The notes beneath the pieces are model-generated. The model searched no databases. It was given only the letters and a program-made list of their open reading frames with translations, and had not been told where the DNA came from. From positions 1 through 64,000 of the forward strand of contig LGRX02026025.1 of NCBI GenBank assembly GCA_001247695.2: a DNA stretch of 64,000 nt, written 5' to 3'. Origin of the DNA: Cymbomonas tetramitiformis. Taxonomy: Eukaryota > Chlorophyta > Pyramimonadophyceae > Pyramimonadales > Pyramimonadaceae. The translations under genes were made by a program, and so were the position numbers. Shown piece after piece: positions 1-64,000 of this stretch (position 1 is its first letter; each line of letters opens with the position of its first letter).

Positions 1-768
1 GGAGAATGTCAAGCGCCCGCGATACCCTTCCAGCATCCCGAGAAAATTGTCATCGAGCGCAATACCACCTTGGTTCGACTGATAGAGGCGCCCGCGTTGG
101 CGATAGAAGCTGCCGAGGCTGCCGCCGTCCCCGCTATACCGGTGCGCATCCAACGCCGAATTGATCGAGCGCCGATAGAAGTGTACAACGGTAAACGGAA
201 ACACCAAGGTCGAGCCCAAAAGCGAGCAGAGCAGTACGTGGACAACGCCCAGTGGGAGGTCACCTACGGCCAGATGACCGTAGGCAGCTTTGCAGTGGCT
301 CTCGCGGTGGAATCTGAAAACGACAAGTTCGCGTTCCGCGTACAACTGAAGCGAAGCGAATGGTCGGATCCGTTGTACTTGGTGAAGGTGGAGGCGCGCT
401 ATCCGTCAACTCAACAGCTGCTATATCGCTATTTCCAACCCAAAAAGCACACCGACACCAAGAAGAAGCACCTCGGCAAGCAGCTTGCGAGTCACCCAGG
501 AGCTTTCGCAGCGCCACCGGGGCACCGACCGTCTACCGAGACTTTCGATAAGAATGAAATAGTGCTGGCATGGAATGTGGATGCGAATGACCCCGAACGG
601 AGTATACCGAACGAGCAATACGCGCAGATAGTCGTCGCTTTGCTTGCACAACAATCCAAACGCACGCGCAAGGACCTAGGTGACTTGAATGAATCGGATG
701 ATTCCGATGAAGACGAAGCTTTTGATAATTGCGTAGCGGTAGCGGTAGCACCTGAAGTGGACGCGTAA
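1..768 (+). CDS. Hypothetical protein, 5' end outside window
   Basis: The frame is open from the window edge and stops with TAA at 768, so only the C-terminal ~255 residues are visible. I do not recognise the family. A central part (about 290-650) is hydrophobic/aromatic and looks like a folded beta-rich domain. A lysine-rich stretch (HTDTKKKH) lies within it. The tail is acidic (DESDDSDEDE-like, about 690-720). The upstream part is alanine-rich. A nuclear or chromatin-associated protein, or the C-terminus of a large transposase, would fit, but nothing decides this. The first ATG lies well inside, so the real start is upstream. Confidence 0.45.
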   Translation, partial: GECQAPAIPFQHPEKIVIERNTTLVRLIEAPALAIEAAEAAAVPAIPVRIQRRIDRAPIEVYNGKRKHQGRAQKRAEQYVDNAQWEVTYGQMTVGSFAVALAVESENDKFAFRVQLKRSEWSDPLYLVKVEARYPSTQQLLYRYFQPKKHTDTKKKHLGKQLASHPGAFAAPPGHRPSTETFDKNEIVLAWNVDANDPERSIPNEQYAQIVVALLAQQSKRTRKDLGDLNESDDSDEDEAFDNCVAVAVAPEVDA

Positions 769-969
769 AGCAAGACGAAAAAAAACATGTAAATAATATG
801 TGTATAACGTGTATATAGATTCTGAGTCAAAAGTTCTTTGTGTTTTCACTCCTCCTAGATTTCGAAAAAGTGCATTTGACCTCAATTTTGTACCATAAAA
901 ACCATTAAATCTAATGCACAACCTGCACTTGCATGTTCTTGACTGTTAAAATGCGGCTTTTTAAGCCTA

Positions 970-1461
970 TCATGAGGTAAATAAGGCAATATCATTTTCA
1001 CATGAGAATATCATTTTCATCGAATAGTGTGTTCCAGCCATAGGGGAACTGCAAATAAGGCCACCGCCACTGCCTACTGCAACTGACCCCCTCAGACCTA
1101 TATTGCTCGGAGTAGCTAGTGTTCCATGCGGGTTTTCTGACAACCTTGCTCCCTGGGGGGCATCTGGGACCGTTGTTCCCTGGGGAGTTTCTGGCAGCTC
1201 ACTGACTTGGGTGACTAGGGTTTCAGCTGCTGGGTCGGCGGCTTGAGATGCTTCGGCTGGCTGTGGTGTGAACTCCGAGATGTCCACCACTTCGGCTTCC
1301 AGAGCATGTCCTGCTTCGGCCGGTTGTGGTGTGAACTCCGAGATGTCCACCACTTCCGGTTCCAGAGCGGGATCTGGTGCATCCCTCGTGGGGTTTTGCT
1401 CAAGGTTTACAGCAACCAGTTTAGCTCGGTTGCTAGCTTTACGTTTGCTCACCGCAGGCAT
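970..1461 (-). CDS. Hypothetical repeat-containing protein
   Basis: This ORF of 163 residues starts at ATG 1461 and opens with a basic patch (SKRKASNRAK) like a nuclear localisation signal. It contains two near-identical ~24-residue repeats with the core VVDISEFTPQPAEA, then a Pro/Thr/Gly-rich low-complexity part. No catalytic motif is visible. The sense codons look plausible up to about position 1080; the last ~35 residues may be intron or UTR. It could be the first exon of a longer gene. It sits beside another small gene beginning with a similar basic patch (1878-2373), which may indicate related origin. Confidence 0.35.
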   Translation of the reverse strand: MPAVSKRKASNRAKLVAVNLEQNPTRDAPDPALEPEVVDISEFTPQPAEAGHALEAEVVDISEFTPQPAEASQAADPAAETLVTQVSELPETPQGTTVPDAPQGARLSENPHGTLATPSNIGLRGSVAVGSGGGLICSSPMAGTHYSMKMIFSCENDIALFTS

Positions 1462-1877
1462 GTATATACTCGTGCTTCAATACGTTGAATGCGTCGTGAT
1501 CAACAAGGACGCAGCACGCAGCCCGCAGTACAATAATATACCAAGATGTTCGAAATAACAACGGCCGAAATAAACTGATACCTGTATCCGATATCCTAGA
1601 ATACGGCTAGCAATTGTTTCCCTACTAACATGCTTCGGAAGTTATCTCAAAGTTGCCTAGGATAATCTATGAAAGCGTTGAACTATGAAATCTTTGCTGC
1701 CTGAACGCTGAACGCCCAACGCTTCACGCTTCTCCGCCACCTGTGCAACAGAACAAACACTCTGTCAAGGCGCGCTGAGCACATCTTGGAAGCGCATGCG
1801 AACCAACATTGCACAACCCTAAAATGTATAGTACACTAAAAGTGATTTCGACTACGTACCTCAAGGCACGCAATACT

Positions 1878-2373
1878 TCACTTCGCCTTGAAACCCATGT
1901 GGCCTAGTTTGTTGCCTTCCAAGTCCTCGCGTTGTTGAGGCCACCTCTTGGAGACCGCATCCATAACCCATTGAGGATGCGGTACGCGCCCCCTCTGCAA
2001 AAATACGCAAACATCATGTATGGGGTGAGTGCGCCAAGATCACATTCGTTGAAGAATATGTCTTTCCAGTAGTAGCCAAGAAGTCAAGATGTTCTATTGG
2101 CGACATATGAGGCAAACTAGGAGAGAAATATACCTCCTTACGCCACACAACTATGGTCTGATAGCAAAGCTTGCGCTTGTCCGCGTCATGCGGCAAAGCT
2201 CTGCCATCAATGTCTTCCTCCAACCGCTTCGTGTCCTCCAAGGTCAAGTCCTCGTCTAGGGGACATTGATTGGCGTACGCTAACAATACCTCAGCGAACT
2301 CAGAAAGGGGTGGTTCAGGAGCCGGAAATAATGTCTCGTCACATATCGGCTGTTTACGCTTTTTAGAAGTCAT
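1878..2373 (-). CDS. Hypothetical two-exon gene
   Basis: Exon 1 runs 2373-2134 from ATG (MTSKKRK, a basic patch) and ends at AAGGAG before a GTATAT donor. The intron ends in TTTTTGCAG, and exon 2 runs 1994-1878 to TGA. The exons are 240 and 117 nt and join in phase 0, giving 118 residues. Exon 2 has a sensible composition (VPHPQWVMDAVSKRWPQQRE) rich in Trp, Gln and basic residues. Without splicing, the frame runs through the intron into low-quality sequence. The family is not recognised; the small size and basic start suggest a nucleic-acid-binding protein. Confidence 0.45.
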
Positions 2374-2680
2374 ACAGGCGCTGGAAGCACGCAACAGGAA
2401 TGAAAACAGCGGACTTCCGAGTTCACAGAGTCTTCCTCTTGTAAAAGAGAGAGGTAGTGGCACTAAGTCTCGAGCACGCGATGAAGGATTACTCTCAGCT
2501 CGTTGATCGGAATCCAGATCGGAAAACGGTATGACACAGCCTTTGAGCTCCTCTAAATGTACATCTATAACACTTGGGGGTAAATCGGCCAATAGGAACC
2601 CAAGAAATATGGATAAAGTACACCGGGTGGGCTAACAATAAAACCTGATTGGCACAGTTAATATTTTTAACGATTTTTAG

Positions 2681-3259
2681 TTCCCCCGCGGCACCCTACC
2701 CTTAAGTCCATTTACTAGCACCTTGAATGATGCACTCAACAATGATTCTAGTGAACTATTAGGCGGAAATCCTGTTCGAGAAAGAGACCTCACAGGGAAA
2801 TCTGAATTGAGTCAATTAGAACCTATGTTTCGGAAAGTATCGGGCACGGTTATGCAAGGCTATTTTCCCTATTGTGTGAACACCATTAGGGAACTGTATC
2901 TTCGAACACAATCGTTGGTATCTAGCTCGGCTTTAGAGGTAGTCAATTTATCTCAGGCTAGTGATGACCAAGTCGGTGAGATGATTTCTAGTGATATACT
3001 ATTCAAAATAAGTATAGATGACTTGTCCAAATCTTCGTATACATACTTAGATGCAAATAATAACTATAGCGTCATCATTAGTCCAACTTTGTTGTCTCAA
3101 ATCAACTTTGCATTGACCGATTCACGTGGCCGGCTGATGTTTCAAATAGTAAAAGAAAATGGGCGCACTCCGTCAAGTTTGATAACACAAGCACGAGCCG
3201 GAAACATATATTTTAGTTTTTCTTTAAAGGTTGACGTCATTAGTCACGATTCTCAATAA
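2681..3259 (+). CDS. Putative virion-associated protein of virus-like element
   Basis: The frame is open from 2681 (stop TAG just before) to TAA at 3259, but has no ATG until 2824. The start is therefore a non-ATG codon (TTG 2723), the Met at 2824, or lost upstream. The protein (178 residues from 2723) is rich in Ser, Thr, Asn and hydrophobic residues. Its C-terminus ends in alternating short hydrophobic segments (NIYFSFSLKVDV), as in a beta-sandwich. It lies 34 bp before the capsid gene on the same strand, the usual place for a minor capsid or penton gene in such elements. That role is inferred from position only. Confidence 0.45.
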   Translation, partial: FPRGTLPLSPFTSTLNDALNNDSSELLGGNPVRERDLTGKSELSQLEPMFRKVSGTVMQGYFPYCVNTIRELYLRTQSLVSSSALEVVNLSQASDDQVGEMISSDILFKISIDDLSKSSYTYLDANNNYSVIISPTLLSQINFALTDSRGRLMFQIVKENGRTPSSLITQARAGNIYFSFSLKVDVISHDSQ

Positions 3260-3293
3260 TTTTTATATGTAATATATATTATATATATACAAT

Positions 3294-4712
3294 ATGCTTG
3301 ATAGTTACTTTCCCGAATCACTTTCATACGCGACCACGCAAATGACAGACTTTAGCCAGAACCAATTTGAATTGTTAACATCAAACTCGACCGTAGTAAA
3401 TTCCGGAGGAGGTGTCATTGAGCTGAATCTCCCGGTAAATAGTTTCATTGATACTCGAAAATTTGCGATTAGATTTTTTGCCAAAACCAATAAATCGTTT
3501 ACATACGCTCCAGCGGCGGGAGGAGGCCCCAAAACGTGTCACACATTCTTGCCCGAAATCTTTAATCTCTTCTCTCGCTATGAGGTAAGCATAAATGGGG
3601 TCATCGTGAATCAATCGGTGGCGCAGGCGAGTGATATACAACAAGTCAAGCAGTTGGTCAGCGACCATTTGGAAAATGAGATTACTTATAGGACAGTTTT
3701 GTCCAATTGTGGTTCTGAAGGAATTCAATTGACCGCGGGGAAAATTACAGGGTCGTTAGATGAAGACAATGCTGCCGGTGATGGACAAGGACGCGAATTC
3801 ATTTTAAACAATCTTTTGGGCTTTATGGGGACTTGTGAGCCGTCCATAATTGACACGAGTGTTTTAGGTGCAATAAGAATTAGATTGTTCACCGATAATG
3901 CGGTGTCGTGTTTGCTTTACGGTGAAAACGACCAAGAGCCTGGAACATTTACCGACGCCGATGTGGCTTCGCAACAATTTGCTCAAAATGCAAGTTTTAC
4001 GCTCACCAATGTTTCGGCATCGATTACCACACTATCATTCTCATCTGGGGTCGTGGAACAAAACATTGAAGAATTGATTTCAAAAGGTGCATTGACCATC
4101 ATTTTCGAAAACTATGCAACATTTTTTCAAAGTGATTCAACTAACAATAAGAACGTAAGATTTGCGCTTTCCGTAAATTGTTGGAACAAAGCTTACGCGA
4201 TTACGAGACCATTAAACTATAGGACCGTCAACAAAACGGGAATCGCAAAATATACAAATAGAATAGGAAAAGTTTTTGAATTGCCATCAAAGACATATGG
4301 TGGAAATCGAACGTTTAGGTACTCGTGGAGTGTGAACAATGTGCTTACACCCGCATTCCCAAATAGTCCTTTACAAGCGTATATGAATATAACACATTCA
4401 CAAGGTGACCAATATTCAATGATGGGTTCCAATCATATGCAATCTCGCACGGATTATTTTAACAACTCATTTGTGTTGCCATTAAATCTATGCCTAGACA
4501 ATGAACCTCGCCGATTGTCAGGTTACTCGTCGCTTGGAACAAATTCAAGTTGTTATCTGCAAGTGACATCGAGTGCAGAAGGTAGCGCCGCTGGGATTGC
4601 CTTCGATGGTGGGGCCGATGCCACGGGAGGCCCTAATGAGACAATGGTGATTTGTCTCTTTACCTCAAAATTAATGGTATCGGCAGGGAGGGTCATATCG
4701 GTGGAATTGTAA
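3294..4712 (+). CDS. Major capsid protein-like, double jelly-roll type
   Basis: ATG at 3294 follows a TATA-rich leader; the stop is TAA at 4712, giving 472 residues. The N-terminal part shows the pattern seen at the start of double-jelly-roll capsid proteins. A strand with FIDTRKFAIRFFAKT (about residues 50-64) is followed by a conserved-looking block LFSRYEVSINGVIVNQS (about 92-108), i.e. the strand-loop 'sequence-NG-sequence'. A second half of similar length is rich in Asn, Ser, Thr and aromatic residues, with no Lys-rich or coiled-coil parts. No signal peptide or membrane segment is visible. The length is at the short end for this family. Assignment rests on pattern and genomic context, not on an alignment; another beta-rich virion protein is the main alternative. 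Confidence 0.6.
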   Translation: MLDSYFPESLSYATTQMTDFSQNQFELLTSNSTVVNSGGGVIELNLPVNSFIDTRKFAIRFFAKTNKSFTYAPAAGGGPKTCHTFLPEIFNLFSRYEVSINGVIVNQSVAQASDIQQVKQLVSDHLENEITYRTVLSNCGSEGIQLTAGKITGSLDEDNAAGDGQGREFILNNLLGFMGTCEPSIIDTSVLGAIRIRLFTDNAVSCLLYGENDQEPGTFTDADVASQQFAQNASFTLTNVSASITTLSFSSGVVEQNIEELISKGALTIIFENYATFFQSDSTNNKNVRFALSVNCWNKAYAITRPLNYRTVNKTGIAKYTNRIGKVFELPSKTYGGNRTFRYSWSVNNVLTPAFPNSPLQAYMNITHSQGDQYSMMGSNHMQSRTDYFNNSFVLPLNLCLDNEPRRLSGYSSLGTNSSCYLQVTSSAEGSAAGIAFDGGADATGGPNETMVICLFTSKLMVSAGRVISVEL

Positions 4713-4758
4713 TGAATTATTTATTATCGTTATTATTTAAATTGGAAAATATTTTGAT

Positions 4759-4899
4759 AAAAAAGGGAGGTGGGAGGTGGGAGGTTGGCTTTTTTGAAAA
4801 GTATTTTAGAAATCACAAAAATATATTATATTATGTTATCTTCATTATAGAAAAGTTTTCAAAAACTAACACCTCCCACCACCCAACCTCCCTTTTTTA
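4759..4899 (-). repeat. Hairpin element 1 (3' end of methyltransferase gene)
   Basis: A ~140-bp inverted repeat has outer arms AAAAAAGGGAGGTGGGAGG and CCACCCAACCTCCCTTTTTT, and an inner A/T stem around TTTTGAAAAG / CTTTTCAAAA. Read on the minus strand it matches hairpin 2 closely, so both have the same orientation relative to the gene they follow. It lies between two convergent genes and touches the stop codon of the minus-strand methyltransferase gene. Confidence 0.8.
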
Positions 4900-5526
4900 A
4901 TCGAGTAATTCCATTATAAGACTATATGGTATTTCATATGCTTTCTCCCTATGTCTCACGCCGTATGAGACGTCTCGGGCCAGCGAACTACGTGACATCT
5001 GAGCGGTCGCAATGTGCTTTCCATATTTGCGTTTGTTTTCACAAAATGAAGATTGTTTATTACACATTTTCAGATTCAGATTCACTTTGTTCGTCCATAT
5101 ATTTGTCATTTTTCGATACGCAAATCCATATTTACAATAGCAACAGGTGTGTTTGTACTCCGTCATCGGTTGCATAAAGTCTCTATGTTGCAATAATCCC
5201 CCGTCACTTGGATTTTCGAGATACCAATGTGTGGGTTGAAAATAATCGATAATGTCCAATGTGCGTTTCACAATGGCATCGGCTAAATCCAAATCACGCT
5301 CACCCTTTCTATGAGCCTTCGAGTATTGGGTGCACGGTGGACTAGACCAAATGACATCGAAGTGTTTAGGTGCATAAGCGGTATAATCCCATTGTAATAT
5401 ATCACCGCTTATCGTCGGATTATACTTTGGCAATATGTCTAATGAAACAATCTCGCAATTAGGATGTTTGTCTCGAAACGCTTTTGACACGGAACAAGTT
5501 CCACTGAACAATTCCAATAATCTCAT
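4897..5526 (-). CDS. C5 cytosine DNA methyltransferase (virus-type, PCTQYS family)
   Basis: ATG at 5526 gives 209 residues; an upstream in-frame TTG at 5535 is less likely. Motif I is LELFSGTCSV (residues 4-13), the AdoMet-binding loop. Motif IV is SSPPCTQYS (61-69) with C65 as the nucleophile; the usual Gln after PC is Thr here. Motif VI is YLENP (102-106). The C-terminal third has a Cys cluster (TCCYCKYG about 127-134, then C155 and C162) that could bind zinc. C5 methyltransferases transfer a methyl group from AdoMet to cytosine in DNA. The enzyme is short, as in viral and phage members. It is transcribed divergently from the recombinase. A homologue with the same PCTQYS and IWTN signatures sits in a retrotransposon at 44564-45637. 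Confidence 0.85.
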   Translation of the reverse strand: MRLLELFSGTCSVSKAFRDKHPNCEIVSLDILPKYNPTISGDILQWDYTAYAPKHFDVIWSSPPCTQYSKAHRKGERDLDLADAIVKRTLDIIDYFQPTHWYLENPSDGGLLQHRDFMQPMTEYKHTCCYCKYGFAYRKMTNIWTNKVNLNLKMCNKQSSFCENKRKYGKHIATAQMSRSSLARDVSYGVRHREKAYEIPYSLIMELLD

Positions 5527-5602
5527 TGCTATCAATAAATATATTATTAATGCGTTTTATCCACTTAAAGACAATAGTCATTAATAGTATAAGATAACAA
5601 AA
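5527..5602. promoter_or_regulatory. Divergent promoter region
   Basis: These 76 bp separate the divergent methyltransferase and recombinase start codons. They are about 80% A+T, with TATA-like stretches on both strands (AATAAATATATTATTAATG; AATAGTATAAG). Both genes must be driven from here or from inside each other. No defined box can be assigned. Confidence 0.4.
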
Positions 5603-7039
5603 ATGCCCGAAATGTCCGAGAAAGAATTCCGCTTGAAAAATGACTACCCAAAGACCTACCCGCAAGACCTCAAGGAGAAGCTATATGAAATCGATGAAAA
5701 AAAGAGAGCCCAAATGAGAAAATATTATGACCGAACGAGTGAGGTGCAAAACAAACAAAAAATCATATTGAGAGCCAAAAACAATCCCGATTATTGTCCT
5801 CAAGAAGCGACATTGAGCAAATACGATTGGACCGATGCCGAAATAAAATTTCTAAGCCGTTGTGCTGAGGAGAAGAAATTGAAATATGCCGTGCCCAAGC
5901 CAAGACCTATTAGAGCTCAAGCCACCTCTCAAACCACAACCGATGCATCTACATCCGCTCGAGCCGCACCTACATCAATTGCATCGACCTCCGCTACGAC
6001 CAACACTACTACGGACCGGAGCACAAAAGACATTTTATCTAGAGATGAGATATTTGAAATCTTGGACGCTGAGGAAGGCATCGCCGAGGCCACTAAAAAG
6101 CAATGGAAGAATGTCGTCAACAATTTTGTAAAGGTGTTTAGTTTGCAAGCGAGCAAGTGGACTGAGGTGTACACGAAATACACAAACGAGGAAATCATTG
6201 AAATGTTGAACACCGCGTATACAAATGAAACCACTCGAATCAAACAAGTTCAACTTACGCCCAAATTGTATAATACGAAAAACTCAAGTCTGGTGAAAAT
6301 CATCGGTATAGAAAGATACAAGTTTTTTGACACTCGAGCAAAAGTTTTGCAACGAAGCATTCAATCGGGAAAGATTGGCAAGAAATTGAGTGATAAAACC
6401 GACTACGTTGACGATTTTATCAACGTCTTTAAGAATGAATTAGAATTGCGTAGAAAAAACCCAAGTTCGATGGACCATCTCATCGCGATGTTATATAGCA
6501 TCGGAATGTATTCGGACCAAGACTTGAATAAAGGCTCTCTTAGTTTCACTCCTCGTATCGACTATGACAACGTCAAACTTGTAAAAAGTGACAACGAAAT
6601 GACCGACCCCAATGGGAATTATTACAATTTCAATAACGGACATACACGAATTCACGACTTAAAAACGGGAAATAGCTTTAAAATCGATTATACAATGAAT
6701 CCATTAGTTCAAAAGTATATTAAAGAATCCATTAAGGACTTGAACAATCCACGAGAGTATCTTCTAGAAAACAATGCAAAGCCCCCAAGACCATTCACAT
6801 CTACATCGTTGGGCAAAAAAATGAATTCAATTATCGGTGTCGGTAATCAAACGTTTAGGAAAATGACGGAAAACATTTATTCCAAAATTTTCCAAGTCGA
6901 TATGATTCGGCTTTCGGAAATAGCGGCTCACGAACCAAATACGGCATATACTCAATACTTGAATAGCAAAGAATACACCGAGGCCGAGCGAAAAGCCGCC
7001 TTAGAAAAAATTCAAGCGCAATTAAATAAAAATAAATGA
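5603..7039 (+). CDS. Tyrosine recombinase / integrase-like protein
   Basis: ATG at 5603 to TGA at 7039, 478 residues. The N-terminus is basic, followed by a Thr/Ser/Ala linker (about 105-142). An alpha-helical core-binding-like part covers about 145-300. The C-terminal part follows the tyrosine-recombinase order: Arg in TPRIDYD (R318), a beta-hairpin Lys in HDLKTGNSFK (K354), a second Arg in NQTFRKM (R419), and His and Tyr in AAHEPNTAYTQY (H443; Y449 or Y452). The usual His of the HxxR box appears replaced. Such enzymes cut and rejoin DNA through a covalent 3'-phosphotyrosine and integrate mobile DNA. The context (capsid and methyltransferase genes, divergent promoter, 3' hairpin) fits the integrase of a virus-like element. 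The family call is by motif order only. Confidence 0.65.
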   Translation: MPEMSEKEFRLKNDYPKTYPQDLKEKLYEIDEKKRAQMRKYYDRTSEVQNKQKIILRAKNNPDYCPQEATLSKYDWTDAEIKFLSRCAEEKKLKYAVPKPRPIRAQATSQTTTDASTSARAAPTSIASTSATTNTTTDRSTKDILSRDEIFEILDAEEGIAEATKKQWKNVVNNFVKVFSLQASKWTEVYTKYTNEEIIEMLNTAYTNETTRIKQVQLTPKLYNTKNSSLVKIIGIERYKFFDTRAKVLQRSIQSGKIGKKLSDKTDYVDDFINVFKNELELRRKNPSSMDHLIAMLYSIGMYSDQDLNKGSLSFTPRIDYDNVKLVKSDNEMTDPNGNYYNFNNGHTRIHDLKTGNSFKIDYTMNPLVQKYIKESIKDLNNPREYLLENNAKPPRPFTSTSLGKKMNSIIGVGNQTFRKMTENIYSKIFQVDMIRLSEIAAHEPNTAYTQYLNSKEYTEAERKAALEKIQAQLNKNK

Positions 7040-7075
7040 ATTAAATCAAATTAAAAAGTAGAAAATCATTTTTTG

Positions 7076-7217
7076 AAAAAAGGGAGGTTGGGCGGTGGGA
7101 GGTCTTAGATTTTCAAAACTTTTTTATAATGAAAATGAAATATATTATATTATTTATTTGATTTCTAAAATACTTTTTAAAAAAGCCAACCTCCCACCTC
7201 CCACCTCCCTTTTTTTA
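7076..7217 (+). repeat. Hairpin element 2 (3' end of recombinase gene)
   Basis: An inverted repeat with arms AAAAAAGGGAGGTTGGGCGG and CCTCCCACCTCCCTTTTTTT starts 37 bp after the recombinase stop. The inner part is A/T-rich and can pair again. It is the reverse complement of hairpin 1 in arrangement and close in sequence to hairpin 3. The similarity to hairpin 3 continues ~60 bp beyond the arm (to 7277: TTAAGGCTGCGCCGTT against TTAAGGCCGCGCCGTT). Confidence 0.8.
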
Positions 7218-7484
7218 TTTTATTAAATGAAAAATACATATAAATATACTAATTTAAGGCTGCGCCGTTCCTATTAAAATAATAATTGAAATAGTCCCTC
7301 CGCTGCAAGCCGCAGAATTAAGCGCAGTTAATTTAAATAAAAAATGAATTAAATGAATTGAAAATAAGAATTAAACTAAAAATCCTCCCCCCCTGTTCTG
7401 CCCCCCATAAAATGATATATACCCGCGATACACCCCCGTCGATTAAAATGCACCTAGGACGCAGAGACGTTTTCGATTTATAAT

Positions 7485-7566
7485 CTGCGACGTTCGATTT
7501 AATCGACTGCAAAATATAATCGAGGGCGCGAGACATAAAGTGAAACTGAATATAATTTATATAATA
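7485..7566 (+). repeat. Direct repeat, copy 1 (82 bp)
   Basis: This stretch matches 8058-8139 with only a few differences. The shared core includes GATTTAATCGACTGCAAAAT and GGGCGCGAGACATAAAGTG. It lies in the gene-free part of the virus-like region. Confidence 0.8.
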
Positions 7567-8057
7567 GAAGCACACGATTTTAAATGATGACTAGGCGAAA
7601 CATACGAAAAGCGAAAATATATGATCGTGATTAGGCAATGACTCTGCACAATCTATAATTTAGCAAGCTGACGATGCAAAATATATAACTGAAAATGATG
7701 ACTCTGCAAGAAATAGAAGTCGGCATCGTGATTAGACAATAATAAAGCGATGCGATTGGATATCATATTTGAAAATTTGTGAGTAGGCAGTAAAAAGATG
7801 AAATCATTGGAGACATTATCTTTGATTATGTGACTCTGCTATGACTTTGCTATGACTCTGCAAAGTTTATCGCAAGCAATCGTAAATTAGCGCGGTTTCG
7901 TATCATTCGTTCGATTAAAAATTTCTGTCCAATCGTCATAAAGAATTTTCAATCGCGAAGCTGCTAATGTGATGTCATCGCCACGCGAAACTTCGCTGGA
8001 CTATGCAATGCTCGATTGGCAAGTGTTATTATTTTTGAGTTACAAACATTTCACAAT

Positions 8058-8139
8058 CTGAGACGTGCGATTTAATCGACTGCAAAATATAATCAAGGGC
8101 GCGAGACATAAAGTGAAACTGATTATAATTTATATAATA
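8058..8139 (+). repeat. Direct repeat, copy 2 (82 bp)
   Basis: Second copy of the 82-bp sequence at 7485-7566. The ~490 bp between the copies hold no ORF and many short A/T-rich repeats (for example several variants of TGACTCTGC around 7640-7860). Confidence 0.8.
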
Positions 8140-8210
8140 ATACTTCAGATGCACAGTCGATGCATAGACTCTATCGATATATAAATTATAATTTAGTTCA
8201 GACTATTAAG

Positions 8211-8360
8211 TGCCACATAGGAAGTGTCTAAGTTCAATCTACGTGGACAAAAGCCACATAGGACCTGCCTATGTGGTATCTACGTGGGAAAGAGCCACGT
8301 AGCACTTGCCTATGTGGTATCTACGTGGAAAAAAGCCACATTTGGCCTACCTATGTGGAT
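8211..8360 (+). repeat. Iterated short palindromes (CCACATAGG/CCTATGTGG)
   Basis: About three ~54-bp units, each containing GCCACATAGG..CCTATGTGG, which can form a small hairpin, linked by TATCTACGTGG. The arrangement resembles iterons or protein-binding arrays, but no function can be read from it. Confidence 0.7.
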
Positions 8361-9307
8361 TCCGATTTTTACCCGTTTTCAGACCGCCACGTTGCAATAA
8401 ATAATTATTAGCAAATCCATTCGCTCCACGAGTGACCCATCTCAGATTAAATTTCGATGAGAATAAAATCGGACTGTTAATTTTAATCTGACGGTCTTCG
8501 GTCGAAATTGTAAACTACATTACAAATTTAATAGGAATAATCCGGAACGGTCATCCGAAAACATTCCAATTGAAGTTGTAATGTATAAATTTTATATAGA
8601 TTTTTATAAATAAATTTTAGAAAAACCCGCATTGGTATTATTCCGTTTATCGGTATTATTCCGTTTTATATACAAAACAGAATCATTCCAAAGTCAAAAT
8701 ATAATTTATACTCAACGTTGTCGGCATTGCATATAAATGTACGTCAGATATGCAATATTTTTTTTAATGTAATATTTCGATCGTCGATGACTTATGACAA
8801 GATATGACAAGGGAATTTCAGGCTTGAAAGTTTTTTTCTGGAATATGACTAGTGAAATTTAGCCCCCAAAAGTTTTTCTTCAAAAAGTGATTTTCATTAT
8901 GTATATAAATATGTATCACGTACGCATATATATATATTTATTTTTATATTTTTTTTTTGGGGGGAGAATACAAAAATAATTAAACATTCATACACATAAA
9001 ATATCTCTACCTAGAGTTTTTTGGGGGGGATTTAAAAAATTTATCAAGACCCCCCACCCGCAAACCCCACACCCCCTAAAGGGGCAACCCGGTTAATGAA
9101 AACCGGATCTAAGACACGGGATTCTTCGCAATTTCAAATATCGATGACGGGGCGGTAGGACCCAATAATAATCTCGCGCACGCGCAAGGCCGTGCGTAAA
9201 ATGACGGTGAATATGCTGCCGTGCGTGGTCAAAACAAATCATTAGTGTGTGATTTACTTATCATTTACTTACATCTTCTTACATCTTCTTACTTTCCCAT
9301 TTTTCAT
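8361..9307. other. Gene-free A/T-rich stretch
   Basis: No ORF of note. It holds homopolymer runs, short direct repeats (TTATTCCGTTTAT twice near 8640-8665; TTACATCTTC twice near 9270) and G/C-rich islands near 9020-9110. It probably belongs to the virus-like element or is decayed insertion DNA. Confidence 0.6.
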
Positions 9308-9446
9308 AAAAAGGGAGGTTGGGCGGTGGGCGGTGCTACTTTTTGGAAAAGTTTTTCAAATGACAATAAAATGAAATGATATATTTATGTGAATTCTAAA
9401 ATACTTTTTGAAATTACCCAACCTCCACCTCCCACCTCCCTTTTTT
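9308..9446 (+). repeat. Hairpin element 3
   Basis: Third copy of the long inverted repeat, with arms AAAAAGGGAGGTTGGGCGG and CCTCCCACCTCCCTTTTTT. Similarity to hairpin 2 extends to about 9514. No intact gene precedes it, so it either marks a lost gene or moves independently. Confidence 0.8.
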
Positions 9447-9514
9447 AAATTTTATTAAATGAAAATATATAAATATAAATATAGTGATTTAAGGCCGCGC
9501 CGTTTCTTATAGCA

Positions 9515-10269
9515 CGCCCATATTTAACACATAAGACATATTCAAATTCCACAGTCACCGGCACCGGCGGCGGCGTAGCCGCCACTATGACACACTCTGA
9601 CGTAATTCTGACGTAATTCTGATATAATTCTGCCAAACCCAAACCCTAAACCCTGAATGCACACAAAAATTAGGGGGGTCACGATAGGGGGGCCTCCACG
9701 GCCGATTAAAACGGCCAAAACTGATTTTCAGACCCCCCTGGCGGCCCTTACAGACCCCCGCTGACACCCCTGTCATAATTTAATATCAGATAGTCAAAGT
9801 TAGTCATAGTTAACCAATGATAGTTAAACATTAGAGTGACACAGTACCCGTCAATAAAAACGACTTCAAAACGAAAAAGCACCCGACCGAACACAACAGC
9901 GAACACAAAAAGATCTACAGTTCTGAGTTCAGTCACACGACAGGCAAGGATACAAGATACTTCCATTCGGATTCGCCACCACATCGCCCTGTAAGGATTT
10001 GCAGGATCCCTCGTAATTCAAATTGCAGGTATGTCTTCTTGCGCTAGAATATACGTGGAAATATGCGTTGAGCTAAGAATATTCCGTTCATTTCCTTTGA
10101 CGGCAATAGTTTGCTTTAACTGCGCGTTTTCTAGGTTTCGCTATGTACAGAAGTATGCTGATAGTCCGAATGTAGACTTAATGGCACCGCCCAAGGGTCT
10201 GCTTTTTGGCGAGTTCCGTCTTCGCGTCTACGGGCTTACGCACCAAGGTAGTACGTTGTGCTTGCAGCC
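9515..10269. other. Intergenic / SOD upstream region
   Basis: No convincing coding sequence. It includes a short repeat of TGACGTAATTCTGA near 9600 and a G/C-rich stretch near 9670-9770. A TTGCAG just before the SOD start codon could be the acceptor of a 5' UTR intron. Confidence 0.4.
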
Positions 10270-12328
10270 ATGACGAGCAAAGTCGGGGTGCTTTTCGGAG
10301 CCGCCGCAGCGGCCGCTGCTGCGGGATACGTGTACATGTCCAAGGCTGGTGAGCGAACTTTCACTTGATTTTGCTAACCTATCCAAGCATCGAGAGTTCA
10401 GTTTCAGTTCGAGCACAAACACCTTCGAGCAACAATATAATATCACTTCTGGGCGAAAACTTTCCGTCTGGAGCCCCAACTGCCCCGTGACTTGAAAAGT
10501 CGTTCCGTCCGAGCGCCGAACGCTGTGAATTTATGATGTAGCTCACCCTTGAAACTGTCCAAGCTGAAGGTGAAGAGGGTGTTTTTTTGCAACCAGCAAA
10601 GTACCCGATTAAGGCGATATGCGAGGTCGCTCCGAAGGGCCAGCCCTGTCACGGCGGCGAGAAGGCGCCGGGTTGTGTGGGAACTGTCACCTTCGAGCAA
10701 ACCTCAGCTGACGCCACCAAAATCTCTTGGGATATCCGAGGCTGCGGTAATTTCGCACACTCAGAGCTTTCCAATGCAATAAAGCTTTCTGACTATTGTA
10801 CCCACACCTCACGTCGTCTTCTGACTGCTCGTCCTCTTTGTTGGAAGCTTGATCTCCAACCTATTGGGCTCACAGTTGTGCTAGGGCGCCTGGAAGTGAA
10901 GGCGATGACATCTCGCGTTTTCCGCAGGCCCCGGAGAGCACGGCTTCCACATTCACGAGTTCGCTGATTTCTCAAATGGTTGCCTTAGCGCGGGTCCGCA
11001 CTTCAACCCCTTCAAGAAGACTCACGGTGCCCCGGAGGATGAGGAGCGCCACGTCGGTGATATGGGAAACATCGTTGGCGATTCGCGGGGCAACAGTGAG
11101 TCCCGATATGGATAGAACGTTTTGAGGGGACCCCCGCAGTGATTAGGTACTTGGCTGAAATGATGTAAACAGTGAGAGCCTCGAGACCTCCAGGAAGTGA
11201 GCTGCACATGTTCTGCTTCGAAGTTTGCTCTGGCTTGAGGGGACCCCCGCAGTGATTAGGTACTTGGCTGAAATGATGTAAACAGTGAGAGCCTCGAGGC
11301 CTCCAGGAAGTGAGCTGCACATGTTCTGCTTGGAAGTTTGCTCTGGTTTGAGGGGACAGTGATTAGGTACTTGGCTGAAATGATGTAAACAGTGAGAGCC
11401 TCGAGGCCTCCAGGAAGTGAGCTGCACATGTTCTGCTTCGAAGTTTGCTCTGTTTTGAGGGGGACCCGCAGTGATTAGGGTACTTGGCTGAATGAGTGTA
11501 AACAGTGAGAGCCTCGAGGCCTCCAGGAAGTAGGCTGCACATGTTCTGCTGCAGAAGTTTGCTCTGTTTGAGGGGACCCCCGCAGTGATTAGGTACTTGG
11601 CTGAAATGATGTAAACAGTGAGAGCCTCGAGGCCTCCAGGAAGTGAGCTGCACATGTTCTGCTTGGAAGTTTGCTCTGGTTTGAGGGGACAGTGATTAGG
11701 TACTTGGCTGAAATGATGTAAACAGTGAGAGCCTCGAGGCCTCCAGGAAGTGAGCTGCACATGTTCTGCTTCGAAGTTTGCTCTGTTTTGAGGGGACCCC
11801 GCAGTGATTAGGTACTTGGCTGAAATGATGTAAACAGTGAGAGCCTCGAGGCCTCCAGGAAGTGAGCTGCACATGTTCTGCTGCGAAGTTTGCTCTGTTT
11901 TGAGGGGACCCCCGCAGTGATTAGGTACTTGGCTGAAATGATGTAAACAGTGAGAGCCTCGAGGCCTCCAGGAAGTGAGCTGCACATGTTCTGCTTCGAA
12001 GTTTGCTCTGCTTTGCGCTCACTCGCGCGGCTCGGGCGACGTTTCCGCAGGCTCGGGATTTCTTGTGGACCGCTTGATCAAGCTCGAGGTACTTGCAACC
12101 CTTGTTTTTTGTTTTCGCGCACAGGGTCTCGTGTTGCTCTCTCTAACACTCGAAGCTTTCCATTGCCAGGGTGTGAACAGCGTGGTCGGGCGTTCCGTGA
12201 TGGTGCACGAGGACCGCGATGACCTCGGCAAGGGTGATCATTCTGAGCCCGGAGTCAACGGAAAGACCTCCAAGACGACTGGAAACGCAGGAGCACGCAT
12301 AGCATGCGGAGAAATCAAACTTGCTTAG
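10270..12328 (+). CDS. Cu/Zn superoxide dismutase, five exons
   Basis: Exons are 10270-10348, 10597-10746, 10928-11095, 12051-12088 and 12170-12328. All introns are GT-AG, the phases join cleanly, and 594 nt give 197 residues ending in TAG. The enzyme converts superoxide to oxygen and hydrogen peroxide. All metal ligands are present: H84 and H86 in GFHIHEF, H101 in GPHFNP, H109 in THGAP, H118 and D121 in RHVGDMG, and H158 in VMVHED. The disulfide pair is C95 and C191, and the active-site Arg is R188 in [10 protein letters not shown]. The N-terminus has an uncharged Ala-rich stretch (residues 5-22) that could be a signal anchor or targeting sequence, unlike cytosolic forms. An extra Cys-containing insert ([13 protein letters not shown], 41-53) is unusual. 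Start chosen at the only ATG before exon 1's donor. Confidence 0.93.
11122..12010 (+). repeat. Tandem repeat, ~115-bp unit, about 8 copies
   Basis: The repeat fills most of SOD intron 3. Each unit contains GATTAGGTACTTGGCTGAAA, then GAGAGCCTCGAGGCCTCCAG, then GAGCTGCACATGTTCTGCTT. Units differ by small indels around GGGGACCCCCGCAGTG, some having the short form GGGGACAGTG. Long and short forms recur in an order suggesting multi-unit duplication. Long antisense reading frames here are by-products of the repeat. Confidence 0.92.
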
Positions 12329-13765
12329 ACTTCAATGGTGTCGATAAGATTCAACAGACTTGCATGACCGAAACCTCACTCTTATGGATGCTGCACTCCG
12401 AGCAGTCATCAAGCACTGCGTGCAACCGTGGTGACTTCGGGATCATGCGAACACGATAAGGCTATGGGCAGATATTGTCCGCAACGTACATGTTTCCTAC
12501 CGTGCTCTATGCACCCTAAAAACAAATATATGCGACACATAAAAGCCTATTGGGTGGATACATAAGGGGCACATTGCAGCTGTAAGGGGCGCACGAAGAA
12601 CACCAGGAAGAGCCTGGGAGCTTTCCTCTGGAATGGTCTGTCTTGACCTACATAGAACCTTTCACGTCATTGTAGATGTTGATACTGATTCACAACCCAA
12701 ATCACATGCAGACCATGGATTTCGTCATTGGTTTCATCACCCATAGTGTAGGATATCGGAACGCAAGACATACCGCCCGTATATTATATAGTCAGGTGCA
12801 TTCAGCATGGGTAAGTAAGGCACCTTTCACTTCTTAAATTTCAAATCGCAACGGGGAGTCCAGTTCCCAAGTTTGTACTTGGGAGCTGGCGGGTTGCATC
12901 TCACAATCGTGAACCTGCAGCATAGGTTGATACCAAGGCCCCCCTTCTCTATCGGTATTTTTTGAAACTAAAGGCTTGTTGAAGGGTATGATAATTTTGG
13001 ATATTGTATGTCTCATTATTTTGCTATTGCATTAGTCTCAAGTTTTTGAAGATAAAATTACATTATATTTCAAAAACATGAATTGATGTACGTTAAGTCT
13101 TCTACCAGGAGGTACTGAGTGTCATACTAACGAATTGCGTGCACTGGTCGAAATGACAGATTAGGAGTCAAGGAGATCAAGATGTACACGATACGATATG
13201 AACATCCGAATGACCGGTCGGAAACAATCATGAAGACAAAGACAGATATATATATATATATATATACTAAGACTACTAAAACACTAAAGCATCAAGCAGT
13301 GGACACTCCGGATATCACGAACTAAGATGAGATAATGAAATAACTTAGGGGCTGTATTATCGGAGCGCGAGCGCGAGCAACAGTGACGTGGTACCTCGGG
13401 TCGAGGGGTGACAGGAGATGGAACCGCCGCTGCGGGGGGGGCAAAGTCGGTGCCTCCAGGAAACAACCTATAAATGGTAGCCGCCATGCAGTGGCGGCTC
13501 AGTCTAGTTTAACAGTTCGAATCATTACAAGTAACCATCAAGTTGTGGTAACCAACAATGCCAATACCTCCGACTCATTGAGCCTGTAAGCATGAATGTA
13601 GTATTAACCGTGCATAGCCGTAATGCCAGCACCCCTGTGCATAGCCGTAGTACCAGCACCCTCGTGCATAGCCGTAGCGCCAGTGCATCTCTATCTCCAT
13701 ATATATATTCCATATCGTTATATCTGATTACATACTTATCTCCGTTATCCAAGAACTGCTGGATG
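12329..13765. other. Intergenic stretch with simple repeats
   Basis: No supported gene. It holds a (TA)n microsatellite at 13247-13266 and three copies of a ~26-bp repeat (GTGCATAGCCGTAGTACCAG) at 13610-13687. There is a G/C-rich island near 13360-13450. Confidence 0.5.
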
Positions 13766-13988
13766 TGACATGTCGCGAACTTATGCACGACGTGTCCCTA
13801 CGAAGCACGACTATCTAGCCCTACTACTATATAGCCTTACTTATTGTCAGTATCTCTATAGCACCAGCTCAGCACTATATACATTGTCTTATGTCACTGC
13901 ACAGTCGATCTCCCAACTGTCTCTACACAAAGTTCAAACAATTTTGATAACCACACTTAGCTTCCTATGCAAGCTCTTTTTCTCAACA
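13766..13988 (-). repeat. LTR fragment, second copy
   Basis: On the minus strand it begins TGTTGAGAAAAAGAGCTTGC and matches the first ~220 bp of the LTR at 13989-14624 with few differences. It abuts that LTR head to tail, then diverges near 13766. Confidence 0.7.
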
Positions 13989-14624
13989 TGTAAAAGACTG
14001 TAGGAAACAGTTCTGACGCCAGTCGTTAAGTGCAACTTCAAGAAATGCACAGCTTCACATGTAAGGGAATATCATAAACCATAAATCACTATATCATATA
14101 ACACTGCTGTCTTCGCGGTCTGAGCAAGAACTCTCTTTTGGAACTCACTGTTACGAAGGCAAAACAAAAATGAGCGTCTGCTCTAACTTGGCAACGCCGC
14201 CCTATATGCTACAGTCGCTATCTCCAGACACGATGTAACAACCAGCCGTACTTCCGTACCCTGTCACTGTCTACCTCGCTGTTGTGACTGCTCGCTATAT
14301 CGCTCTCGCGCGCTGTGCTGCGCGTGTCATATGTTCGTCACAGGGACTACTGTCCCAGGTGTCACAACCCGGCTGTGGTACACGACAAGCCGTGGTTTGT
14401 GACAGCTGTTGCGAACTTATGCACGACGTGTCCCTACGAAGCACGACTATCTAGCCCTACTACTATATAGCCTTACTTATTGCAAGTATCTCTATAGCAC
14501 CAGCTCAGCACTATATACATTGTCTTATGTCACTGCACAGTCGATCTCCCAACTGTCTCTACACAAAGTTCAAAAAATTTTGATAACCACACTTAGCTTC
14601 CTATGCATGCTATTTTTCTCAACA
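13989..14624 (-). repeat. LTR of minus-strand Ty3/gypsy-like element
   Basis: On the minus strand the 636-bp sequence starts TGTTGAG and ends CTTTTACA, the standard TG..CA ends. It is preceded directly by a purine-rich tract (CAGATGGGGGA) that ends the internal region, as expected of a 3' LTR. A shorter relative at 16635 has the same tract and a similar start (TGTTGGAAATCTGGGCTTGC). Confidence 0.7.
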
Positions 14625-14659
14625 TCCCCCATCTGTAGCTGCTACTAGTAGCACAGACA

Positions 14660-15739
14660 TTAGATAAGAGCTTGCTCAGCATCTTCTGTCGTAGCACCAT
14701 CCAGCGCGAACTTGCCCATGCTGAAAGTGAACATGCCCATTCCAGTAGCCTCTCCACCCCGTAGCATCCTTGCTCGTGTCAAAGGGTTTCGAAACACCAT
14801 CACCCACATACATCTTCTTCCAATGGGCCCATGCTCCAGATGTCCAATCACATGCAAGCGTCCAACATGACACAGTTTGCGAAAGTAGCGCGCCCTGCTC
14901 TCAGTCATATCTGTCATGTAGTGCGATGGCACGTGGATGCAAGCCACTACTCTGCTGGCCAGCACTGCCAATGGCAATGCAATATCCAGTACAGCAAACC
15001 AAGGTGACGTTATTACTGCATCACATACTCCATACTTCTCCTTCCAAGCACGATAATTGCCCGGCTGTAGTGCATTGAGGGCCTCAGGCCATCCCAACTG
15101 CGGGTTCCAATCGTTGTTCATGATCTCCAAGTGAGGCCACTCCAGTGACATCACCTTGCCAATCACACCTGTACCAGCCCACGGGTCCCAGACCTGTGTG
15201 ATCTTCTTCCAGCTCACCTCGTGCGCTAGGCGCCTCACTTCCTGAGGAACCGTCATAACTAGCTCCAGGCCCCAATCCAGCTGACTGACAATCTTTACTT
15301 GGGCTCTGTTCAACTGAGTAACGTCCCCCCTCTTCTGCACCTCCTCCGGGCTCATGGCTTGCACTGTGGCGGCCTTACGTAAGCCTCTCGCGCGGGTGTG
15401 TTGTTCTGAACACTTTCGGCTCAGAATGGTGCGGTGACCGTCATGCCAATGCCCTGGCATCAAGTCTGTGATCACCCTGCTCAGTTCTTCCTGGCTTCCC
15501 CATGCCACTCGGTCTGGGAGATCCCCCATGGTCCCCTCTTTCCTGGCAATCTGTCGCGACGTGAGCGCCTGCCATGGATGCTCGCGGCCCAACCTCACTG
15601 CCCGGTGCGGGCCCACGTCAGCAGGCAACAATATCGTGTCCGCTCCCAGTTTCTCCTTCAGCAGCAGCTCCATGGCAGCCATTCTCTCCACGATGGATAC
15701 GCCCACCTTGGCGGAGGCTGCCACCATTGTCGCACCCAA
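14660..15739 (-). CDS. Amino-methyltransferase-like domain of retrotransposon polyprotein
   Basis: About 359 residues, in the same frame as the PHD finger upstream and separated from it by one TGA. The methyltransferase signatures are DPWAGTG (185-191; motif I, AdoMet binding) and TSPWF (244-248), a variant of the (D/N/S)PP(Y/F/W) catalytic motif of N6-adenine and N4-cytosine enzymes. They are followed by the hydrophobic block LDIALPLA. Positions between them (NNDWNP) fit motif II. The substrate base cannot be decided, and the second Pro of the catalytic motif is replaced by Trp, so activity is uncertain. The stop lies ~25 bp before the polypurine tract, making this the last domain of the element. 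Confidence 0.6.
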   Translation of the reverse strand: MGATMVAASAKVGVSIVERMAAMELLLKEKLGADTILLPADVGPHRAVRLGREHPWQALTSRQIARKEGTMGDLPDRVAWGSQEELSRVITDLMPGHWHDGHRTILSRKCSEQHTRARGLRKAATVQAMSPEEVQKRGDVTQLNRAQVKIVSQLDWGLELVMTVPQEVRRLAHEVSWKKITQVWDPWAGTGVIGKVMSLEWPHLEIMNNDWNPQLGWPEALNALQPGNYRAWKEKYGVCDAVITSPWFAVLDIALPLAVLASRVVACIHVPSHYMTDMTESRARYFRKLCHVGRLHVIGHLEHGPIGRRCMWVMVFRNPLTRARMLRGGEATGMGMFTFSMGKFALDGATTEDAEQALI

Positions 15740-16142
15740 GCATTTGGGGCACTGTCAGTCTCCTTCGGGCACTTTGTCCAGCGCTGGCTCCAGACACCAA
15801 ATGTGATAACCACGATTGCACGTGTCACATAACGGCATAGATGCCTCGCCATCCGTCCTCATGCACTTCTCACACGCAAGATGTTTGCTGGGAATGGCTG
15901 CGCTGCAGTCGTATTGGTCCTTCATCTGCAAGTGGCACGGCGCAATGCTTTGCACCGTGCTCTTTTCTCGAAGCTTGGTGCTGTCTTCCAACACCACCAC
16001 CCCGTCCTTCTGCACCTTGACCAACTTCAGAATGGCTGGCTTGGTGGCCACCTCCATGCCAGAGCGTGGTTGTTGTCGTATATATTAATACGAAGTCGCC
16101 CGCCTCGTGAACTGATGCGGCTTTGGCTCCGGTAGCTGCCAC
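15740..16142 (-). CDS. Integrase C-terminal barrel plus PHD finger, interrupted by TGA
   Basis: The protein first shows an integrase tail (GDFVLIY near 16080 in one frame; ILKLVKVQKDGVVVLEDS in the next; frameshift near 16070). A PHD finger follows: C62-x2-C65, then CDTC (77-80), YHIWC (H85, C88), and CPKC after the stop. This completes the C4HC3 zinc pattern. PHD fingers read histone H3 tails, so the domain could steer integration, as chromodomains do in other Ty3 elements. The TGA (15757-15755) stands exactly where the family has a conserved Trp (VPEGDW), so the stop is probably a TGG-to-TGA mutation. Confidence 0.75.
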
Positions 16143-16147
16143 TCCTC

Positions 16148-16450
16148 CTATGATTGTTCGTACAGAAGGGTATCACGGTGTTGAGCGATTTCCAGGTTGC
16201 AACCTGCGTGCACCATGAGCTTCTTCACGATAGTCGCTCGCTGCAGCAAATCCTCAGCCAGAGTTCGCTCGTCCGACCTTTCAAAGTCCAGCTCAGGTCG
16301 CGCACGAAGGTCTGGTGGCACGGTAGCCTCCTGTGCGAACAGCAGCGTGAAAGGTGCAACTCCAGTCGACTGCTGCTTGGCTGCATTGTAGCTGAGCACA
16401 AGTGACCAGAGCAACTTGTCGCAAACGCGTGTATATGATGGTACGAACAT
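16148..16450 (-). pseudogene. Ty3/gypsy integrase fragment (after catalytic Glu)
   Basis: About 100 residues match the end of an integrase core: a Tyr-Asn followed by STGVAPFTLLFAQEATVP, the usual 'ST-SPF-L-YG' block, then a helical part ending in HRDTLLYEQS. The catalytic D,D,E residues would lie upstream, but the sequence is cut at ~16450 by another LTR. A TAG follows at 16150-16148, after which the reading continues in another frame. It is the 5'-truncated start of the element ending at LTR 13989-14624. Confidence 0.7.
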
Positions 16451-16635
16451 TCTCGGAATCGAGCAAGCTTAACACTCGCGGCTGGTCATAAGTTCGTCAT
16501 TAACATTCACTGGTGCCGGTAACTGTTCAAGCAATTCTCAACACAGCACAAGATCGTAGAGCTACAAAATTTTTAAAATTCTGATATTCTGAGATCGAAC
16601 GCTAAGCTCTTACATGCAAGCCCAGATTTCCAACA
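16450..16635 (-). repeat. LTR-like sequence of the gag-bearing element
   Basis: On the minus strand it starts TGTTGGAAATCTGGGC directly after the purine tract ACAGATGGGGGA (16636-16647). Tract and start resemble the LTR at 14624. The end near 16450, where the integrase fragment begins, is approximate. Confidence 0.5.
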
Positions 16636-18963
16636 TCCCCCATCTGTAGCTGCTGCGTGCAGTAGCACAGACTCAAATATGGGCTTGGCGGCGCTGTCGA
16701 CCACACCGTTGGGCATCTCGTCCAGTGGCACCTCCTCGATCGTGCGGTGTTCTGCACTATCTGCCTCTTCTCTTACCCCCTGCACCACTGTGGCGTGCGT
16801 GTCCTCAAGTTCATGCTCGTTGACCTCGGTGGGTTGCTCTGTCGCATCATTCGGCTCGTTGCCCATGAGCTCCTCCAGCGCCAGGAGGTTCTCGATGTCC
16901 TTTGGGAGGTCGATGGCGTGCTGGGATATCAGGATGGCCGCAATCTGCGAGCAAGTGCGCACGGAACTGCGAAGGTTGGATGCCAGCAGGTGGAATTTCC
17001 TGCTGAGGACGTTGGGAGGAACGGCTCTGGGCACCTGAGCGGCCTTGTCGAACTCCTCCGGCGTCTTGACCTGAAAGCTCTGCATCTTCTGAGTGCTGCC
17101 CAAGGCGACTGCGGCCCTGGCCTGGAGATCTGGTGCGTGACTGATGCCGACATCATGACTATCTTCCAGCCCATCACCAGCAGGGCAGTCCTTCTCATCC
17201 TCCTCATACTCAGCCTGCTGGTTGAAGTGGGAGTCGTACTCAGTCTCAGCATCGCTGTCCTCTGACCGGGCCTGTGCATCGGCGCCCTTGTCCCCCTTTG
17301 GAGGTGTCCCTGTCTGAAGGCCTGTCAATTCTGCAGCGAGCTTCTCCTTGACCTCAGCACTGGCCGCCACCTGCTGCTGCTGCTGCTGCTGCTGCTTGCT
17401 TGGCCTCTGGGAGCTTAAGCCACTCCTTGGTGGTGATCCCCATCTTGTGGTTGTCGAAGCGGTGCGCGATGTTGTAAGCACGCATCTGGGCATTCTTGAC
17501 CTCATCCGGCCACCTCGAGTTCTGCCTGTCCTTGTGGAAGTTCGGAGGCACACGGGCCTCACGGCACCCCGTGTAGCAGCGCTCTGGAGAGTGGGGCAAG
17601 CGTGTGAAGCACCAATCACACTGGAATTTCTTTGAAGCGTCAGGTGGTGGCACCTTGCCGTAGGTAGGAGGCTTCTGACGCTCTGCATTGTTCACCTCCC
17701 TCGAAGGCTTCTTGGCGTCATCGCCACCATGCTGTGCTTGCTCCTTCTTCTTGGGGTCCCTGCGTCTGTCCCCAGTCTTGGGGGCAGAACCAGAGCGCCT
17801 CATGGCGGACACTAGTGCAGCCAGGTCAAGCCCCAGCTGCCTGGCCTCGTAGCAAGAGTACACGCAGGTGAGTCTGCGAACCAGCTCCTGCTGCAGTGTG
17901 AGAGCCCAAGCCTCCGCATCGTTCTTCAGCTTGTCCTGCACCTCCACGATAACCTCCAGGTCCTCCCATGTGACCTTGTTGGGGGCAGGATGACTGACAC
18001 CTAACTGCTCGGACACGCGATCCCGGTATTCTTTGATGCGCAGACCCTTGATGCACTCCTCGATGTTCTGCCTGACAATGGGGTCTTCCACCATCTTGCC
18101 GATGTTGAGCGCTGCCTCCCTGTGACGACAGCTCTTCACGTAAGCGAGGCCGTCCTGCTCGGTGGTCTGCGGCTTGGCTATCAACAGATCCTCCTTCTCC
18201 TTGGTGCCCTTCATCAGGAACTTGGCTTCGAGCTCTGCAATGAAAGCCCTCAAGGCCCAAAAGTAGTGAGAATCCTCCGTGCCATCTGTCCCCGTGAGAC
18301 CCTTAGTGGAGGTTCCCTCGCTCTCCCACTCATCAGACTCTTCGCCATCAGCATCGCCTTCCTCGAACACCTTACAGACTGCCCATGTCGATCCTGGCGC
18401 CAGCTCATGGAAAGGAGGTTGTGCGCAGCGCACTGAGCCCTGAAAAGCGTCTCTCATGGTGAGATCCTTCAAGACATGACACGCGTGTGAGGCCATGATG
18501 CCATCCTTCAGGTATGCAGCGCACCACCAGTCATAGGCAACTGAGGTTGAATGATCGTCCCCTGCTAGGAACGAGGGCAGGCTATCCCACAACGATCTGT
18601 AGTCTGGCTTGGAGTCAGCGAAAGCCTTCTTCGCCTGTTGACTGAGCGCATGAAAAGCCGCTGACTAGCCTCGTAAGCCCGCTGTACTTTCGCTACCATG
18701 TCAACGAAACGCCTGATAAAGAGCGCCCTATCCTCGTTCTTGCCACCAGTGTAGTGGAGCTTGACATCTTCCTTGTCAAGCGCGTGACTATCCTTGTCAT
18801 AGTGATCCATCTCGTCTACGTCGTCAAACGCAAAGAGGAACTGATTGGTTGCAGGCGCTGAGGCTGCTACTGCTGCTGCGAGTGCTGTTGCTGCGAGCAC
18901 TGTTGCTGCTGGTGATGCCGGTGCGGAGGGAATGGATTCTGGACCCGACCCCTCTGTGCTCAT
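16573..18963 (-). pseudogene. Retrotransposon gag-like polyprotein with zinc finger, frameshifted
   Basis: It starts at ATG 18963 (Ala-rich, then acidic). It continues in a second frame from about 18590 (WDSLPSFLAGDD) and a third after a poly-Gln/Ala tract near 17390 (CAG repeat, likely cause of the shift). The middle has long helices as in gag. A Cys cluster CDWCFTRLPHSPERCYTGC (near 17600) replaces the usual CCHC knuckle. The third part is acidic, helical, and its frame runs over the polypurine tract into the LTR. Gag would form the particle and bind the RNA. Its place downstream of RT on the same strand is unusual. Confidence 0.6.
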
Positions 18964-19191
18964 ATATCCCGTGTCAAGGTCCTGACTGACCCTCTCTCGC
19001 GCCAGTCGTCGTGCCTCGCGATCTCTGGACTGGGCAGAGGCAGCGCTTGGCTCTGCCTCACCCTCCGTGGTAAAGTATCACCAGCCGACTGGAGGCTTGA
19101 TTCAGGCTGGTTTAGGCCAGTGCACTGAGTGCCCCTGGATTCACCTCGCGCTGACCAGACAAAATGCGCGGTGCGTGCAGCCAGCGAAAGC

Positions 19192-19953
19192 CTAAAGGTC
19201 CAGCACTGTATCTCGACGCTCTAAATCCGCAGCAGATGCAGAATATTCGTGCAAGGAGGGCTTAAAGCTGGGCCAGTGTGCTAGCTCGCCCATGAGCTCA
19301 TCCCATCGGTGACGAGCCGCCCTCTTCCTGACTATATGGTACTCCTCCTTGGGGACTTCCACTGAGCCTCCGGCCTTTATCCACGCGAGACATAGCTCGT
19401 CCTCGTGTATGTCAGGGTACTTCTCCCGGAGTGTCTCTTGCTGGGTCACGTTGGCCATCATGGCGACCAGTCTCGTCGTGTCTGGCAGCCTAGGCAACCT
19501 CGTCTCTTTCTCCTTCGCCGCTGGTGCCCACTCGGGCGCTGAGTTCACTTCCACCGGTTTGTCCCCAGGCCTCGAAAAGGCTTGACGGTGCCGCGCCTTG
19601 TAACCCGCGACCTCCATGGAGGCGAGCTTCCATTGCCGGCGACGTGGAACTGCGTCCGTTGTGCCCAGTCCTTGCGTACCTTTCTGCCCCTGACTGCACA
19701 TGTGCTGCAGTCGCTGCTCCCAATCCCGGTGACTAAGGCGTCGGGCGACTTGTTGAGTGTAGTCGTTGGACCTGGTGACCCACTCCGCTAGCTGTGCTTG
19801 CACCGGCTCCGGTGCCAATTCTGAGGCGGTTGTTGCCTTAGTAGACCCCACAATGGGTATGGCAGCTAATGCGCCATGCTCCTCTTCCTCGCTTTCCTGG
19901 CTCTTCGGCAGCTTGGTCGTACTGACCTCCGCAACTGCGTACAGTAGCTCCAT
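19192..19953 (-). CDS. Unrecognised retroelement ORF after DNMT domain
   Basis: 253 residues ending with TAG at 19192. The first ~15 residues (AMELLYAVAEVS) look like the very C-terminus of the DNMT domain reached through a frameshift near 19985. The rest is charged and helical, with Trp-containing segments (AEWVTRSNDYTQQVARRL; HRWDELMGELAHW). No known motif. It is probably the tail of the RT-RNase H-DNMT polyprotein. Confidence 0.4.
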   Translation of the reverse strand: MELLYAVAEVSTTKLPKSQESEEEEHGALAAIPIVGSTKATTASELAPEPVQAQLAEWVTRSNDYTQQVARRLSHRDWEQRLQHMCSQGQKGTQGLGTTDAVPRRRQWKLASMEVAGYKARHRQAFSRPGDKPVEVNSAPEWAPAAKEKETRLPRLPDTTRLVAMMANVTQQETLREKYPDIHEDELCLAWIKAGGSVEVPKEEYHIVRKRAARHRWDELMGELAHWPSFKPSLHEYSASAADLERRDTVLDL

Positions 19954-20984
19954 AGCTCTGCGATCCGTGGCGAGGCCAAGTATCCCGGCCAGCTCTTCAG
20001 GTCACTCATGCCCTGAGTCATGCGCAACTCACTCGCGCTGTACCCCATGGCAATGGCCTTCTCGTCCAGGTTGACCTCTCTGGTCTCTCCTTCCTCCTTG
20101 ACGTCATCTCTCCTCACCACCGTACCTGCACGTGGGGCACGAAAGGCTCGGGAGTTCTGCGTCGCCAGGATGGTTGGCAGTACTCGCATGGGTTCTCCCA
20201 CCACGTTGGCGATGTAATGGGGCTTCCTGTCCCCAGTGACTACCTTGCGCGGCTTCCAGCCTCGTTGTAGGATGTCACTCACGTATATGTCTGGTGGCCT
20301 GTCCACCACCTCCATTACCAGGTTGAACTGGTAGTTCTGGAACAGGTTGCTCCAATATGCTCGTAGGCGATGCGCATATGATCCTGCGCGCGCTGCGTCA
20401 AAGGATACCGGCTGGCCCACCACACTGTTGATGATGGGGAACACCTCCTTCCTGATCTTCGTGTTCTGTCGGTGCGACAGTGGGGAGACATTCTCCAACA
20501 CATACGCCGGCGGTCGCTGAGGCTGCAGCTGTTGCAGCGTCGAAAGGATTCGCACTGCCTGGTAGAACAGCCTGCTGTGCTTGCCCTCCAGACCTGCCAG
20601 CTTGCCCGCTGGTGATAGGTCTTGACACGGGTAGCCACATACCATGACCCACCGGTCTCCACTCAGCGCTCCTGCATGAACGAGATCATCGAGGCTGGTG
20701 TCTTCGAGGTTGCTGGGCAGCTGTTCTAGGTGGACAGCCCCTGCGTGGAACAGGTCAGGATGTCGACGAGTGAGTGCCAGGCACCTTGCCCTTGCTACCG
20801 CCTGACTGGCCGCTGAGATGTCCTGGTAGAGGTACTTGTTGACCTTGACGCCGCAGCGCAAGAGCATCTCCAACCCAGCACACAGACCCCCACAGGGCTC
20901 GTAGCAAACCACGCCTTCTTCTCTAGCTTCCTGAAAGCAGCTCTTGTCGACCACCCTCGTGTCGATTTTCTTGGGTACCCTCAA
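19866..20984 (-). CDS. DNMT3-like C5 cytosine methyltransferase in retrotransposon
   Basis: A domain of ~370 residues with the ordered motifs of C5 methyltransferases. Motif I is EPCGGLCAGLEML (29-41). Motif IV is GYPCQDLSPAGKL (117-129), with C120 as nucleophile and the canonical PCQ. Motif VI is VLENV (162-166), and AHRLRAYWSNL (204-214) resembles the motif VIII block of DNMT3 enzymes. There is no ATG at its start; it follows the RNase H region and is reached through a frameshift near 20960. It would methylate cytosines, and DNMT-bearing retrotransposons are known from dinoflagellates and charophytes. The catalytic residues are intact although the surrounding frame is broken. Confidence 0.8.
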   Translation of the reverse strand: MRVPKKIDTRVVDKSCFQEAREEGVVCYEPCGGLCAGLEMLLRCGVKVNKYLYQDISAASQAVARARCLALTRRHPDLFHAGAVHLEQLPSNLEDTSLDDLVHAGALSGDRWVMVCGYPCQDLSPAGKLAGLEGKHSRLFYQAVRILSTLQQLQPQRPPAYVLENVSPLSHRQNTKIRKEVFPIINSVVGQPVSFDAARAGSYAHRLRAYWSNLFQNYQFNLVMEVVDRPPDIYVSDILQRGWKPRKVVTGDRKPHYIANVVGEPMRVLPTILATQNSRAFRAPRAGTVVRRDDVKEEGETREVNLDEKAIAMGYSASELRMTQGMSDLKSWPGYLASPRIAELWSYCTQLRRSVRPSCRRARKARKRSMAH

Positions 20985-21655
20985 CTTGCCCGCCTCCGTC
21001 CATGGTTTCGTCGCTGTAGACCGCTGGAGAGCCTCCAGAATTCATACTTCTGACTGGCTGTACCTGGCTGAGGGCATCCCATGCGACTCGCATCAATCTG
21101 CCAGAGCGTCTGGCCACCTCTGGGTGGTCAGTGTCAAACATGACGCCCCTGCTGCACTCCAACTCCTCCTGGTAGTGGACATCGAACAGTCGGTGGACCG
21201 CACTGGTCCCCAGCTGCTCCCTGACCATTTTCTCGCAGTAGTTGGCCACCTGGGCCTCTGGGTTCGCTTCTGGGCCAAGCGGTGGTTCCCTGGTCACCTC
21301 CAAGCAGATGGTGTCGGCGAAACAACGCGTACCTCTCTCAGCGTACCCTGCTTCTCGCGCACAGTCACCTTCTCGGTCCAGGCGGGCACCAGTCTCGTCT
21401 GCTGTGCTGGGCAGCGGGTACCTGGAAGGCACGTCAGCGTTCTCGTTCTTTGGCCCTGGTCGATACTGGACCGTGAACTCGAACTCTTGCAGACTGATGG
21501 CCCAGCGCAGGTGCTGACCTTGCAGGTCCCCTTCTCCATGAGAGTTGTGAGGTATGGTCAGTGACTAGCGTGAATGAAGTGCACACCATGCAGGTACTGG
21601 CGCAGGGTGCGGATTGCCCACACCACCGCCAGCATCTCACCCTGAAAGCTCGCAT
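20923..21655 (-). pseudogene. RNase H end and connecting region of pol
   Basis: Several short frames together show the end of a Ty3-type RNase H: HFTLVTDH near 21590, then frames carrying LRWAISLQEFEF- and YRPGPKNENADVPSRYP-like residues near 21430-21510. This is the standard 'L-EF-F-I-Y-PG--N--AD-LSR' close. A frame from 21432 to 20923 continues with 160 residues of no known family and runs into the DNMT domain through a shift. At least three frameshifts occur in 730 bp. Confidence 0.65.
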
Positions 21656-22836
21656 ACTGTCTCTCAGTTTTTGACAGTGAGCGGCTGATCACCATGCAGA
21701 TGTGCTCCACGCCCTGTTCGTCCTTCTGGCCCAGTACTGCGCCAATGCCATGGTTGCTACAGTCCGTGTAGAGGAAGATGGGCTTGCCATAGTCGATGGG
21801 CTTCAAACACCTCCCTGAGCAGAGAGCGTCCTTGAGTTTCTGGAACGCTTGGTCCTGGTCCTTCCCCCAAGCCTCCTTGACGTCCACCACTTCCTTTCTG
21901 AGCAGGTCGTTCAGTGGTCGAGCCATCTCTGAATAGTTGGGTCCCATGGGCTCATCCACCAAGCCCTTATAGTAGTTCATGAGTCCGAGAATGGAGCGCA
22001 CTCCAGTCTTGTCCTCGGGCTTGGGCAGCTCCTGAATGGCCTTGCACTTGATGTCTTGTGCGCCGATGGTGTTGTGACCGATGCGGTAGCCCAAGAAGTC
22101 CACGGTGGCTGCCCCGAAGGTTGACTTGCCTGAGTGCAGCCGGATCCCTGCATCCCCCAAGGTACGAAGCACGGCCTCCACATCCATGATGTGCTGCTCA
22201 GCGGTGTCTGAGTATATGCGCACGTCGTCAACGTACGCCACCGTGCAATGTTGCAGGTGACGCAGCTCGTAGTCCATGATCCTGATGAATGCGGCGGTTG
22301 CTCCAGCCGCTCCAAATGGCATGGAAGTGTAACGATAGAGCTGATTGCCCCACCAGAACGCTGTCTTGTCTCTGTCCTCTTCAGTGGTCATGGGAATCTG
22401 GTGGAAGGCTTTGATCGCGTCCAGAGTTGTCTTGAATTTGGCCTTGGCCACGCGCTGATAGAGCTCCTCTGGTCTGTGTGGCAGCGTGTTGTCCTTCAGC
22501 GACAACCGGTTCGTGTTCCAGAGGTCCACGCAGAAGCGGTGTAGAAGTCCACTGTCCAGTCTCATGGTCTTTCTTTCCTGCGACCACCACGTTACTGGCA
22601 TGTCGACAGTGCTGTGAGGCTGGCTCGATGAAGCCGTACTCCAATAGCTCTTTGCAGTGCAGGTCGATGATCTCCTGCTCTCCCGGGCTGTACTTCCTCG
22701 GTCGCTGGTAGGCCACCTTAGTCTCGTCCTTGAACGGGATGGCAAAGGTTGCATGCGCTGCCCCACCATGGTAGCCATTGATGTCCTGCGGCCTGTTGGC
22801 GAACCAATAGCTGCACCGCCTCACCACGTTGCGCAT
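21558..22836 (-). pseudogene. Ty3/gypsy-type reverse transcriptase-RNase H, frameshifted
   Basis: The N-terminal RT part is in one frame (RPRKYSPGEQEIIDLHCKEL and GFIEPASQ, near 22700-22620). The catalytic part follows in a second frame from about 22560. It holds TTLDAIKAFHQIPM (motif A Asp), FGAAGATAAFIRIMD, YVDDVRIYS (motif C, YVDD) and FLGYRI. The RNase H start is FLYTDCSNHGIGAVLGQ with its catalytic Asp, and SRSLSKTERQYASFQGEMLA. RT copies the element's RNA into DNA and RNase H removes the RNA. The frameshift lies near 22570, and another lies upstream near 22835. The copy is inactive as written. Confidence 0.88.
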
Positions 22837-23489
22837 CTCCTCCCAGTTCTCCTCGTGAACTCAGGGTGACCTCCAAAGGTGGCGTTGAGCTCAGTGTCCA
22901 ACCACGCAGCCTCGTCCTTGGTGACTCTGGTGGTCCCCCCCGGCTGTAGCGTGTCTAGCACCGTGTGCGGCAGCACCTCGTCTTGCTCTGCCACCATGGC
23001 TTCCCATCCAGTGTCCCACTGGCGCGAGGACCTCTGGTCGTCCCAAGCGGTTCTGGAGGAACTCTGCAGCGGGTCAGAGCACGAACCCGCAGCAGGTACA
23101 CCCTGAAACCCCCCAGGGGCCACGGCGGCTACCCAGGCGGCAGCCGCAAGCAGCAACAAAAGTTTTAAAATTCTGCTGGCTCCCGCAGGTTTGACTGGAG
23201 AGTGAAGGTTCAGTATGCATGTCAGCATCCTCCACCCCCCGTGCATACTGTACGGCCCAAGCCTCCTCCTGCAGAGACGTAGATTACCAGCGCCAAGACC
23301 AACGCCACGTAGATGAAATGGGCGACTCGGTAGCAAGCGACTGCGCGCTGTAGGCGCTGGAGTCGGGCTGCGAAGCGCGGCTTCTGCATGCGGCGTGGGA
23401 TGGCTGCCAGCGTAGCAGGTCCCGCAGCGGAGACTCGCTGCACCACCGCAAGTCGCATCGCATATATCGTTACACTTTTCTTTACGCAT
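22837..23489 (-). pseudogene. N-terminal region upstream of RT, with hydrophobic segment
   Basis: The frame of 23489-22821 contains a strong hydrophobic segment (ILKLLLLLAAAAWVAAVAP, near 23165-23110). An acidic part leads towards RT (ELNATFGGHPEFTR, then a frameshift). No protease DTG/DSG motif is seen. The part before about 23220 is probably not coding. The hydrophobic segment may be a membrane anchor or chance Leu/Ala-rich sequence. No 5' LTR is visible before the MITE at 23511. Confidence 0.35.
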
Positions 23490-23510
23490 ATTTCCGTTTA
23501 GATTTTATGT

Positions 23511-24026
23511 AGGAACGAACCTTACTTTTCGCTAAGTACTCTCTCTAAGTATTTTGAGACGTGTTCCCAAAGTGACCAAAAACCGTTCGATTCGGAATCG
23601 AACGGTTTTTTGTCACTTTGGGAACACATCTGATAATACTTAGAGAAAATACCGTACCCGTCTTTTCAAATGTTTTTGGAAGTCTTTTCTCCAAGTATTT
23701 TCTCTAGCCCGTGAATTTTCACAGCCGTGAATTTCAGATTCACGGCCGTGAATCGCGGCTGCGCTGCGGTCGGGAGGGCCTAAACCGTGCGGTGCATGGG
23801 GTTCGGGAGGGGCTAAACCGTACGTTAATGTGAGTATTGAAGTCGGCTTGGTGACAACACGCGCTATGGTCGACGACCTGTATGGTATTTTCTCTAAGTA
23901 TTATCAAACGTGTTCCCAAAGTGACAAAAAACCATTCGATTGGCAATCCAACGGTTTTTGGTCACTTTGGGAACACGTCTGATAACACTTAGAGAAAATA
24001 CTTAGAGAAAATCAAGGTTCGTTCCT
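23511..24026. mobile_element. Foldback MITE with two internal palindromes
   Basis: Ends are inverted: AGGAACGAACCTT at 23511 and AAGGTTCGTTCCT at 24026. Inside are two ~90-bp palindromes, 23555-23640 and 23900-23990. Both have arms GTGTTCCCAAAGTGAC.. and ..GTCACTTTGGGAACAC around a CCGTTCGATT core. Repeats of CTAAGTATTTTCTCT occur in both directions. There is no coding capacity. It looks like a non-autonomous DNA transposon. Confidence 0.75.
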
Positions 24027-24082
24027 TAATAAACCCTACAAGAAAATATCGATAAATCTAGTCTGCACCCGCAAATAAAAGA

Positions 24083-24567
24083 ATGAATCGAGTAATAAAT
24101 AGGGACGAGGATTATCAATCTTCCAGAGGCTACCTACCCGCCCCATACAATTGCATAGCCCTTTGGCAGAAGCACATCGTGGTGCGCGGGGAAGACGAGA
24201 ACCCTACCAAGGATCCCCACTATGGACTCACTCACCCCAACAAGCGGTGCGAGTTGCATAAGGTCCTCATATCATATGCATGGTGGAGTATGGGGAGGCT
24301 GGCGTGCGGCCATTAGAGTTTCCTTTCGATTGGTTCCCAATGCTCGACCACTACGCTGTCGACAACCGCAAGCAGGGTGCGTGGGTGTGGTGCGAGGAGA
24401 GCGCAACCACTCGCATCGTTTTCCACGACCATGGAAACGACGATGATGGAAAAATAAACTCGACAGAGAACTTCACCTCCCTTGTGTCGTACAAGTTGTG
24501 CACTAAGTGCGCTAAAACTTGTCAGAGGATGGTGCAGTCTCTCGATGTGCCCGGAGGCACAGCGTGA
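24083..24567 (+). CDS. Hypothetical gene fragment, frameshifted
   Basis: Two overlapping frames look coding. The first, 24083-24290, has ALWQKHIVVRGEDENPTKDP. The second, 24280-24567, has FDWFPMLDHYAVDN, WVWCEESATTRIVFHDHG and a Cys pair in KLCTKCAKTCQRM. The switch near 24285 implies an indel or an unseen intron. The end is created by the 890-bp repeat that starts at 24546, so the original C-terminus is lost. Family not recognised. Confidence 0.35.
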
Positions 24568-25432
24568 GCCGATATGCCTATGCATCATTCTGTATGTGTG
24601 TCATCGGGGGTAATCTGGGATTGACACGATGACAGTGAAATTGGGCTTGAAATCACGATGAGAATGAGTACCAGATGTCCGGGGTATGACAGTATGACAC
24701 TATGACACTATGACAGTATGACAATATGACAATATGACCCTATAGTAGTATGACAGTACTGTGGGGTGGTCATCGTGGCACTTAGTCAGACCCTCGAGGA
24801 ATGGCCAGATTCGCATCGGGATCGGAAAGACAATGAAATCGAATATCAGATGTTGGGGGTATGACAGTATGACACTATGACAGTATGACAGTACAGTAGT
24901 ATGACAGTCATCGTGTCAGTCCGTCGACGTAACATCTGAATCGAGAATGACGAATCGGAATTAGAAATGAGATCGGATCGGGAATTGAACGTTGAGCCGT
25001 AGAGTGACATCGGCTGCCGGGTGGTTGACCCTGCAACCTGAGTGACGAGTGAATAAGAAGAGCACTTGAGAAGTGTTTGGCCTTCAGAACTCGGAACCGA
25101 ACCATCGTTTGTACCTCAATCTGGCCCTGATCCAGTATATTATAAAATCCGAATTGTGTACCTTTGCACGTTCAATCAAAAACATTACTCCGAGCATCTG
25201 TCGTACTGCCCACGGGCACATTTGGTATCAATTGCGTTACTTTGAACGTCTCCGCGCGTTCAACCACGGACTTCTCGTAACTTTCGTTATACTGCAGGGG
25301 GAGACCTGTGCTTTTGGGATACTAGGCGCAATTTTTACGTCAAAAAAGTCATTTTTTTTCGAAGAAGGAATCCAAATAACGTTCCCAAAAGTCACGAAAC
25401 ATCAGTATAACCTTCCCTTAACACTGGGGGCT
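24546..25432 (+). repeat. 890-bp dispersed repeat, copy 1
   Basis: It begins with a perfect small palindrome TGTGCCCGGAGGCACA and ends AACACTGGGGGCT. The same sequence, with scattered differences, recurs at 59231-60127. It contains runs of a 9-bp unit (TATGACACT/TATGACAGT) near 24690-24740 and 24860-24910. No ORF, no obvious terminal repeats. Nature unknown; a non-autonomous element or solo LTR is possible. Confidence 0.85.
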
Positions 25433-25921
25433 CAAACGGGCTTGGAAAGGCAAACATTCGTTTTCCGATCTTAAAACCCAAGTCCCTCCCAGGCCACAAA
25501 CGACCGTCAGGGATCACCCTGAAGGGTTTCCCCGGTCTATAGTAGCCAGAAAAACCTCACAGTTCACCTTTCAGAGCCCTAAAAGTAGCTAAAACAGCCA
25601 AAAACAGCAGTTTTAGCCCGTTTTCAGCCTACTCCAAAACCTTCCCCAACAGCTCCCACCACCAAAAACCCTTCCCTCAGACCCCATAGAACAGTCCAGA
25701 ACCCCCCAACACCGCCCTCACGGCCACCAGTAGTCGGGAAAGCCCCCCTAAATAGCGCTTTCAGCGGTCTCTGGACAGCTCCTCTGGCACTCTCTGGCAC
25801 TCTCTGGCACCCTCCAGCAGCACTCTGGCTGGAGTATTTTTGGAACATACGGAGCCCGGCTATCTTCTGAAGCCTTACTGAGCCTTTTGGTCGGACCTGA
25901 CATACCTTCCTTTGCAGTTTC
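25433..25921. other. Gene-free stretch before LINE
   Basis: No supported gene. A short tandem of TCTCTGGCAC occurs at about 25785-25812. Confidence 0.45.
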
Positions 25922-27632
25922 TTGACTCCTGCCCGCGCACCTGAGCACTTGAAAATCGTGTCGCGGAGCCCTGGCGAAATTTTGAATTCGCCGGTGCATG
26001 TCAGTTCCCCCACAAGGATACAGGAAAGCGTGGTGGAAACAGGGGCCACTGAAGTGGTTATTTTATCCAGACCCTACCTTCCCACCTGCAGGCGCCTTCG
26101 ACCAGGACGGGCCTCCTACACAAAGGAACTACAAGAAGAAATGCAAGAAGCAATAGACCGAATAAAAACAGAAACCAACACAAGATACAGGAAGAGGGCG
26201 ATAGACTATGCGGGAGAAGTAGTGGCAAAAATACTAGGAAAAGCAAGGGACAGTGCAATACTGGACGTCAACCTACCGAAAAAGGCGGCGACACCAGAAC
26301 ACCAACATGGACTACGCCTGCCAAAAACCCTCCGCAAGGAAAGGGACGGCCACCTGAGGGAGCGGAACAGGTGCCGTGAGAACATAGAACTGTGGAAGAA
26401 AGGCATAGAAACACGGGAGCAAGCGACTGAAGAAGCACGAACGAAAAATTCGACAACCGAACGGACGAAATGAGGGAATGGGAACGATGGGAGCGGGAAC
26501 AGAAGAAGCTGGCAGCAAAAGAAGCAAGAAAAAGCATTAAGGAGCATGAGGCAAACCGAAAACAGAAAACAAGAATGAAAATGAGAGAAAGGTACTGGGG
26601 CAACATAAAGCACTACCACAAAATGATATACAAAAAGGAGATAGAAAATGGGGCAGCACCAGCTGCGGCAATACAAGCAGTGGAAACAATGCATGGAGAG
26701 CTAGTGGTAGGACACCAAAAGGTGGCACAGGCAATGGGTGAACACATTGCGTGGTCGGCACCATACAAAATGCGAGAACCGGAAAAAGGACTTAAGAACA
26801 CGCCACCCTGGCTTGACGAGAGGTACAAGAACTACATGAAGGAAAACAAATGTACGAGGCCAGACCAGACAAAGGTAAACCTGAGGGTAGACAAGGAAGC
26901 CTACCGGCAAGCAGTAAAGAGAATGAAAACCAACAAAGCAGCCGGACCTATGGGAATACAAAATGAGATACTAAAACAGATGCCGGACAGGTTCCATGAC
27001 CAACTGTGTGAACTCATGGAACTAATGTGGGAACACAGATACACTCCCCTGCCATGGAAAAAAGGCTACTTCTGCTTTCACCACAGACAGGGTGAAGTAA
27101 CGAAGCAACAAAACTACAGACCTATAGCACTACTGGACTGTCTGTTCAAGCTGTACACGACAGTACTCACAAAAATGCTGGCAGACTTCTGTGAAATAAA
27201 TGGCATGCTCTCGGAGGCACAAGAGGGCTCAAGGGAAAACCACAACACAATGAAACAACTTACCAGGGTAACCAATGCTATTGAAGATGCCAACCTCTCC
27301 AAACAAAACCTGCATGCAACCTACGTGGACTTTGAAAATGCCTATGGGTCAGTTGACCATGAAAGGCTCATTACGACATTAAAACACCTAGGGGTACCGC
27401 CACAACTCACGGAAGCGGTCAAGGACATACTGGGCGAAAGTGAGGAGGACTCCATGCAAATGAGAGCAACGATAGGGATTCAGGTCTCCGAAGAAGTGCC
27501 GATAAGAAGGGGAATTCTGCAAGGAGACAGCATGAGTCCATTACTATTTATACTATACCTGGAACCCCTCCTCAGATGGTTGGAGGTGGGGGACCATGGG
27601 TACCAACACAGATATCCCTACAAAATAAGGGC
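25922..27632 (+). pseudogene. Non-LTR retrotransposon (LINE) reverse transcriptase, truncated
   Basis: A charged helical N-terminal part is in the frame 25922-26473. After a frameshift near 26465, the rest runs in frame to ~27632. The RT blocks are NYRPIALLDCLFKLYTTVLT (motif 2), ATYVDFENAYGSVDH (motif A with its Asp), and GILQGDSMSPLLFILYLEPL (motif B). The sequence stops matching right before the expected YADD box, where the GGTCCATG array begins. There is no endonuclease domain and no 3' end. The copy is dead; the break is probably due to the CACTA element, but the missing half is not found on the other side of it. Confidence 0.85.
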
Positions 27633-29190
27633 GGGTCCATGCGGTCCCGGGACCAATAGGGACCCCGCATGGACCCCGTATGGACCCGTAGGGACCACAT
27701 GGACCCCACATGGACCCGTGAAAAATGGATCACATGGACCCGTCGATGAAGCCTTCGGGTTTTTACCACTAGATTGGTCCAAAAATCCCTATCGGTCCGG
27801 GGTGGGTCCCAAACGTGGTACCACTGATTTCTCGGTCCATGCGACATTTCACCATGGGTCCATGCGGTGTTTCGTCGGTCCATGTGGGGTCCATGTGTCC
27901 ATCGAAATCTCACCACGGATTCCTCGCCGCTGGCGTGGGGGACCTCGCATGGACCCGTATGGCCATGCTTTAAGGCAGCATGTGGTGCATGGACCGACCC
28001 TGGACCGACCCCGGACCGACCCTGGACCAAACATGATCGCTCGGACCCAGGTTGGACCCGTTAAGTTCAGCACGGACCAAACCTCCGATAGGCGCCCAAC
28101 CGTACGGACCATATATGGACCTCGCGTGGACCCCGCGTGGACCCCGCATGGACCCATGGGTGGAGCACTCGAGATGGACTGCACGGGGGAGGCGATGCGT
28201 GGACCTCGCATGGACCCCGCATGGACCCGGGAGTGGCGCACCCGAGATGGGTGCGTGGTGAAGGCGATGCGTGGACCTCGCATGGACCCAGCATGGGCCC
28301 CGCATGGACCCGTAGGGTGGCACACCCGAGATAGACTGCGCGGGGAAGGCGATGCGTGGACCTCGCATGGACCCGTGGTGTGGCGCACCCGGCAACCATG
28401 GGTTGCGTGGTGAAGGCGGTGCGTGGACCCCGCATGAACCCCGCATGGACCAGTGGGGGGCGCACTCGAGATGGACTGCACGGGGAAGGCGATGCGTGGA
28501 CCTCGCATGGACCCGTGGGGTGGCGCACCCGAGATAGACTGCGCGAAGAAGGCGATGTGTGGACCTCGCATGAACCCGTGGGGTGGCGCACCCGGCAAAT
28601 GGGTTGCGTGGTGAAGGCGATGCGTGGACCTCGCATGGACCCCGCATGGACTAGTGGGTGGAGCACCCGAGATGGACTGCACGGGGAAGGCGATGCGTGG
28701 ACCTCGCATGGACCCGTGGGGTGGAGCACCCGAGATGGCTGGGGTGCGCGGGGAAGGTGATGCGTGGACCTCGCATGGACCCGTGGGGTGGCGCACCCGA
28801 GATAGGGTGCACGGGGAAGGTGATGTGTGGACCTCGCATGGACCCGTGGGGTGGCGCACCCGACATGGGTTGCGTGGTGATTATTATTTTGTGGGTCCAT
28901 ACGATTATTCGGCAGGTCCATGCGGTTATTAAGTGGAGTCCATGTGACAAATATACCGCACGGGGAAGGTGATGCGTGGACCTCGCATGGACCCCGCACG
29001 GACCCGTAAAAATATTTACACTGTACATATGTTACAAGTTTTGTCGGTAAGAAACGGTTGCTAGCATACTAGTAATATCATCATACATCGAAAAAAAGAG
29101 GTATACAAAAGGTCCCCGATAGGTCCAAAGCGGGTCCAGTGCGGGTCCAGTGCGGGTCCACGACGGGTCCAGCGTGGGTACGCTCGAGGT
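27633..29190. repeat. GGTCCATG/CATGGACC array (left)
   Basis: Tens of copies of CATGGACC or GGTCCATG. From about 28130 they form irregular longer units of roughly 80-150 bp containing TGGACCTCGCATGGACCC, GTGGGGTGGCGCACCCGAGA and GGGGAAGGCGATGCG. Reading frames in all directions are by-products of the repeats, and none shows independent coding signs. The left edge meets the LINE fragment. Confidence 0.85.
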
Positions 29191-29197
29191 CCATGCT

Positions 29198-32100
29198 TCA
29201 AGCGGCGTGATTGTCTTCATCGTCAGCAACTTCACCAACAAAGTCAACGGTCCGGTCCAGAACCACCGCCAATATACCGGGCTTCTCTCTGATTCCCATA
29301 GGCAGTCGGCGGCGGTTCGAGGGTGTGATTGCTAACCGCTTAGGCAGCCACGGTATTGGCACGATGCAAACCTGGGACTCAATTTCTTCAGCTCGGATAA
29401 TAGAATCCTTCGTGGCCCATGGCAAGTCGGTACGTAGAAATACGGTCTGGCTGATGGGGTCAGCGACAGCGGCCTCTTGAGGAAACCACCTGACTTTCAC
29501 AAAAATGAATGGGTCGTGGCCGTGGATCGACATCTTGAAGACATCCAGCAACTCCGCGTACCTGATTCATCAGTATAATTCTGGGTGAAAATGGAGATCG
29601 CCTAAATAAACTGAACGAATACAACAAGGGCAACATGTGGTCCCCATTAGGCCAGGGTGGGGGCGGGATGGGGGCACGCACCAGTCCTGGTTTTCGTATT
29701 GGGGAGTGCGAATGCCGTCAACCATTTTGTGTCCAACAAAGATATCTCTGAACTTCACAAGCATGTATCGCTGCATACTCTCCTTATCATGGTCCAGATC
29801 ACGAGCTCTGAACATGCTACGTCCAACCTTTACATAACTGTACCGCAAAAGTCGTGGCGGTGGCGAGGTAATGAAGTTGATCTCTTCCGTGGTAAATTGT
29901 TTCACGACCATTCCTTCGCCATGGGGGTTCGGCTCCTTCCTCCACGTGCTGGCGTCCTCGAAGGTAGGCTCTACCAGACGCAACGGGGCAACGGGGTTTC
30001 CAGCACGTCGTTGCCGACGGACACGTTGTTGATGTAACCTGTTTTGTGAATCAGGTGAAGACATTAGTCCGATGCGGGTCCCGTGCCGGTCCAACGTGCC
30101 GCCCCCACGGGGACGTCCGATGGTTCCAACAAAGGACGAGTAGCGAGCGCGACAGGCTGTAAAAGTGATGCAAGTGTGGGTACAAACCGTCGAGATCGCT
30201 GATTTTCCGCCCTGATGCGTGCTGCAGCCAATTCAAACTGATGTCGAAGTTCGGCAAACCAATCGAAATGAAGCAGCAGCCAGGATTTGATGTCCTTAAT
30301 GGTATCTGAAGCCCAAAATATCGAACTTTATTTTAAGATTGTAGCTAGCATGAAATCGAACTGCAATACATGGGGCGGGGCCGGGGCGGGATCTAGGACC
30401 GACGGGTCCGGCATGTTGACTCAACAGGGGCGGCACGGTATCACATACCTTCTGATAGCAGTGTGTTCCTGCCTTGACGCTCCACTCCTGATTTCAGCAT
30501 CATTGAAACCCGCGAAGGTTCGGGGAGTGGATATACAGGTGGCCTCGACCCTCGCGCCAAATCGCTCAACCCGCGACAAAGGTTTACGAGGCGCTCCAAC
30601 TCTATATTCTTCATGATGCTGGCCACCGGACTCGATCGCGTTTTGACCGCACGCTTCATTCGGCCAAAGTAGTCCTCGAAGCAAAACATCCATAGCTCAC
30701 GTGCTGGACCGTACATCATGAGCTGCGGCACGACATGAGTAAGGAGATGCTGCATCATCACCAAATCGGCTGGTGACATATGATCTTCACCAAGCTTTAG
30801 GACCACTTTCACTCTCTCAATGAGACCTGGCATTTCCTGGAAAAGGCAAATATCAGATCTCAAAAAGAAATCGTATGGGTACAATATAAATGCGGACCTA
30901 CTATGGCCACGTGGGTACTAAATCAGGGAAGCACCCCGCCCCCGTCGGGGCGGGGTGTTGGACCTTCAAAAGAATTGTAGGGAGAGGTTTACCTTCAGAA
31001 GAATTGTAGGGCTGACAACCTCACGAACGATGGAGCATATCTCCCCAACATAATCCGCGTGCAAAGGCCTTTCCACGAGCCCATCCCGACCAGACCAGCT
31101 CGAGAGAACAGGCAAAACTCCTGAAGTCATCGCCGTGATGCCCAATGCCGCCTTCAATCTTCGAGGAATGAAATTCTCGTTAGCCTTCAGTTGCATAAGC
31201 TTCTGAGCCAGTGGCCCCCATGATTTTGGTGCGCTCAGATTGTCACGTAACCACACGGTCATGGCTTCCCTCGACGGCTTCGACGGTGCCCACGGAGAAG
31301 GTTTACCTGCCGTGGGCACAAAGCGACAGGGCAGGATTGCGCCCCTTGGCCCCTACTTGGGTCCCGCCCCCGTACCCGTTGGGGCTAGCCTGGGTCGACA
31401 TGGTTCCCACATGTGGTACCCCCCCCCCTCCCCCAGATTGGCTACTTACCAGCAAGTCGCTGAGCTGCTGTTCGAACACGTGTAGCATTGCGAGGTTGCG
31501 GAGGCGCAACAAGCCAGGCCCGATTGACCTTAAACTCTCTTCCAAAATTCCGACAATGCGCTGACCAGTTGCCACCACAAATCGATTTGTGTAAGCGTTG
31601 GACCAAGTTGCTCAATATGTGCATCAAGTCCAAAAGGTACATGTGTATGACGTGGAAGTACACCAATCTGGAGAACGCGCAAGGAGTTTTCACACCAAAC
31701 TTCTTGAAACTATCTTGTAACTGCTCTTTGGAAGCGCCGTTCTTCGCCATGCCTTTGTGCAACTGCTGTATTTGTCGGACACGTTCATCGGTGTGGAGGT
31801 CAGTCTCGGTATCGCCACCTGGGTAAGTAAGTGTACAATCCATAATGAATTGGGGCAGATTGGGGGCGGGTTGTTGGCGGTACGGGGGCGGGATAAGGGC
31901 GAGACAGGGGCGGGGCCAGGGCGGGACTCGGACAGTGCTTAGTAAGCACCAACGCTCCTATCACAAACTTCTCGGTAAACGCGACAGGTACAAGACGGGG
32001 GCGGTATGGGGGTCAAATACCGGACCGACATGGGACCAACATAGGACCGATCTATATGAGTATGATTGTACATCCAAGAATGGGCGGACCTCGTCGCTTT

Positions 32101-34011
32101 TGGTACTTCTCCAGAAATATCGTTTTCCCCATCTTGCTTTTCCCCTTTCCAATGCCGTTGATCAGGCACTTCAAGCATCCCATAATGGCAGTCGCAGCCA
32201 TTCGTCGGGATGCGTCCACAAGGCCAACGTAATCCATGAGTACCGCGTACACCATGCATCGAACTGTAAATGGTTCTTTCTCGATGACGTCGAAAACCGT
32301 ATGACCAGTGGACCACAATACCTCTAGCTCATCCACCAGGTGGTCGTAAAAGAGCGAAGTGTCCTTGGGCTTGCCCTCCGCAATACCATACGTGAACACG
32401 TGCTTGTGTCGTTCTTCCCCGGGCATGTTGCCAATCGTGAAGCAAATGGGCATGATGCTGGATAGCTGATCGTTGAACGGGTTGATTCCATCCGCGCAAA
32501 GAATAATCCATAGATTCCGGCGGTCCGCGAAGAATCTGGGGAACTTCTGGACCAAAGCTCGGAGAGCAGGAGAATCTGCATTCGCAAGGCCGGGTCCAAT
32601 GTCATTTCCCCATGGGTCCGGCAATTCGCCCTCAAATGTACCACATACCGAACCAACTATAATATCAAACTAATCGCCGATTGAGCTAGGATGACGAGAG
32701 ATGGGTCCCACAGGTTTCCCTATACAGGGCGGGATAAGGGACCGATAGGGACGGGAAAGGTACTATGGGACACTCAACAGGGCTGAGCAATTTTACATGA
32801 TTCGCACCATGTATCCCGGTGACTTTGTCTGGTTGTTCGTCAGGAAGCTTGGTCGCATCGAAGCTCCGCACCATCGCGGCATATTCTGGACAGAGGAAGA
32901 TGTACTCCAGCAGTGATTCCAAAGGCCAGTATCTGAAAATAGATCTTGCTCGACCGTTCGTTCTCACCCCGTCGTGTTCTTTTCCCAACCGATACCTCGA
33001 AGTCTTACACTTTGGACATTTGTCGAGCTCGCTGTGTTCACCCTTGTACATGATGCAGCCCTTGATGCACACGTGCACCTCATTGTACGCTCCGTAGAAG
33101 GGTTTAAACCGCTTCAATGTCTCGGGGTACGTGCGAGGAAGGACTTGCCGTTCTTCGTTGTTAAGGAGCCTTCCCCGGACGATGTCGAGAATAGATGCAA
33201 AGATGGACTGAGTCCCGTTGTGCTCGACCTGCATCTCCAAAAGGTCAAGTAACAGTCCGTTGATCTTGGAAATGTCCTGCAGGGCGCCAACACTTCATCA
33301 GTCCATCCGCGCTTGGTACTAGAAGGATGCATGTGTAAAGTCATGGGGCAATATGGGTCCCCATCCGGTATGTACCATACATGGGACCGGGCCGTTCACA
33401 CAGGTCCCATATCGGTCCCATGTGGGTACCTTAACTTGCAAGCAGCACTCACTACTGTAACCGTACGAGGCGGTATGTACTGGTCCTAGACCGGTACCAC
33501 GTCCCGTACCAATAGGCCCCCCACATGTTCCCAATGGGTACCACATCCTGAACACTCTACTCACCACATCGTCTTCTCCATCGAAATCGCCCGCAGAATC
33601 GTCAGTAAGGTCTTCGGCATCTTCATCCTCCTCGCCACTAACTTCCCCGTCGCCGCTGTCGTCTCCGGATGACGATTCGCCATCATCATCACGTAGTTGT
33701 TTCCCAAACCCCAAGTCCTCGATGTGTTTCGCCAACGCTTCAAAGTTGGATATCACTACGGCTTCCCGAGAGGTATAGTCACGATCCGCATCGCCCATCT
33801 CATCATCTCGGGGAGATGATCGCTCATTCTCTTCTTCGAACTCCTCTTGCGGAATGTATACACCATATTGTTTGACATGTCGGAGAATTTGACGGCGGCC
33901 AAGTTCACGTGTCGAAAGCCCTCGGTGGTGGCATTGATTACACGGACAAATGCCATACTCTGAAACGTAGCGTCCAGGGCGGCTTCCTTGTATGCCCTGT
34001 GGAGTCGCCAT
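29198..34011 (-). CDS. TNP2-like CACTA transposase, multi-exon
   Basis: The start is ATG 34011. Exon blocks are about 34011-33567 (Cys pair CPCNQC, acidic stretch), 33340-32770, 32624-32052, 31843-31442, 31319-30966, 30884-30441, 30094-29570 and 29551-29198. TNP2 features: KGEHSELDKCPKCKTSRY; ILCADGINPFND with the first catalytic Asp; ELEVLWSTG; VLMDYVGLVDASR with a second acidic residue; and IHMYLLDLMHIL, the family's H-LD-MH block. The last block has FIFVKVRWFP, typical of the C-terminal region. The transposase cuts the element out and inserts it elsewhere. Exon borders are approximate, and one exon near 33285 needs an unseen splice or carries a 1-bp shift. Introns hold GGGACCGATA-like repeats. 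Confidence 0.8.
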
Positions 34012-34149
34012 CTATCGTCACATAGACAAGTGCCAAACCATTTTATCCAGCATGTTGCAGGTAGAACGCCTGCAAAAGGTCGTACACGCTGGTGAGTAAG
34101 TGTTTAAAGCGAGCAGTACTATACGGGGGCGGGGTCTCGGACCGATAGG

Positions 34150-34345
34150 AATCACTCAGTCCATAACCGGTCCCGAACCCCGGACCCGTAGGAACCATGC
34201 CTTGGACCCCACACGGACCCGTCGGTACCATGCCTTGGACTCCATACGGACCCGTCGGTACCATGCCTGGGACCCCACATGGACCCGTCGGTACCATGCC
34301 TTGGACCCCACACGGACCCCACACGGACCCGTTCGGAATCCACCG
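34150..34345 (+). repeat. 33-bp tandem repeat
   Basis: Five or so copies of a unit GGTACCATGCCTTGGACCCC + ACACGGACCCGTC lie just upstream of the transposase start codon. They are built on the same GGACC motif as the flanking arrays. Confidence 0.85.
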
Positions 34346-34420
34346 CAGCAAGACGCCGCAACCCTAATAAACCCTATGGTCCCATAGGTGGAACACAGCC
34401 CGCCCCTATGGGGTAAAGTA

Positions 34421-34920
34421 AAAAACAACTGGGTCTAGGGAACGAAACAGGGTCCATGTGGTCCAAAAATGTCTGACCATGCATGGACCTCGCATGGACT
34501 TGCCAAATAACCCGTTGAACCACTGTGGGACCGACGGCATGGACCCGTAATGAAGCCTATGGGACCGACGCACAGGTGTTTTTGCCTTTTTTTGCTTAAA
34601 AAAGTGCATTTTGGGGTTACGCGTTACACATGGACCTCACTTGGACCGACCAGTGTTAAAGGCTCGCTCTCACGCTGCCCCCATGAGGATTAGCGGGTCC
34701 CCGAGATTTTACAAAAAAAACAACTGGGTCTAGGGAATGAAACAGGGTCCATGTGGTGCAAAAATGTCTGACCATGCATGGACCTCGCATGGACTTGCGT
34801 CGGACCACACATGGACCGACGGCATGGACCTGTGATGAAGCCTACGGGACCGACGCACAGTTTCACATTTTTGGGGATTCGAGTCACATGGACCTCACAT
34901 GGACCTCACATGGACCTATC
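34421..34920 (+). repeat. Two ~200-bp direct repeats with GGTCCATG motifs (right array)
   Basis: 34421-34620 and 34718-34910 share AACAACTGGGTCTAGGGAA, CAGGGTCCATGTGGT and CATGCATGGACCTCGCATGG. The region ends with three copies of CACATGGACCT. It is the right counterpart of the left array. Confidence 0.8.
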
Positions 34921-35293
34921 TAAAGAACGTGGGCGAGGCAAACAGCGGTGTAAAGAATTCCTCGTTGAGAGATAGCGAAAATCGACCCAAAAATCGGAAA
35001 ACACAAAAATTATGCACAAGAAAGGGCAGGTTGACTGCAATATATCCGGCCAAACAAAAAAGCAAAAATACGTTTTTCCCGTGAGATATCGGCATTTTTG
35101 TGCGTGCGATTTTTTCAAATCGAACTAAAGGGAAAAAATCGAAGAACAGGTGCTCTGTGGGAATGCTTTCCTGTTCCCAGCGAACGGTGCAATCGGCGGA
35201 CTCGATGCACTCCCCTATCCTAATCCAACGGTCCCCATGATTTGCTTAAACTCAAAACGGCGTAAGGGGGGATCGAACCCACGACCGACCACC
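34921..35293. other. Gene-free stretch with tRNA T-arm-like sequence
   Basis: No gene seen. On the minus strand near 35260-35285 the sequence GTGGGTTCGATCCCCC matches a tRNA T-arm / Pol III B-box (GGTTCGATCC). No matching acceptor or D-arm is found, so it is not called as a tRNA. Confidence 0.3.
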
Positions 35294-36641
35294 TTAGGCT
35301 TTGATCTCCTTGGTCGCTTGGGCCGCTGATAACATTACCATCGGTTCCAGAGCCATGGCGGTTCTCTCGCCTTTGCGCGTGGAGCTACGCCCCGGCGAAC
35401 ATCCCCGTATCCGCACAGATTTGCCATGATGACGAAACTTGACTGATCCCCACCCATCATAGTCCAGCGTGACCGGCGAGAGGTGTCTCAACCACCTTCC
35501 TCCGAGTACAATGTCCACCTTGATGCCCAGTGAGAGGAAGTACTCGCATCTTGATGACCTCGGAGTAAGTCCCCTCTGAAGTCTCTGCTGTCAGCTTGCC
35601 GTAAGCGACTTGCGCAGAGGTCTGCACTGACCCATCCGCGAGGGTAACGTTCAGCGGCGTCCCATTAGCGCGAACCGTGAGGTTCAATCTCTTGACGCAC
35701 TCACTGGAGATGAATTCATCCGAGGCACCAGAATCCACCAGCACGCGCACTCGCTGTCCCTTCAGCAAGGCCCAGAACACCAATAGCAGCGTTCCCTCTT
35801 TGTCCCGAATCGCAGTCAGCTGACTGTCCTGGTTCCACATTACTTGACCATCGCGTCGCAGATGTGCACAGATGGCTGCTCGCACTGGGTGATGCAAAGG
35901 TACGCGCTGCTTAGACCGGATAGGTCTTGTGCGAGGTGGTGCAGGCTGAGAAAGAGGATCCGGACCAAAGTACCACCCACCCTCCAGGTCGCGATCTGCT
36001 TGTAGCTGCCGCTCCTTAGCGCGCCGCTCCTGTCCTTGAGCGCGTCGTCTGGCGCGGATCTGCGTGCGGCTTTCTAGAGGGTAAGAGCGAAGAGGCTGGC
36101 GGGCAATCTCCTCCTCCTCTTCCTCCCCAGAGCTATCTTCTGGTTCGGAATCTTGAGTGAAAGAGGTGGGTTCTTCTTCCCGCGGTGCAGCCTGGGCGTT
36201 GGTGACGTTCGCTGGTGCTGCCACTGCTTCATTACCTTCCAGAATCGGCCGCAGACGGTGGCGTTGCTGTTTCTGAATGGCCAGTAGCAGTTCCAGGTGG
36301 GTTTCCTCCTGGATGGGTTTCAGGGGAGTCGGCTCCACTCCTTCTGTCACCGTTGTCAGCACACTTTGGTTGTTCTCTGATCTGGCGGCGGCCAACTGTC
36401 GCTCCATCAACTGCTGCGTGAAGTTGAGCGACCGCTGGGAGTCCTCGAGGTCTGAAATGTCCCCAGAAGTTGCGGGCTGAGAACTGGATGGAGATAGGGT
36501 CAAATCCAGAGTTGCCTCTGGATTCGCATCTGATGGTTCCGCTGAGTCCAGGTAGGGTTGATCGCCATTTGCTGTCGATGGTAGGGCCAGGTGAGCGGCC
36601 TCCTCCGCAGCTTCCCTTTCTCGCTGGTTCCATTGGTGCAC
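35294..36641 (-). pseudogene. Ty3/gypsy aspartic protease region
   Basis: The frame from 36641 gives a low-complexity acidic N-part with Arg-rich stretches. A retropepsin domain follows: RVRVLVDSGASDEFIS with the catalytic DSGA near 35745, LNVTLADGS, and VAYGKL. After a 1-bp shift near 35525 it continues with KVDIVLGGRWLRHLSPVTLDY, the standard 'D-VLG-WL' end. The protease cuts the gag-pol polyprotein. The frame ends in TAA at 35294 where RT should begin; RT is missing. Confidence 0.8.
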
Positions 36642-37848
36642 CCGGTATAGGCTGCACCAGGCGTCTGGAATTCCTACATCTCCACCAGAACCTGGAAATA
36701 GTACCGCACTCGGTCTCCAGAGATAGCTGAACTGCTCCTTTGGTTATCGTCAGGTCAGGGGTGACCTTCCCATGCCATCTGTACCAGCGGCGGCGGTATC
36801 TGCGCCACCCTTCTGGCACCCATGCATCTCTCCATTTCTCATTCTCCTTTACCAGCGCTGCCGCGGCCATGTGCTCCGGGTGCGTCATCTCTCTCCAAGC
36901 TCGCGTGCGATCCGCCAGTGACTCTGCTCGAAGTCCCGGTGATTCCTCTCCCAACCTCGTAACCTCTGCCTCATGCTGCAGTCGTTCTCGTACAGTCTTC
37001 GGGGTTCTGCTGCGAGGTTTCCCAGTGCGCTTGCGCGCTGCGCTCGTAGTGCGCGCTGCGCTTGAGGCTGCCGCCCTCTCTGCCAAGGCTGGACACGCTG
37101 CTGGTCGAGACGTCGAAGGAAACACCTCAGGTCGAAGTTTAAAAGGTGGGGGTTCTGAAGCTGGACCAGTTTTTGAAGTTCCATCCCCTTCCTCCCCACT
37201 GTCGTCCAGAGGGTGTGAAACCGCGGGCAGCGTTACATCTTGCAGACGCTGCCGCAAAGCTCGCATACGCTCCACCGGAGCCTTCCTCGGTACCCGCGGC
37301 CGAGGAGCTTCACGCCAGGGGGTGTTGAGTGGGTTGAAGGTCCACTGAGTATCCTCTTCCTGACCATCATCCTCCTCCAGTGCTGCCAGTACTGATGTCT
37401 CAGGGTTAGGGTTAGGGTTAGGGTTAGGGTCATCCCCAAGGTCTGGGGGTTCAACGCGGGGCGTTTCGCCACGCTCGCGTCGTGGAGCTGGACAGCAGTT
37501 ACCAGTTCCAGGGGAGCGATCCACACTGAACATAACGGGAGGCTTGGAGCGCTCAGGCGACGAAGGGGTATTTCGTGGCGACCGCTGATGGCGCCGGGAC
37601 ATTAAGTGATGTTCTCGCCGGCCCTGCTCAGTGGAAAGGTTCGCTGTATAAACAGCGGTTCTGGTTAACGAGGGTTCATCCCGTAGGGTTCTGGTTCTGT
37701 CGAGACGGCGTTGTCGCCTCTGATCGACAGACCAGGTGAATCCATACCCTCGAGCAGCCAGAGGGTTGGGGGGTGGCGCAGGATCCTTCTGAATATTCCC
37801 CCGGTTGTGGGCGAAGGCTGTACTTCTCGCCCAGGGGCGGTTACCCAT
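36642..37848 (-). pseudogene. Gag-pol linker region
   Basis: The frame from 37848 is basic and Pro-rich (RTRTLRDEPSLTRTAVY; RSRTPKTVRERLQ). It ends coding near 36640, where a frameshift passes to the protease frame. The segment GWRRYRRRWYRWHGKVTPD (near 36790) looks folded. An array of TTAGGG-type repeats at about 37405-37432 is translated as an Asn-Pro repeat. Function unknown. Confidence 0.4.
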
Positions 37849-37886
37849 ACCGCCCTGTCGCCGGCGTCCCGCCGGCGGGAGGACGC

Positions 37887-38549
37887 TTAGTCCTCCTCCT
37901 CCGCAGATTGCTGACCCGAGGAGGACGCTGCGGCCGATTCCTCGTTCTGAAAATACTCCAGCGCTTCTGCTTCATCTTCCAAATCCTCCCATTCTGTCTC
38001 CAGCGCTGCGATATGAGATTCATTCGCAGCGCGGCGGCGTGCCAAACGAGCTGGGGCGTCAGCAATCCAGGCACGTTTCTTGGCCTCGTCGGGACAGTTA
38101 GCCCATAAATGGGAGTCAGAGTTGCAGACGTAGCATCCGCGTGGCGGCCTGGTCAATCCCGCCGGGCTGGGCGGCACGGCGTGTTGCACTCTAAGGTCTG
38201 CGGGGTCGAGGTCAGTAGCGCCTTCCTCCCCAGCGTCCTGCACGGCGTTAAGTCTTGAGGACGAGCGACCATTCCTCCAGGCAGGACTTCGGTTCGCAGG
38301 TGCAGAGGCGGGAGAGGTTCGCGCTGCAGTCAGAGCTTCACTGCGCTCCAATTTGGTGGCCACAGTGATGATATGCTGCAGCGCGGTGGATCCGGGATGA
38401 TTGCTCTCCCAATCCGCTGGACTTTGCAGATCCAACCGATCCTCAATAAGGCGATCCATCACAGCTTGCTTCAGTCGCAGTCCAGACCAGAACTGATATA
38501 ATAGCTGCTGCTGACTGATGGCATGGCAGTTGGGCATGGCGTCTGCCAA
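37887..38549 (-). pseudogene. Gag, CCHC zinc-knuckle part
   Basis: Helical gag-like sequence (QQQLLYQFWSGLRLKQAVMDRL) is followed by a zinc knuckle CYVCNSDSHLWANC (near 38130; C-x2-C-x4-H-x4-C) that binds RNA, then an acidic coiled tail. It is in the same frame as the gag segment at 38816-38553, separated by one TAG at 38555-38553. Upstream and downstream residues form a continuous gag core, so the TAG is a nonsense mutation. Confidence 0.75.
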
Positions 38550-38552
38550 TAA

Positions 38553-39897
38553 CTACACTACCTCGTGCCAGGATACCAGACGAGTGGCGAACAAACGCGC
38601 AGTCTCTTCTCGTCGCTGCGCCATGCGCATCACGGTCCCCGCTAGTCCTACCAGCGCGATGTCATCCAGCACGCTCCTGGCTACGTCGGCCAGGAAAGGC
38701 GCCAAAGTGGCGTAACGCCGGTTCCAGGCCTCCGAGTTCAACATACCACCTTGCTTGAGAAGGGGGTTCGATGACTGGAAGAGGAGGCGGCTGGTAGGCT
38801 GCGAGTCCAATGCCACGCCTGCACGCGAGGTCGGCGTAACTGACTGAGCTGACTGTACTGACTGGCTGCTCCGTAGTTGTTGAGGTCAGCGAGGTAGTCA
38901 AAGGTCTGGACTCGCGGTTCAACAGGGACTCGAGCATATCCGTAGTTGTTGAGGTCAGCGAGGTAGTCAGAGGTCTGGACTCGCGGTTCAACAGGGACTC
39001 GAGCATATCCGTATCCGTAGCTGCCTCCGTAGTCGCCTGAGTCAGTGAAGGCGTCAGTGAGGTTGCCTCGCTGTCTATCTCGGACTCGAAAGTCACCGAT
39101 AACCTTGCCAGAGCGTCACCGATCACCTTAGGTTCCGTAACGGTATCCGTAATCGGTGAGGTCAGAGAGTCACCGGTCACCTTCCAGGCCTCCGAGTTCA
39201 ACATACCACCTTGCTTGAGAAAAGTCAGGGATCGCGGCTGTAGTTTGCGTTGCGCCACTTCCTTCAAGATCTCCGGCATGGTGATCATGGTCAGGTCTAG
39301 GCGATAAGCACTCATGCGACCCAGGGCGAAGGTGACTACGCCCATTGACAGAAAATTGACCAGCGCTTCAGAAAAAGGTGGAAGCGCGGCAATATCGGCG
39401 TCAGTGGTGATTAGTTCAGCGGAGGAGGGGTACATAGGAATGTCTCTGATCAGCTTGAGCACATCAGCCACTGTCTTGGATTCTCGGTAGACATCGCTTG
39501 GGGAAGCCGCTCCCATAAGATCGTGGTGCCCTGGAAATTGAGAAAGGCGCTGGTCCACCGGCAGGAGTCCCGGGGCCGCTGGCAAGGAATTTCCAGGCGA
39601 TCTGTACTCTTCTGCACTGGGAACACCAGAGGGAAACCGGTTGACGCCCAGTCTCGCCGGTACCGTGGCGGGAGTTGGTTGGTTGCCGGCAGCCATTCCT
39701 CGAAACAGGTACGCCTCGGAGGATGAAAATGCTGCCCAAATTTGGAGTCCAAGGGGGTCAAATTCTGTCAACTCGGACTCTAAGGCATTTTCCGCGATGG
39801 GCACCCATGAGTACAATGGCAGGCGTCTCTGCTGAGTTCCAGTACGGCTTTCCGCGCAACGCCGCGCTTCATCCACTTGCGTTTTCTCCACTTCCAA
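38553..39897 (-). pseudogene. Gag core with internal duplication
   Basis: The frame 39897-38662 holds a helical gag core (ELITTDADIAALPPFSEALV; MPEILKEVAQRKLQPRSL). It is interrupted by ~420 bp of Ser/Thr-rich repeats bounded by two copies of a 36-bp sequence encoding LKQGGMLNSEAW (39185-39220 and 38725-38760). The core resumes in another frame (NRRYATLAPFLADVARSV, 38740-38553). The inserted repeats are near-copies of sequence at 40800-41170. Confidence 0.65.
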
Positions 39898-41084
39898 GTG
39901 AAAGCGTCACTGTCCTCAATCTCAGTCAGGCGCACAGGAGTATGCACTGACCCATGCTGCGCCAGGTCTTGGATGTCCACTCCGATGTGCCGCATAGTCA
40001 TCCAAATCCGATTTGTGTCGTTTATGAAGTGACTGGCGCTTCCGGGCATGGTTGGCAGTCGGTAAGAATATTGGGCCTCAGCGCCATGGCTGACAGTCAC
40101 TGCAGAAGAAGAGGACAGGTGATTTCTCAACCAGAAGGAGGCTCCTTCTAAAGTCCAGAGTAACACATCTAGACGCCTGTGTCGTGGGTCACCATTGTCT
40201 GAAGGCGGGGGCGAGTTTCCTGGTGACGGATGATCAGGCTCAGCTGAGTCAGAAGGCGATGAACCGGTAGCCGGTGGATCAGCCGGTGCCGGTGGATCTG
40301 GCTGAAATGGTGCCGGTGCCGGATGAGCCGGTGCCGGAGCCGGATGAGCCGGTGCTGGAGCCGGTTGATCCGGTGCTGGTGCCGGTTGAGACGGTGCTGG
40401 TACCAGCCAGGGACCTGATCCAGCTGCTGGCGCCGGTGCACCTGGTAAACCGCTCGCCCATCCTAAGGTGTGCTGGTAGGGCGTCATAGGTGGAGCGCCC
40501 ACCGCTGGTAGACCCGAAGTCAGATGAGGATAGCGTTGGAGCACTTGCTGATGTAGATTCTGCATGTACTCTGATACTTCCAACATCATCTGATTCTGCA
40601 TTAGGATTTGATGCTGATGGTTCAGTGCTGGGATCGAGGCATCTGCGGGCGTTCTGGCTGAGGCGGGGTCAGAGAAGAGTACTCTGCGCTGTTCTGCCAG
40701 GCGCTGCTGGTGCTGTTCCCATCGCTGATGGCGTCTCTCCCGGCGAGAAAGCTGGTTCACGGAGTCTTGGCTCAGAGATAAGTTTCTGACTGGGATTCGA
40801 CTGAGGACATCTGCTTGGGAAGGGGGTTCGATGACTGGGAGAGGAGGCGGCTGGTAGGCGGCGAGTCCAATGGCACGCCTGCACGCGAGGTCGGCATAAT
40901 AACTAACTGAACTGACTGTACTGACTGGCTGCTCCGTAGTTGTTGAGGTCAGCGAGGTAGCCAGAGGTCTGGACTCGCGGTTCAACAGGGACTCGAGCAT
41001 ATCCGTATCCGTAGCTGCCTCCGTAGCGGCCTCCGTAGTCGCCTGAGTCAGTGAAGGAGTCAGTGAGGTTGCCTCGCTGTCCAT
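39780..41084 (-). pseudogene. Gag-like low-complexity segment
   Basis: 434 residues. They start with Ser/Thr repeats (DMLESLLNRESRPLATS; TSTTTEQPVSTVSS), then an Arg/Gln-rich helix (RRERRHQRWEQHQQRLAEQR) and a Pro-Ala repeat (APAPAHPAPAP, 40270-40400). A folded end follows (SHFINDTNRIWMTMRHIGVD). It belongs upstream of the gag core and is linked to it by a frameshift near 39850. No catalytic motif. Confidence 0.5.
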
Positions 41085-41091
41085 CTCGGAC

Positions 41092-42363
41092 TCAAAAGAT
41101 CACCTTATGCTCCGTAGCGATATCCGTAATCGGTGATGTCAGCGAGTCACCGGTCACCTTCTGCGTAAGCGTTGAGGTCAGCGAGTCACCGATCACCTTC
41201 TCCGTAAGCGGCGATGTCAGCGAGTGCCCAGAACATGCTATGCTTATGTGGCGTGGGCCACCTGTCAAGCCGGAGCCACCTGTCCTCCCCGCTGCCCCCA
41301 CCTCCCCGTTGCTTGTTGAGGAGGGAGTTGGATGCATTGAGTGTGCCATGGGTTCGCCAGCAATGCTTTGGTCCATGTCCTCTGACCTCCCCGCTGCCCC
41401 CACACCCCCTTGGTTAGGGCGCGGAGTCCAGGCGAGATTCGCACCCTGCTGCTGGCGCGTTCGCCAGTTGGCCACATCGGAGCGGGAGGGAAATTGGCGA
41501 AGTCCTTGTTTCTGCTCGTTCGCCTCATTCTGCATGTCCTGCTCACATGTTGGAAGTTTGACCTCTGCCATTTCGCGCACTGCTATCGGGTCGCGAGGTG
41601 GTCGGCCAGCAGAAGCTGCTCCAGCAGACTCACCCTGAAGCGCGTTCTCGCTGAAGGGCGTGGGCAGCTGGCCGTGCGGGGAGGTCATCACCGTAGCTCC
41701 AGACCAAGTGTGTGGAGTCCTGTAGGATGGCAAAGGACTTCGCTGTCTTGGAGCTGGAGGACTCATGTCGCGCGTCCGCGGTGGGCTCCTGCGGCGCGGC
41801 GGTGGCGGGGTCCGGTCTCGAGTCCGAGGCGGGCTTCGCTGGCGCGGAGGTGGAGGGCTCATGTCGCGGCTTCCAGGCAGTCGCAGAATGCCAGGGGAAG
41901 GGGTGGTCATCAGGTTGACATACCGCTGGGGAGTCGCCCTCATGTTCCGCCCTGCACCAGGGGTGTCAACGGTCAGCACCCGTGGTGACGCCGCTCTTGC
42001 AGGACGCAGGGGCGGATTAGGGCGCTGCTTAGGTACCGTTACAGCCTCCTCCATGGGAGGTGTCACACAAGCTGTTCCAGAAGCCAGAACCAGAGGAGTC
42101 GTGCTGTGGAACTCAGGGGCAGCAGCTGACAAGGTCGACTTCTTTTTGGGTATCTGGAAGCTTGGCTCACCTGCTGCTGTCGCAGCCTGCGGCGGCTGAC
42201 CCGGAGAGGGCGCCTTGTAGGTGCCCTTCGCCCCCTTGCCAGTGGCTCCAGTGGCTGCAGCGCCTCTCGTGCTGCGCTGACTGGCATGTCGTCCTCTCGT
42301 ACGCCTGGGAGTCGACGTAGGCGACGTTGGAGGTGAGCGCCCAGTGTTGGCGTTTTGCATCAT
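41092..42363 (-). pseudogene. Gag N-terminal region, RS-like repeats
   Basis: Starts at ATG 42363 (a second ATG follows directly). It is basic, rich in Pro, Arg and Ser. Three units of the type RQRSPPRTRDMSPPPP (near 41880-41740) resemble an RS domain or nucleic-acid-binding tail. The end has an 11-residue repeat (TGDSLTSPITD) encoded by a short tandem. It terminates in TGA at 41092 after a frameshift relative to the next segment. This is the likely start of the gag polyprotein of this element. Confidence 0.5.
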
Positions 42364-43576
42364 GTTGAAATTGAGTGTTGAAAAGTGGAAATCTGACCGT
42401 TGAGGAAGTCAAATCTGTCCAATTTGGGCAAATTCCCCCAGAACACTCAGAAAAACATTTCATCGTAGCAGTGGAAGTCGTTGTGAACAAAGAAATATGC
42501 TTTCCAGAGTGCAATGCTGTTTCTGGTGGTCAAATTTCAAAAATTGAGTGACAATCGGCAATTTGGGTAAATTCTTGGCGGCCATCCCGAAGCAATCCAG
42601 ACTAATTGGCCTGTTCTCAGTGTTGGAGACTATTTTTTTTCTTCAAAGAATATAAAAAAATAGAAAACTATTCTTCTGGGCTTCAGTTTCCTCCTATGTA
42701 GTCTGATGGGCTCAAATTTGTCGAATTTTGCTCTGTCGTGCCGGTTGGCCATCCCAATTTAAAATGTAGAGATCCGTGAGGACCCAGGTGTCGGGGCCAG
42801 GTTCCAAACGAAAAAAAACCATCAAGAAACGTCAGGAATTTTTTTGTCTACGTTAAAACTGTCTCCGAGGTCCTCTTTTCTCAATCTGGCCAATGGTCCA
42901 CTTTTCACTCTCGGTTCGGGTCAATCTGGTTGTCAATCCCGGTAAATTTGACTTGCTGGCGGCTTCTTTTCCCACTTTCTGACCAGTTTGTAGCATAACA
43001 GTTTTGGAAAAGCGACTGTCTGCATGCAGGGTGAAAGGCAGGGGGCAAAAAGGCGCAGAGCAATACCACTTCCAAGTGAAGCCTTCTTGAGCACTTGACT
43101 GTATCCGAGCCGGAGCTCAAGGGTCAGTCAGAGGTTAATTCTGCTTCAAATCTTGGGGCACAGGTCCGTTTTCGGCAATTTTGCAGTGTACAAAATTGCA
43201 ATGTTCTAGATAAACAGTTGAACAAGGCTACAATTCAAGCAATTGCAATATCTTTATGGCAGGAAAGATTGACCAGTAAATTAAAAGGTTGAGCAACAGC
43301 TCCTCCAAATAGTTACTTCAAGTTAGAACAGCCTCCAAATGGGCAGAATTCAAGTCTTATACTTTCAAGGCGCGCAGTTCATATCTCTAATCGATCTGTC
43401 CCATGTCGGCTGGCATATCATCATCTGCCACCTATACAAATCCTAATCAGAGAATCTGCATTTGGACAATCCTAATCAAGACAGTTGATTTCATTGTCCC
43501 TTGCTGGTCTTTGCCTTCTTCCTACGAGGAGTCAAGGTCATCACTGTCACTGCTGCATTTCAAATGAGTTATGTAC
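42364..43576. other. Gene-free stretch, possible LTR/leader region
   Basis: More A/T-rich than its surroundings and with no supported gene. It lies just upstream (minus strand) of the gag start, where leader and 5' LTR would be expected, but no repeat partner was found in the window. Confidence 0.45.
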
Positions 43577-44065
43577 TCAGCTCCAACAGGCAGGATATTT
43601 CCTGGGTTGCCTCTTCGTCTCTTCGGACACCCCAGCTGGTTCCTTCGATGGTACTTGAACAGTCTCCACCACAGAGGCTGGGGTATCCTCAGATATGGCC
43701 TCAGACTTCTGCTCGGTGATAGGCTGATCCTCTGGCTGAACGGGTGAGGTCGGGGAAGTGCCCTTTGGCACCCAGATAAGTTCACCCTTATCATCCATGA
43801 TCAACTGCAGTCCCAGTCTCTTCAACTTTCGAGCTTCAGCTTGTTCTTCAGCATCGTCAGCTACCAAGTCATCGAACTCGCTGACGTCATCCTCGGTGTC
43901 ATCATATTCAGGCGAGGCAGGATCCCATTTCGGACTGGCAGTATCCATGTCATGCTTACTGTCTGTGACACCCGCGTCATCCTTGTCATCCGAATCGGGT
44001 AGCTTCTCCTTACTGTCTGTGACACTCGCGTCATCATGGTCATCCGAATCTGGTAGCTTCTCCAA
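43577..44065 (-). CDS. Hypothetical acidic repeat protein
   Basis: 162 residues, very acidic. Two copies of a ~19-residue repeat (EKLPDSDDKDDAGVTDSK) are followed by a Glu/Asp-rich stretch and a small hydrophobic patch (GLQLIMDDKGELIWVPKG). It lies on the minus strand between the methyltransferase of one retroelement and the gag start of another. It could be a C-terminal extension of the retroelement polyprotein. No known domain. Confidence 0.35.
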   Translation of the reverse strand: MEKLPDSDDHDDASVTDSKEKLPDSDDKDDAGVTDSKHDMDTASPKWDPASPEYDDTEDDVSEFDDLVADDAEEQAEARKLKRLGLQLIMDDKGELIWVPKGTSPTSPVQPEDQPITEQKSEAISEDTPASVVETVQVPSKEPAGVSEETKRQPRKYPACWS

Positions 44066-44180
44066 GTTGTCGGGTGTGGTGCCAGCCTCAGATGCAGTTG
44101 CTCGGTTTCATGCAGCCATTGCAGACTACAGCCCATCGTCCAAGGCAACTTCACTACGTTTTTTCGAACATCGTGTTAGC

Positions 44181-44681
44181 ATGGCCGCCAACCAAGCCTT
44201 GCACCATGTCGATGTCCTTAAGCGTATCAACTTCGGAGGTGGTGGTGGTGCTGCTGATGGAATGGCCTTGGTGAGTAAGGGTGATAGAGGTAGAGGCAAG
44301 ACAGCAAATAAAAGGAAATTGGACAAGGTGGACTCCGCTAAACTTCAGAAGAATAACAGAAAGCGCAAGACACTGAAGACAACTGGAAGATATAAAACCG
44401 TCGCGGAACTGAAAGACCAAGAACTGGCCGAGGCGGCCTCGAGCCAGAAATCGGAAGAGTCGCACGTGGAAAACAATGTTCATGTCGTCAATCAACTCAG
44501 GGGGGAGCGGCAGGTGAAGAACACCAAAACAGGTGGGGTGGTTGCGTCCTACTACACGCAATATCAGACTGGCGTCTGTGAATGGGCGACCACCGATGAG
44601 CTGCTGGCATACAATACGTGCGTAGACTTTCTTCCTCGTTCCTCGATAGGGTTGTATGCCCCATCGGGAAATAACCGCTGA
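44181..44681 (+). CDS. Hypothetical basic protein, antisense to retroelement 3' end
   Basis: ATG 44181 to TGA 44681, 166 residues. The first part has a poly-Gly run. The middle is very basic (KTANKRKLDKVDSAKLQKNN; RKRKTLKTTGRYKTV), like a nuclear protein. A putative acceptor (TTGCAG) lies upstream at 44136. The last ~40 codons overlap, on the other strand, the end of the methyltransferase frame and are doubtful. It may be a terminal exon or a chance frame. Confidence 0.25.
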   Translation: MAANQALHHVDVLKRINFGGGGGAADGMALVSKGDRGRGKTANKRKLDKVDSAKLQKNNRKRKTLKTTGRYKTVAELKDQELAEAASSQKSEESHVENNVHVVNQLRGERQVKNTKTGGVVASYYTQYQTGVCEWATTDELLAYNTCVDFLPRSSIGLYAPSGNNR

Positions 44682-45637
44682 AATAAAGTTCTCAGTAACT
44701 TAGCAGGTATAGGATATACTGCGCGAGATTTCTGCATCCCCTGCTGATCTGGATGAGGTCCTAGTTGAGCGGTAAGGGGGTGCACTCCAGTTGCCCATTT
44801 ACATGGACACGGAGTCTGCGAGGTACATTCCCGCAGTGGTACGCTGGGCGGCGCATTAGTCCAAATACAAGTAGGTTTCTTATACTTCTCCCCGTACATA
44901 CAATATGAACAAGACAGGGGGGTAGGTAATTGATCCACTGCCGGTCTGAATCGCAAAGCATAGGGATATCGCCCTTTTGGATTTTCCAGAAACCAATAGC
45001 GCGGTCTGAGATATTCGATGATATCAAGGGTGCGTTCTACACAAGCATCTGCAGATATTAAATCTGGTGGTCCTCCAGTAGTTCGCGCTTGACTATATTG
45101 GGTACACGGTGGACTCGCCCATATTACATCAAAATATCCAGGAGGGTAATAGCTCAAATATTCCCAATCTTCAATTCTGGTGACATGCGTAGATCGCCAG
45201 AACTTATCAGAATCTAAAGATACTGTCTGTGCCTGAGGGAAGCATTCTGAGAAGGTTCTTTGAACTGAGCCAGTGCCACTGAAGAGCACCAGTATTCTGA
45301 TAGGTTTTTCTGAAATTGGTGATAACTCAGTCACATACGCCACTTCTCCAGAATCGGTAAAGTGTTGTTTTTCCCATGGAAGACACGCACTTGCAGAGCT
45401 GTTAGACATACCCCAGAATTGCGCTGATAATTGCTGCACCAAGGTCCCTCTGCCCGCTGTCATCATCAACGCAGCATCCTGATGTCGTCGATGTTCGCTT
45501 CTCCGCGCAGCTGAATCTCTGACCTGCTGCTCCATTGCTAGGCGTCTCTCTTCAAAATCCCGCAACTGTTGTAATGGGGTACCGCGCTCTAACTTATCAC
45601 GCGTTCTCCACTGATCATGGGCTTTAGAGAACCCGGT
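44564..45637 (-). CDS. C5 cytosine methyltransferase fused behind integrase-chromodomain
   Basis: The sequence is in frame with the integrase upstream, separated only by a TGA (45640-45638). The first residues complete a chromodomain (after the TGA: TGF..DQW, then LRDFEERR). The methyltransferase follows, residues numbered from the codon at 45565: motif I ILVLFSGTGSV (91-101), motif IV WASPPCTQYSQA (149-160; C154 nucleophile), motif VI FLENP (192-196), then CSYCMYG and CIWTN. The PCTQYS form, the RTLDII-Y--P block and the IWTN block are shared with the virus-like enzyme at 4897-5526, showing they are one family. It ends with an extra tail to TGA at 44564. Catalytic residues are intact. Confidence 0.85.
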   Translation of the reverse strand, partial: TGFSKAHDQWRTRDKLERGTPLQQLRDFEERRLAMEQQVRDSAARRSEHRRHQDAALMMTAGRGTLVQQLSAQFWGMSNSSASACLPWEKQHFTDSGEVAYVTELSPISEKPIRILVLFSGTGSVQRTFSECFPQAQTVSLDSDKFWRSTHVTRIEDWEYLSYYPPGYFDVIWASPPCTQYSQARTTGGPPDLISADACVERTLDIIEYLRPRYWFLENPKGRYPYALRFRPAVDQLPTPLSCSYCMYGEKYKKPTCIWTNAPPSVPLRECTSQTPCPCKWATGVHPLTAQLGPHPDQQGMQKSRAVYPIPAKLLRTLFQRLFPDGAYNPIEERGRKSTHVLYASSSSVVAHSQTPV

Positions 45638-46745
45638 TCATCGCACCTTCCATTCCTCTATTTCTTTGCCCGTGCTCACGCGTACGCGTCGGCTCAGGAT
45701 TTTCTCTACATGAGCCTCCTTCTGTACGTCCACCACCACTGCTTCAGGTGTCACTGTCTGCTGTCGCAGAGCGAAAGTGTCCTCCCCACCTGTGTAGGGT
45801 TTCAATCTGTGCTGCGCGAACACGTCACGTACTCTCCAATGTGGGGGCAACTTCAGTCTATACGCCACTGGTGCCCCTCTGTCTGCCTCGGGCATCTCCG
45901 CCTGCAGATCGCTGTAAAAGCGTTCCGTAACTGCAACTGGACCATGCCACCGCTTGCTCAGCTTGCGGCACAAGGCTCTGTCCATCAACTTCTCTGTGAG
46001 ATGTTTAGCCTCAATCCAGACCAAGTCACCTACCGCATACTCCCGCTGCGTGTGTCGCTGATCAAAAGCGTCCCGCTGCCTGCGTTGTGCTAGCTCAAGT
46101 TTGCTGCGTGCGTCCCGCAACTGCGACGAAAATCTCGACGCCCATTCATGCGCAGTCCCTACCCCTCCTTTTCGTCGCCCGCTGTGCATCTGAGCGGCCT
46201 CCAGGAAGATGTCAAGCTGCGACATGGGCGACACACCACAACATAATTCAAATGGGGTGAAGCCTGTAACATCATTACGCGAATCGTTGATTGCGAACTC
46301 TACGTTTGTAGCGTATAAGTCCCAGGACTCTGGATTGTCCTCCACAAACGATCTTAACATGTCCTCCACCACCCTGTTAGTGTGCTCTGCTTGACCATCA
46401 GAGCGAGGGTTGTAGGGCGTAGTCATCGCCACCTTCACCCCCATCAATCTCATCAACTCCTTCCAGAAGGTATCCTGGAAGCGTGGATCACGGTCACTGA
46501 CTATTTTCATCGGAGCTCCATGTAGTCTCCACACCGTGTCAAAGTAGATACGGGCCACTGTAGCAGCAGAGCTGTTCCCAAAATTCATAGGAACCACATG
46601 TACCATTTTAGACAGTTTGCACGTAAATGCCACAAACGCGTCATTGCCTTGCTCAGTTAAAGGTAGGCCTGTGACGAAATCCACTCCCACATCCTGCCAT
46701 ACCCGAGTTGGAATAGAATGCGGGTTCAGCAATCCTGTCACTGCT
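45638..46745 (-). CDS. Ty3/gypsy integrase with chromodomain start, 5'-truncated
   Basis: The catalytic triad is present with D,D-35-E spacing: D21 in VGVDFVTGLP, D83 in KIVSDRDPRF and E119 in DGQAEHTNR. The GPF-like barrel follows (YAVGDLVWIEAKHL, KLSKRWHGPVAVTERF, RVRDVFAQHRLKPY), then the start of a chromodomain (VEKILSRRVRVSTGKEIEEW). The TGA at 45640 stands where the chromodomain has a conserved Trp (V-R-W-x-G). Integrase inserts the element's cDNA, and chromodomains direct it to modified histones. The zinc-binding N-domain, RNase H and RT are missing; homology is lost just after 46745. Confidence 0.9.
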
Positions 46746-47361
46746 TATCATGTGATCCTTGAGGTGTACGTTACACCCCTAGGTTTTTACACACGATTTT
46801 AGGGTGTTACACGAGATGTGAAGTGCTCAGGTATTTTTCCCATATACCTTAATACGTGAAAAATTGGAATCCGCGAAAAAATTGGACTCAAATTTTCATT
46901 TTGAAATCTAACGTGTGAGATTTTCACATATTTCTGTCACTTTTTTACCGGTATGGCATGTATGACACATGTGTCATCGGTCATATCCCTGACACGGATA
47001 CTGTTACAAAGTGGAAAGTGTTATGGGTGCTGAAATTCCAAATTGAGACCAAATAGGTGTGTTGACCAGGAATAGGGATGGATGGGAGGCTAGCAGGCTA
47101 CTCCGTCGGAGGACAGGCTGGCGAGGCTTGCAATCAATCCAGTGTCGATTCGCTACGAACCAATGATATTTTCGGATGGGTGCCATTCAAGATCGATTTG
47201 CATTTTCCGATTATCGATATCCACATTCCGATATCGATATCGCAATTTCCAAATTTTAATCGATCGATTTCGATTTAACGGGATATGCCAATCGATTAAT
47301 TCCGATATCCTACGGCACTGTTATCGATTGATTCCGATTTATTGATGTCGGGTATCGATCA
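46746..47361. other. Gene-free stretch with MITE remnant
   Basis: No gene. 46952-46994 matches one arm of the palindromic MITE at 60128-60564 (TATGACACATGTGTCATCGG then TCATATCCCTGACA). 47180-47360 is full of ATCGATTT/CGATATCG-type repeats and is the insertion target of the next element. Confidence 0.55.
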
Positions 47362-47366
47362 ATACT

Positions 47367-47616
47367 TGCTGGAATCTGTATAGGCAGCCCTGACAGGCAG
47401 GCCCCTATGACAGACCCCTAGGACCAACACTGGACTGCTGACTGATCTATAGGTTCGTGCTGTGACACACGCTGTGTCACAGGTAGGCTAGTTTCCGAGA
47501 CCGTTGCGAGACCGTTCCGGGTATACAGTATCTAGCTTAGGGTTTATTTATCTGATGAGAGTTTATCCACACAGTTCGGGACCCTCTGATATCTAGTGAA
47601 CTAGGATATTCCGGTA
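47367..47616 (+). repeat. 5' LTR (250 bp)
   Basis: Starts TGCTGGAATC, ends TTCCGGTA. It contains an inner palindrome TGTGACACACGCTGTGTCACA and repeated CGAGACCGTT. It is followed by GGTCGTGGCCCCATCCACG, the likely primer-binding region. Confidence 0.9.
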
Positions 47617-47767
47617 GGTCGTGGCCCCATCCACGCTTTATTCCACTTGCTAGTTTGGCCATGATTGGCTAAACGGCCGCTCGGAGAGGTGGTGCGCGTT
47701 TGCGCGTTTGGGCATCAGTGGGAATTATGAGATGAGCAGCTTGCGGTGAGCGACTTGCGCCGCAGCT

Positions 47768-50483
47768 ATGGGGTACCGGCTTGGATCGGGTTTCGTCGAC
47801 GCAATGTTCATTCACGGTTTTCTGCTAGTCTTGATCCCGCTGGCTACCGGTTTTTGGGCTGGTGACCTTGGCACCTTTGATCTCGACGACATCTTCCTTT
47901 GCCCCTCGCTCGCATGGCTCGACCGCTCGTTCCGTATCTGTGACGTCGCATTTTCTCCGCGACCCTACCCAAACGTGCTGCAGCGTACCGCCTCCCCTCA
48001 GGCTTATCTAGAGATGGGAGTCACAACGAGATCCAAGAAGTCCCTCACGAGGGACAGCGACATCGACGCCTCTCTGAGGTTGATCGACGGGGTGCGGAAC
48101 ACGCCAACAGCGGCTACGCCTTCTGTTCCTACCCCCAACCCTGCATCGAACGAGGACGCGGACGTGGCCGTCAGACGTTACTTGCAGGAGCAATGCAAGC
48201 TGGTGGACGAGATTTACAAGGCACGTCTCCACCGGGCTTGGGCCAAGAGTATCCGTGAGGATATTCTTGGTGACAAGAAGCATCATTTTCGCGGTACGGA
48301 CGACGCTGGCCTTCTGTCCGACCTGGTGGTGCAGCTACGTACAGAGTTTCGGTCGGCTGGGCTGGAGCTATGTGCCTTTGACCTCGACGACCCTCTGGCT
48401 CCAGTGGTCGACCGGGTGAATGGTCTTTTGTACGACGTTCTGGCTCTCGTGGTGGAGAAGCACAGCAACGCCTACGTCTGGCTCACTGGTACGGATTCTT
48501 CGACTGACCGAGATGGACGGCGAGCTTTGGTCGACGTTATCAAGGGCTGTGTGCCGGTGGCACTGCGGGAGTCGCAGCAGGAGGAGCACGCCGCGTTACG
48601 TTATCCCGCAGCCGGTTTTGGCTAAGGAACAGCGTTTGGTGCGGGATAACAGAGCGTCTGACTGGACACCGACGGAGGCTACCAGAAAATTAAGCCTCTA
48701 CACCCGACTCGACCCCGTGTTCTACGCTGCGGTGAAGGTCCGATATCCCATGGCCGCTGACTTGACCCGTGTGTCGCTGGTTTCGCTCCGGTCCATGGTT
48801 GTGGAAATTTACCAGGCTTGGGCGCAGACGGACGGGGGGAAGGCGGCTTCTGGCGCGGACGGCATCTCCGCGCACCTTTCCAGCAGCGAGTACGACGCCC
48901 TTCTTCAGAAGATCACGGAGCTGAAGGAGCTCGTGCAGCGGCAACACGGTGAGGCCGCTCCGGTTGTGCGGCAACAGCGGGAGCGGGTGCAGCAGCGGCA
49001 GCAGCAGCAGCGGGGGCAGCAGCCGCGAGGATTCCGTGTGGGGACCCACAAAGCCCCACCGGTGGGATTCGACCGCGACGATCAACGGGCGAAGCCGTTC
49101 TGCGGTAGGTGCAAGAAGGCGGGAAAAGGTGAGGCGTATCACTTTTACCGCGACTGCCCGTTGGGCGGGCGCCAACACCCGCCCACCTCTGCCGCGGCAT
49201 TCTGCATTCCCATCGACGAGGAGGACGCGGAGGGGGTGCACGCGCTCGCCATGTGTGCATTGTTCCAGCAGGCGGCGGATGACGGGGCGGACTCCTTCGC
49301 ACGTGCGGCAGCCGCGTACGGGCCGCCCGCGGTGCTTTGTGCGGGAGCGGTAGGAGGCATCGACGTGTCCGCCTACGGCTTCACCGTGGAGCAGCAGCCG
49401 GCTTCCGAGGGAGATGACATTCTCCGCCGGCTCGACGATCTTGCCGCGGAGGTTCACTCCGCGGCCAACCCGCAGGTACATTACACCCACGCATCTTTCC
49501 CGCCTCCTGCCGGCATCGGGCAGGAGGCTTCGGCTCTGGTGTGCGGACCCGCCGCAGCGGTGGCCACACCGGAGGAGCAGGTTCCGGCAGGTGGTGCGGC
49601 GGCATCGGCATCCGCCGTGCCGGCCCCTGCTATGCCTGTCTCGCAGGGAAAGGATGTGAAGCCCGCGCCACTGCAATCGGCGCGGGTAACCACCACAGCG
49701 GACGCGGACGGTGAGTTCGCTGGGTTCGTTCAGACCGTGAACCACGCCGCCATCGGACAGGTTGATTTCACGGGTTACGACACGGACGATTACGAGGACC
49801 TCGCCGACGGCAGCTTCGTCGTGAAGCCGCGGACTTCGACGATTTCGGCAGATCATTCGTCAACGCCCGCAGCCCAAGCACCTCACTCTGGTGGTGCTCT
49901 GGGAGATTGGCATGACGGTGCCCCCCGCAGCCACGGCTGCGGGAAGCCTCCGTGGGGCTTCCCCGCCCACGCAGGCTTGTGGGGGATGCCGTTCCTTCTT
50001 TCCTTCATTCTCTTGATTTCGGTCATGGGAGTGGGCGCTGCCACCTTCACGGTGGCCAACGAAACCGACCTTCTGCAGGTGCCGGATGAGGAGGCACCAC
50101 TTGTTACGGTGCCGTGTGCTATTCCGCCTCGTCTCCACCGGCGGATACAGAGGCGGCAGGGGCTCTATATGGCTCCGGTACCATGGCATCCCGGGCCGCC
50201 GCCGCCTGCCATGTTATTTGAGGACGGTCCTCCGCTGTCGCCGGCATCGTCTTCAGATGACGAGGCCCCACCGTCGGGCAGCACTTGGCAACACCCCGGT
50301 GCGGTGCAGCCTCCCGTGATCGACGAATCAGCAACACCGACTCCGTCAAATTCTCTGGCGAATGATTTTCCAGTGACCGGCACCTTACACTTTGGCCGCC
50401 CCGTATTGCTCCGCCGTGCTACTGCGGGCTGCTACGGTGATCGATGTGGTGGAAGTGTTCCTCTGAACTTTGACCCCGAGTAG
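47768..50483 (+). CDS. Gag-like protein with zinc knuckle and membrane segments, one frameshift
   Basis: ATG at 47768 opens frame 1, which runs to 48625. The real sequence passes into the frame of 48420-50483 near 48590-48610 (a 1-bp shift or a programmed one). The N-terminus is hydrophobic (FIHGFLLVLIPLATGFW). Helical gag-like sequence follows (RSKKSLTRDSDIDASLRLID; LHRAWAKSIREDIL). A zinc knuckle-like CGRCKKAGKGEAYHFYRDC lies near 49100-49155. The rest is Ala/Pro/Asp-rich, with a second membrane-like segment (MPFLLSFILLISVMGVGAA, near 49985-50045). The stop is TAG 50483. It would package the element's RNA; two hydrophobic segments are unusual for gag. Confidence 0.65.
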
Positions 50484-50803
50484 ATCTCCTTCTGGCACTG
50501 GCAGTGCACCACTTTCTGGTGGTGTACTGAGATGTACTTTGACCTCAAGACGGTCTTCAATCTGGTTTTACTTTGACACCTTTGAATTCTTCAATCTGAC
50601 TTACTGGCACAGAGCTTTTCAGTAATTTAGCAGGACTTGCATTGCCTGTATGTTTTCTCTTGTGCTGGTTAGAGGGATTCCGATTTGTGTATCAGAATTG
50701 CGCAGTTGGATTAGCAGTTAGGACTTGTCACCCTGGCTTCTGCCCTAGAGGTTTAACATTCTGACTCTCCTAGCCAGTCACCACCCACAGTGATGGGGTG
50801 GTG

Positions 50804-51046
50804 TGCTGGAATCTGTATAGGCAGCCCTGACAGGCAGGCCCCTATGACAGACCCCTAGGACCAACACTGGACTGCTGACTGATCTATAGGTTCGTGCTGT
50901 GACACACGCTGTGTCACAGGTAGGCTAGTTCCGAGACCGTTCCGAGACCGTTCCGGGTATATCTAGCTTAGGGTTTATTTATCTGACAGAGTTTATCCAT
51001 ACAGTTCGGGACCCTCTGATATCTAGTGAACTAGGATATTCCGGTA
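50804..51046 (+). repeat. 3' LTR (243 bp)
   Basis: Nearly identical to 47367-47616; differs by a few short indels. It is followed by the target duplication ATACT. Confidence 0.9.
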
Positions 51047-51139
51047 ATACTAATTATTTTGATTATTTAATGATGGGCTATCGATTGATAATAATATTCC
51101 GATAAATCGATTTATCAGAATATCGGCACAACCGATACC

Positions 51140-51855
51140 ATTCCTTGCCAAAGAGGTGGGGTCGTCGAGGGCAAAGAGGGTCAAGTCAAGCCCAACGGAC
51201 TCGAACTCAGTCCGAAGCTGCACCACCAACTCGGAGAGGCGGTCGGTGTCGTCAGTACCACGGTAATGATGTTTCTTGGAACCAAGGATATCCCGTCGCG
51301 GACACCCTTGGCCCAAGCCCGATGTAAGCGCCCCTTGTAGATGGCGTCGACATTGGCGTGCTGATCAACCAGGTACTTCCGCAGCGCGACGTCGTCGGCG
51401 TCCTTGCTAGCAGCAGCAGGGGGCACCACGGGTGGGGTGCTGGCGGTTGGGGTATCCCGAACCGCATCCAGAAGCCGTATTGAGGAGTCCAAATCGGAGT
51501 CCCTCAATAGGCGCTTGCGTGCTCTAGTAAATTGAGCCATTCTCCTGAAAGCCAGAGAAAAGACGGTGCGCGGCTGCACGTTTGGGTGTTGTGGCGGAAA
51601 TGGAAGGGTGACGTAGAGGCAGAACGCGCGGAGAGGCCAGTCGAGCGTGGAGCACTTGCAGATGTCGTCATCGTCAAAGGTGTCGCGAGCACCAACCCAA
51701 AATACGTAAACCAACGGGATCAAGGTAGGCAAAATAACGTAAACGAACATTGCCAAAACCGAGCAATTGCAACGCGCGGTGCTCATAACTCGCGGCCTCA
51801 AAAGCTGCTTACCGCAAAGCCATCCCACAAATCCTAGTCGCACACAAACGCGCAA
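51140..51855 (-). pseudogene. Truncated gag of inverted related LTR element
   Basis: The frame from 51855 resembles the N-terminal part of the 47768 gag: a hydrophobic start, ARDTFDDDDICKCSTLDWPL, KRLLRDSDLDSSIRLLDAVR and LHRAWAKGVRDG. After a shift near 51290 it continues with KHHYRGTDD and VVQLRTEFESVGLDL, then is cut off near 51140. It is clearly diverged from the complete copy and on the opposite strand. No zinc knuckle remains. Confidence 0.75.
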
Positions 51856-51939
51856 GTGCGCACCACTTTCTCAAGCGGCTGCTTAGCCAATCATGGCCAA
51901 GAAAGCAAGTGGAATAAAATCGTGGATGGGGCCACGACC

Positions 51940-52193
51940 TATTGGAATATCCTAGTTCACTAGATATCAGAAAGTCCCGTACTGTGTGTGGATAAACTCG
52001 TAAGATAAATAAATCCTAAGCTAGATATACCCGGAACGGTCTCGGACGGTCTCGGAGTCTAGCCTACCTGTGACACGGCTGGTGTTACAACACGAACCTA
52101 CAGATCAGTCAGCAGTCCAGAGTTGGCCTAGGGATCTGTCATAGGGGCTTGCACCGGGACTCACGGTCAGGGCTGCCTATACAGATTTCAGCA
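51940..52193 (-). repeat. 5' LTR of the inverted element
   Basis: On the minus strand it starts TGCTGAAATCTGTATAGGCA and matches the 47367 LTR through CCTATGACAG, GACACG, CTAGCTTAGGATTTATTTAT and ATATCCTAGT. Divergence is visible throughout. No second LTR is found, so the element is 3'-truncated. Confidence 0.8.
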
Positions 52194-53642
52194 GATGGTG
52201 ACCGCATCTGGTCTGGATATGGGAACAAGTAGTTAGAATATAGATATATATATATATATATATTGTATACTTCCTATCGTACCACGTTCGGGAAAGTGTG
52301 TGTGTATATATATATATCTATACATACTACGTATATGGATAATGTAAGGTCGACAACAATTGCTTGATTTGTATAATTTGATACTAGTGGGAGGCCATTT
52401 TTTCAGATTCGGTGCACGTGGATTGTGCAAATGGCATCTACTAGCTGTTGCTTCGGAGATGTTGAAACAAACCGTACGATTAAAGAGTGTTGGCCTTGCA
52501 AGAGCATCGATGACTAGTGCCTTGAGCCCTTGACCCTTGGGTCACAATTCAACTTCCATTAACATGGGGGTCAAAATTTAATTCTCAATTTGTTTCTTTC
52601 TACACACAACCCGTTTCCCTCTGCCTGCATTCACCAAGGATGGTTCCTTAGGAAGCTGCTTGAACCTGACGGGAGACATTGCTTATGTAATAAACGGTGG
52701 ACGCACGTTTGTCAATGCAACGCGTTGAAGCTATGTTGATTGGCAAGGCGAACGTATACTGCATGTGAAACATAGACCACACGCACTACCAAAACCACTC
52801 AAGCATAACGATACGACGCCTCGACAGTTACACATACAATAGCATCCTCTGCAAGCAACGCTTAAAACGGCATCCAATATTGAAAACTTGAGTCCCACTT
52901 AACTAATCCAAAAACCTAGTTTAGAAGGCCTGTGTGTTGAGAATGCCATGGAGCCCTACGTCCAAGTGAACTTCATCGCAGCCACCATACCGACGTACTG
53001 AACGTTGCCACGTACAAAATCTCATAGTGATTTTTCCACTTTATGCCGCAGGGTCCACGCGTGTACCAGTGTTCGTGTCGCAAGAAGCAGACACTTTACT
53101 CGGAGTACGTTCGGTTGTGAGCGAGTGCGGCACGGTGCCATCGAATGTAATCGCAACCTGTCTCCCTGAAGCTCCCTGGAACTATTCCTTTGATGACGGG
53201 TAGATAAAACCGCATGCGGTGGGGTACAGGGAGCTTCAGGGAGATCGTATAGCATGGGGCCTACAGGCATATCCAGGGAGACGTAGCATGGGGGGCTACA
53301 GGCATATCCAGGGAGATGGATTATAGGAGGGCTACAGGGAGCTGCAGTGAGGTATAGCATGGGAGGGCTACAGGCTTTTATAATTTTTCCTGAAGACGGC
53401 AGCTTTCGGCTTTGATAAAATATTGTAAAAAGTAGCGATATCTTCAAACAAGCTCGAAAATGGAAGGGCTGTCAGGTCGAAATACTTGCCCACGGTATGG
53501 ACATTCGAGCTCACGCCTGACTGATCGCTGGACCTTCAAACTTTTCCACTGAGCCAAGCTGGCATCCTTATGCCCGCCCTGATCTTAGCACTTTGATAGT
53601 TGTCCACAAGATTCTTGTTGAGTATCGTCAGCCATTGCTGTC
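52194..53642. other. Intergenic stretch with simple repeats
   Basis: (TA)n microsatellites lie near 52241-52262 and 52305-52320. A short tandem of ~45-bp units (GGGCTACAGGCATATCCAGG; GAGACGTAGCATGG) covers 53215-53372. No gene is supported; the minus-strand frame at 53022-53447 is a product of this repeat. Confidence 0.5.
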
Positions 53643-54152
53643 TCAAAGTGGCAAGCTAGGGATTGGGAACTGCTTGTCGATTACACCAGCGTCGTCTCTG
53701 GTGAGACCCACGGCCTCCCTTTGAACTACGAGTTCATGTTTTAAGGTCACCGCCTTGATCCGCAGAGTTTTAAACGCTGCCTCAGCCTCCTTTCTGTCAA
53801 TAAGTGGCAATAACGGAGAGGTGCAGGCCTTCAGCATTCTGTTAAGTTCCTTGAGTTGCATTTCGAGCTTCTCCTCTGCTTTCCTCATACTTCCTACCCC
53901 CTCAGCCTTGAACTCGTGCATCAACTTGTTCATGAACACCGTCTCAGCACCGTATTCTCCTGGACCTTTCGCGAAGCGATGAGACTCTCCCACTGAAATC
54001 CTTGCGTCCCTCTCAACACTTTCCATCCAGTCGGACTTGCTGCTGAAGGCCAGCCAAGTACCAGGAACGAACCCCGCTTGACGGATGGAAAATTTCATAG
54101 AGGAGTGGTGCGAGCTTACAAGTCGGCTCGCACGGAAAATGAGTGCCGTCAT
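53643..54152 (-). CDS. Hypothetical helical protein
   Basis: ATG 54152 (an upstream in-frame GTG is less likely) to TAG 53643, 169 residues without introns. The N-terminus is Arg/Ser-rich and short of acidic residues (IFRASRLVSSHHSSMKFSIR), as in a mitochondrial or plastid targeting peptide. The centre is strongly helical with heptad-like Leu/Met spacing (MRKAEEKLEMQLKELNRMLK), followed by a second helix (KEAEAAFKTLRIKAVTLKHE). It could be a small coiled-coil subunit of an organelle complex. Family not recognised. The codon pattern is clean and it is probably a real host gene. Confidence 0.55.
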   Translation of the reverse strand: MTALIFRASRLVSSHHSSMKFSIRQAGFVPGTWLAFSSKSDWMESVERDARISVGESHRFAKGPGEYGAETVFMNKLMHEFKAEGVGSMRKAEEKLEMQLKELNRMLKACTSPLLPLIDRKEAEAAFKTLRIKAVTLKHELVVQREAVGLTRDDAGVIDKQFPIPSLPL

Positions 54153-54164
54153 ATCAGTGGCCAC

Positions 54165-54849
54165 TATCAGGTGCGACTAGCGGTACGTTGATTGTCGTTT
54201 CCACAGACTTTGTTCGAGATCTGAGCACCAAAATGCTCAAGCCGTACTGCCGAAGGGATCAAGTTTTGTTTTGATGTATTTCAATCCCTACAGTAGCCTT
54301 ATCGTTATGCCTAATCGCACCCAAGCTCTGTGTCACTCTATGACGGTTTGGCTAATTCCCCTTGCACCAAGCAGAAGCACCACGACCAAGCACCAGCATC
54401 AGCATCAGCACCACACCCGACGCGAGACCTGACCGACACGACATCGACAGATGTACAGTACAGTACAGTACTGTAGAGATCAACAGAAGAGAGCGCTTGC
54501 GACGTTGCGAGAGACGAAACTTCTCTGACTTCTCGTCTCACGTCTAAACGTTCTGCCCATATCGGCGTATCAACATCAGCTAAATATTCGATTTTTTCTG
54601 CAAATAGTTTATTTCGGATTCAGGGCACCTTGAGCCTGGAGAATTAGAATGGTGGACATCTGTTTTGTGCGCTGACTCACGTTGCGAACCTCTAGGAGGT
54701 TTTCAGCGTCAACAACGTTTGAAGGACTGACCGAAATTCGCTTGGTGCTCCCCAAATTCGTTTTCTCGTGGCGAATCCTTCGCTATCGCACGTCTTCCCG
54801 CTGGAACGAGGAGTTTTGGATATATGAGTGATATGCGAGCGTAACAGAA
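54165..54849. other. Intergenic region between divergent genes
   Basis: Divergent promoter region for the genes at 54152 (minus) and 54850 (plus). It holds a perfect GTAC-type palindromic run TGTACAGTACAGTACAGTAC near 54450-54475. Nothing else is assignable. Confidence 0.35.
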
Positions 54850-55966
54850 ATGGACGGTGACGACACAAACATGTCAGATATTCGTGAAAGCACGTCAGGT
54901 TCTTCTTCTCGAACGACTCAAGTTCCTTCACTTAATTTAAGTCAGCGAACATTAGCCCTGAATCCGTCGTCGTTTTCCACCCCAGCCTCAGCGCAGTATC
55001 GCAAACCGCCCGCACCAAACCTGGGCCAGACATCCACAACTGCTTCTTCCTCCCAGCATCGGAAGCCACCACTGCCACGTAGCACGTCTACGGTACACAC
55101 TTTTTCTCGCGCAAACTGGTTTTTGTGAAACGGGGTTCTTCCTAACATATTTTTTGTAGTCCCCTGAAACTTTTCGAGATAGTGTCGCAGCATCGAACAT
55201 CGCGCTCTTCCCGACAGAACTGGGAATCTTCTGGATAGCTTCCAGTCCAAACCTTGCAAAAGCTGCGGTGAACGCCATTTATTCGGACGTAGTGTTCCTG
55301 AGATGTTTGTCGCTACACATTGCGGAGACAAGCAGCGATTGCGTCCTTCATCACTGCTTCAATTTGACCTCCTTGGCGGTCTGTGTTTCGCAGGGTGTCT
55401 CAACCCCTGGCTCGATCTCAACCGTTACGGCGGGCTCCGGGATACCCCCTGGCTCGATCTCAACCGTTACGGCGGGCTCCGGGATACCCCCTGGCTCTAT
55501 CAAACAACCGCAGGGCAGGTATGCACCATTGCGAGGTTTCCACAACTGTGGGTTCTCCTGGTCATGTGCGTCCTTTCTGTCTAGGATCTCTTCCCGATGG
55601 GTTCGGTTCTACTGCTCCGCACGAACGACTGCTAACTTGTGTATCATTCATCACCTTGGTGTTGCTCGTAATTATTCGCCTTTCCACTGCAGGCTGCTAC
55701 GCTTTGCTAACGAGGCTTCCAAGGGTTCCTGCAGCGGTGACTCACTACCCGCCCGACACTGCCTCCCTCTTGGAAGCACGTGCACGAACCGAGCGTTTGT
55801 GCGTGCCGTATTCGGACCACCAAAACTAGAGCCCCTTGAATCTATCCACGGCTACAGCGACGAGCACGGATGTGTGTCGTTCGCGCCTGCCACTGCATCT
55901 TTTCTTCTGTTTGGAAGTTCCCGTCTTGAACCCTCGATGCATTCACCGGCGAGGCTACTCGTCTAA
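54850..55966 (+). CDS. Hypothetical gene, at least two exons
   Basis: Exon 1 is 54850-55092 (ATG; Ser/Thr/Pro-rich, 81 codons) ending at a GTACAC donor. Exon 2 starts at 55160 after TTTTTTGTAG, in phase 0, and is open to TAA at 55966. The second exon begins with a folded-looking part (ETFRDSVAASNIALFPTELG). It later holds a perfectly duplicated 18-residue unit (STVTAGSGIPPG; 39-bp DNA repeat at 55410-55490). Further GT..AG introns of length divisible by three may lie in exon 2 (for example before 55395), so the middle may not be coding. No known domain. Confidence 0.4.
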
Positions 55967-57730
55967 GTCGACCGATGGATGAAGGGAAGTATCGACTTGC
56001 GGATACTTGCGGCCTAACTATGGGAGTTGTTGTGTGAACTCACAGGTAAATTGTCGCAGGGTGCCGCGACCTCCTCAAGCAGTGAGACCCTGACGCGAGT
56101 CGGAGGTGCGCCCAGCGCCTCGAATCTTCAGGTGTCTTTCTCCAGGATGGCATCCGCTCTTGGCAATATGCGAGGTTTTCCGCTGTGGCGAGCCGGTGGC
56201 GCTGTGCAACCACCTGCCTTACCTTGCCGTGGGTTGCAAGTGGACTCAGAGTGGCTCCGGAGTCTGAAGAATGTGAGAGCAGCTTGGAATATGATCCATC
56301 TCACTAGATCGGAAAACATCGAGGCTGCTAGCAGGTGTCATCAACTCGAGAAGTAGCGTGCATCGCGGGCCTTCCTCCGCGCAAAGCGGATCCACTTCAG
56401 CGCTGACTACCAGCGGTTCCCTACAACATGACCTCGAGATATTCAACATGGTATGTTAACTTAGGCGCTTCCGACACCGCCCCACGCACCTTCTAAGGCC
56501 ATATAACTTCCGCATCCATCAAGATATTTTATCTCCTCTGAAAATCGAACAGTGCAGCACTACCTTCACATCACTACCGAGTCATGGATTGGGTCGATAC
56601 ATAGCATGCAGGTGTGATGTGAGACACAGCGCACCTGAGCTGACTGTTGCACCTTCGGGAATGTATGCAGCATAAGCAGCTGTGGTGCAGGAGGCGATGT
56701 GCCTAAACTGGGTATTCCAAGTAGGGGGAGGATATGCAACACAGGCAGCTGATAGGGAGGATATGCAACACAGGCAGCTGATAGGGAGGATATGCAACAC
56801 AGGCAGCTGATAGGGAGGAAATGCAAAACACGCAGCTGTTGCGCAGCATGAGCTGACTTTTCCAAATGACTTTTCCAAATAGGGGAGGATATGCAATATA
56901 TGGAGTTGCCATATGAGCAGCAGCTCGCCTGCGCTAACTATTGCACTTTTGGGGGCTTTACGCAGTACAAGCAGATGCGGCGTGAGGAGCAGCGTGCCTC
57001 AGCTGACTGGTCCTCACCTTATCGTTTCGTCGACGATGCCGTCGACGAGCCCTTTACTTTCGGGAGCATCTCAGTACTGATACCCTCCTTTACACTGCTT
57101 TAAGCTTCTCACATTCCTTGTAAGATCTGAAGTAGTCTCAGTAGTATTGAAAACATACTTTCCTTCAGGGGTGGCTGACTGTATTGTATACCATAGAGGA
57201 TTTGCTTCTGACTCAAGAGCTGAGAGTGAGTATGAGTGGGACCCCTTGTTATTCATTTATGTGAAGGAATCACAGGCAATCCTTTCCCAAATCGTAACCA
57301 GTGGGGACTGCGATAAAAACAGTCAAGTTTTCATAACATGTGCACTCCAAGTCAGCAGAGATTGTTGATGAAGATCATAAGGGAGTGCGCTTCAGTCGGC
57401 ACATCTCTTTACTGTCTCTTCATACTGTCACGGCCTAAGCACGCAACTTGCACTCCTATCACACTATGCTTGCCTGGCCTGAAAGGTTCTGCAGGTTGAA
57501 GGTATCAACTTCGGTCGGCGGACTTATGGCCTGCACTTCTTATATGTTTTGTTGTCCGATCGACGCTGGTCTGAGATGTTGTGTTTTGGGCAGGCACGTG
57601 AGGTGAACCCTCTGGAGGGAATGAATTTCGGTCTCGATGGGTTTTCAGATTGGTTCCGTTCGATGGAGGAAGCTCTACAGCAGCGTAGGTCACGCACCAG
57701 AGGCAGCTCTCCTCGCACAGGGTTGGGCTG
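55967..57730 (+). other. Possible further exons, weak support
   Basis: Frames that may be exons are 56043-56130 (after CTCACAG; Ser/Thr-rich), 56148-56356 (WRAGGAVQPPALPCRGLQ), 57147-57290 (GVADCIVYHRGFASDSRAES) and 57500-57731 (YGLHFLYVLLSDRRWSEMLC). Acceptor and donor sites exist around them, but I could not build one consistent model, so no gene is drawn. Confidence 0.25.
56725..56837 (+). repeat. 29-bp tandem repeat, four copies
   Basis: The unit GATAGGGAGGATATGCAACA + CAGGCAGCT is repeated three times exactly or nearly so, with a decayed copy at one end. It gives a periodic antisense frame that is not a gene. Confidence 0.9.
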
Positions 57731-59230
57731 AATTTTGCAGAGGAGTTAGATGTGAGAAGCATCTACATTTCACTTACTGGGCGTGTTGACCATAAGCGCT
57801 TGAAGCATATGTTGGTTGATTTGTATGTGCCGTTCCCAACACTTATTTGTAGGTGCGTCGCATTTTCAAGAAGCTGCCTAATCCTTTCGGAAATGTCAAA
57901 AATTCGTTATAAAAAATAGTGATCACGCTGAAAGTGCAACGAGCATACCCATACATTCTTTTAGATTTTTTCGCACGGTGAAGCATCCATTCCTTTAAAT
58001 CTATGGAATTTACAATGATCAGAAACATGGATACTTATGTCTCGATGTACATCCATCATTCAAGTTTCCTATGAAAATCATCAAGTATACAATAGCTGGT
58101 TTCGTCTCAGGTATTTGTTAGTGTTTCTTTAACTTCCCGTTTGCAAGGTTTTTTGTCGAATTCCATATTTTGTTCGCAACAAAGTTAACTAATCTTCTGC
58201 ATCGGCCGTTGCTCTATTTATGTGCATTATTGCACTCATCATCGGAATCTTCTGCATCTTGGAACACTTCATTATTGCGTATACATGTTGCCTCTTCTCC
58301 TGTTGCGATAATAAAGATGATCATATTGCTCCACTGTATTTTTTTATTTTTGGATCATTCGCTTCGGGGTTCCAATAAAATAACACGTTCGCTTTTGCAT
58401 TGAAGCTACGTATAGCTCGTCTCAGTGTTGGTCTTGATGAAACGGGTCGGAGGCGGTTACTGCGGTTTGAGGGCTCTTTCCGCGAGTCATTTCCCCAAGC
58501 GCGGCGCCCTCTTATCGGTGTAGGTCTTCGAATAATGGTATACGTACTTCAATTCCTTTGTTGCACGTAAGCGTGCGACGACCTTCGCACTACGTACACA
58601 GGCTCCGTCCACTCGTCATCATCCCGCTCAATCTCCAGAGCCACCACCCAGCTCTCCACCGCCGTCATTTGCTCGTAGTTCAACACTGTGCGTTGCAAAC
58701 CCATCTCGCTACCCTCACTCAGAGGGTAGCAGCAAGATGCCATCGGTAAAATGACGACAGGTGGTATTACCCACCGCTCGTCACCTACCCATGACGCTTG
58801 TCGTGTCTCGCAGCAAAGGATAAGCCCTGCCTATAGGTGGCCACTTATGTTCCGAAAATTTGGACTTGGCCCTCGCCGTGCGTGCTCCGTTCAAACATCG
58901 ATTAAGACGGTTGATATGCAGAGCTCTTACAACATCACAATGACAAGCATTCCTCAGCATTATCACGCCTAGTGCGATAGCGTATACCATACAGACGCTC
59001 GCCACAAACAGTACCATAGCTTATAGGATACAAACATTTTATCGCGCGCGCGCTATCGAGCGTGGATCTTGCCATAACAGCGTGACAGGTCACATCAGAG
59101 GCAAGGAGAATAAATATATGGCTAACGGTATAGCAGTGGACGATAAGGTAGGCTGATGCGGCGAAGAATGCGCGACAGGCTGGGGAGCAAAATGGAAGGT
59201 GGCGGAGAATTCTAGTCAGTGGACGTGTTT
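57731..59230. other. Gene-poor stretch
   Basis: A/T-rich to about 58400. One minus-strand frame, 58549-58743 (64 residues from ATG; MTAVESWVVALEIERDDDEW), has a protein-like composition. It may be an exon but has no recognisable family. Nothing else supported. Confidence 0.35.
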
Positions 59231-60127
59231 TGTGCCCGGAGGCACAGCGTGAGCCGATATGCCTATGCGTCCGTATGTGTGTCATCGGGAGTAATCTGGG
59301 ATTGGCACGATGACAGTGAAATTGGGCTTGAAATCACGATGAGAATGAGTACCAGATGTCCGGGGTATGACAGTATGACACTATGACAATGTGACACTAT
59401 GACACTATGACACTATAGTAGTATGACAGTACTGTGGGGTGGTCATCGTGGCACTCAGTCAGACCCTCGAAGAATGGTCAGATTCGCATCGGGATCGGAA
59501 AGACAATGAAATCGAATATCAGATGTCGGGGCTATGACAGTATGACAGTATGACACTATGACAGTATGACAGTACAGTAGTATGACAGTACTGTGTGGCA
59601 GTCATCGTGTCAGTCTGTCGATATAACATCTGAATCGAGAATGACGAATCGGAATTAGAAATGAGATCGGATCGGGAATTGAACGTTGAGCCGAAGTGTG
59701 ACATCGGCTGCCGGGTGGTTGACCCTGCAACCTGAGTGACGAGTGAATAAGTAGAGCACTTGAGAAGTGTTTAGCCTTCAGAACTCGGAACCGAATTATC
59801 GTTTGTACCTCAATCTGGCCCTGATCCAGTGTATTATAAAATCCGAATTGTGTACCTTTGCACGTTCAATCAAAAACATTATTCCGAGCATCTGTCGTAC
59901 TGCCCACGGGCACATTTGGTATCAATAGCGTTACTTTGAACGTTTCCACGCGTTCAGCCACGGCGTTCACGTAACTTTCGTTATACTGCGGGGGGAGACC
60001 TGTACTTTTGGGATACTGGGCGCAACTTTTACGTCAGAAAAGTCTTTTTTTTTTCAGAGAAGGAATCCATATACCGTTCCCAAAAGTCACGAAACATCAG
60101 TATAACGTTCCCTTAACAGTGGGGGCT
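59231..60127 (+). repeat. 890-bp dispersed repeat, copy 2
   Basis: Second copy of 24546-25432, same orientation, beginning TGTGCCCGGAGGCACA and ending AACAGTGGGGGCT. Differences are scattered substitutions and changes in the number of TATGACACT units. A MITE starts at the very next base. Confidence 0.88.
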
Positions 60128-60564
60128 TGTCAGGGTTATGACCGATGACATATGTGTCATACATGTCATACGTGTCATACCTGTCATCCATGTCATGTCA
60201 TGTCATGTCATATATTATTATGACAGTCGGTCGTGTCATATATTATTATGACAGCCGACAGTATGGTCGATCATGACTGTACAGGTCGAGTCGCGTCATA
60301 CATGTCGAACTCTCGATGACAGGGATGCCTGATGATATGACATAATCATCTGGCGACATGTACAGTCATCGTCGACCGTACTGACGACTGTCATAAATGT
60401 ATGACGCGACTCGACCTGTACAATCATGATCGACCATACTGTCGACTGTCATAATAATATATGACATGACATGACATGACATGACATGACATGGTATGAC
60501 ATGTATGACAGGTATGACACGTATGACATGTATGACACATATGTCATCGGTCATAACCCTGACA
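60128..60564. mobile_element. Large palindromic MITE
   Basis: The 437-bp sequence is a near-complete palindrome. It starts TGTCAGGGTTATGACCGATG and ends with the exact reverse complement; arms of ~180 bp surround a ~80-bp centre. The arms hold repeats of the ATGACATGTC/TGTCATACG type. No coding capacity. A single-arm remnant is at 46952-46994. Confidence 0.88.
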
Positions 60565-63500
60565 GATCTCCCCTCTTAAGAGAGTTGTGACCTCACAACG
60601 GGCATACCTTTGTATATGTCTTTGATGTCTTTGTTGTTGTCGCTTCTTGCTGGTACCAGTCTTCTTACACCGATTTGAGGCGTCCCTCATGGTGTTTTTA
60701 GGTTATTGGGGGGAACTGAGTCCACTTTAGTCCCTCACCTTAGGCATTTAGCCATACAGTCCTTAGGATGCAGCCCACCTTTCCGGAAATCGTATCGTTG
60801 AGTGACGTTCCAAGGTTCAATGAAGAGCGTTTTCGCGATACAATCCTACGCTGGATTACTGATTGATCCACACGTTAGCATGTATGTGCTAGACGATTCA
60901 AAGCATCCGAAGTCTACGTTACGGATTATTTGCGCTAGCCGTCGTCGCCTTTGCGCGATCGATGATCCCACGATTATAACGAATTATATTCGAACGATTC
61001 TCGGCCTGATATAGTGCACCCAACTCTTCCTCCCCTCCTTAAGCTACTTTGGAGGATCCTAGGCGGTGATGGGGAGCCCGATTTCGATAATAAACGAACA
61101 AAGAGGCTTGTTTTAATGCAAACGGAGCGGCCCTGATGCTTAACGGAATTGGACTTATAATCCTTAACCGGTCTGCTCAACTCCTCAATATTTTTGTCCA
61201 GTACGCACGCTTTGACGAACATCTATCGCGATGAGTGAGAATGAATTCGCCACGTACTAATGTGAAATTTATTTAGTCATGTTTGTCAAGCACAACTTAG
61301 GATCACAACTCCGTCCACCTCAGTTATCCGGTAGCGCGGATTTACTGGCCACAGAATCCGATGACAAACCACGGTCTTGGCAAAGGTAGCATTAGCAGTT
61401 TTTTCACAGATATTGGTACCCGCATATGCGTATCTGTGTAAGGGTATGATTTATACAAGGCTCACTACACCTTAGCAAGGAAGGATCAATTCCTGCTCCT
61501 GTCATATCAATTTGATGCAGGGTAAAAATGTTAGGGATATAACCCTGCAGTTCTCGGGTTGCAGCCCATTGCACCGAAGGTGCGTCGCAGTCTTTGGGAT
61601 GCAGCCCTGCAGTTCTTGGGATGCAGCCCTGCAGTTCTTGGGATGCAGCCCTGCAGTTCTTGGGATGCAGCCCTGATATATATATATATGTGACCGATGG
61701 ACGAAAACCTCTTGGGTACATGTTTCCATGGCCTGATTTTTATATGGTCGGCAATTTTTGGCAAAAAGTCATTGGCTATCAGTTTTTGACTTAGAAGCCA
61801 CAATGTTATAGAAGCTGCGACCTATTGTAACCATATGCGGTAGTTATGCCTTCAGCATACGTAGACAATATGATTATGTGGAACTTATAATCCCACTTAA
61901 GTTGCATCATGATAAATTTATCCAGGTGTTAACAAGTGTTCAGGATTTGATAAGGGGTTGACGCCCCACAAGCCAAAGGTCACTGTCTCATAAGGCTCGC
62001 CTCAAGTGTGCGGCTTTGAGGATTAGCGTCCTGGCGAGGCACAGTCATGATGCTTCCTAGTCCATAATGGAGCTGGAAATGAGAATGCTCAAGATATCCG
62101 AAGACAGGAAGGCTTTTGGTTGGCCAGAGTTACTGTCAAGATGCTTAACCTTGATGGAATGGCATTCGGATACAAACTGTGCAACCATGCATGTGACTTA
62201 TGCATTGGTGTATGACTTTGATGAATTGTCTCTTGTCGTGAACCTGGAAGGAATGACGGGCAAATAGCTAGAGTGGCGGATTTACTCACTCGGCTTTTCT
62301 GTTATGGAATTCGATGCCTGATGGCACAACTAGCAATCCTTTGCTCAGATGCTTTCCTTAAGACATTGGCAACAACTTGTGTGCCAGCTTCTCTAAATTT
62401 GGGGAGAAACCATGGATCAACAATTCATCAATCAAAACACATGTATCAAGGTTGATTCATCGAATCCTTCAACTCTTGAATTTCGACAATCAGCATCTCA
62501 GACTGTTGACGTCATAGTGATGGTCGTAAGCTTACAGTATAGCTTATTCACCTTTGAAAAACCATCGTTCTCCAGTATCAGTGCCCTTCATATAATATGA
62601 TAGAGCCGGAGAAATATGCATCTATGATTTCTTCATAATGAACTTCATGTGTTAGTAAGTCAAATAAGACTTCATTTGATGTTTCAATCGGCATGATGTA
62701 CCGTGTCATCAATTTTATGGCTGCTATACACAGATGCTGGAACTTTTAATAAGATCTTATTTAATTTTCCAAGCAAAATCACAATGATGTAAGGTGTGGC
62801 AGCTGTATGAAAATGAATGAATCTATATTCTTCCTCCCCCTCGCAAAAAGAGATGTATCAAACCAATCAGATGGTGATGGAGGATGTTATTCAATCATTA
62901 TGTTATGTGAAAAATGATTTGATAGAGAATCAGATTGAGATTACTCATCGAATGCTTTAGAGGTAACAATGTCAATCTGAACATTGATTCTCTCTACGTC
63001 ATATTGGCAATATGCCTGACATTTTTGAATGTGGCAAATGCCAGATGATGTCAAATGCAGTCGTTGGGTTGCAGCCCACATACTTTGTCAGTTTAGGGTC
63101 AATATAGTGTACCCAATTTTAGACAATGGTTCTGGAAAATGATTGTCATGATGAACAAAGAAATCAGTGATGGTACCGAAGTTAACTTTGGTATCGAAGC
63201 TAATGGAGAGTCAATCAAGAAGTGTCCGTAATGACAACAAATTAATACGAGTTATATTTTCGTAGTTGATGGATGGCTGACATGTCATTTCATTATGAAT
63301 AGAACATGGCATTGCCTAGTGATATGTGTATATTCTTCAGCACATGATCACTTATCTCAATGGCGCCCATTTTATTTTTGGGCAAACACTATTCAGAGAC
63401 TTGTTATGATAAAGAAGTATGAATGGTGAATGTGTCATTTCAATCCGATAGAATTGTGACTTGTTTTATGACTATAAAATTTCTGTCACTTTCCAGAATG

Positions 63501-64000
63501 AGGATGAACTGTGCTTGGAGACCGTATGCAGATTGCAGGGTTTCCAAGACTTCGTGGCCTACGAAGAGTCAACCTATAAGAAAACAGAGATTTCGGGTCG
63601 GCCGGCTTTTCTCTAAACTTCTTACCCCCAGCTTCGGTACCTAAGAGAGCCAATGAAATAAGAGAAAACCGCTTCTTTTGCCAGCTAGCTTTTCTCATCC
63701 TCAATGGGTGCGCCCGCGATACCGATAGGGTTATCAATAGGGGACTAACTTTTAATGTACTCCGCCTTTGGGGGTGAAATTGCACCCAACATATGAGCTT
63801 GTATATACGAACTTATTGGAACATATTTGAAAAAGTTCTCCCCTACTTTTATCACAATTTACAGCTTTAATTCTCTTATTTTGTTGAATTTTAAGAAAAT
63901 GTCCCGGGGCCTAGCCAGCCTCGATATTTCTTATTTTTGCCAATCTCTTAACTTTTAAAACCAGCCAGCTTTTCTCCTAAACTTTTGACCCCCAAAAAAG
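60565..64000. other. Non-coding stretch, no gene supported
   Basis: Only short frames. 60802-61014 (70 residues), 61020-61222 (minus) and 62067-62267 (66 residues, MELEMRMLKISEDRKAFGWP) have protein-like composition but no recognisable family. Near 63594 and 63961 a sequence of the type GCTTTTCTCYTAAACTTYTKACCCCC is repeated. GGRTTGCAGCCCA-like words recur at 60768, 61560 and 63065. Confidence 0.4.
61585..61675 (+). repeat. 22-bp tandem repeat
   Basis: Four copies of TGCAGTTCTTGGGATGCAGC + CC, preceded by two diverged copies (61545-61570 and around the CAGTCTTTGG at 61588). They produce matching repetitive short frames on the minus strand. Confidence 0.9.

Follow-up and report, generated by a model that had tools for sequence, protein, structure and literature searches.

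A compact C5-cytosine methyltransferase family found as a free gene in polinton-like elements and as a Pol fusion in chromoviruses of Cymbomonas tetramitiformis

Analysis of a window of 64,000 nucleotides of Cymbomonas tetramitiformis DNA (the whole stretch considered here) revealed homologous C5-cytosine methyltransferase (MTase) domains of approximately 210 amino acids in two kinds of mobile element, a putative polinton-like DNA element and a Ty3/gypsy chromovirus. This suggests that a retrotransposon acquired a DNA-modification enzyme of viral type. Probably, both enzymes belong to one viral-type family whose gene was captured by a chromovirus ancestor and fused to the end of Pol; we infer the direction of this move, from virus to retroelement, and every function of the two enzymes. 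The features concerned are the following:

4897..5526, minus strand: free-standing C5-cytosine methyltransferase (P0001), an ATG-to-stop gene of 209 amino acids
44564..45637, minus strand: chromodomain end, linker and C5 methyltransferase (P0002), a frame of 357 amino acids
44666-45301, minus strand: MTase core of P0002 (profile match, residues 113-324)
45638..45640, minus strand: in-frame TGA inside the chromodomain (from reading the frame)
45641..46744, minus strand: integrase core, Tf2-1-type SH3 and chromodomain start, in the same frame as the MTase (PF24626, 1.4e-8, above the cut-off; PF00665, 9.3e-7, just below it)
44666..46735, minus strand: stretch covered by the window's chromovirus fragment (blastn against genomic copy C7, 95.7% over 2070 bp)
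19866..21041, minus strand: third C5 methyltransferase, DNMT3-like (PF00145, 2.7e-11)

The first-pass annotation had given the right coordinates for both enzymes, although both genes read on the minus strand, and had listed motifs common to them (LFSGT-SV, PPCTQYS, RTLDII and LENP among others), all of which are present in the BLASTP alignment. In this single pairwise comparison 86 of 214 residues were identical (40%, 134 bits), and the E value of 3e-42 rules out chance resemblance. The Thr after PPC, initially regarded as unusual, turned out to be the rule of the family: among 231 proteins, comprising the two queries and the best matches listed, 209 have PPCTxxS (PPCTEYS in 117 and PPCTQYS in 60), 12 have another residue at this position and 10 lack the motif. 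In C5 MTases the usual form is PCQ. G-T-S, S-P-P-C and E-N-P, corresponding to the SAM site, the PPC catalytic loop and the ENP motif, are invariant in a 30-row alignment (A1). P0001 matched PF00145 (3.4e-5) and phrog_757 (2.2e-13). By these motifs both proteins are predicted to be C5-cytosine methyltransferases, with the fold modelled for P0001.

The third enzyme belongs to a separate family. It lies behind an RT-RNaseH frame (21558-22820), and 27 of its 30 matches among PDB sequences were DNMT3A/B/C (best 1.5e-5). P0002, by its profile matches (phrog_757, 5.2e-14; PF00145 below the cut-off), is probably not of the Dnmt3 type.

Phylogenetic trees joined P0001 and P0002 in one family. In a 126-row tree, rooted on a phage record of our choice and built after dropping 6 of 92 rows shorter than 150 amino acids, both fell in an 80-row clade (100/97), in which 35 retro-type rows (93/84; 32-row core, 97/92) were sister to 45 polinton-type rows (91/96). 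The 4 phage records, without exception, fell outside (99/97), as did 11 of the 15 viral-contig rows. In a 101-row tree, for which P0119 was chosen as root and six long or distant rows and all phage and IMG/VR rows were dropped, 20 chromodomain rows fell within a 34-row clade (99/94), and the three Cymbomonas free-gene types within a 45-row group (90/79). Convergence, or an origin in two separate well-supported families, which the first-pass annotation had named as grounds for abandoning its proposal, is therefore ruled out by the BLASTP comparison and both trees. The retroelement branch nests inside viral sequences at the family level, insofar as the free-standing rows count as viral; because these come mostly from metagenome contigs, we infer their viral status.

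The trees also bear on who gave the gene to whom. That this alga's own polinton-like lineage was the donor would fit the high copy number of both enzyme types in one genome and a published chromovirus-type insert within a polinton-like virus of Cymbomonas (PMC10675990), and an approximately unbiased (AU) test that forced a direct polinton-retro link disfavoured this topology without rejecting it (p = 0.086). However, in the unconstrained trees the retro group belongs neither to the 14-row polinton group nor to the 45-row group as a whole, the two enzymes are only 40% identical, and the chromovirus MTases span divergent lineages, so we consider this donor unlikely. Two or more independent captures by chromoviruses are possible, if doubtful: in both trees the fused enzymes are split by seven free-standing ones (the P0150 group), which nest among them and may reflect either two captures or a move in the opposite direction, but a single clade of 25 retro-type rows was not rejected (AU test, p = 0.284). 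A further AU test restricted to the 18 rows that are surely fused (p = 4.9e-11) was set aside as badly posed because truncated copies from the same clade had been omitted. The AU tests separate neither single from double capture nor direct from indirect donor. A flow from retroelements to viruses is quite improbable; the P0150 group, free genes among fused ones, could be such a case, but across the family it is the fused state that is nested, with free phage and viral-contig proteins outside under the chosen root.

Structural comparison added a viral match. The AF2 model of P0001 (pLDDT 90.4) gave 211 matches in the PDB at E <= 0.001, headed by M.HaeIII and followed by DNMTs (TM approximately 0.5-0.6 by query). 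In a library of viral structures its best match was a putative cytosine methyltransferase of Tetraselmis virus 1 (A0A2P0VN45, 218 amino acids; TM 0.89, 39% identity), which we take to be a giant virus infecting a green alga. This protein, compared by structure and outside the trees, resembles P0001 in fold along its whole length; it is a free gene of the virus, whereas P0002 is the tail of a retroelement polyprotein. No near relatives were found in IMG/VR: scans with P0001, A1, A2, A4, A5 and the capsid ORF returned distant loci (25-39% identity, the range seen against P0001) or none, with the best 80 of 591 kept in one scan. TMED stands for a Mediterranean marine survey. A bacterial origin was considered and rejected: three strict peptide patterns, which miss distant family members, matched 51 stretches in GTDB and gave 8 loci in 84,980 species genomes; each of these 8 lies in a MAG, and one (L261) is a chromovirus contig. 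L262, another of these loci and a possible mobile element, contains a DUF5906 frame with a VapE-like match below the cut-off. Altogether, trees and structure support a viral-type origin, but not the polinton-like lineage of this alga as donor. Of the transfer proposed by the first-pass annotation between a DNA-virus lineage and Ty3 elements, what stands is a single family in which retroelement enzymes nest among otherwise free-standing ones, with phages outside; the window's polinton-like lineage is an unlikely source.

The chromovirus enzyme had been described as fused behind integrase and chromodomain. The frame is indeed shared, and many other copies are open through it, but the window copy is split by the TGA. 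Comparison with the full-length copy C7 revealed no LTRs on the window fragment. At least 114 retro-type copies were scored in the genome (at 93-100%), 12 of which keep an open frame of 2325-2434 amino acids through the MTase. In C7 the pol frame of 2423 amino acids reads protease-RT-RNaseH-Dam-integrase-SH3-chromodomain-MTase, its LTRs are 98.96% identical over 481 bp, and AGATT, a 5-bp duplication, is present on both flanks (seen in this copy only). C7 is thus a Ty3/gypsy chromovirus in its PR-RT-RNaseH-integrase order, C-terminal chromodomain, LTRs and short target duplication, and at least one chromovirus copy with the MTase has 99% identical LTRs. The Dam domain (PF05869, 6.4e-8) has EPSF in place of NPPY, the usual Dam motif, and is therefore probably inactive in C7, whereas the MTase domain keeps its PPC, ENP and SAM-site motifs.

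The same combination of integrase, chromodomain and MTase was found in several divergent lineages (L261, P0157 and P0143). L261 reads RNaseH-Dam(NPPY)-integrase-SH3-chromodomain-MTase in a single frame, and the Dam-integrase-chromodomain-MTase order that it has in common with the Cymbomonas element points to one capture and argues against several. In P0128, the integrase-chromodomain part falls outside the group holding P0129 (90/86), yet its MTase pairs with that of P0129 (99/98); this apparent domain swap may be an assembly chimera.

On the polinton side, at least 150 free-gene copies were scored, 37 at 88-100% and 113 at 61-69%, and several of those read at locus level sit in polinton-like elements. 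At locus L250 on contig C15878, approximately 1.1-1.2 kb separate a fragment of a chromovirus from one of a polinton-type MTase, an arrangement that would also fit the polinton-like lineage as donor. Around P0001 the window contains:

2825..3259, plus strand: element gene family 2, 144 amino acids in the window and 351 in copies L248 and L249 (ORF clustering across copies)
3294..4712, plus strand: element gene family 4, putative capsid, 472 amino acids
4759..4898, no strand: arm of a 140-bp inverted repeat (partner 7076-7215, 88%)
5603..7039, plus strand: element gene family 1, putative tyrosine recombinase (by eye), 478 amino acids
9308-9447, no strand: repeat partner of 4758-4897 (81%)

The putative capsid gene occurs near the MTase in all 4 other type-1 loci read (L247, L248, L249 and L256), at full length in L248 and L249. 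It had one homologue at 87% but no Pfam match above the cut-off and no informative sequence match to a double jelly-roll major capsid protein (best PDB sequence match, E 1.3), and its AF2 model reached a pLDDT of only 26. The putative recombinase is present in 3 of these 4 loci (L248, L249 and L256), L247 being the exception, as well as in L251 and L252; it had neither a Pfam match above the cut-off nor a PHROG match. For family 2, the window frame had no Pfam match and the 351-residue copy had one, far below the cut-off. Packaging ATPase and DNA polymerase were not found within the window stretch of the element. One ATPase-like family is common to L248, L249 and L251-L255 (AAA_7 above the cut-off in L254 only; Pox_A32 below it in L252) and adjoins the MTase in all 3 of the 65%-type loci read. 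L254, on contig C1 (418,321 bp), also encodes a type-B DNA polymerase (PF03175, 1.8e-21) and an N6/N4 MTase.

Both enzymes look to be under purifying selection, judging from dN/dS values of 0.11-0.27: 0.12-0.27 in 5 of 7 pairs of the free MTase, the other 2 being saturated, and 0.11-0.20 in 3 comparisons of the retro MTase, with 0.10 for the retro integrase. The loss of NPPY in the adjacent Dam domain of the copy read would suit an MTase carried as a passenger, or kept as a non-catalytic DNA-binding remnant, but this is very unlikely given the retained motifs, the long frames kept through the MTase in 12 of 114 copies, and a dN/dS of the MTase domain (0.11) close to that of the integrase part. 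The DNA itself gave no sign of CpG marking, since C/T differences were not raised at CpG, either among polinton-type copies (0.021 versus 0.034; other strand, 0.032 versus 0.033; 200 mutually non-independent pairs) or in one retro pair with strands pooled (14/202 at CpG and 54/818 at other sites).

We propose the following scenario for capture from a viral-type source. The compact MTase occurs as a free gene in algal DNA viruses, in polinton-like elements and, going by the structural match, in one or more giant viruses; phages carry more distant forms. The chromodomain-bearing Ty3 lineage would have taken up such a gene in an ancestral element, which also bore a phage-type Dam domain ahead of its integrase, and joined it to the C-terminal end of Pol. 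In polinton-like elements, the enzyme may methylate cytosines in the DNA of the element that encodes it, either as a mark or as a shield against host nucleases or those of a giant virus infecting the same cell. In chromoviruses, the chromodomain could direct the integrase-MTase protein to chromatin. Its MTase tail would there methylate the new copy and its flanks, allowing quiet residence in heterochromatin; alternatively, the copy DNA might be modified prior to integration. A broader reading, which we put forward tentatively as a real possibility, is that algal chromoviruses hold a two-enzyme kit derived from viruses or phages (Dam ahead of the integrase and C5 MTase behind the chromodomain), and that the C5 gene travelled in both directions between retroelements and DNA viruses in shared host nuclei, with the P0150 group as a reversion to the free state.

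Cytosine methyltransferases within retrotransposons have precedents. KnitGypsy-Dnmt3 has one in the Pol of a Gypsy element (Ka/Ks < 0.2), and SymbioDIRS-Dnmt3 and SymbioLINE-Dnmt carry theirs in frame (de Mendoza et al. 2018, PMC5890265). The Dnmt3-type enzymes among them cluster with eukaryotic Dnmt3 and were traced to such genes, a yet unsequenced virus being only suggested as a possible source (PMC5890265). Searches of an open-access library gave no account of a viral-type MTase in a chromovirus, which is a weak negative. Like KnitGypsy-Dnmt3, the Cymbomonas chromovirus has its MTase inside a retrotransposon reading frame; unlike it, the enzyme is of a compact viral/phage type, stands behind a chromodomain and is accompanied by a Dam domain (PMC5890265). 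According to PMC6338049, DIRS elements also have DAM domains, and DAM/DCM domains occur in Ty3/Gypsy as well as DIRS clades, likewise as adenine or cytosine methyltransferase domains of retrotransposon polyproteins; the Cymbomonas polyprotein differs in that a single Ty3 chromovirus, equipped with a DDE integrase, LTRs and a 5-bp duplication, has both domains. The polinton-like viruses PLVA and PLVB of Cymbomonas are high-copy and integrated, and are described as encoding pPolB or TVpol-SH3 together with Yrec or a transposase; the main text of that description never uses 'methyl' (PMC10675990). The window-type elements are similarly high-copy, and contig C1 fits the published 418-kb scaffold with a PLVB insert (PMC10675990). 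Here a single genome contains one enzyme family in hundreds of copies, free in polinton-like elements and fused in chromoviruses, so that one alga allows tests both of how genes pass between DNA viruses and retroelements and of what mobile elements gain from DNA methylation.

Two related C5-cytosine methyltransferases (MTases) are encoded in the window, as the first-pass annotation had correctly observed:

4897-5526, minus strand: free-standing C5 MTase, P0001 (209 aa)
44564-45637, minus strand: retroelement-fused MTase frame, P0002 (357 aa, MTase at residues 113-324)

Sequence alignment gave 40% identity across 214 aa, indicating that the link between these proteins is real. Both had phrog_757 (DNA methyltransferase) as their best PHROG match (2.2e-13 for P0001 and 5.2e-14 for P0002), and the Pfam family PF00145 was found above cut-off in P0001 (3.4e-5) and below cut-off in P0002. 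The P0001 structure model (pLDDT 90.4) resembled M.HaeIII and DNMT structures, and in the viral structure library it best matched a putative cytosine methyltransferase from Tetraselmis virus 1 (TM 0.89, 39% identity). The Thr after PPC, taken at first as unusual, is a family mark and no private link between P0001 and P0002 because PPCTxxS occurs in 209 of the 231 proteins compared (the pair and their best listed hits).

To place both genes in the host genome, copies were scored in the 851.7-Mb assembly (25,745 contigs), in which the window is bases 1-64000 of C17135; counts are lower bounds, as only the best candidates were scored. The free MTase had at least 150 copies, 37 at 88-100% identity and 113 at 61-69%, and we examined ten free-gene loci: type 1 (L247, L248, L249 and L256, joined by the window), type 2 (L251 and L252; 68%), type 3 (L253, L254 and L255; 65%), and L250. 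In type 1 outside the window, family 2 (an element gene) and family 4 (putative capsid) were close to the MTase in all 4 loci and family 1 (putative tyrosine recombinase) in 3, with L248 the sole locus where the MTase and families 1 (478 aa), 2 (351 aa) and 4 (472 aa) are all full length. Type 1 and type 2 have family 1 and the ATPase-like family 3 in common, and L251 also has family 2. Pfam, PHROG and PDB sequence searches gave no support for the putative capsid (3294-4712) or recombinase (5603-7039) of the window, and the capsid structure model was meaningless (pLDDT 26).

In type 3, the MTase adjoins family 3, a type-B DNA polymerase is close to it (PF03175 1.8e-21 in L254), and an N6/N4 methyltransferase is oriented oppositely to it (PF01555 7e-25 in L254). 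Judged by sequence, this N6/N4 and C5 pair is a predicted two-enzyme modification module of the polinton-like element. The two genes stand head to head in L254 (3725-4537, minus strand, and 4489-5112, plus strand) with overlapping starts, and the same pair was recognized by ORF family in L253 and L255. Because the 418,321-base contig carrying L254 resembles the 418-kb Cymbomonas scaffold on which, according to PMC10675990, a giant virus carrying a PLVB insert is integrated, the L254 element is probably that insert. At L250 (1907-5396) in the host genome, a chromovirus fragment with its MTase lies some 1.1-1.2 kb from a fragment of a polinton-type MTase.

P0002 had at least 114 scored genome copies at 93-100% identity, the window copy counted; in 12 of the 114 the frame stays open for 2325-2434 aa, and in 9 a stop interrupts the matched part. 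The single full-length chromovirus copy examined, on contig C7, was read in several pieces. Its LTRs match at 98.96% across 481 bp, and AGATT flanks it on either side. Its 2423-aa pol frame encodes an aspartic protease, RT, RNase H, Dam, integrase zinc finger and core, SH3, chromodomain and a terminal C5 MTase; the Dam domain scores above the PF05869 cut-off (6.4e-8), the MTase below that of PF00145. Upstream, a 1304-aa frame reaches the end of piece L258; we take it to be gag from its position, and its 248-aa continuation in piece L257 had no Pfam match. The window chromovirus is a 2070-bp piece of a C7-like element (95.7% identity) with a TGA inside the chromodomain.

A related single frame, running from RNase H through Dam, integrase, SH3 and chromodomain to a C5 MTase, was found on L261, a 13,451-base contig binned in a Verrucomicrobiaceae MAG (TMED86), which is a misbinned chromovirus of some eukaryote; its Dam scores 27.5 bits, slightly under the cut-off of 28.1. 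The Dam motif is altered in the C7 copy (CEPSF) and intact in L261 (CNPPY). This phage-type Dam (PF05869, phrog_111) lies between RNase H and integrase, at residues 1420-1507 of the L257 protein and 256-314 of the L261 protein. A profile search found integrase/chromodomain-type N-termini in the homologous proteins P0124, P0126-P0135, P0141-P0144, P0146, P0147, P0157 and others of the clade, nine of these proteins being seeds of the profile itself.

To analyze the origin of the enzymes, a 382-row FastTree was reduced to a 126-row IQ-TREE rooted on a phage record (the 86 of 92 wider-clade rows that reach 150 aa, and 40 chosen others). An 80-row clade (100/97) comprised 35 retro-type rows (93/84), 32 of them forming a core (97/92), and 45 polinton-type rows (91/96). 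The next larger clade (99/97) still left out each of the 4 phage records and 11 of the 15 viral-contig rows. Another tree, of 101 rows, which included L261 and genome copies but no phage or IMG/VR rows, concurred: 84 rows (100/98) comprised 38 retro-type (95/86), 45 polinton-type (90/79) and one more. Here a 34-row clade (99/94) took in the 20 chromodomain rows, the 45-row group contained all three free-gene types of Cymbomonas, and L261 paired with P0141 (100/92). The P0150 group of seven free-standing proteins (99/98) was nested among chromodomain rows. AU tests rejected none of three constraints on the fine branching order: 25 retro-type rows as one clade (p = 0.284), polinton-14 with retro-32 (p = 0.086) and polinton-45 with free-7 (p = 0.205). 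Integrase-chromodomain and MTase trees (19 rows) were mostly concordant within Cymbomonas-like types, P0128 excepted, with deep branches too long for comparison. The integrase-chromodomain part of P0128 lies outside the group of P0129, yet its MTase pairs with P0129; this MTase may have been swapped, by domain exchange between chromovirus lineages or as an assembly chimera. An old origin of the P0001-P0002 link is more likely than a recent transfer within this genome, and a viral-type donor for the retroelement MTase, as first suggested, is the best reading at the family level.

Nei-Gojobori dN/dS for the free MTase was 0.12-0.27 in 5 of 7 pairs (window versus L249, 0.17), the other 2 being saturated. 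The retro MTase domain gave 0.11 (window versus C7) and 0.12 (part of L250 versus C7), the retro chromodomain end plus MTase 0.20, and the integrase part 0.10. Because these values are low, both enzymes seem to be maintained. The MTase would modify the DNA of its own element, either protecting it or, behind a chromodomain, marking the new insertion site. C/T differences at CpG did not rise in 200 polinton-type copy pairs (0.021 versus 0.034; other strand, 0.032 versus 0.033), and one retro pair showed no overall excess at CpG versus other sites (top strand, 11/105 versus 28/464; other strand, 3/97 versus 26/354). This missing excess argues against these copies being strongly marked at CpG.

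The window also contains a third C5 MTase (19866-21041, minus strand), unrelated to P0001 and P0002 and DNMT3-like by its best PDB sequence match (1.5e-5), behind an RT-RNaseH frame (21558-22820, minus strand). Integrase was not found in six frames neighbouring them; 182-bp inverted repeats lie nearby (23481-23662 and 23875-24056). A 364-aa ORF (14660-15754, minus strand) with DPWAGTG and ITSPWF motifs is N6-type methyltransferase-like by eye, although no Pfam family reached its cut-off. The stretch 47367-50930, in which two overlapping ORFs lie between identical 127-bp direct repeats (47367-47493 and 50804-50930), is probably a young non-autonomous LTR element.

In the open-access literature searched we found no report, a weak negative, of a chromodomain-trailing viral-type C5 enzyme and Dam in one polyprotein. 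PMC6338049 records Dam domains in DIRS elements and states DAM/DCM for Ty3/Gypsy and DIRS clades, and a figure in PMC10120064, of integrated virophage and polinton-like elements, has a 'DNA methyltransferase' gene label. An amoeba genome received a DNMT related to that of a giant virus, according to PMC12344493. In PMC5890265, Dnmt3 enzymes are carried by retroelements in Symbiodinium and Klebsormidium, one in a Gypsy Pol, and the authors mention that they might have come from a virus not yet sequenced. The third MTase and RT-RNaseH of the window may be alike in layout to the published KnitGypsy-Dnmt3.
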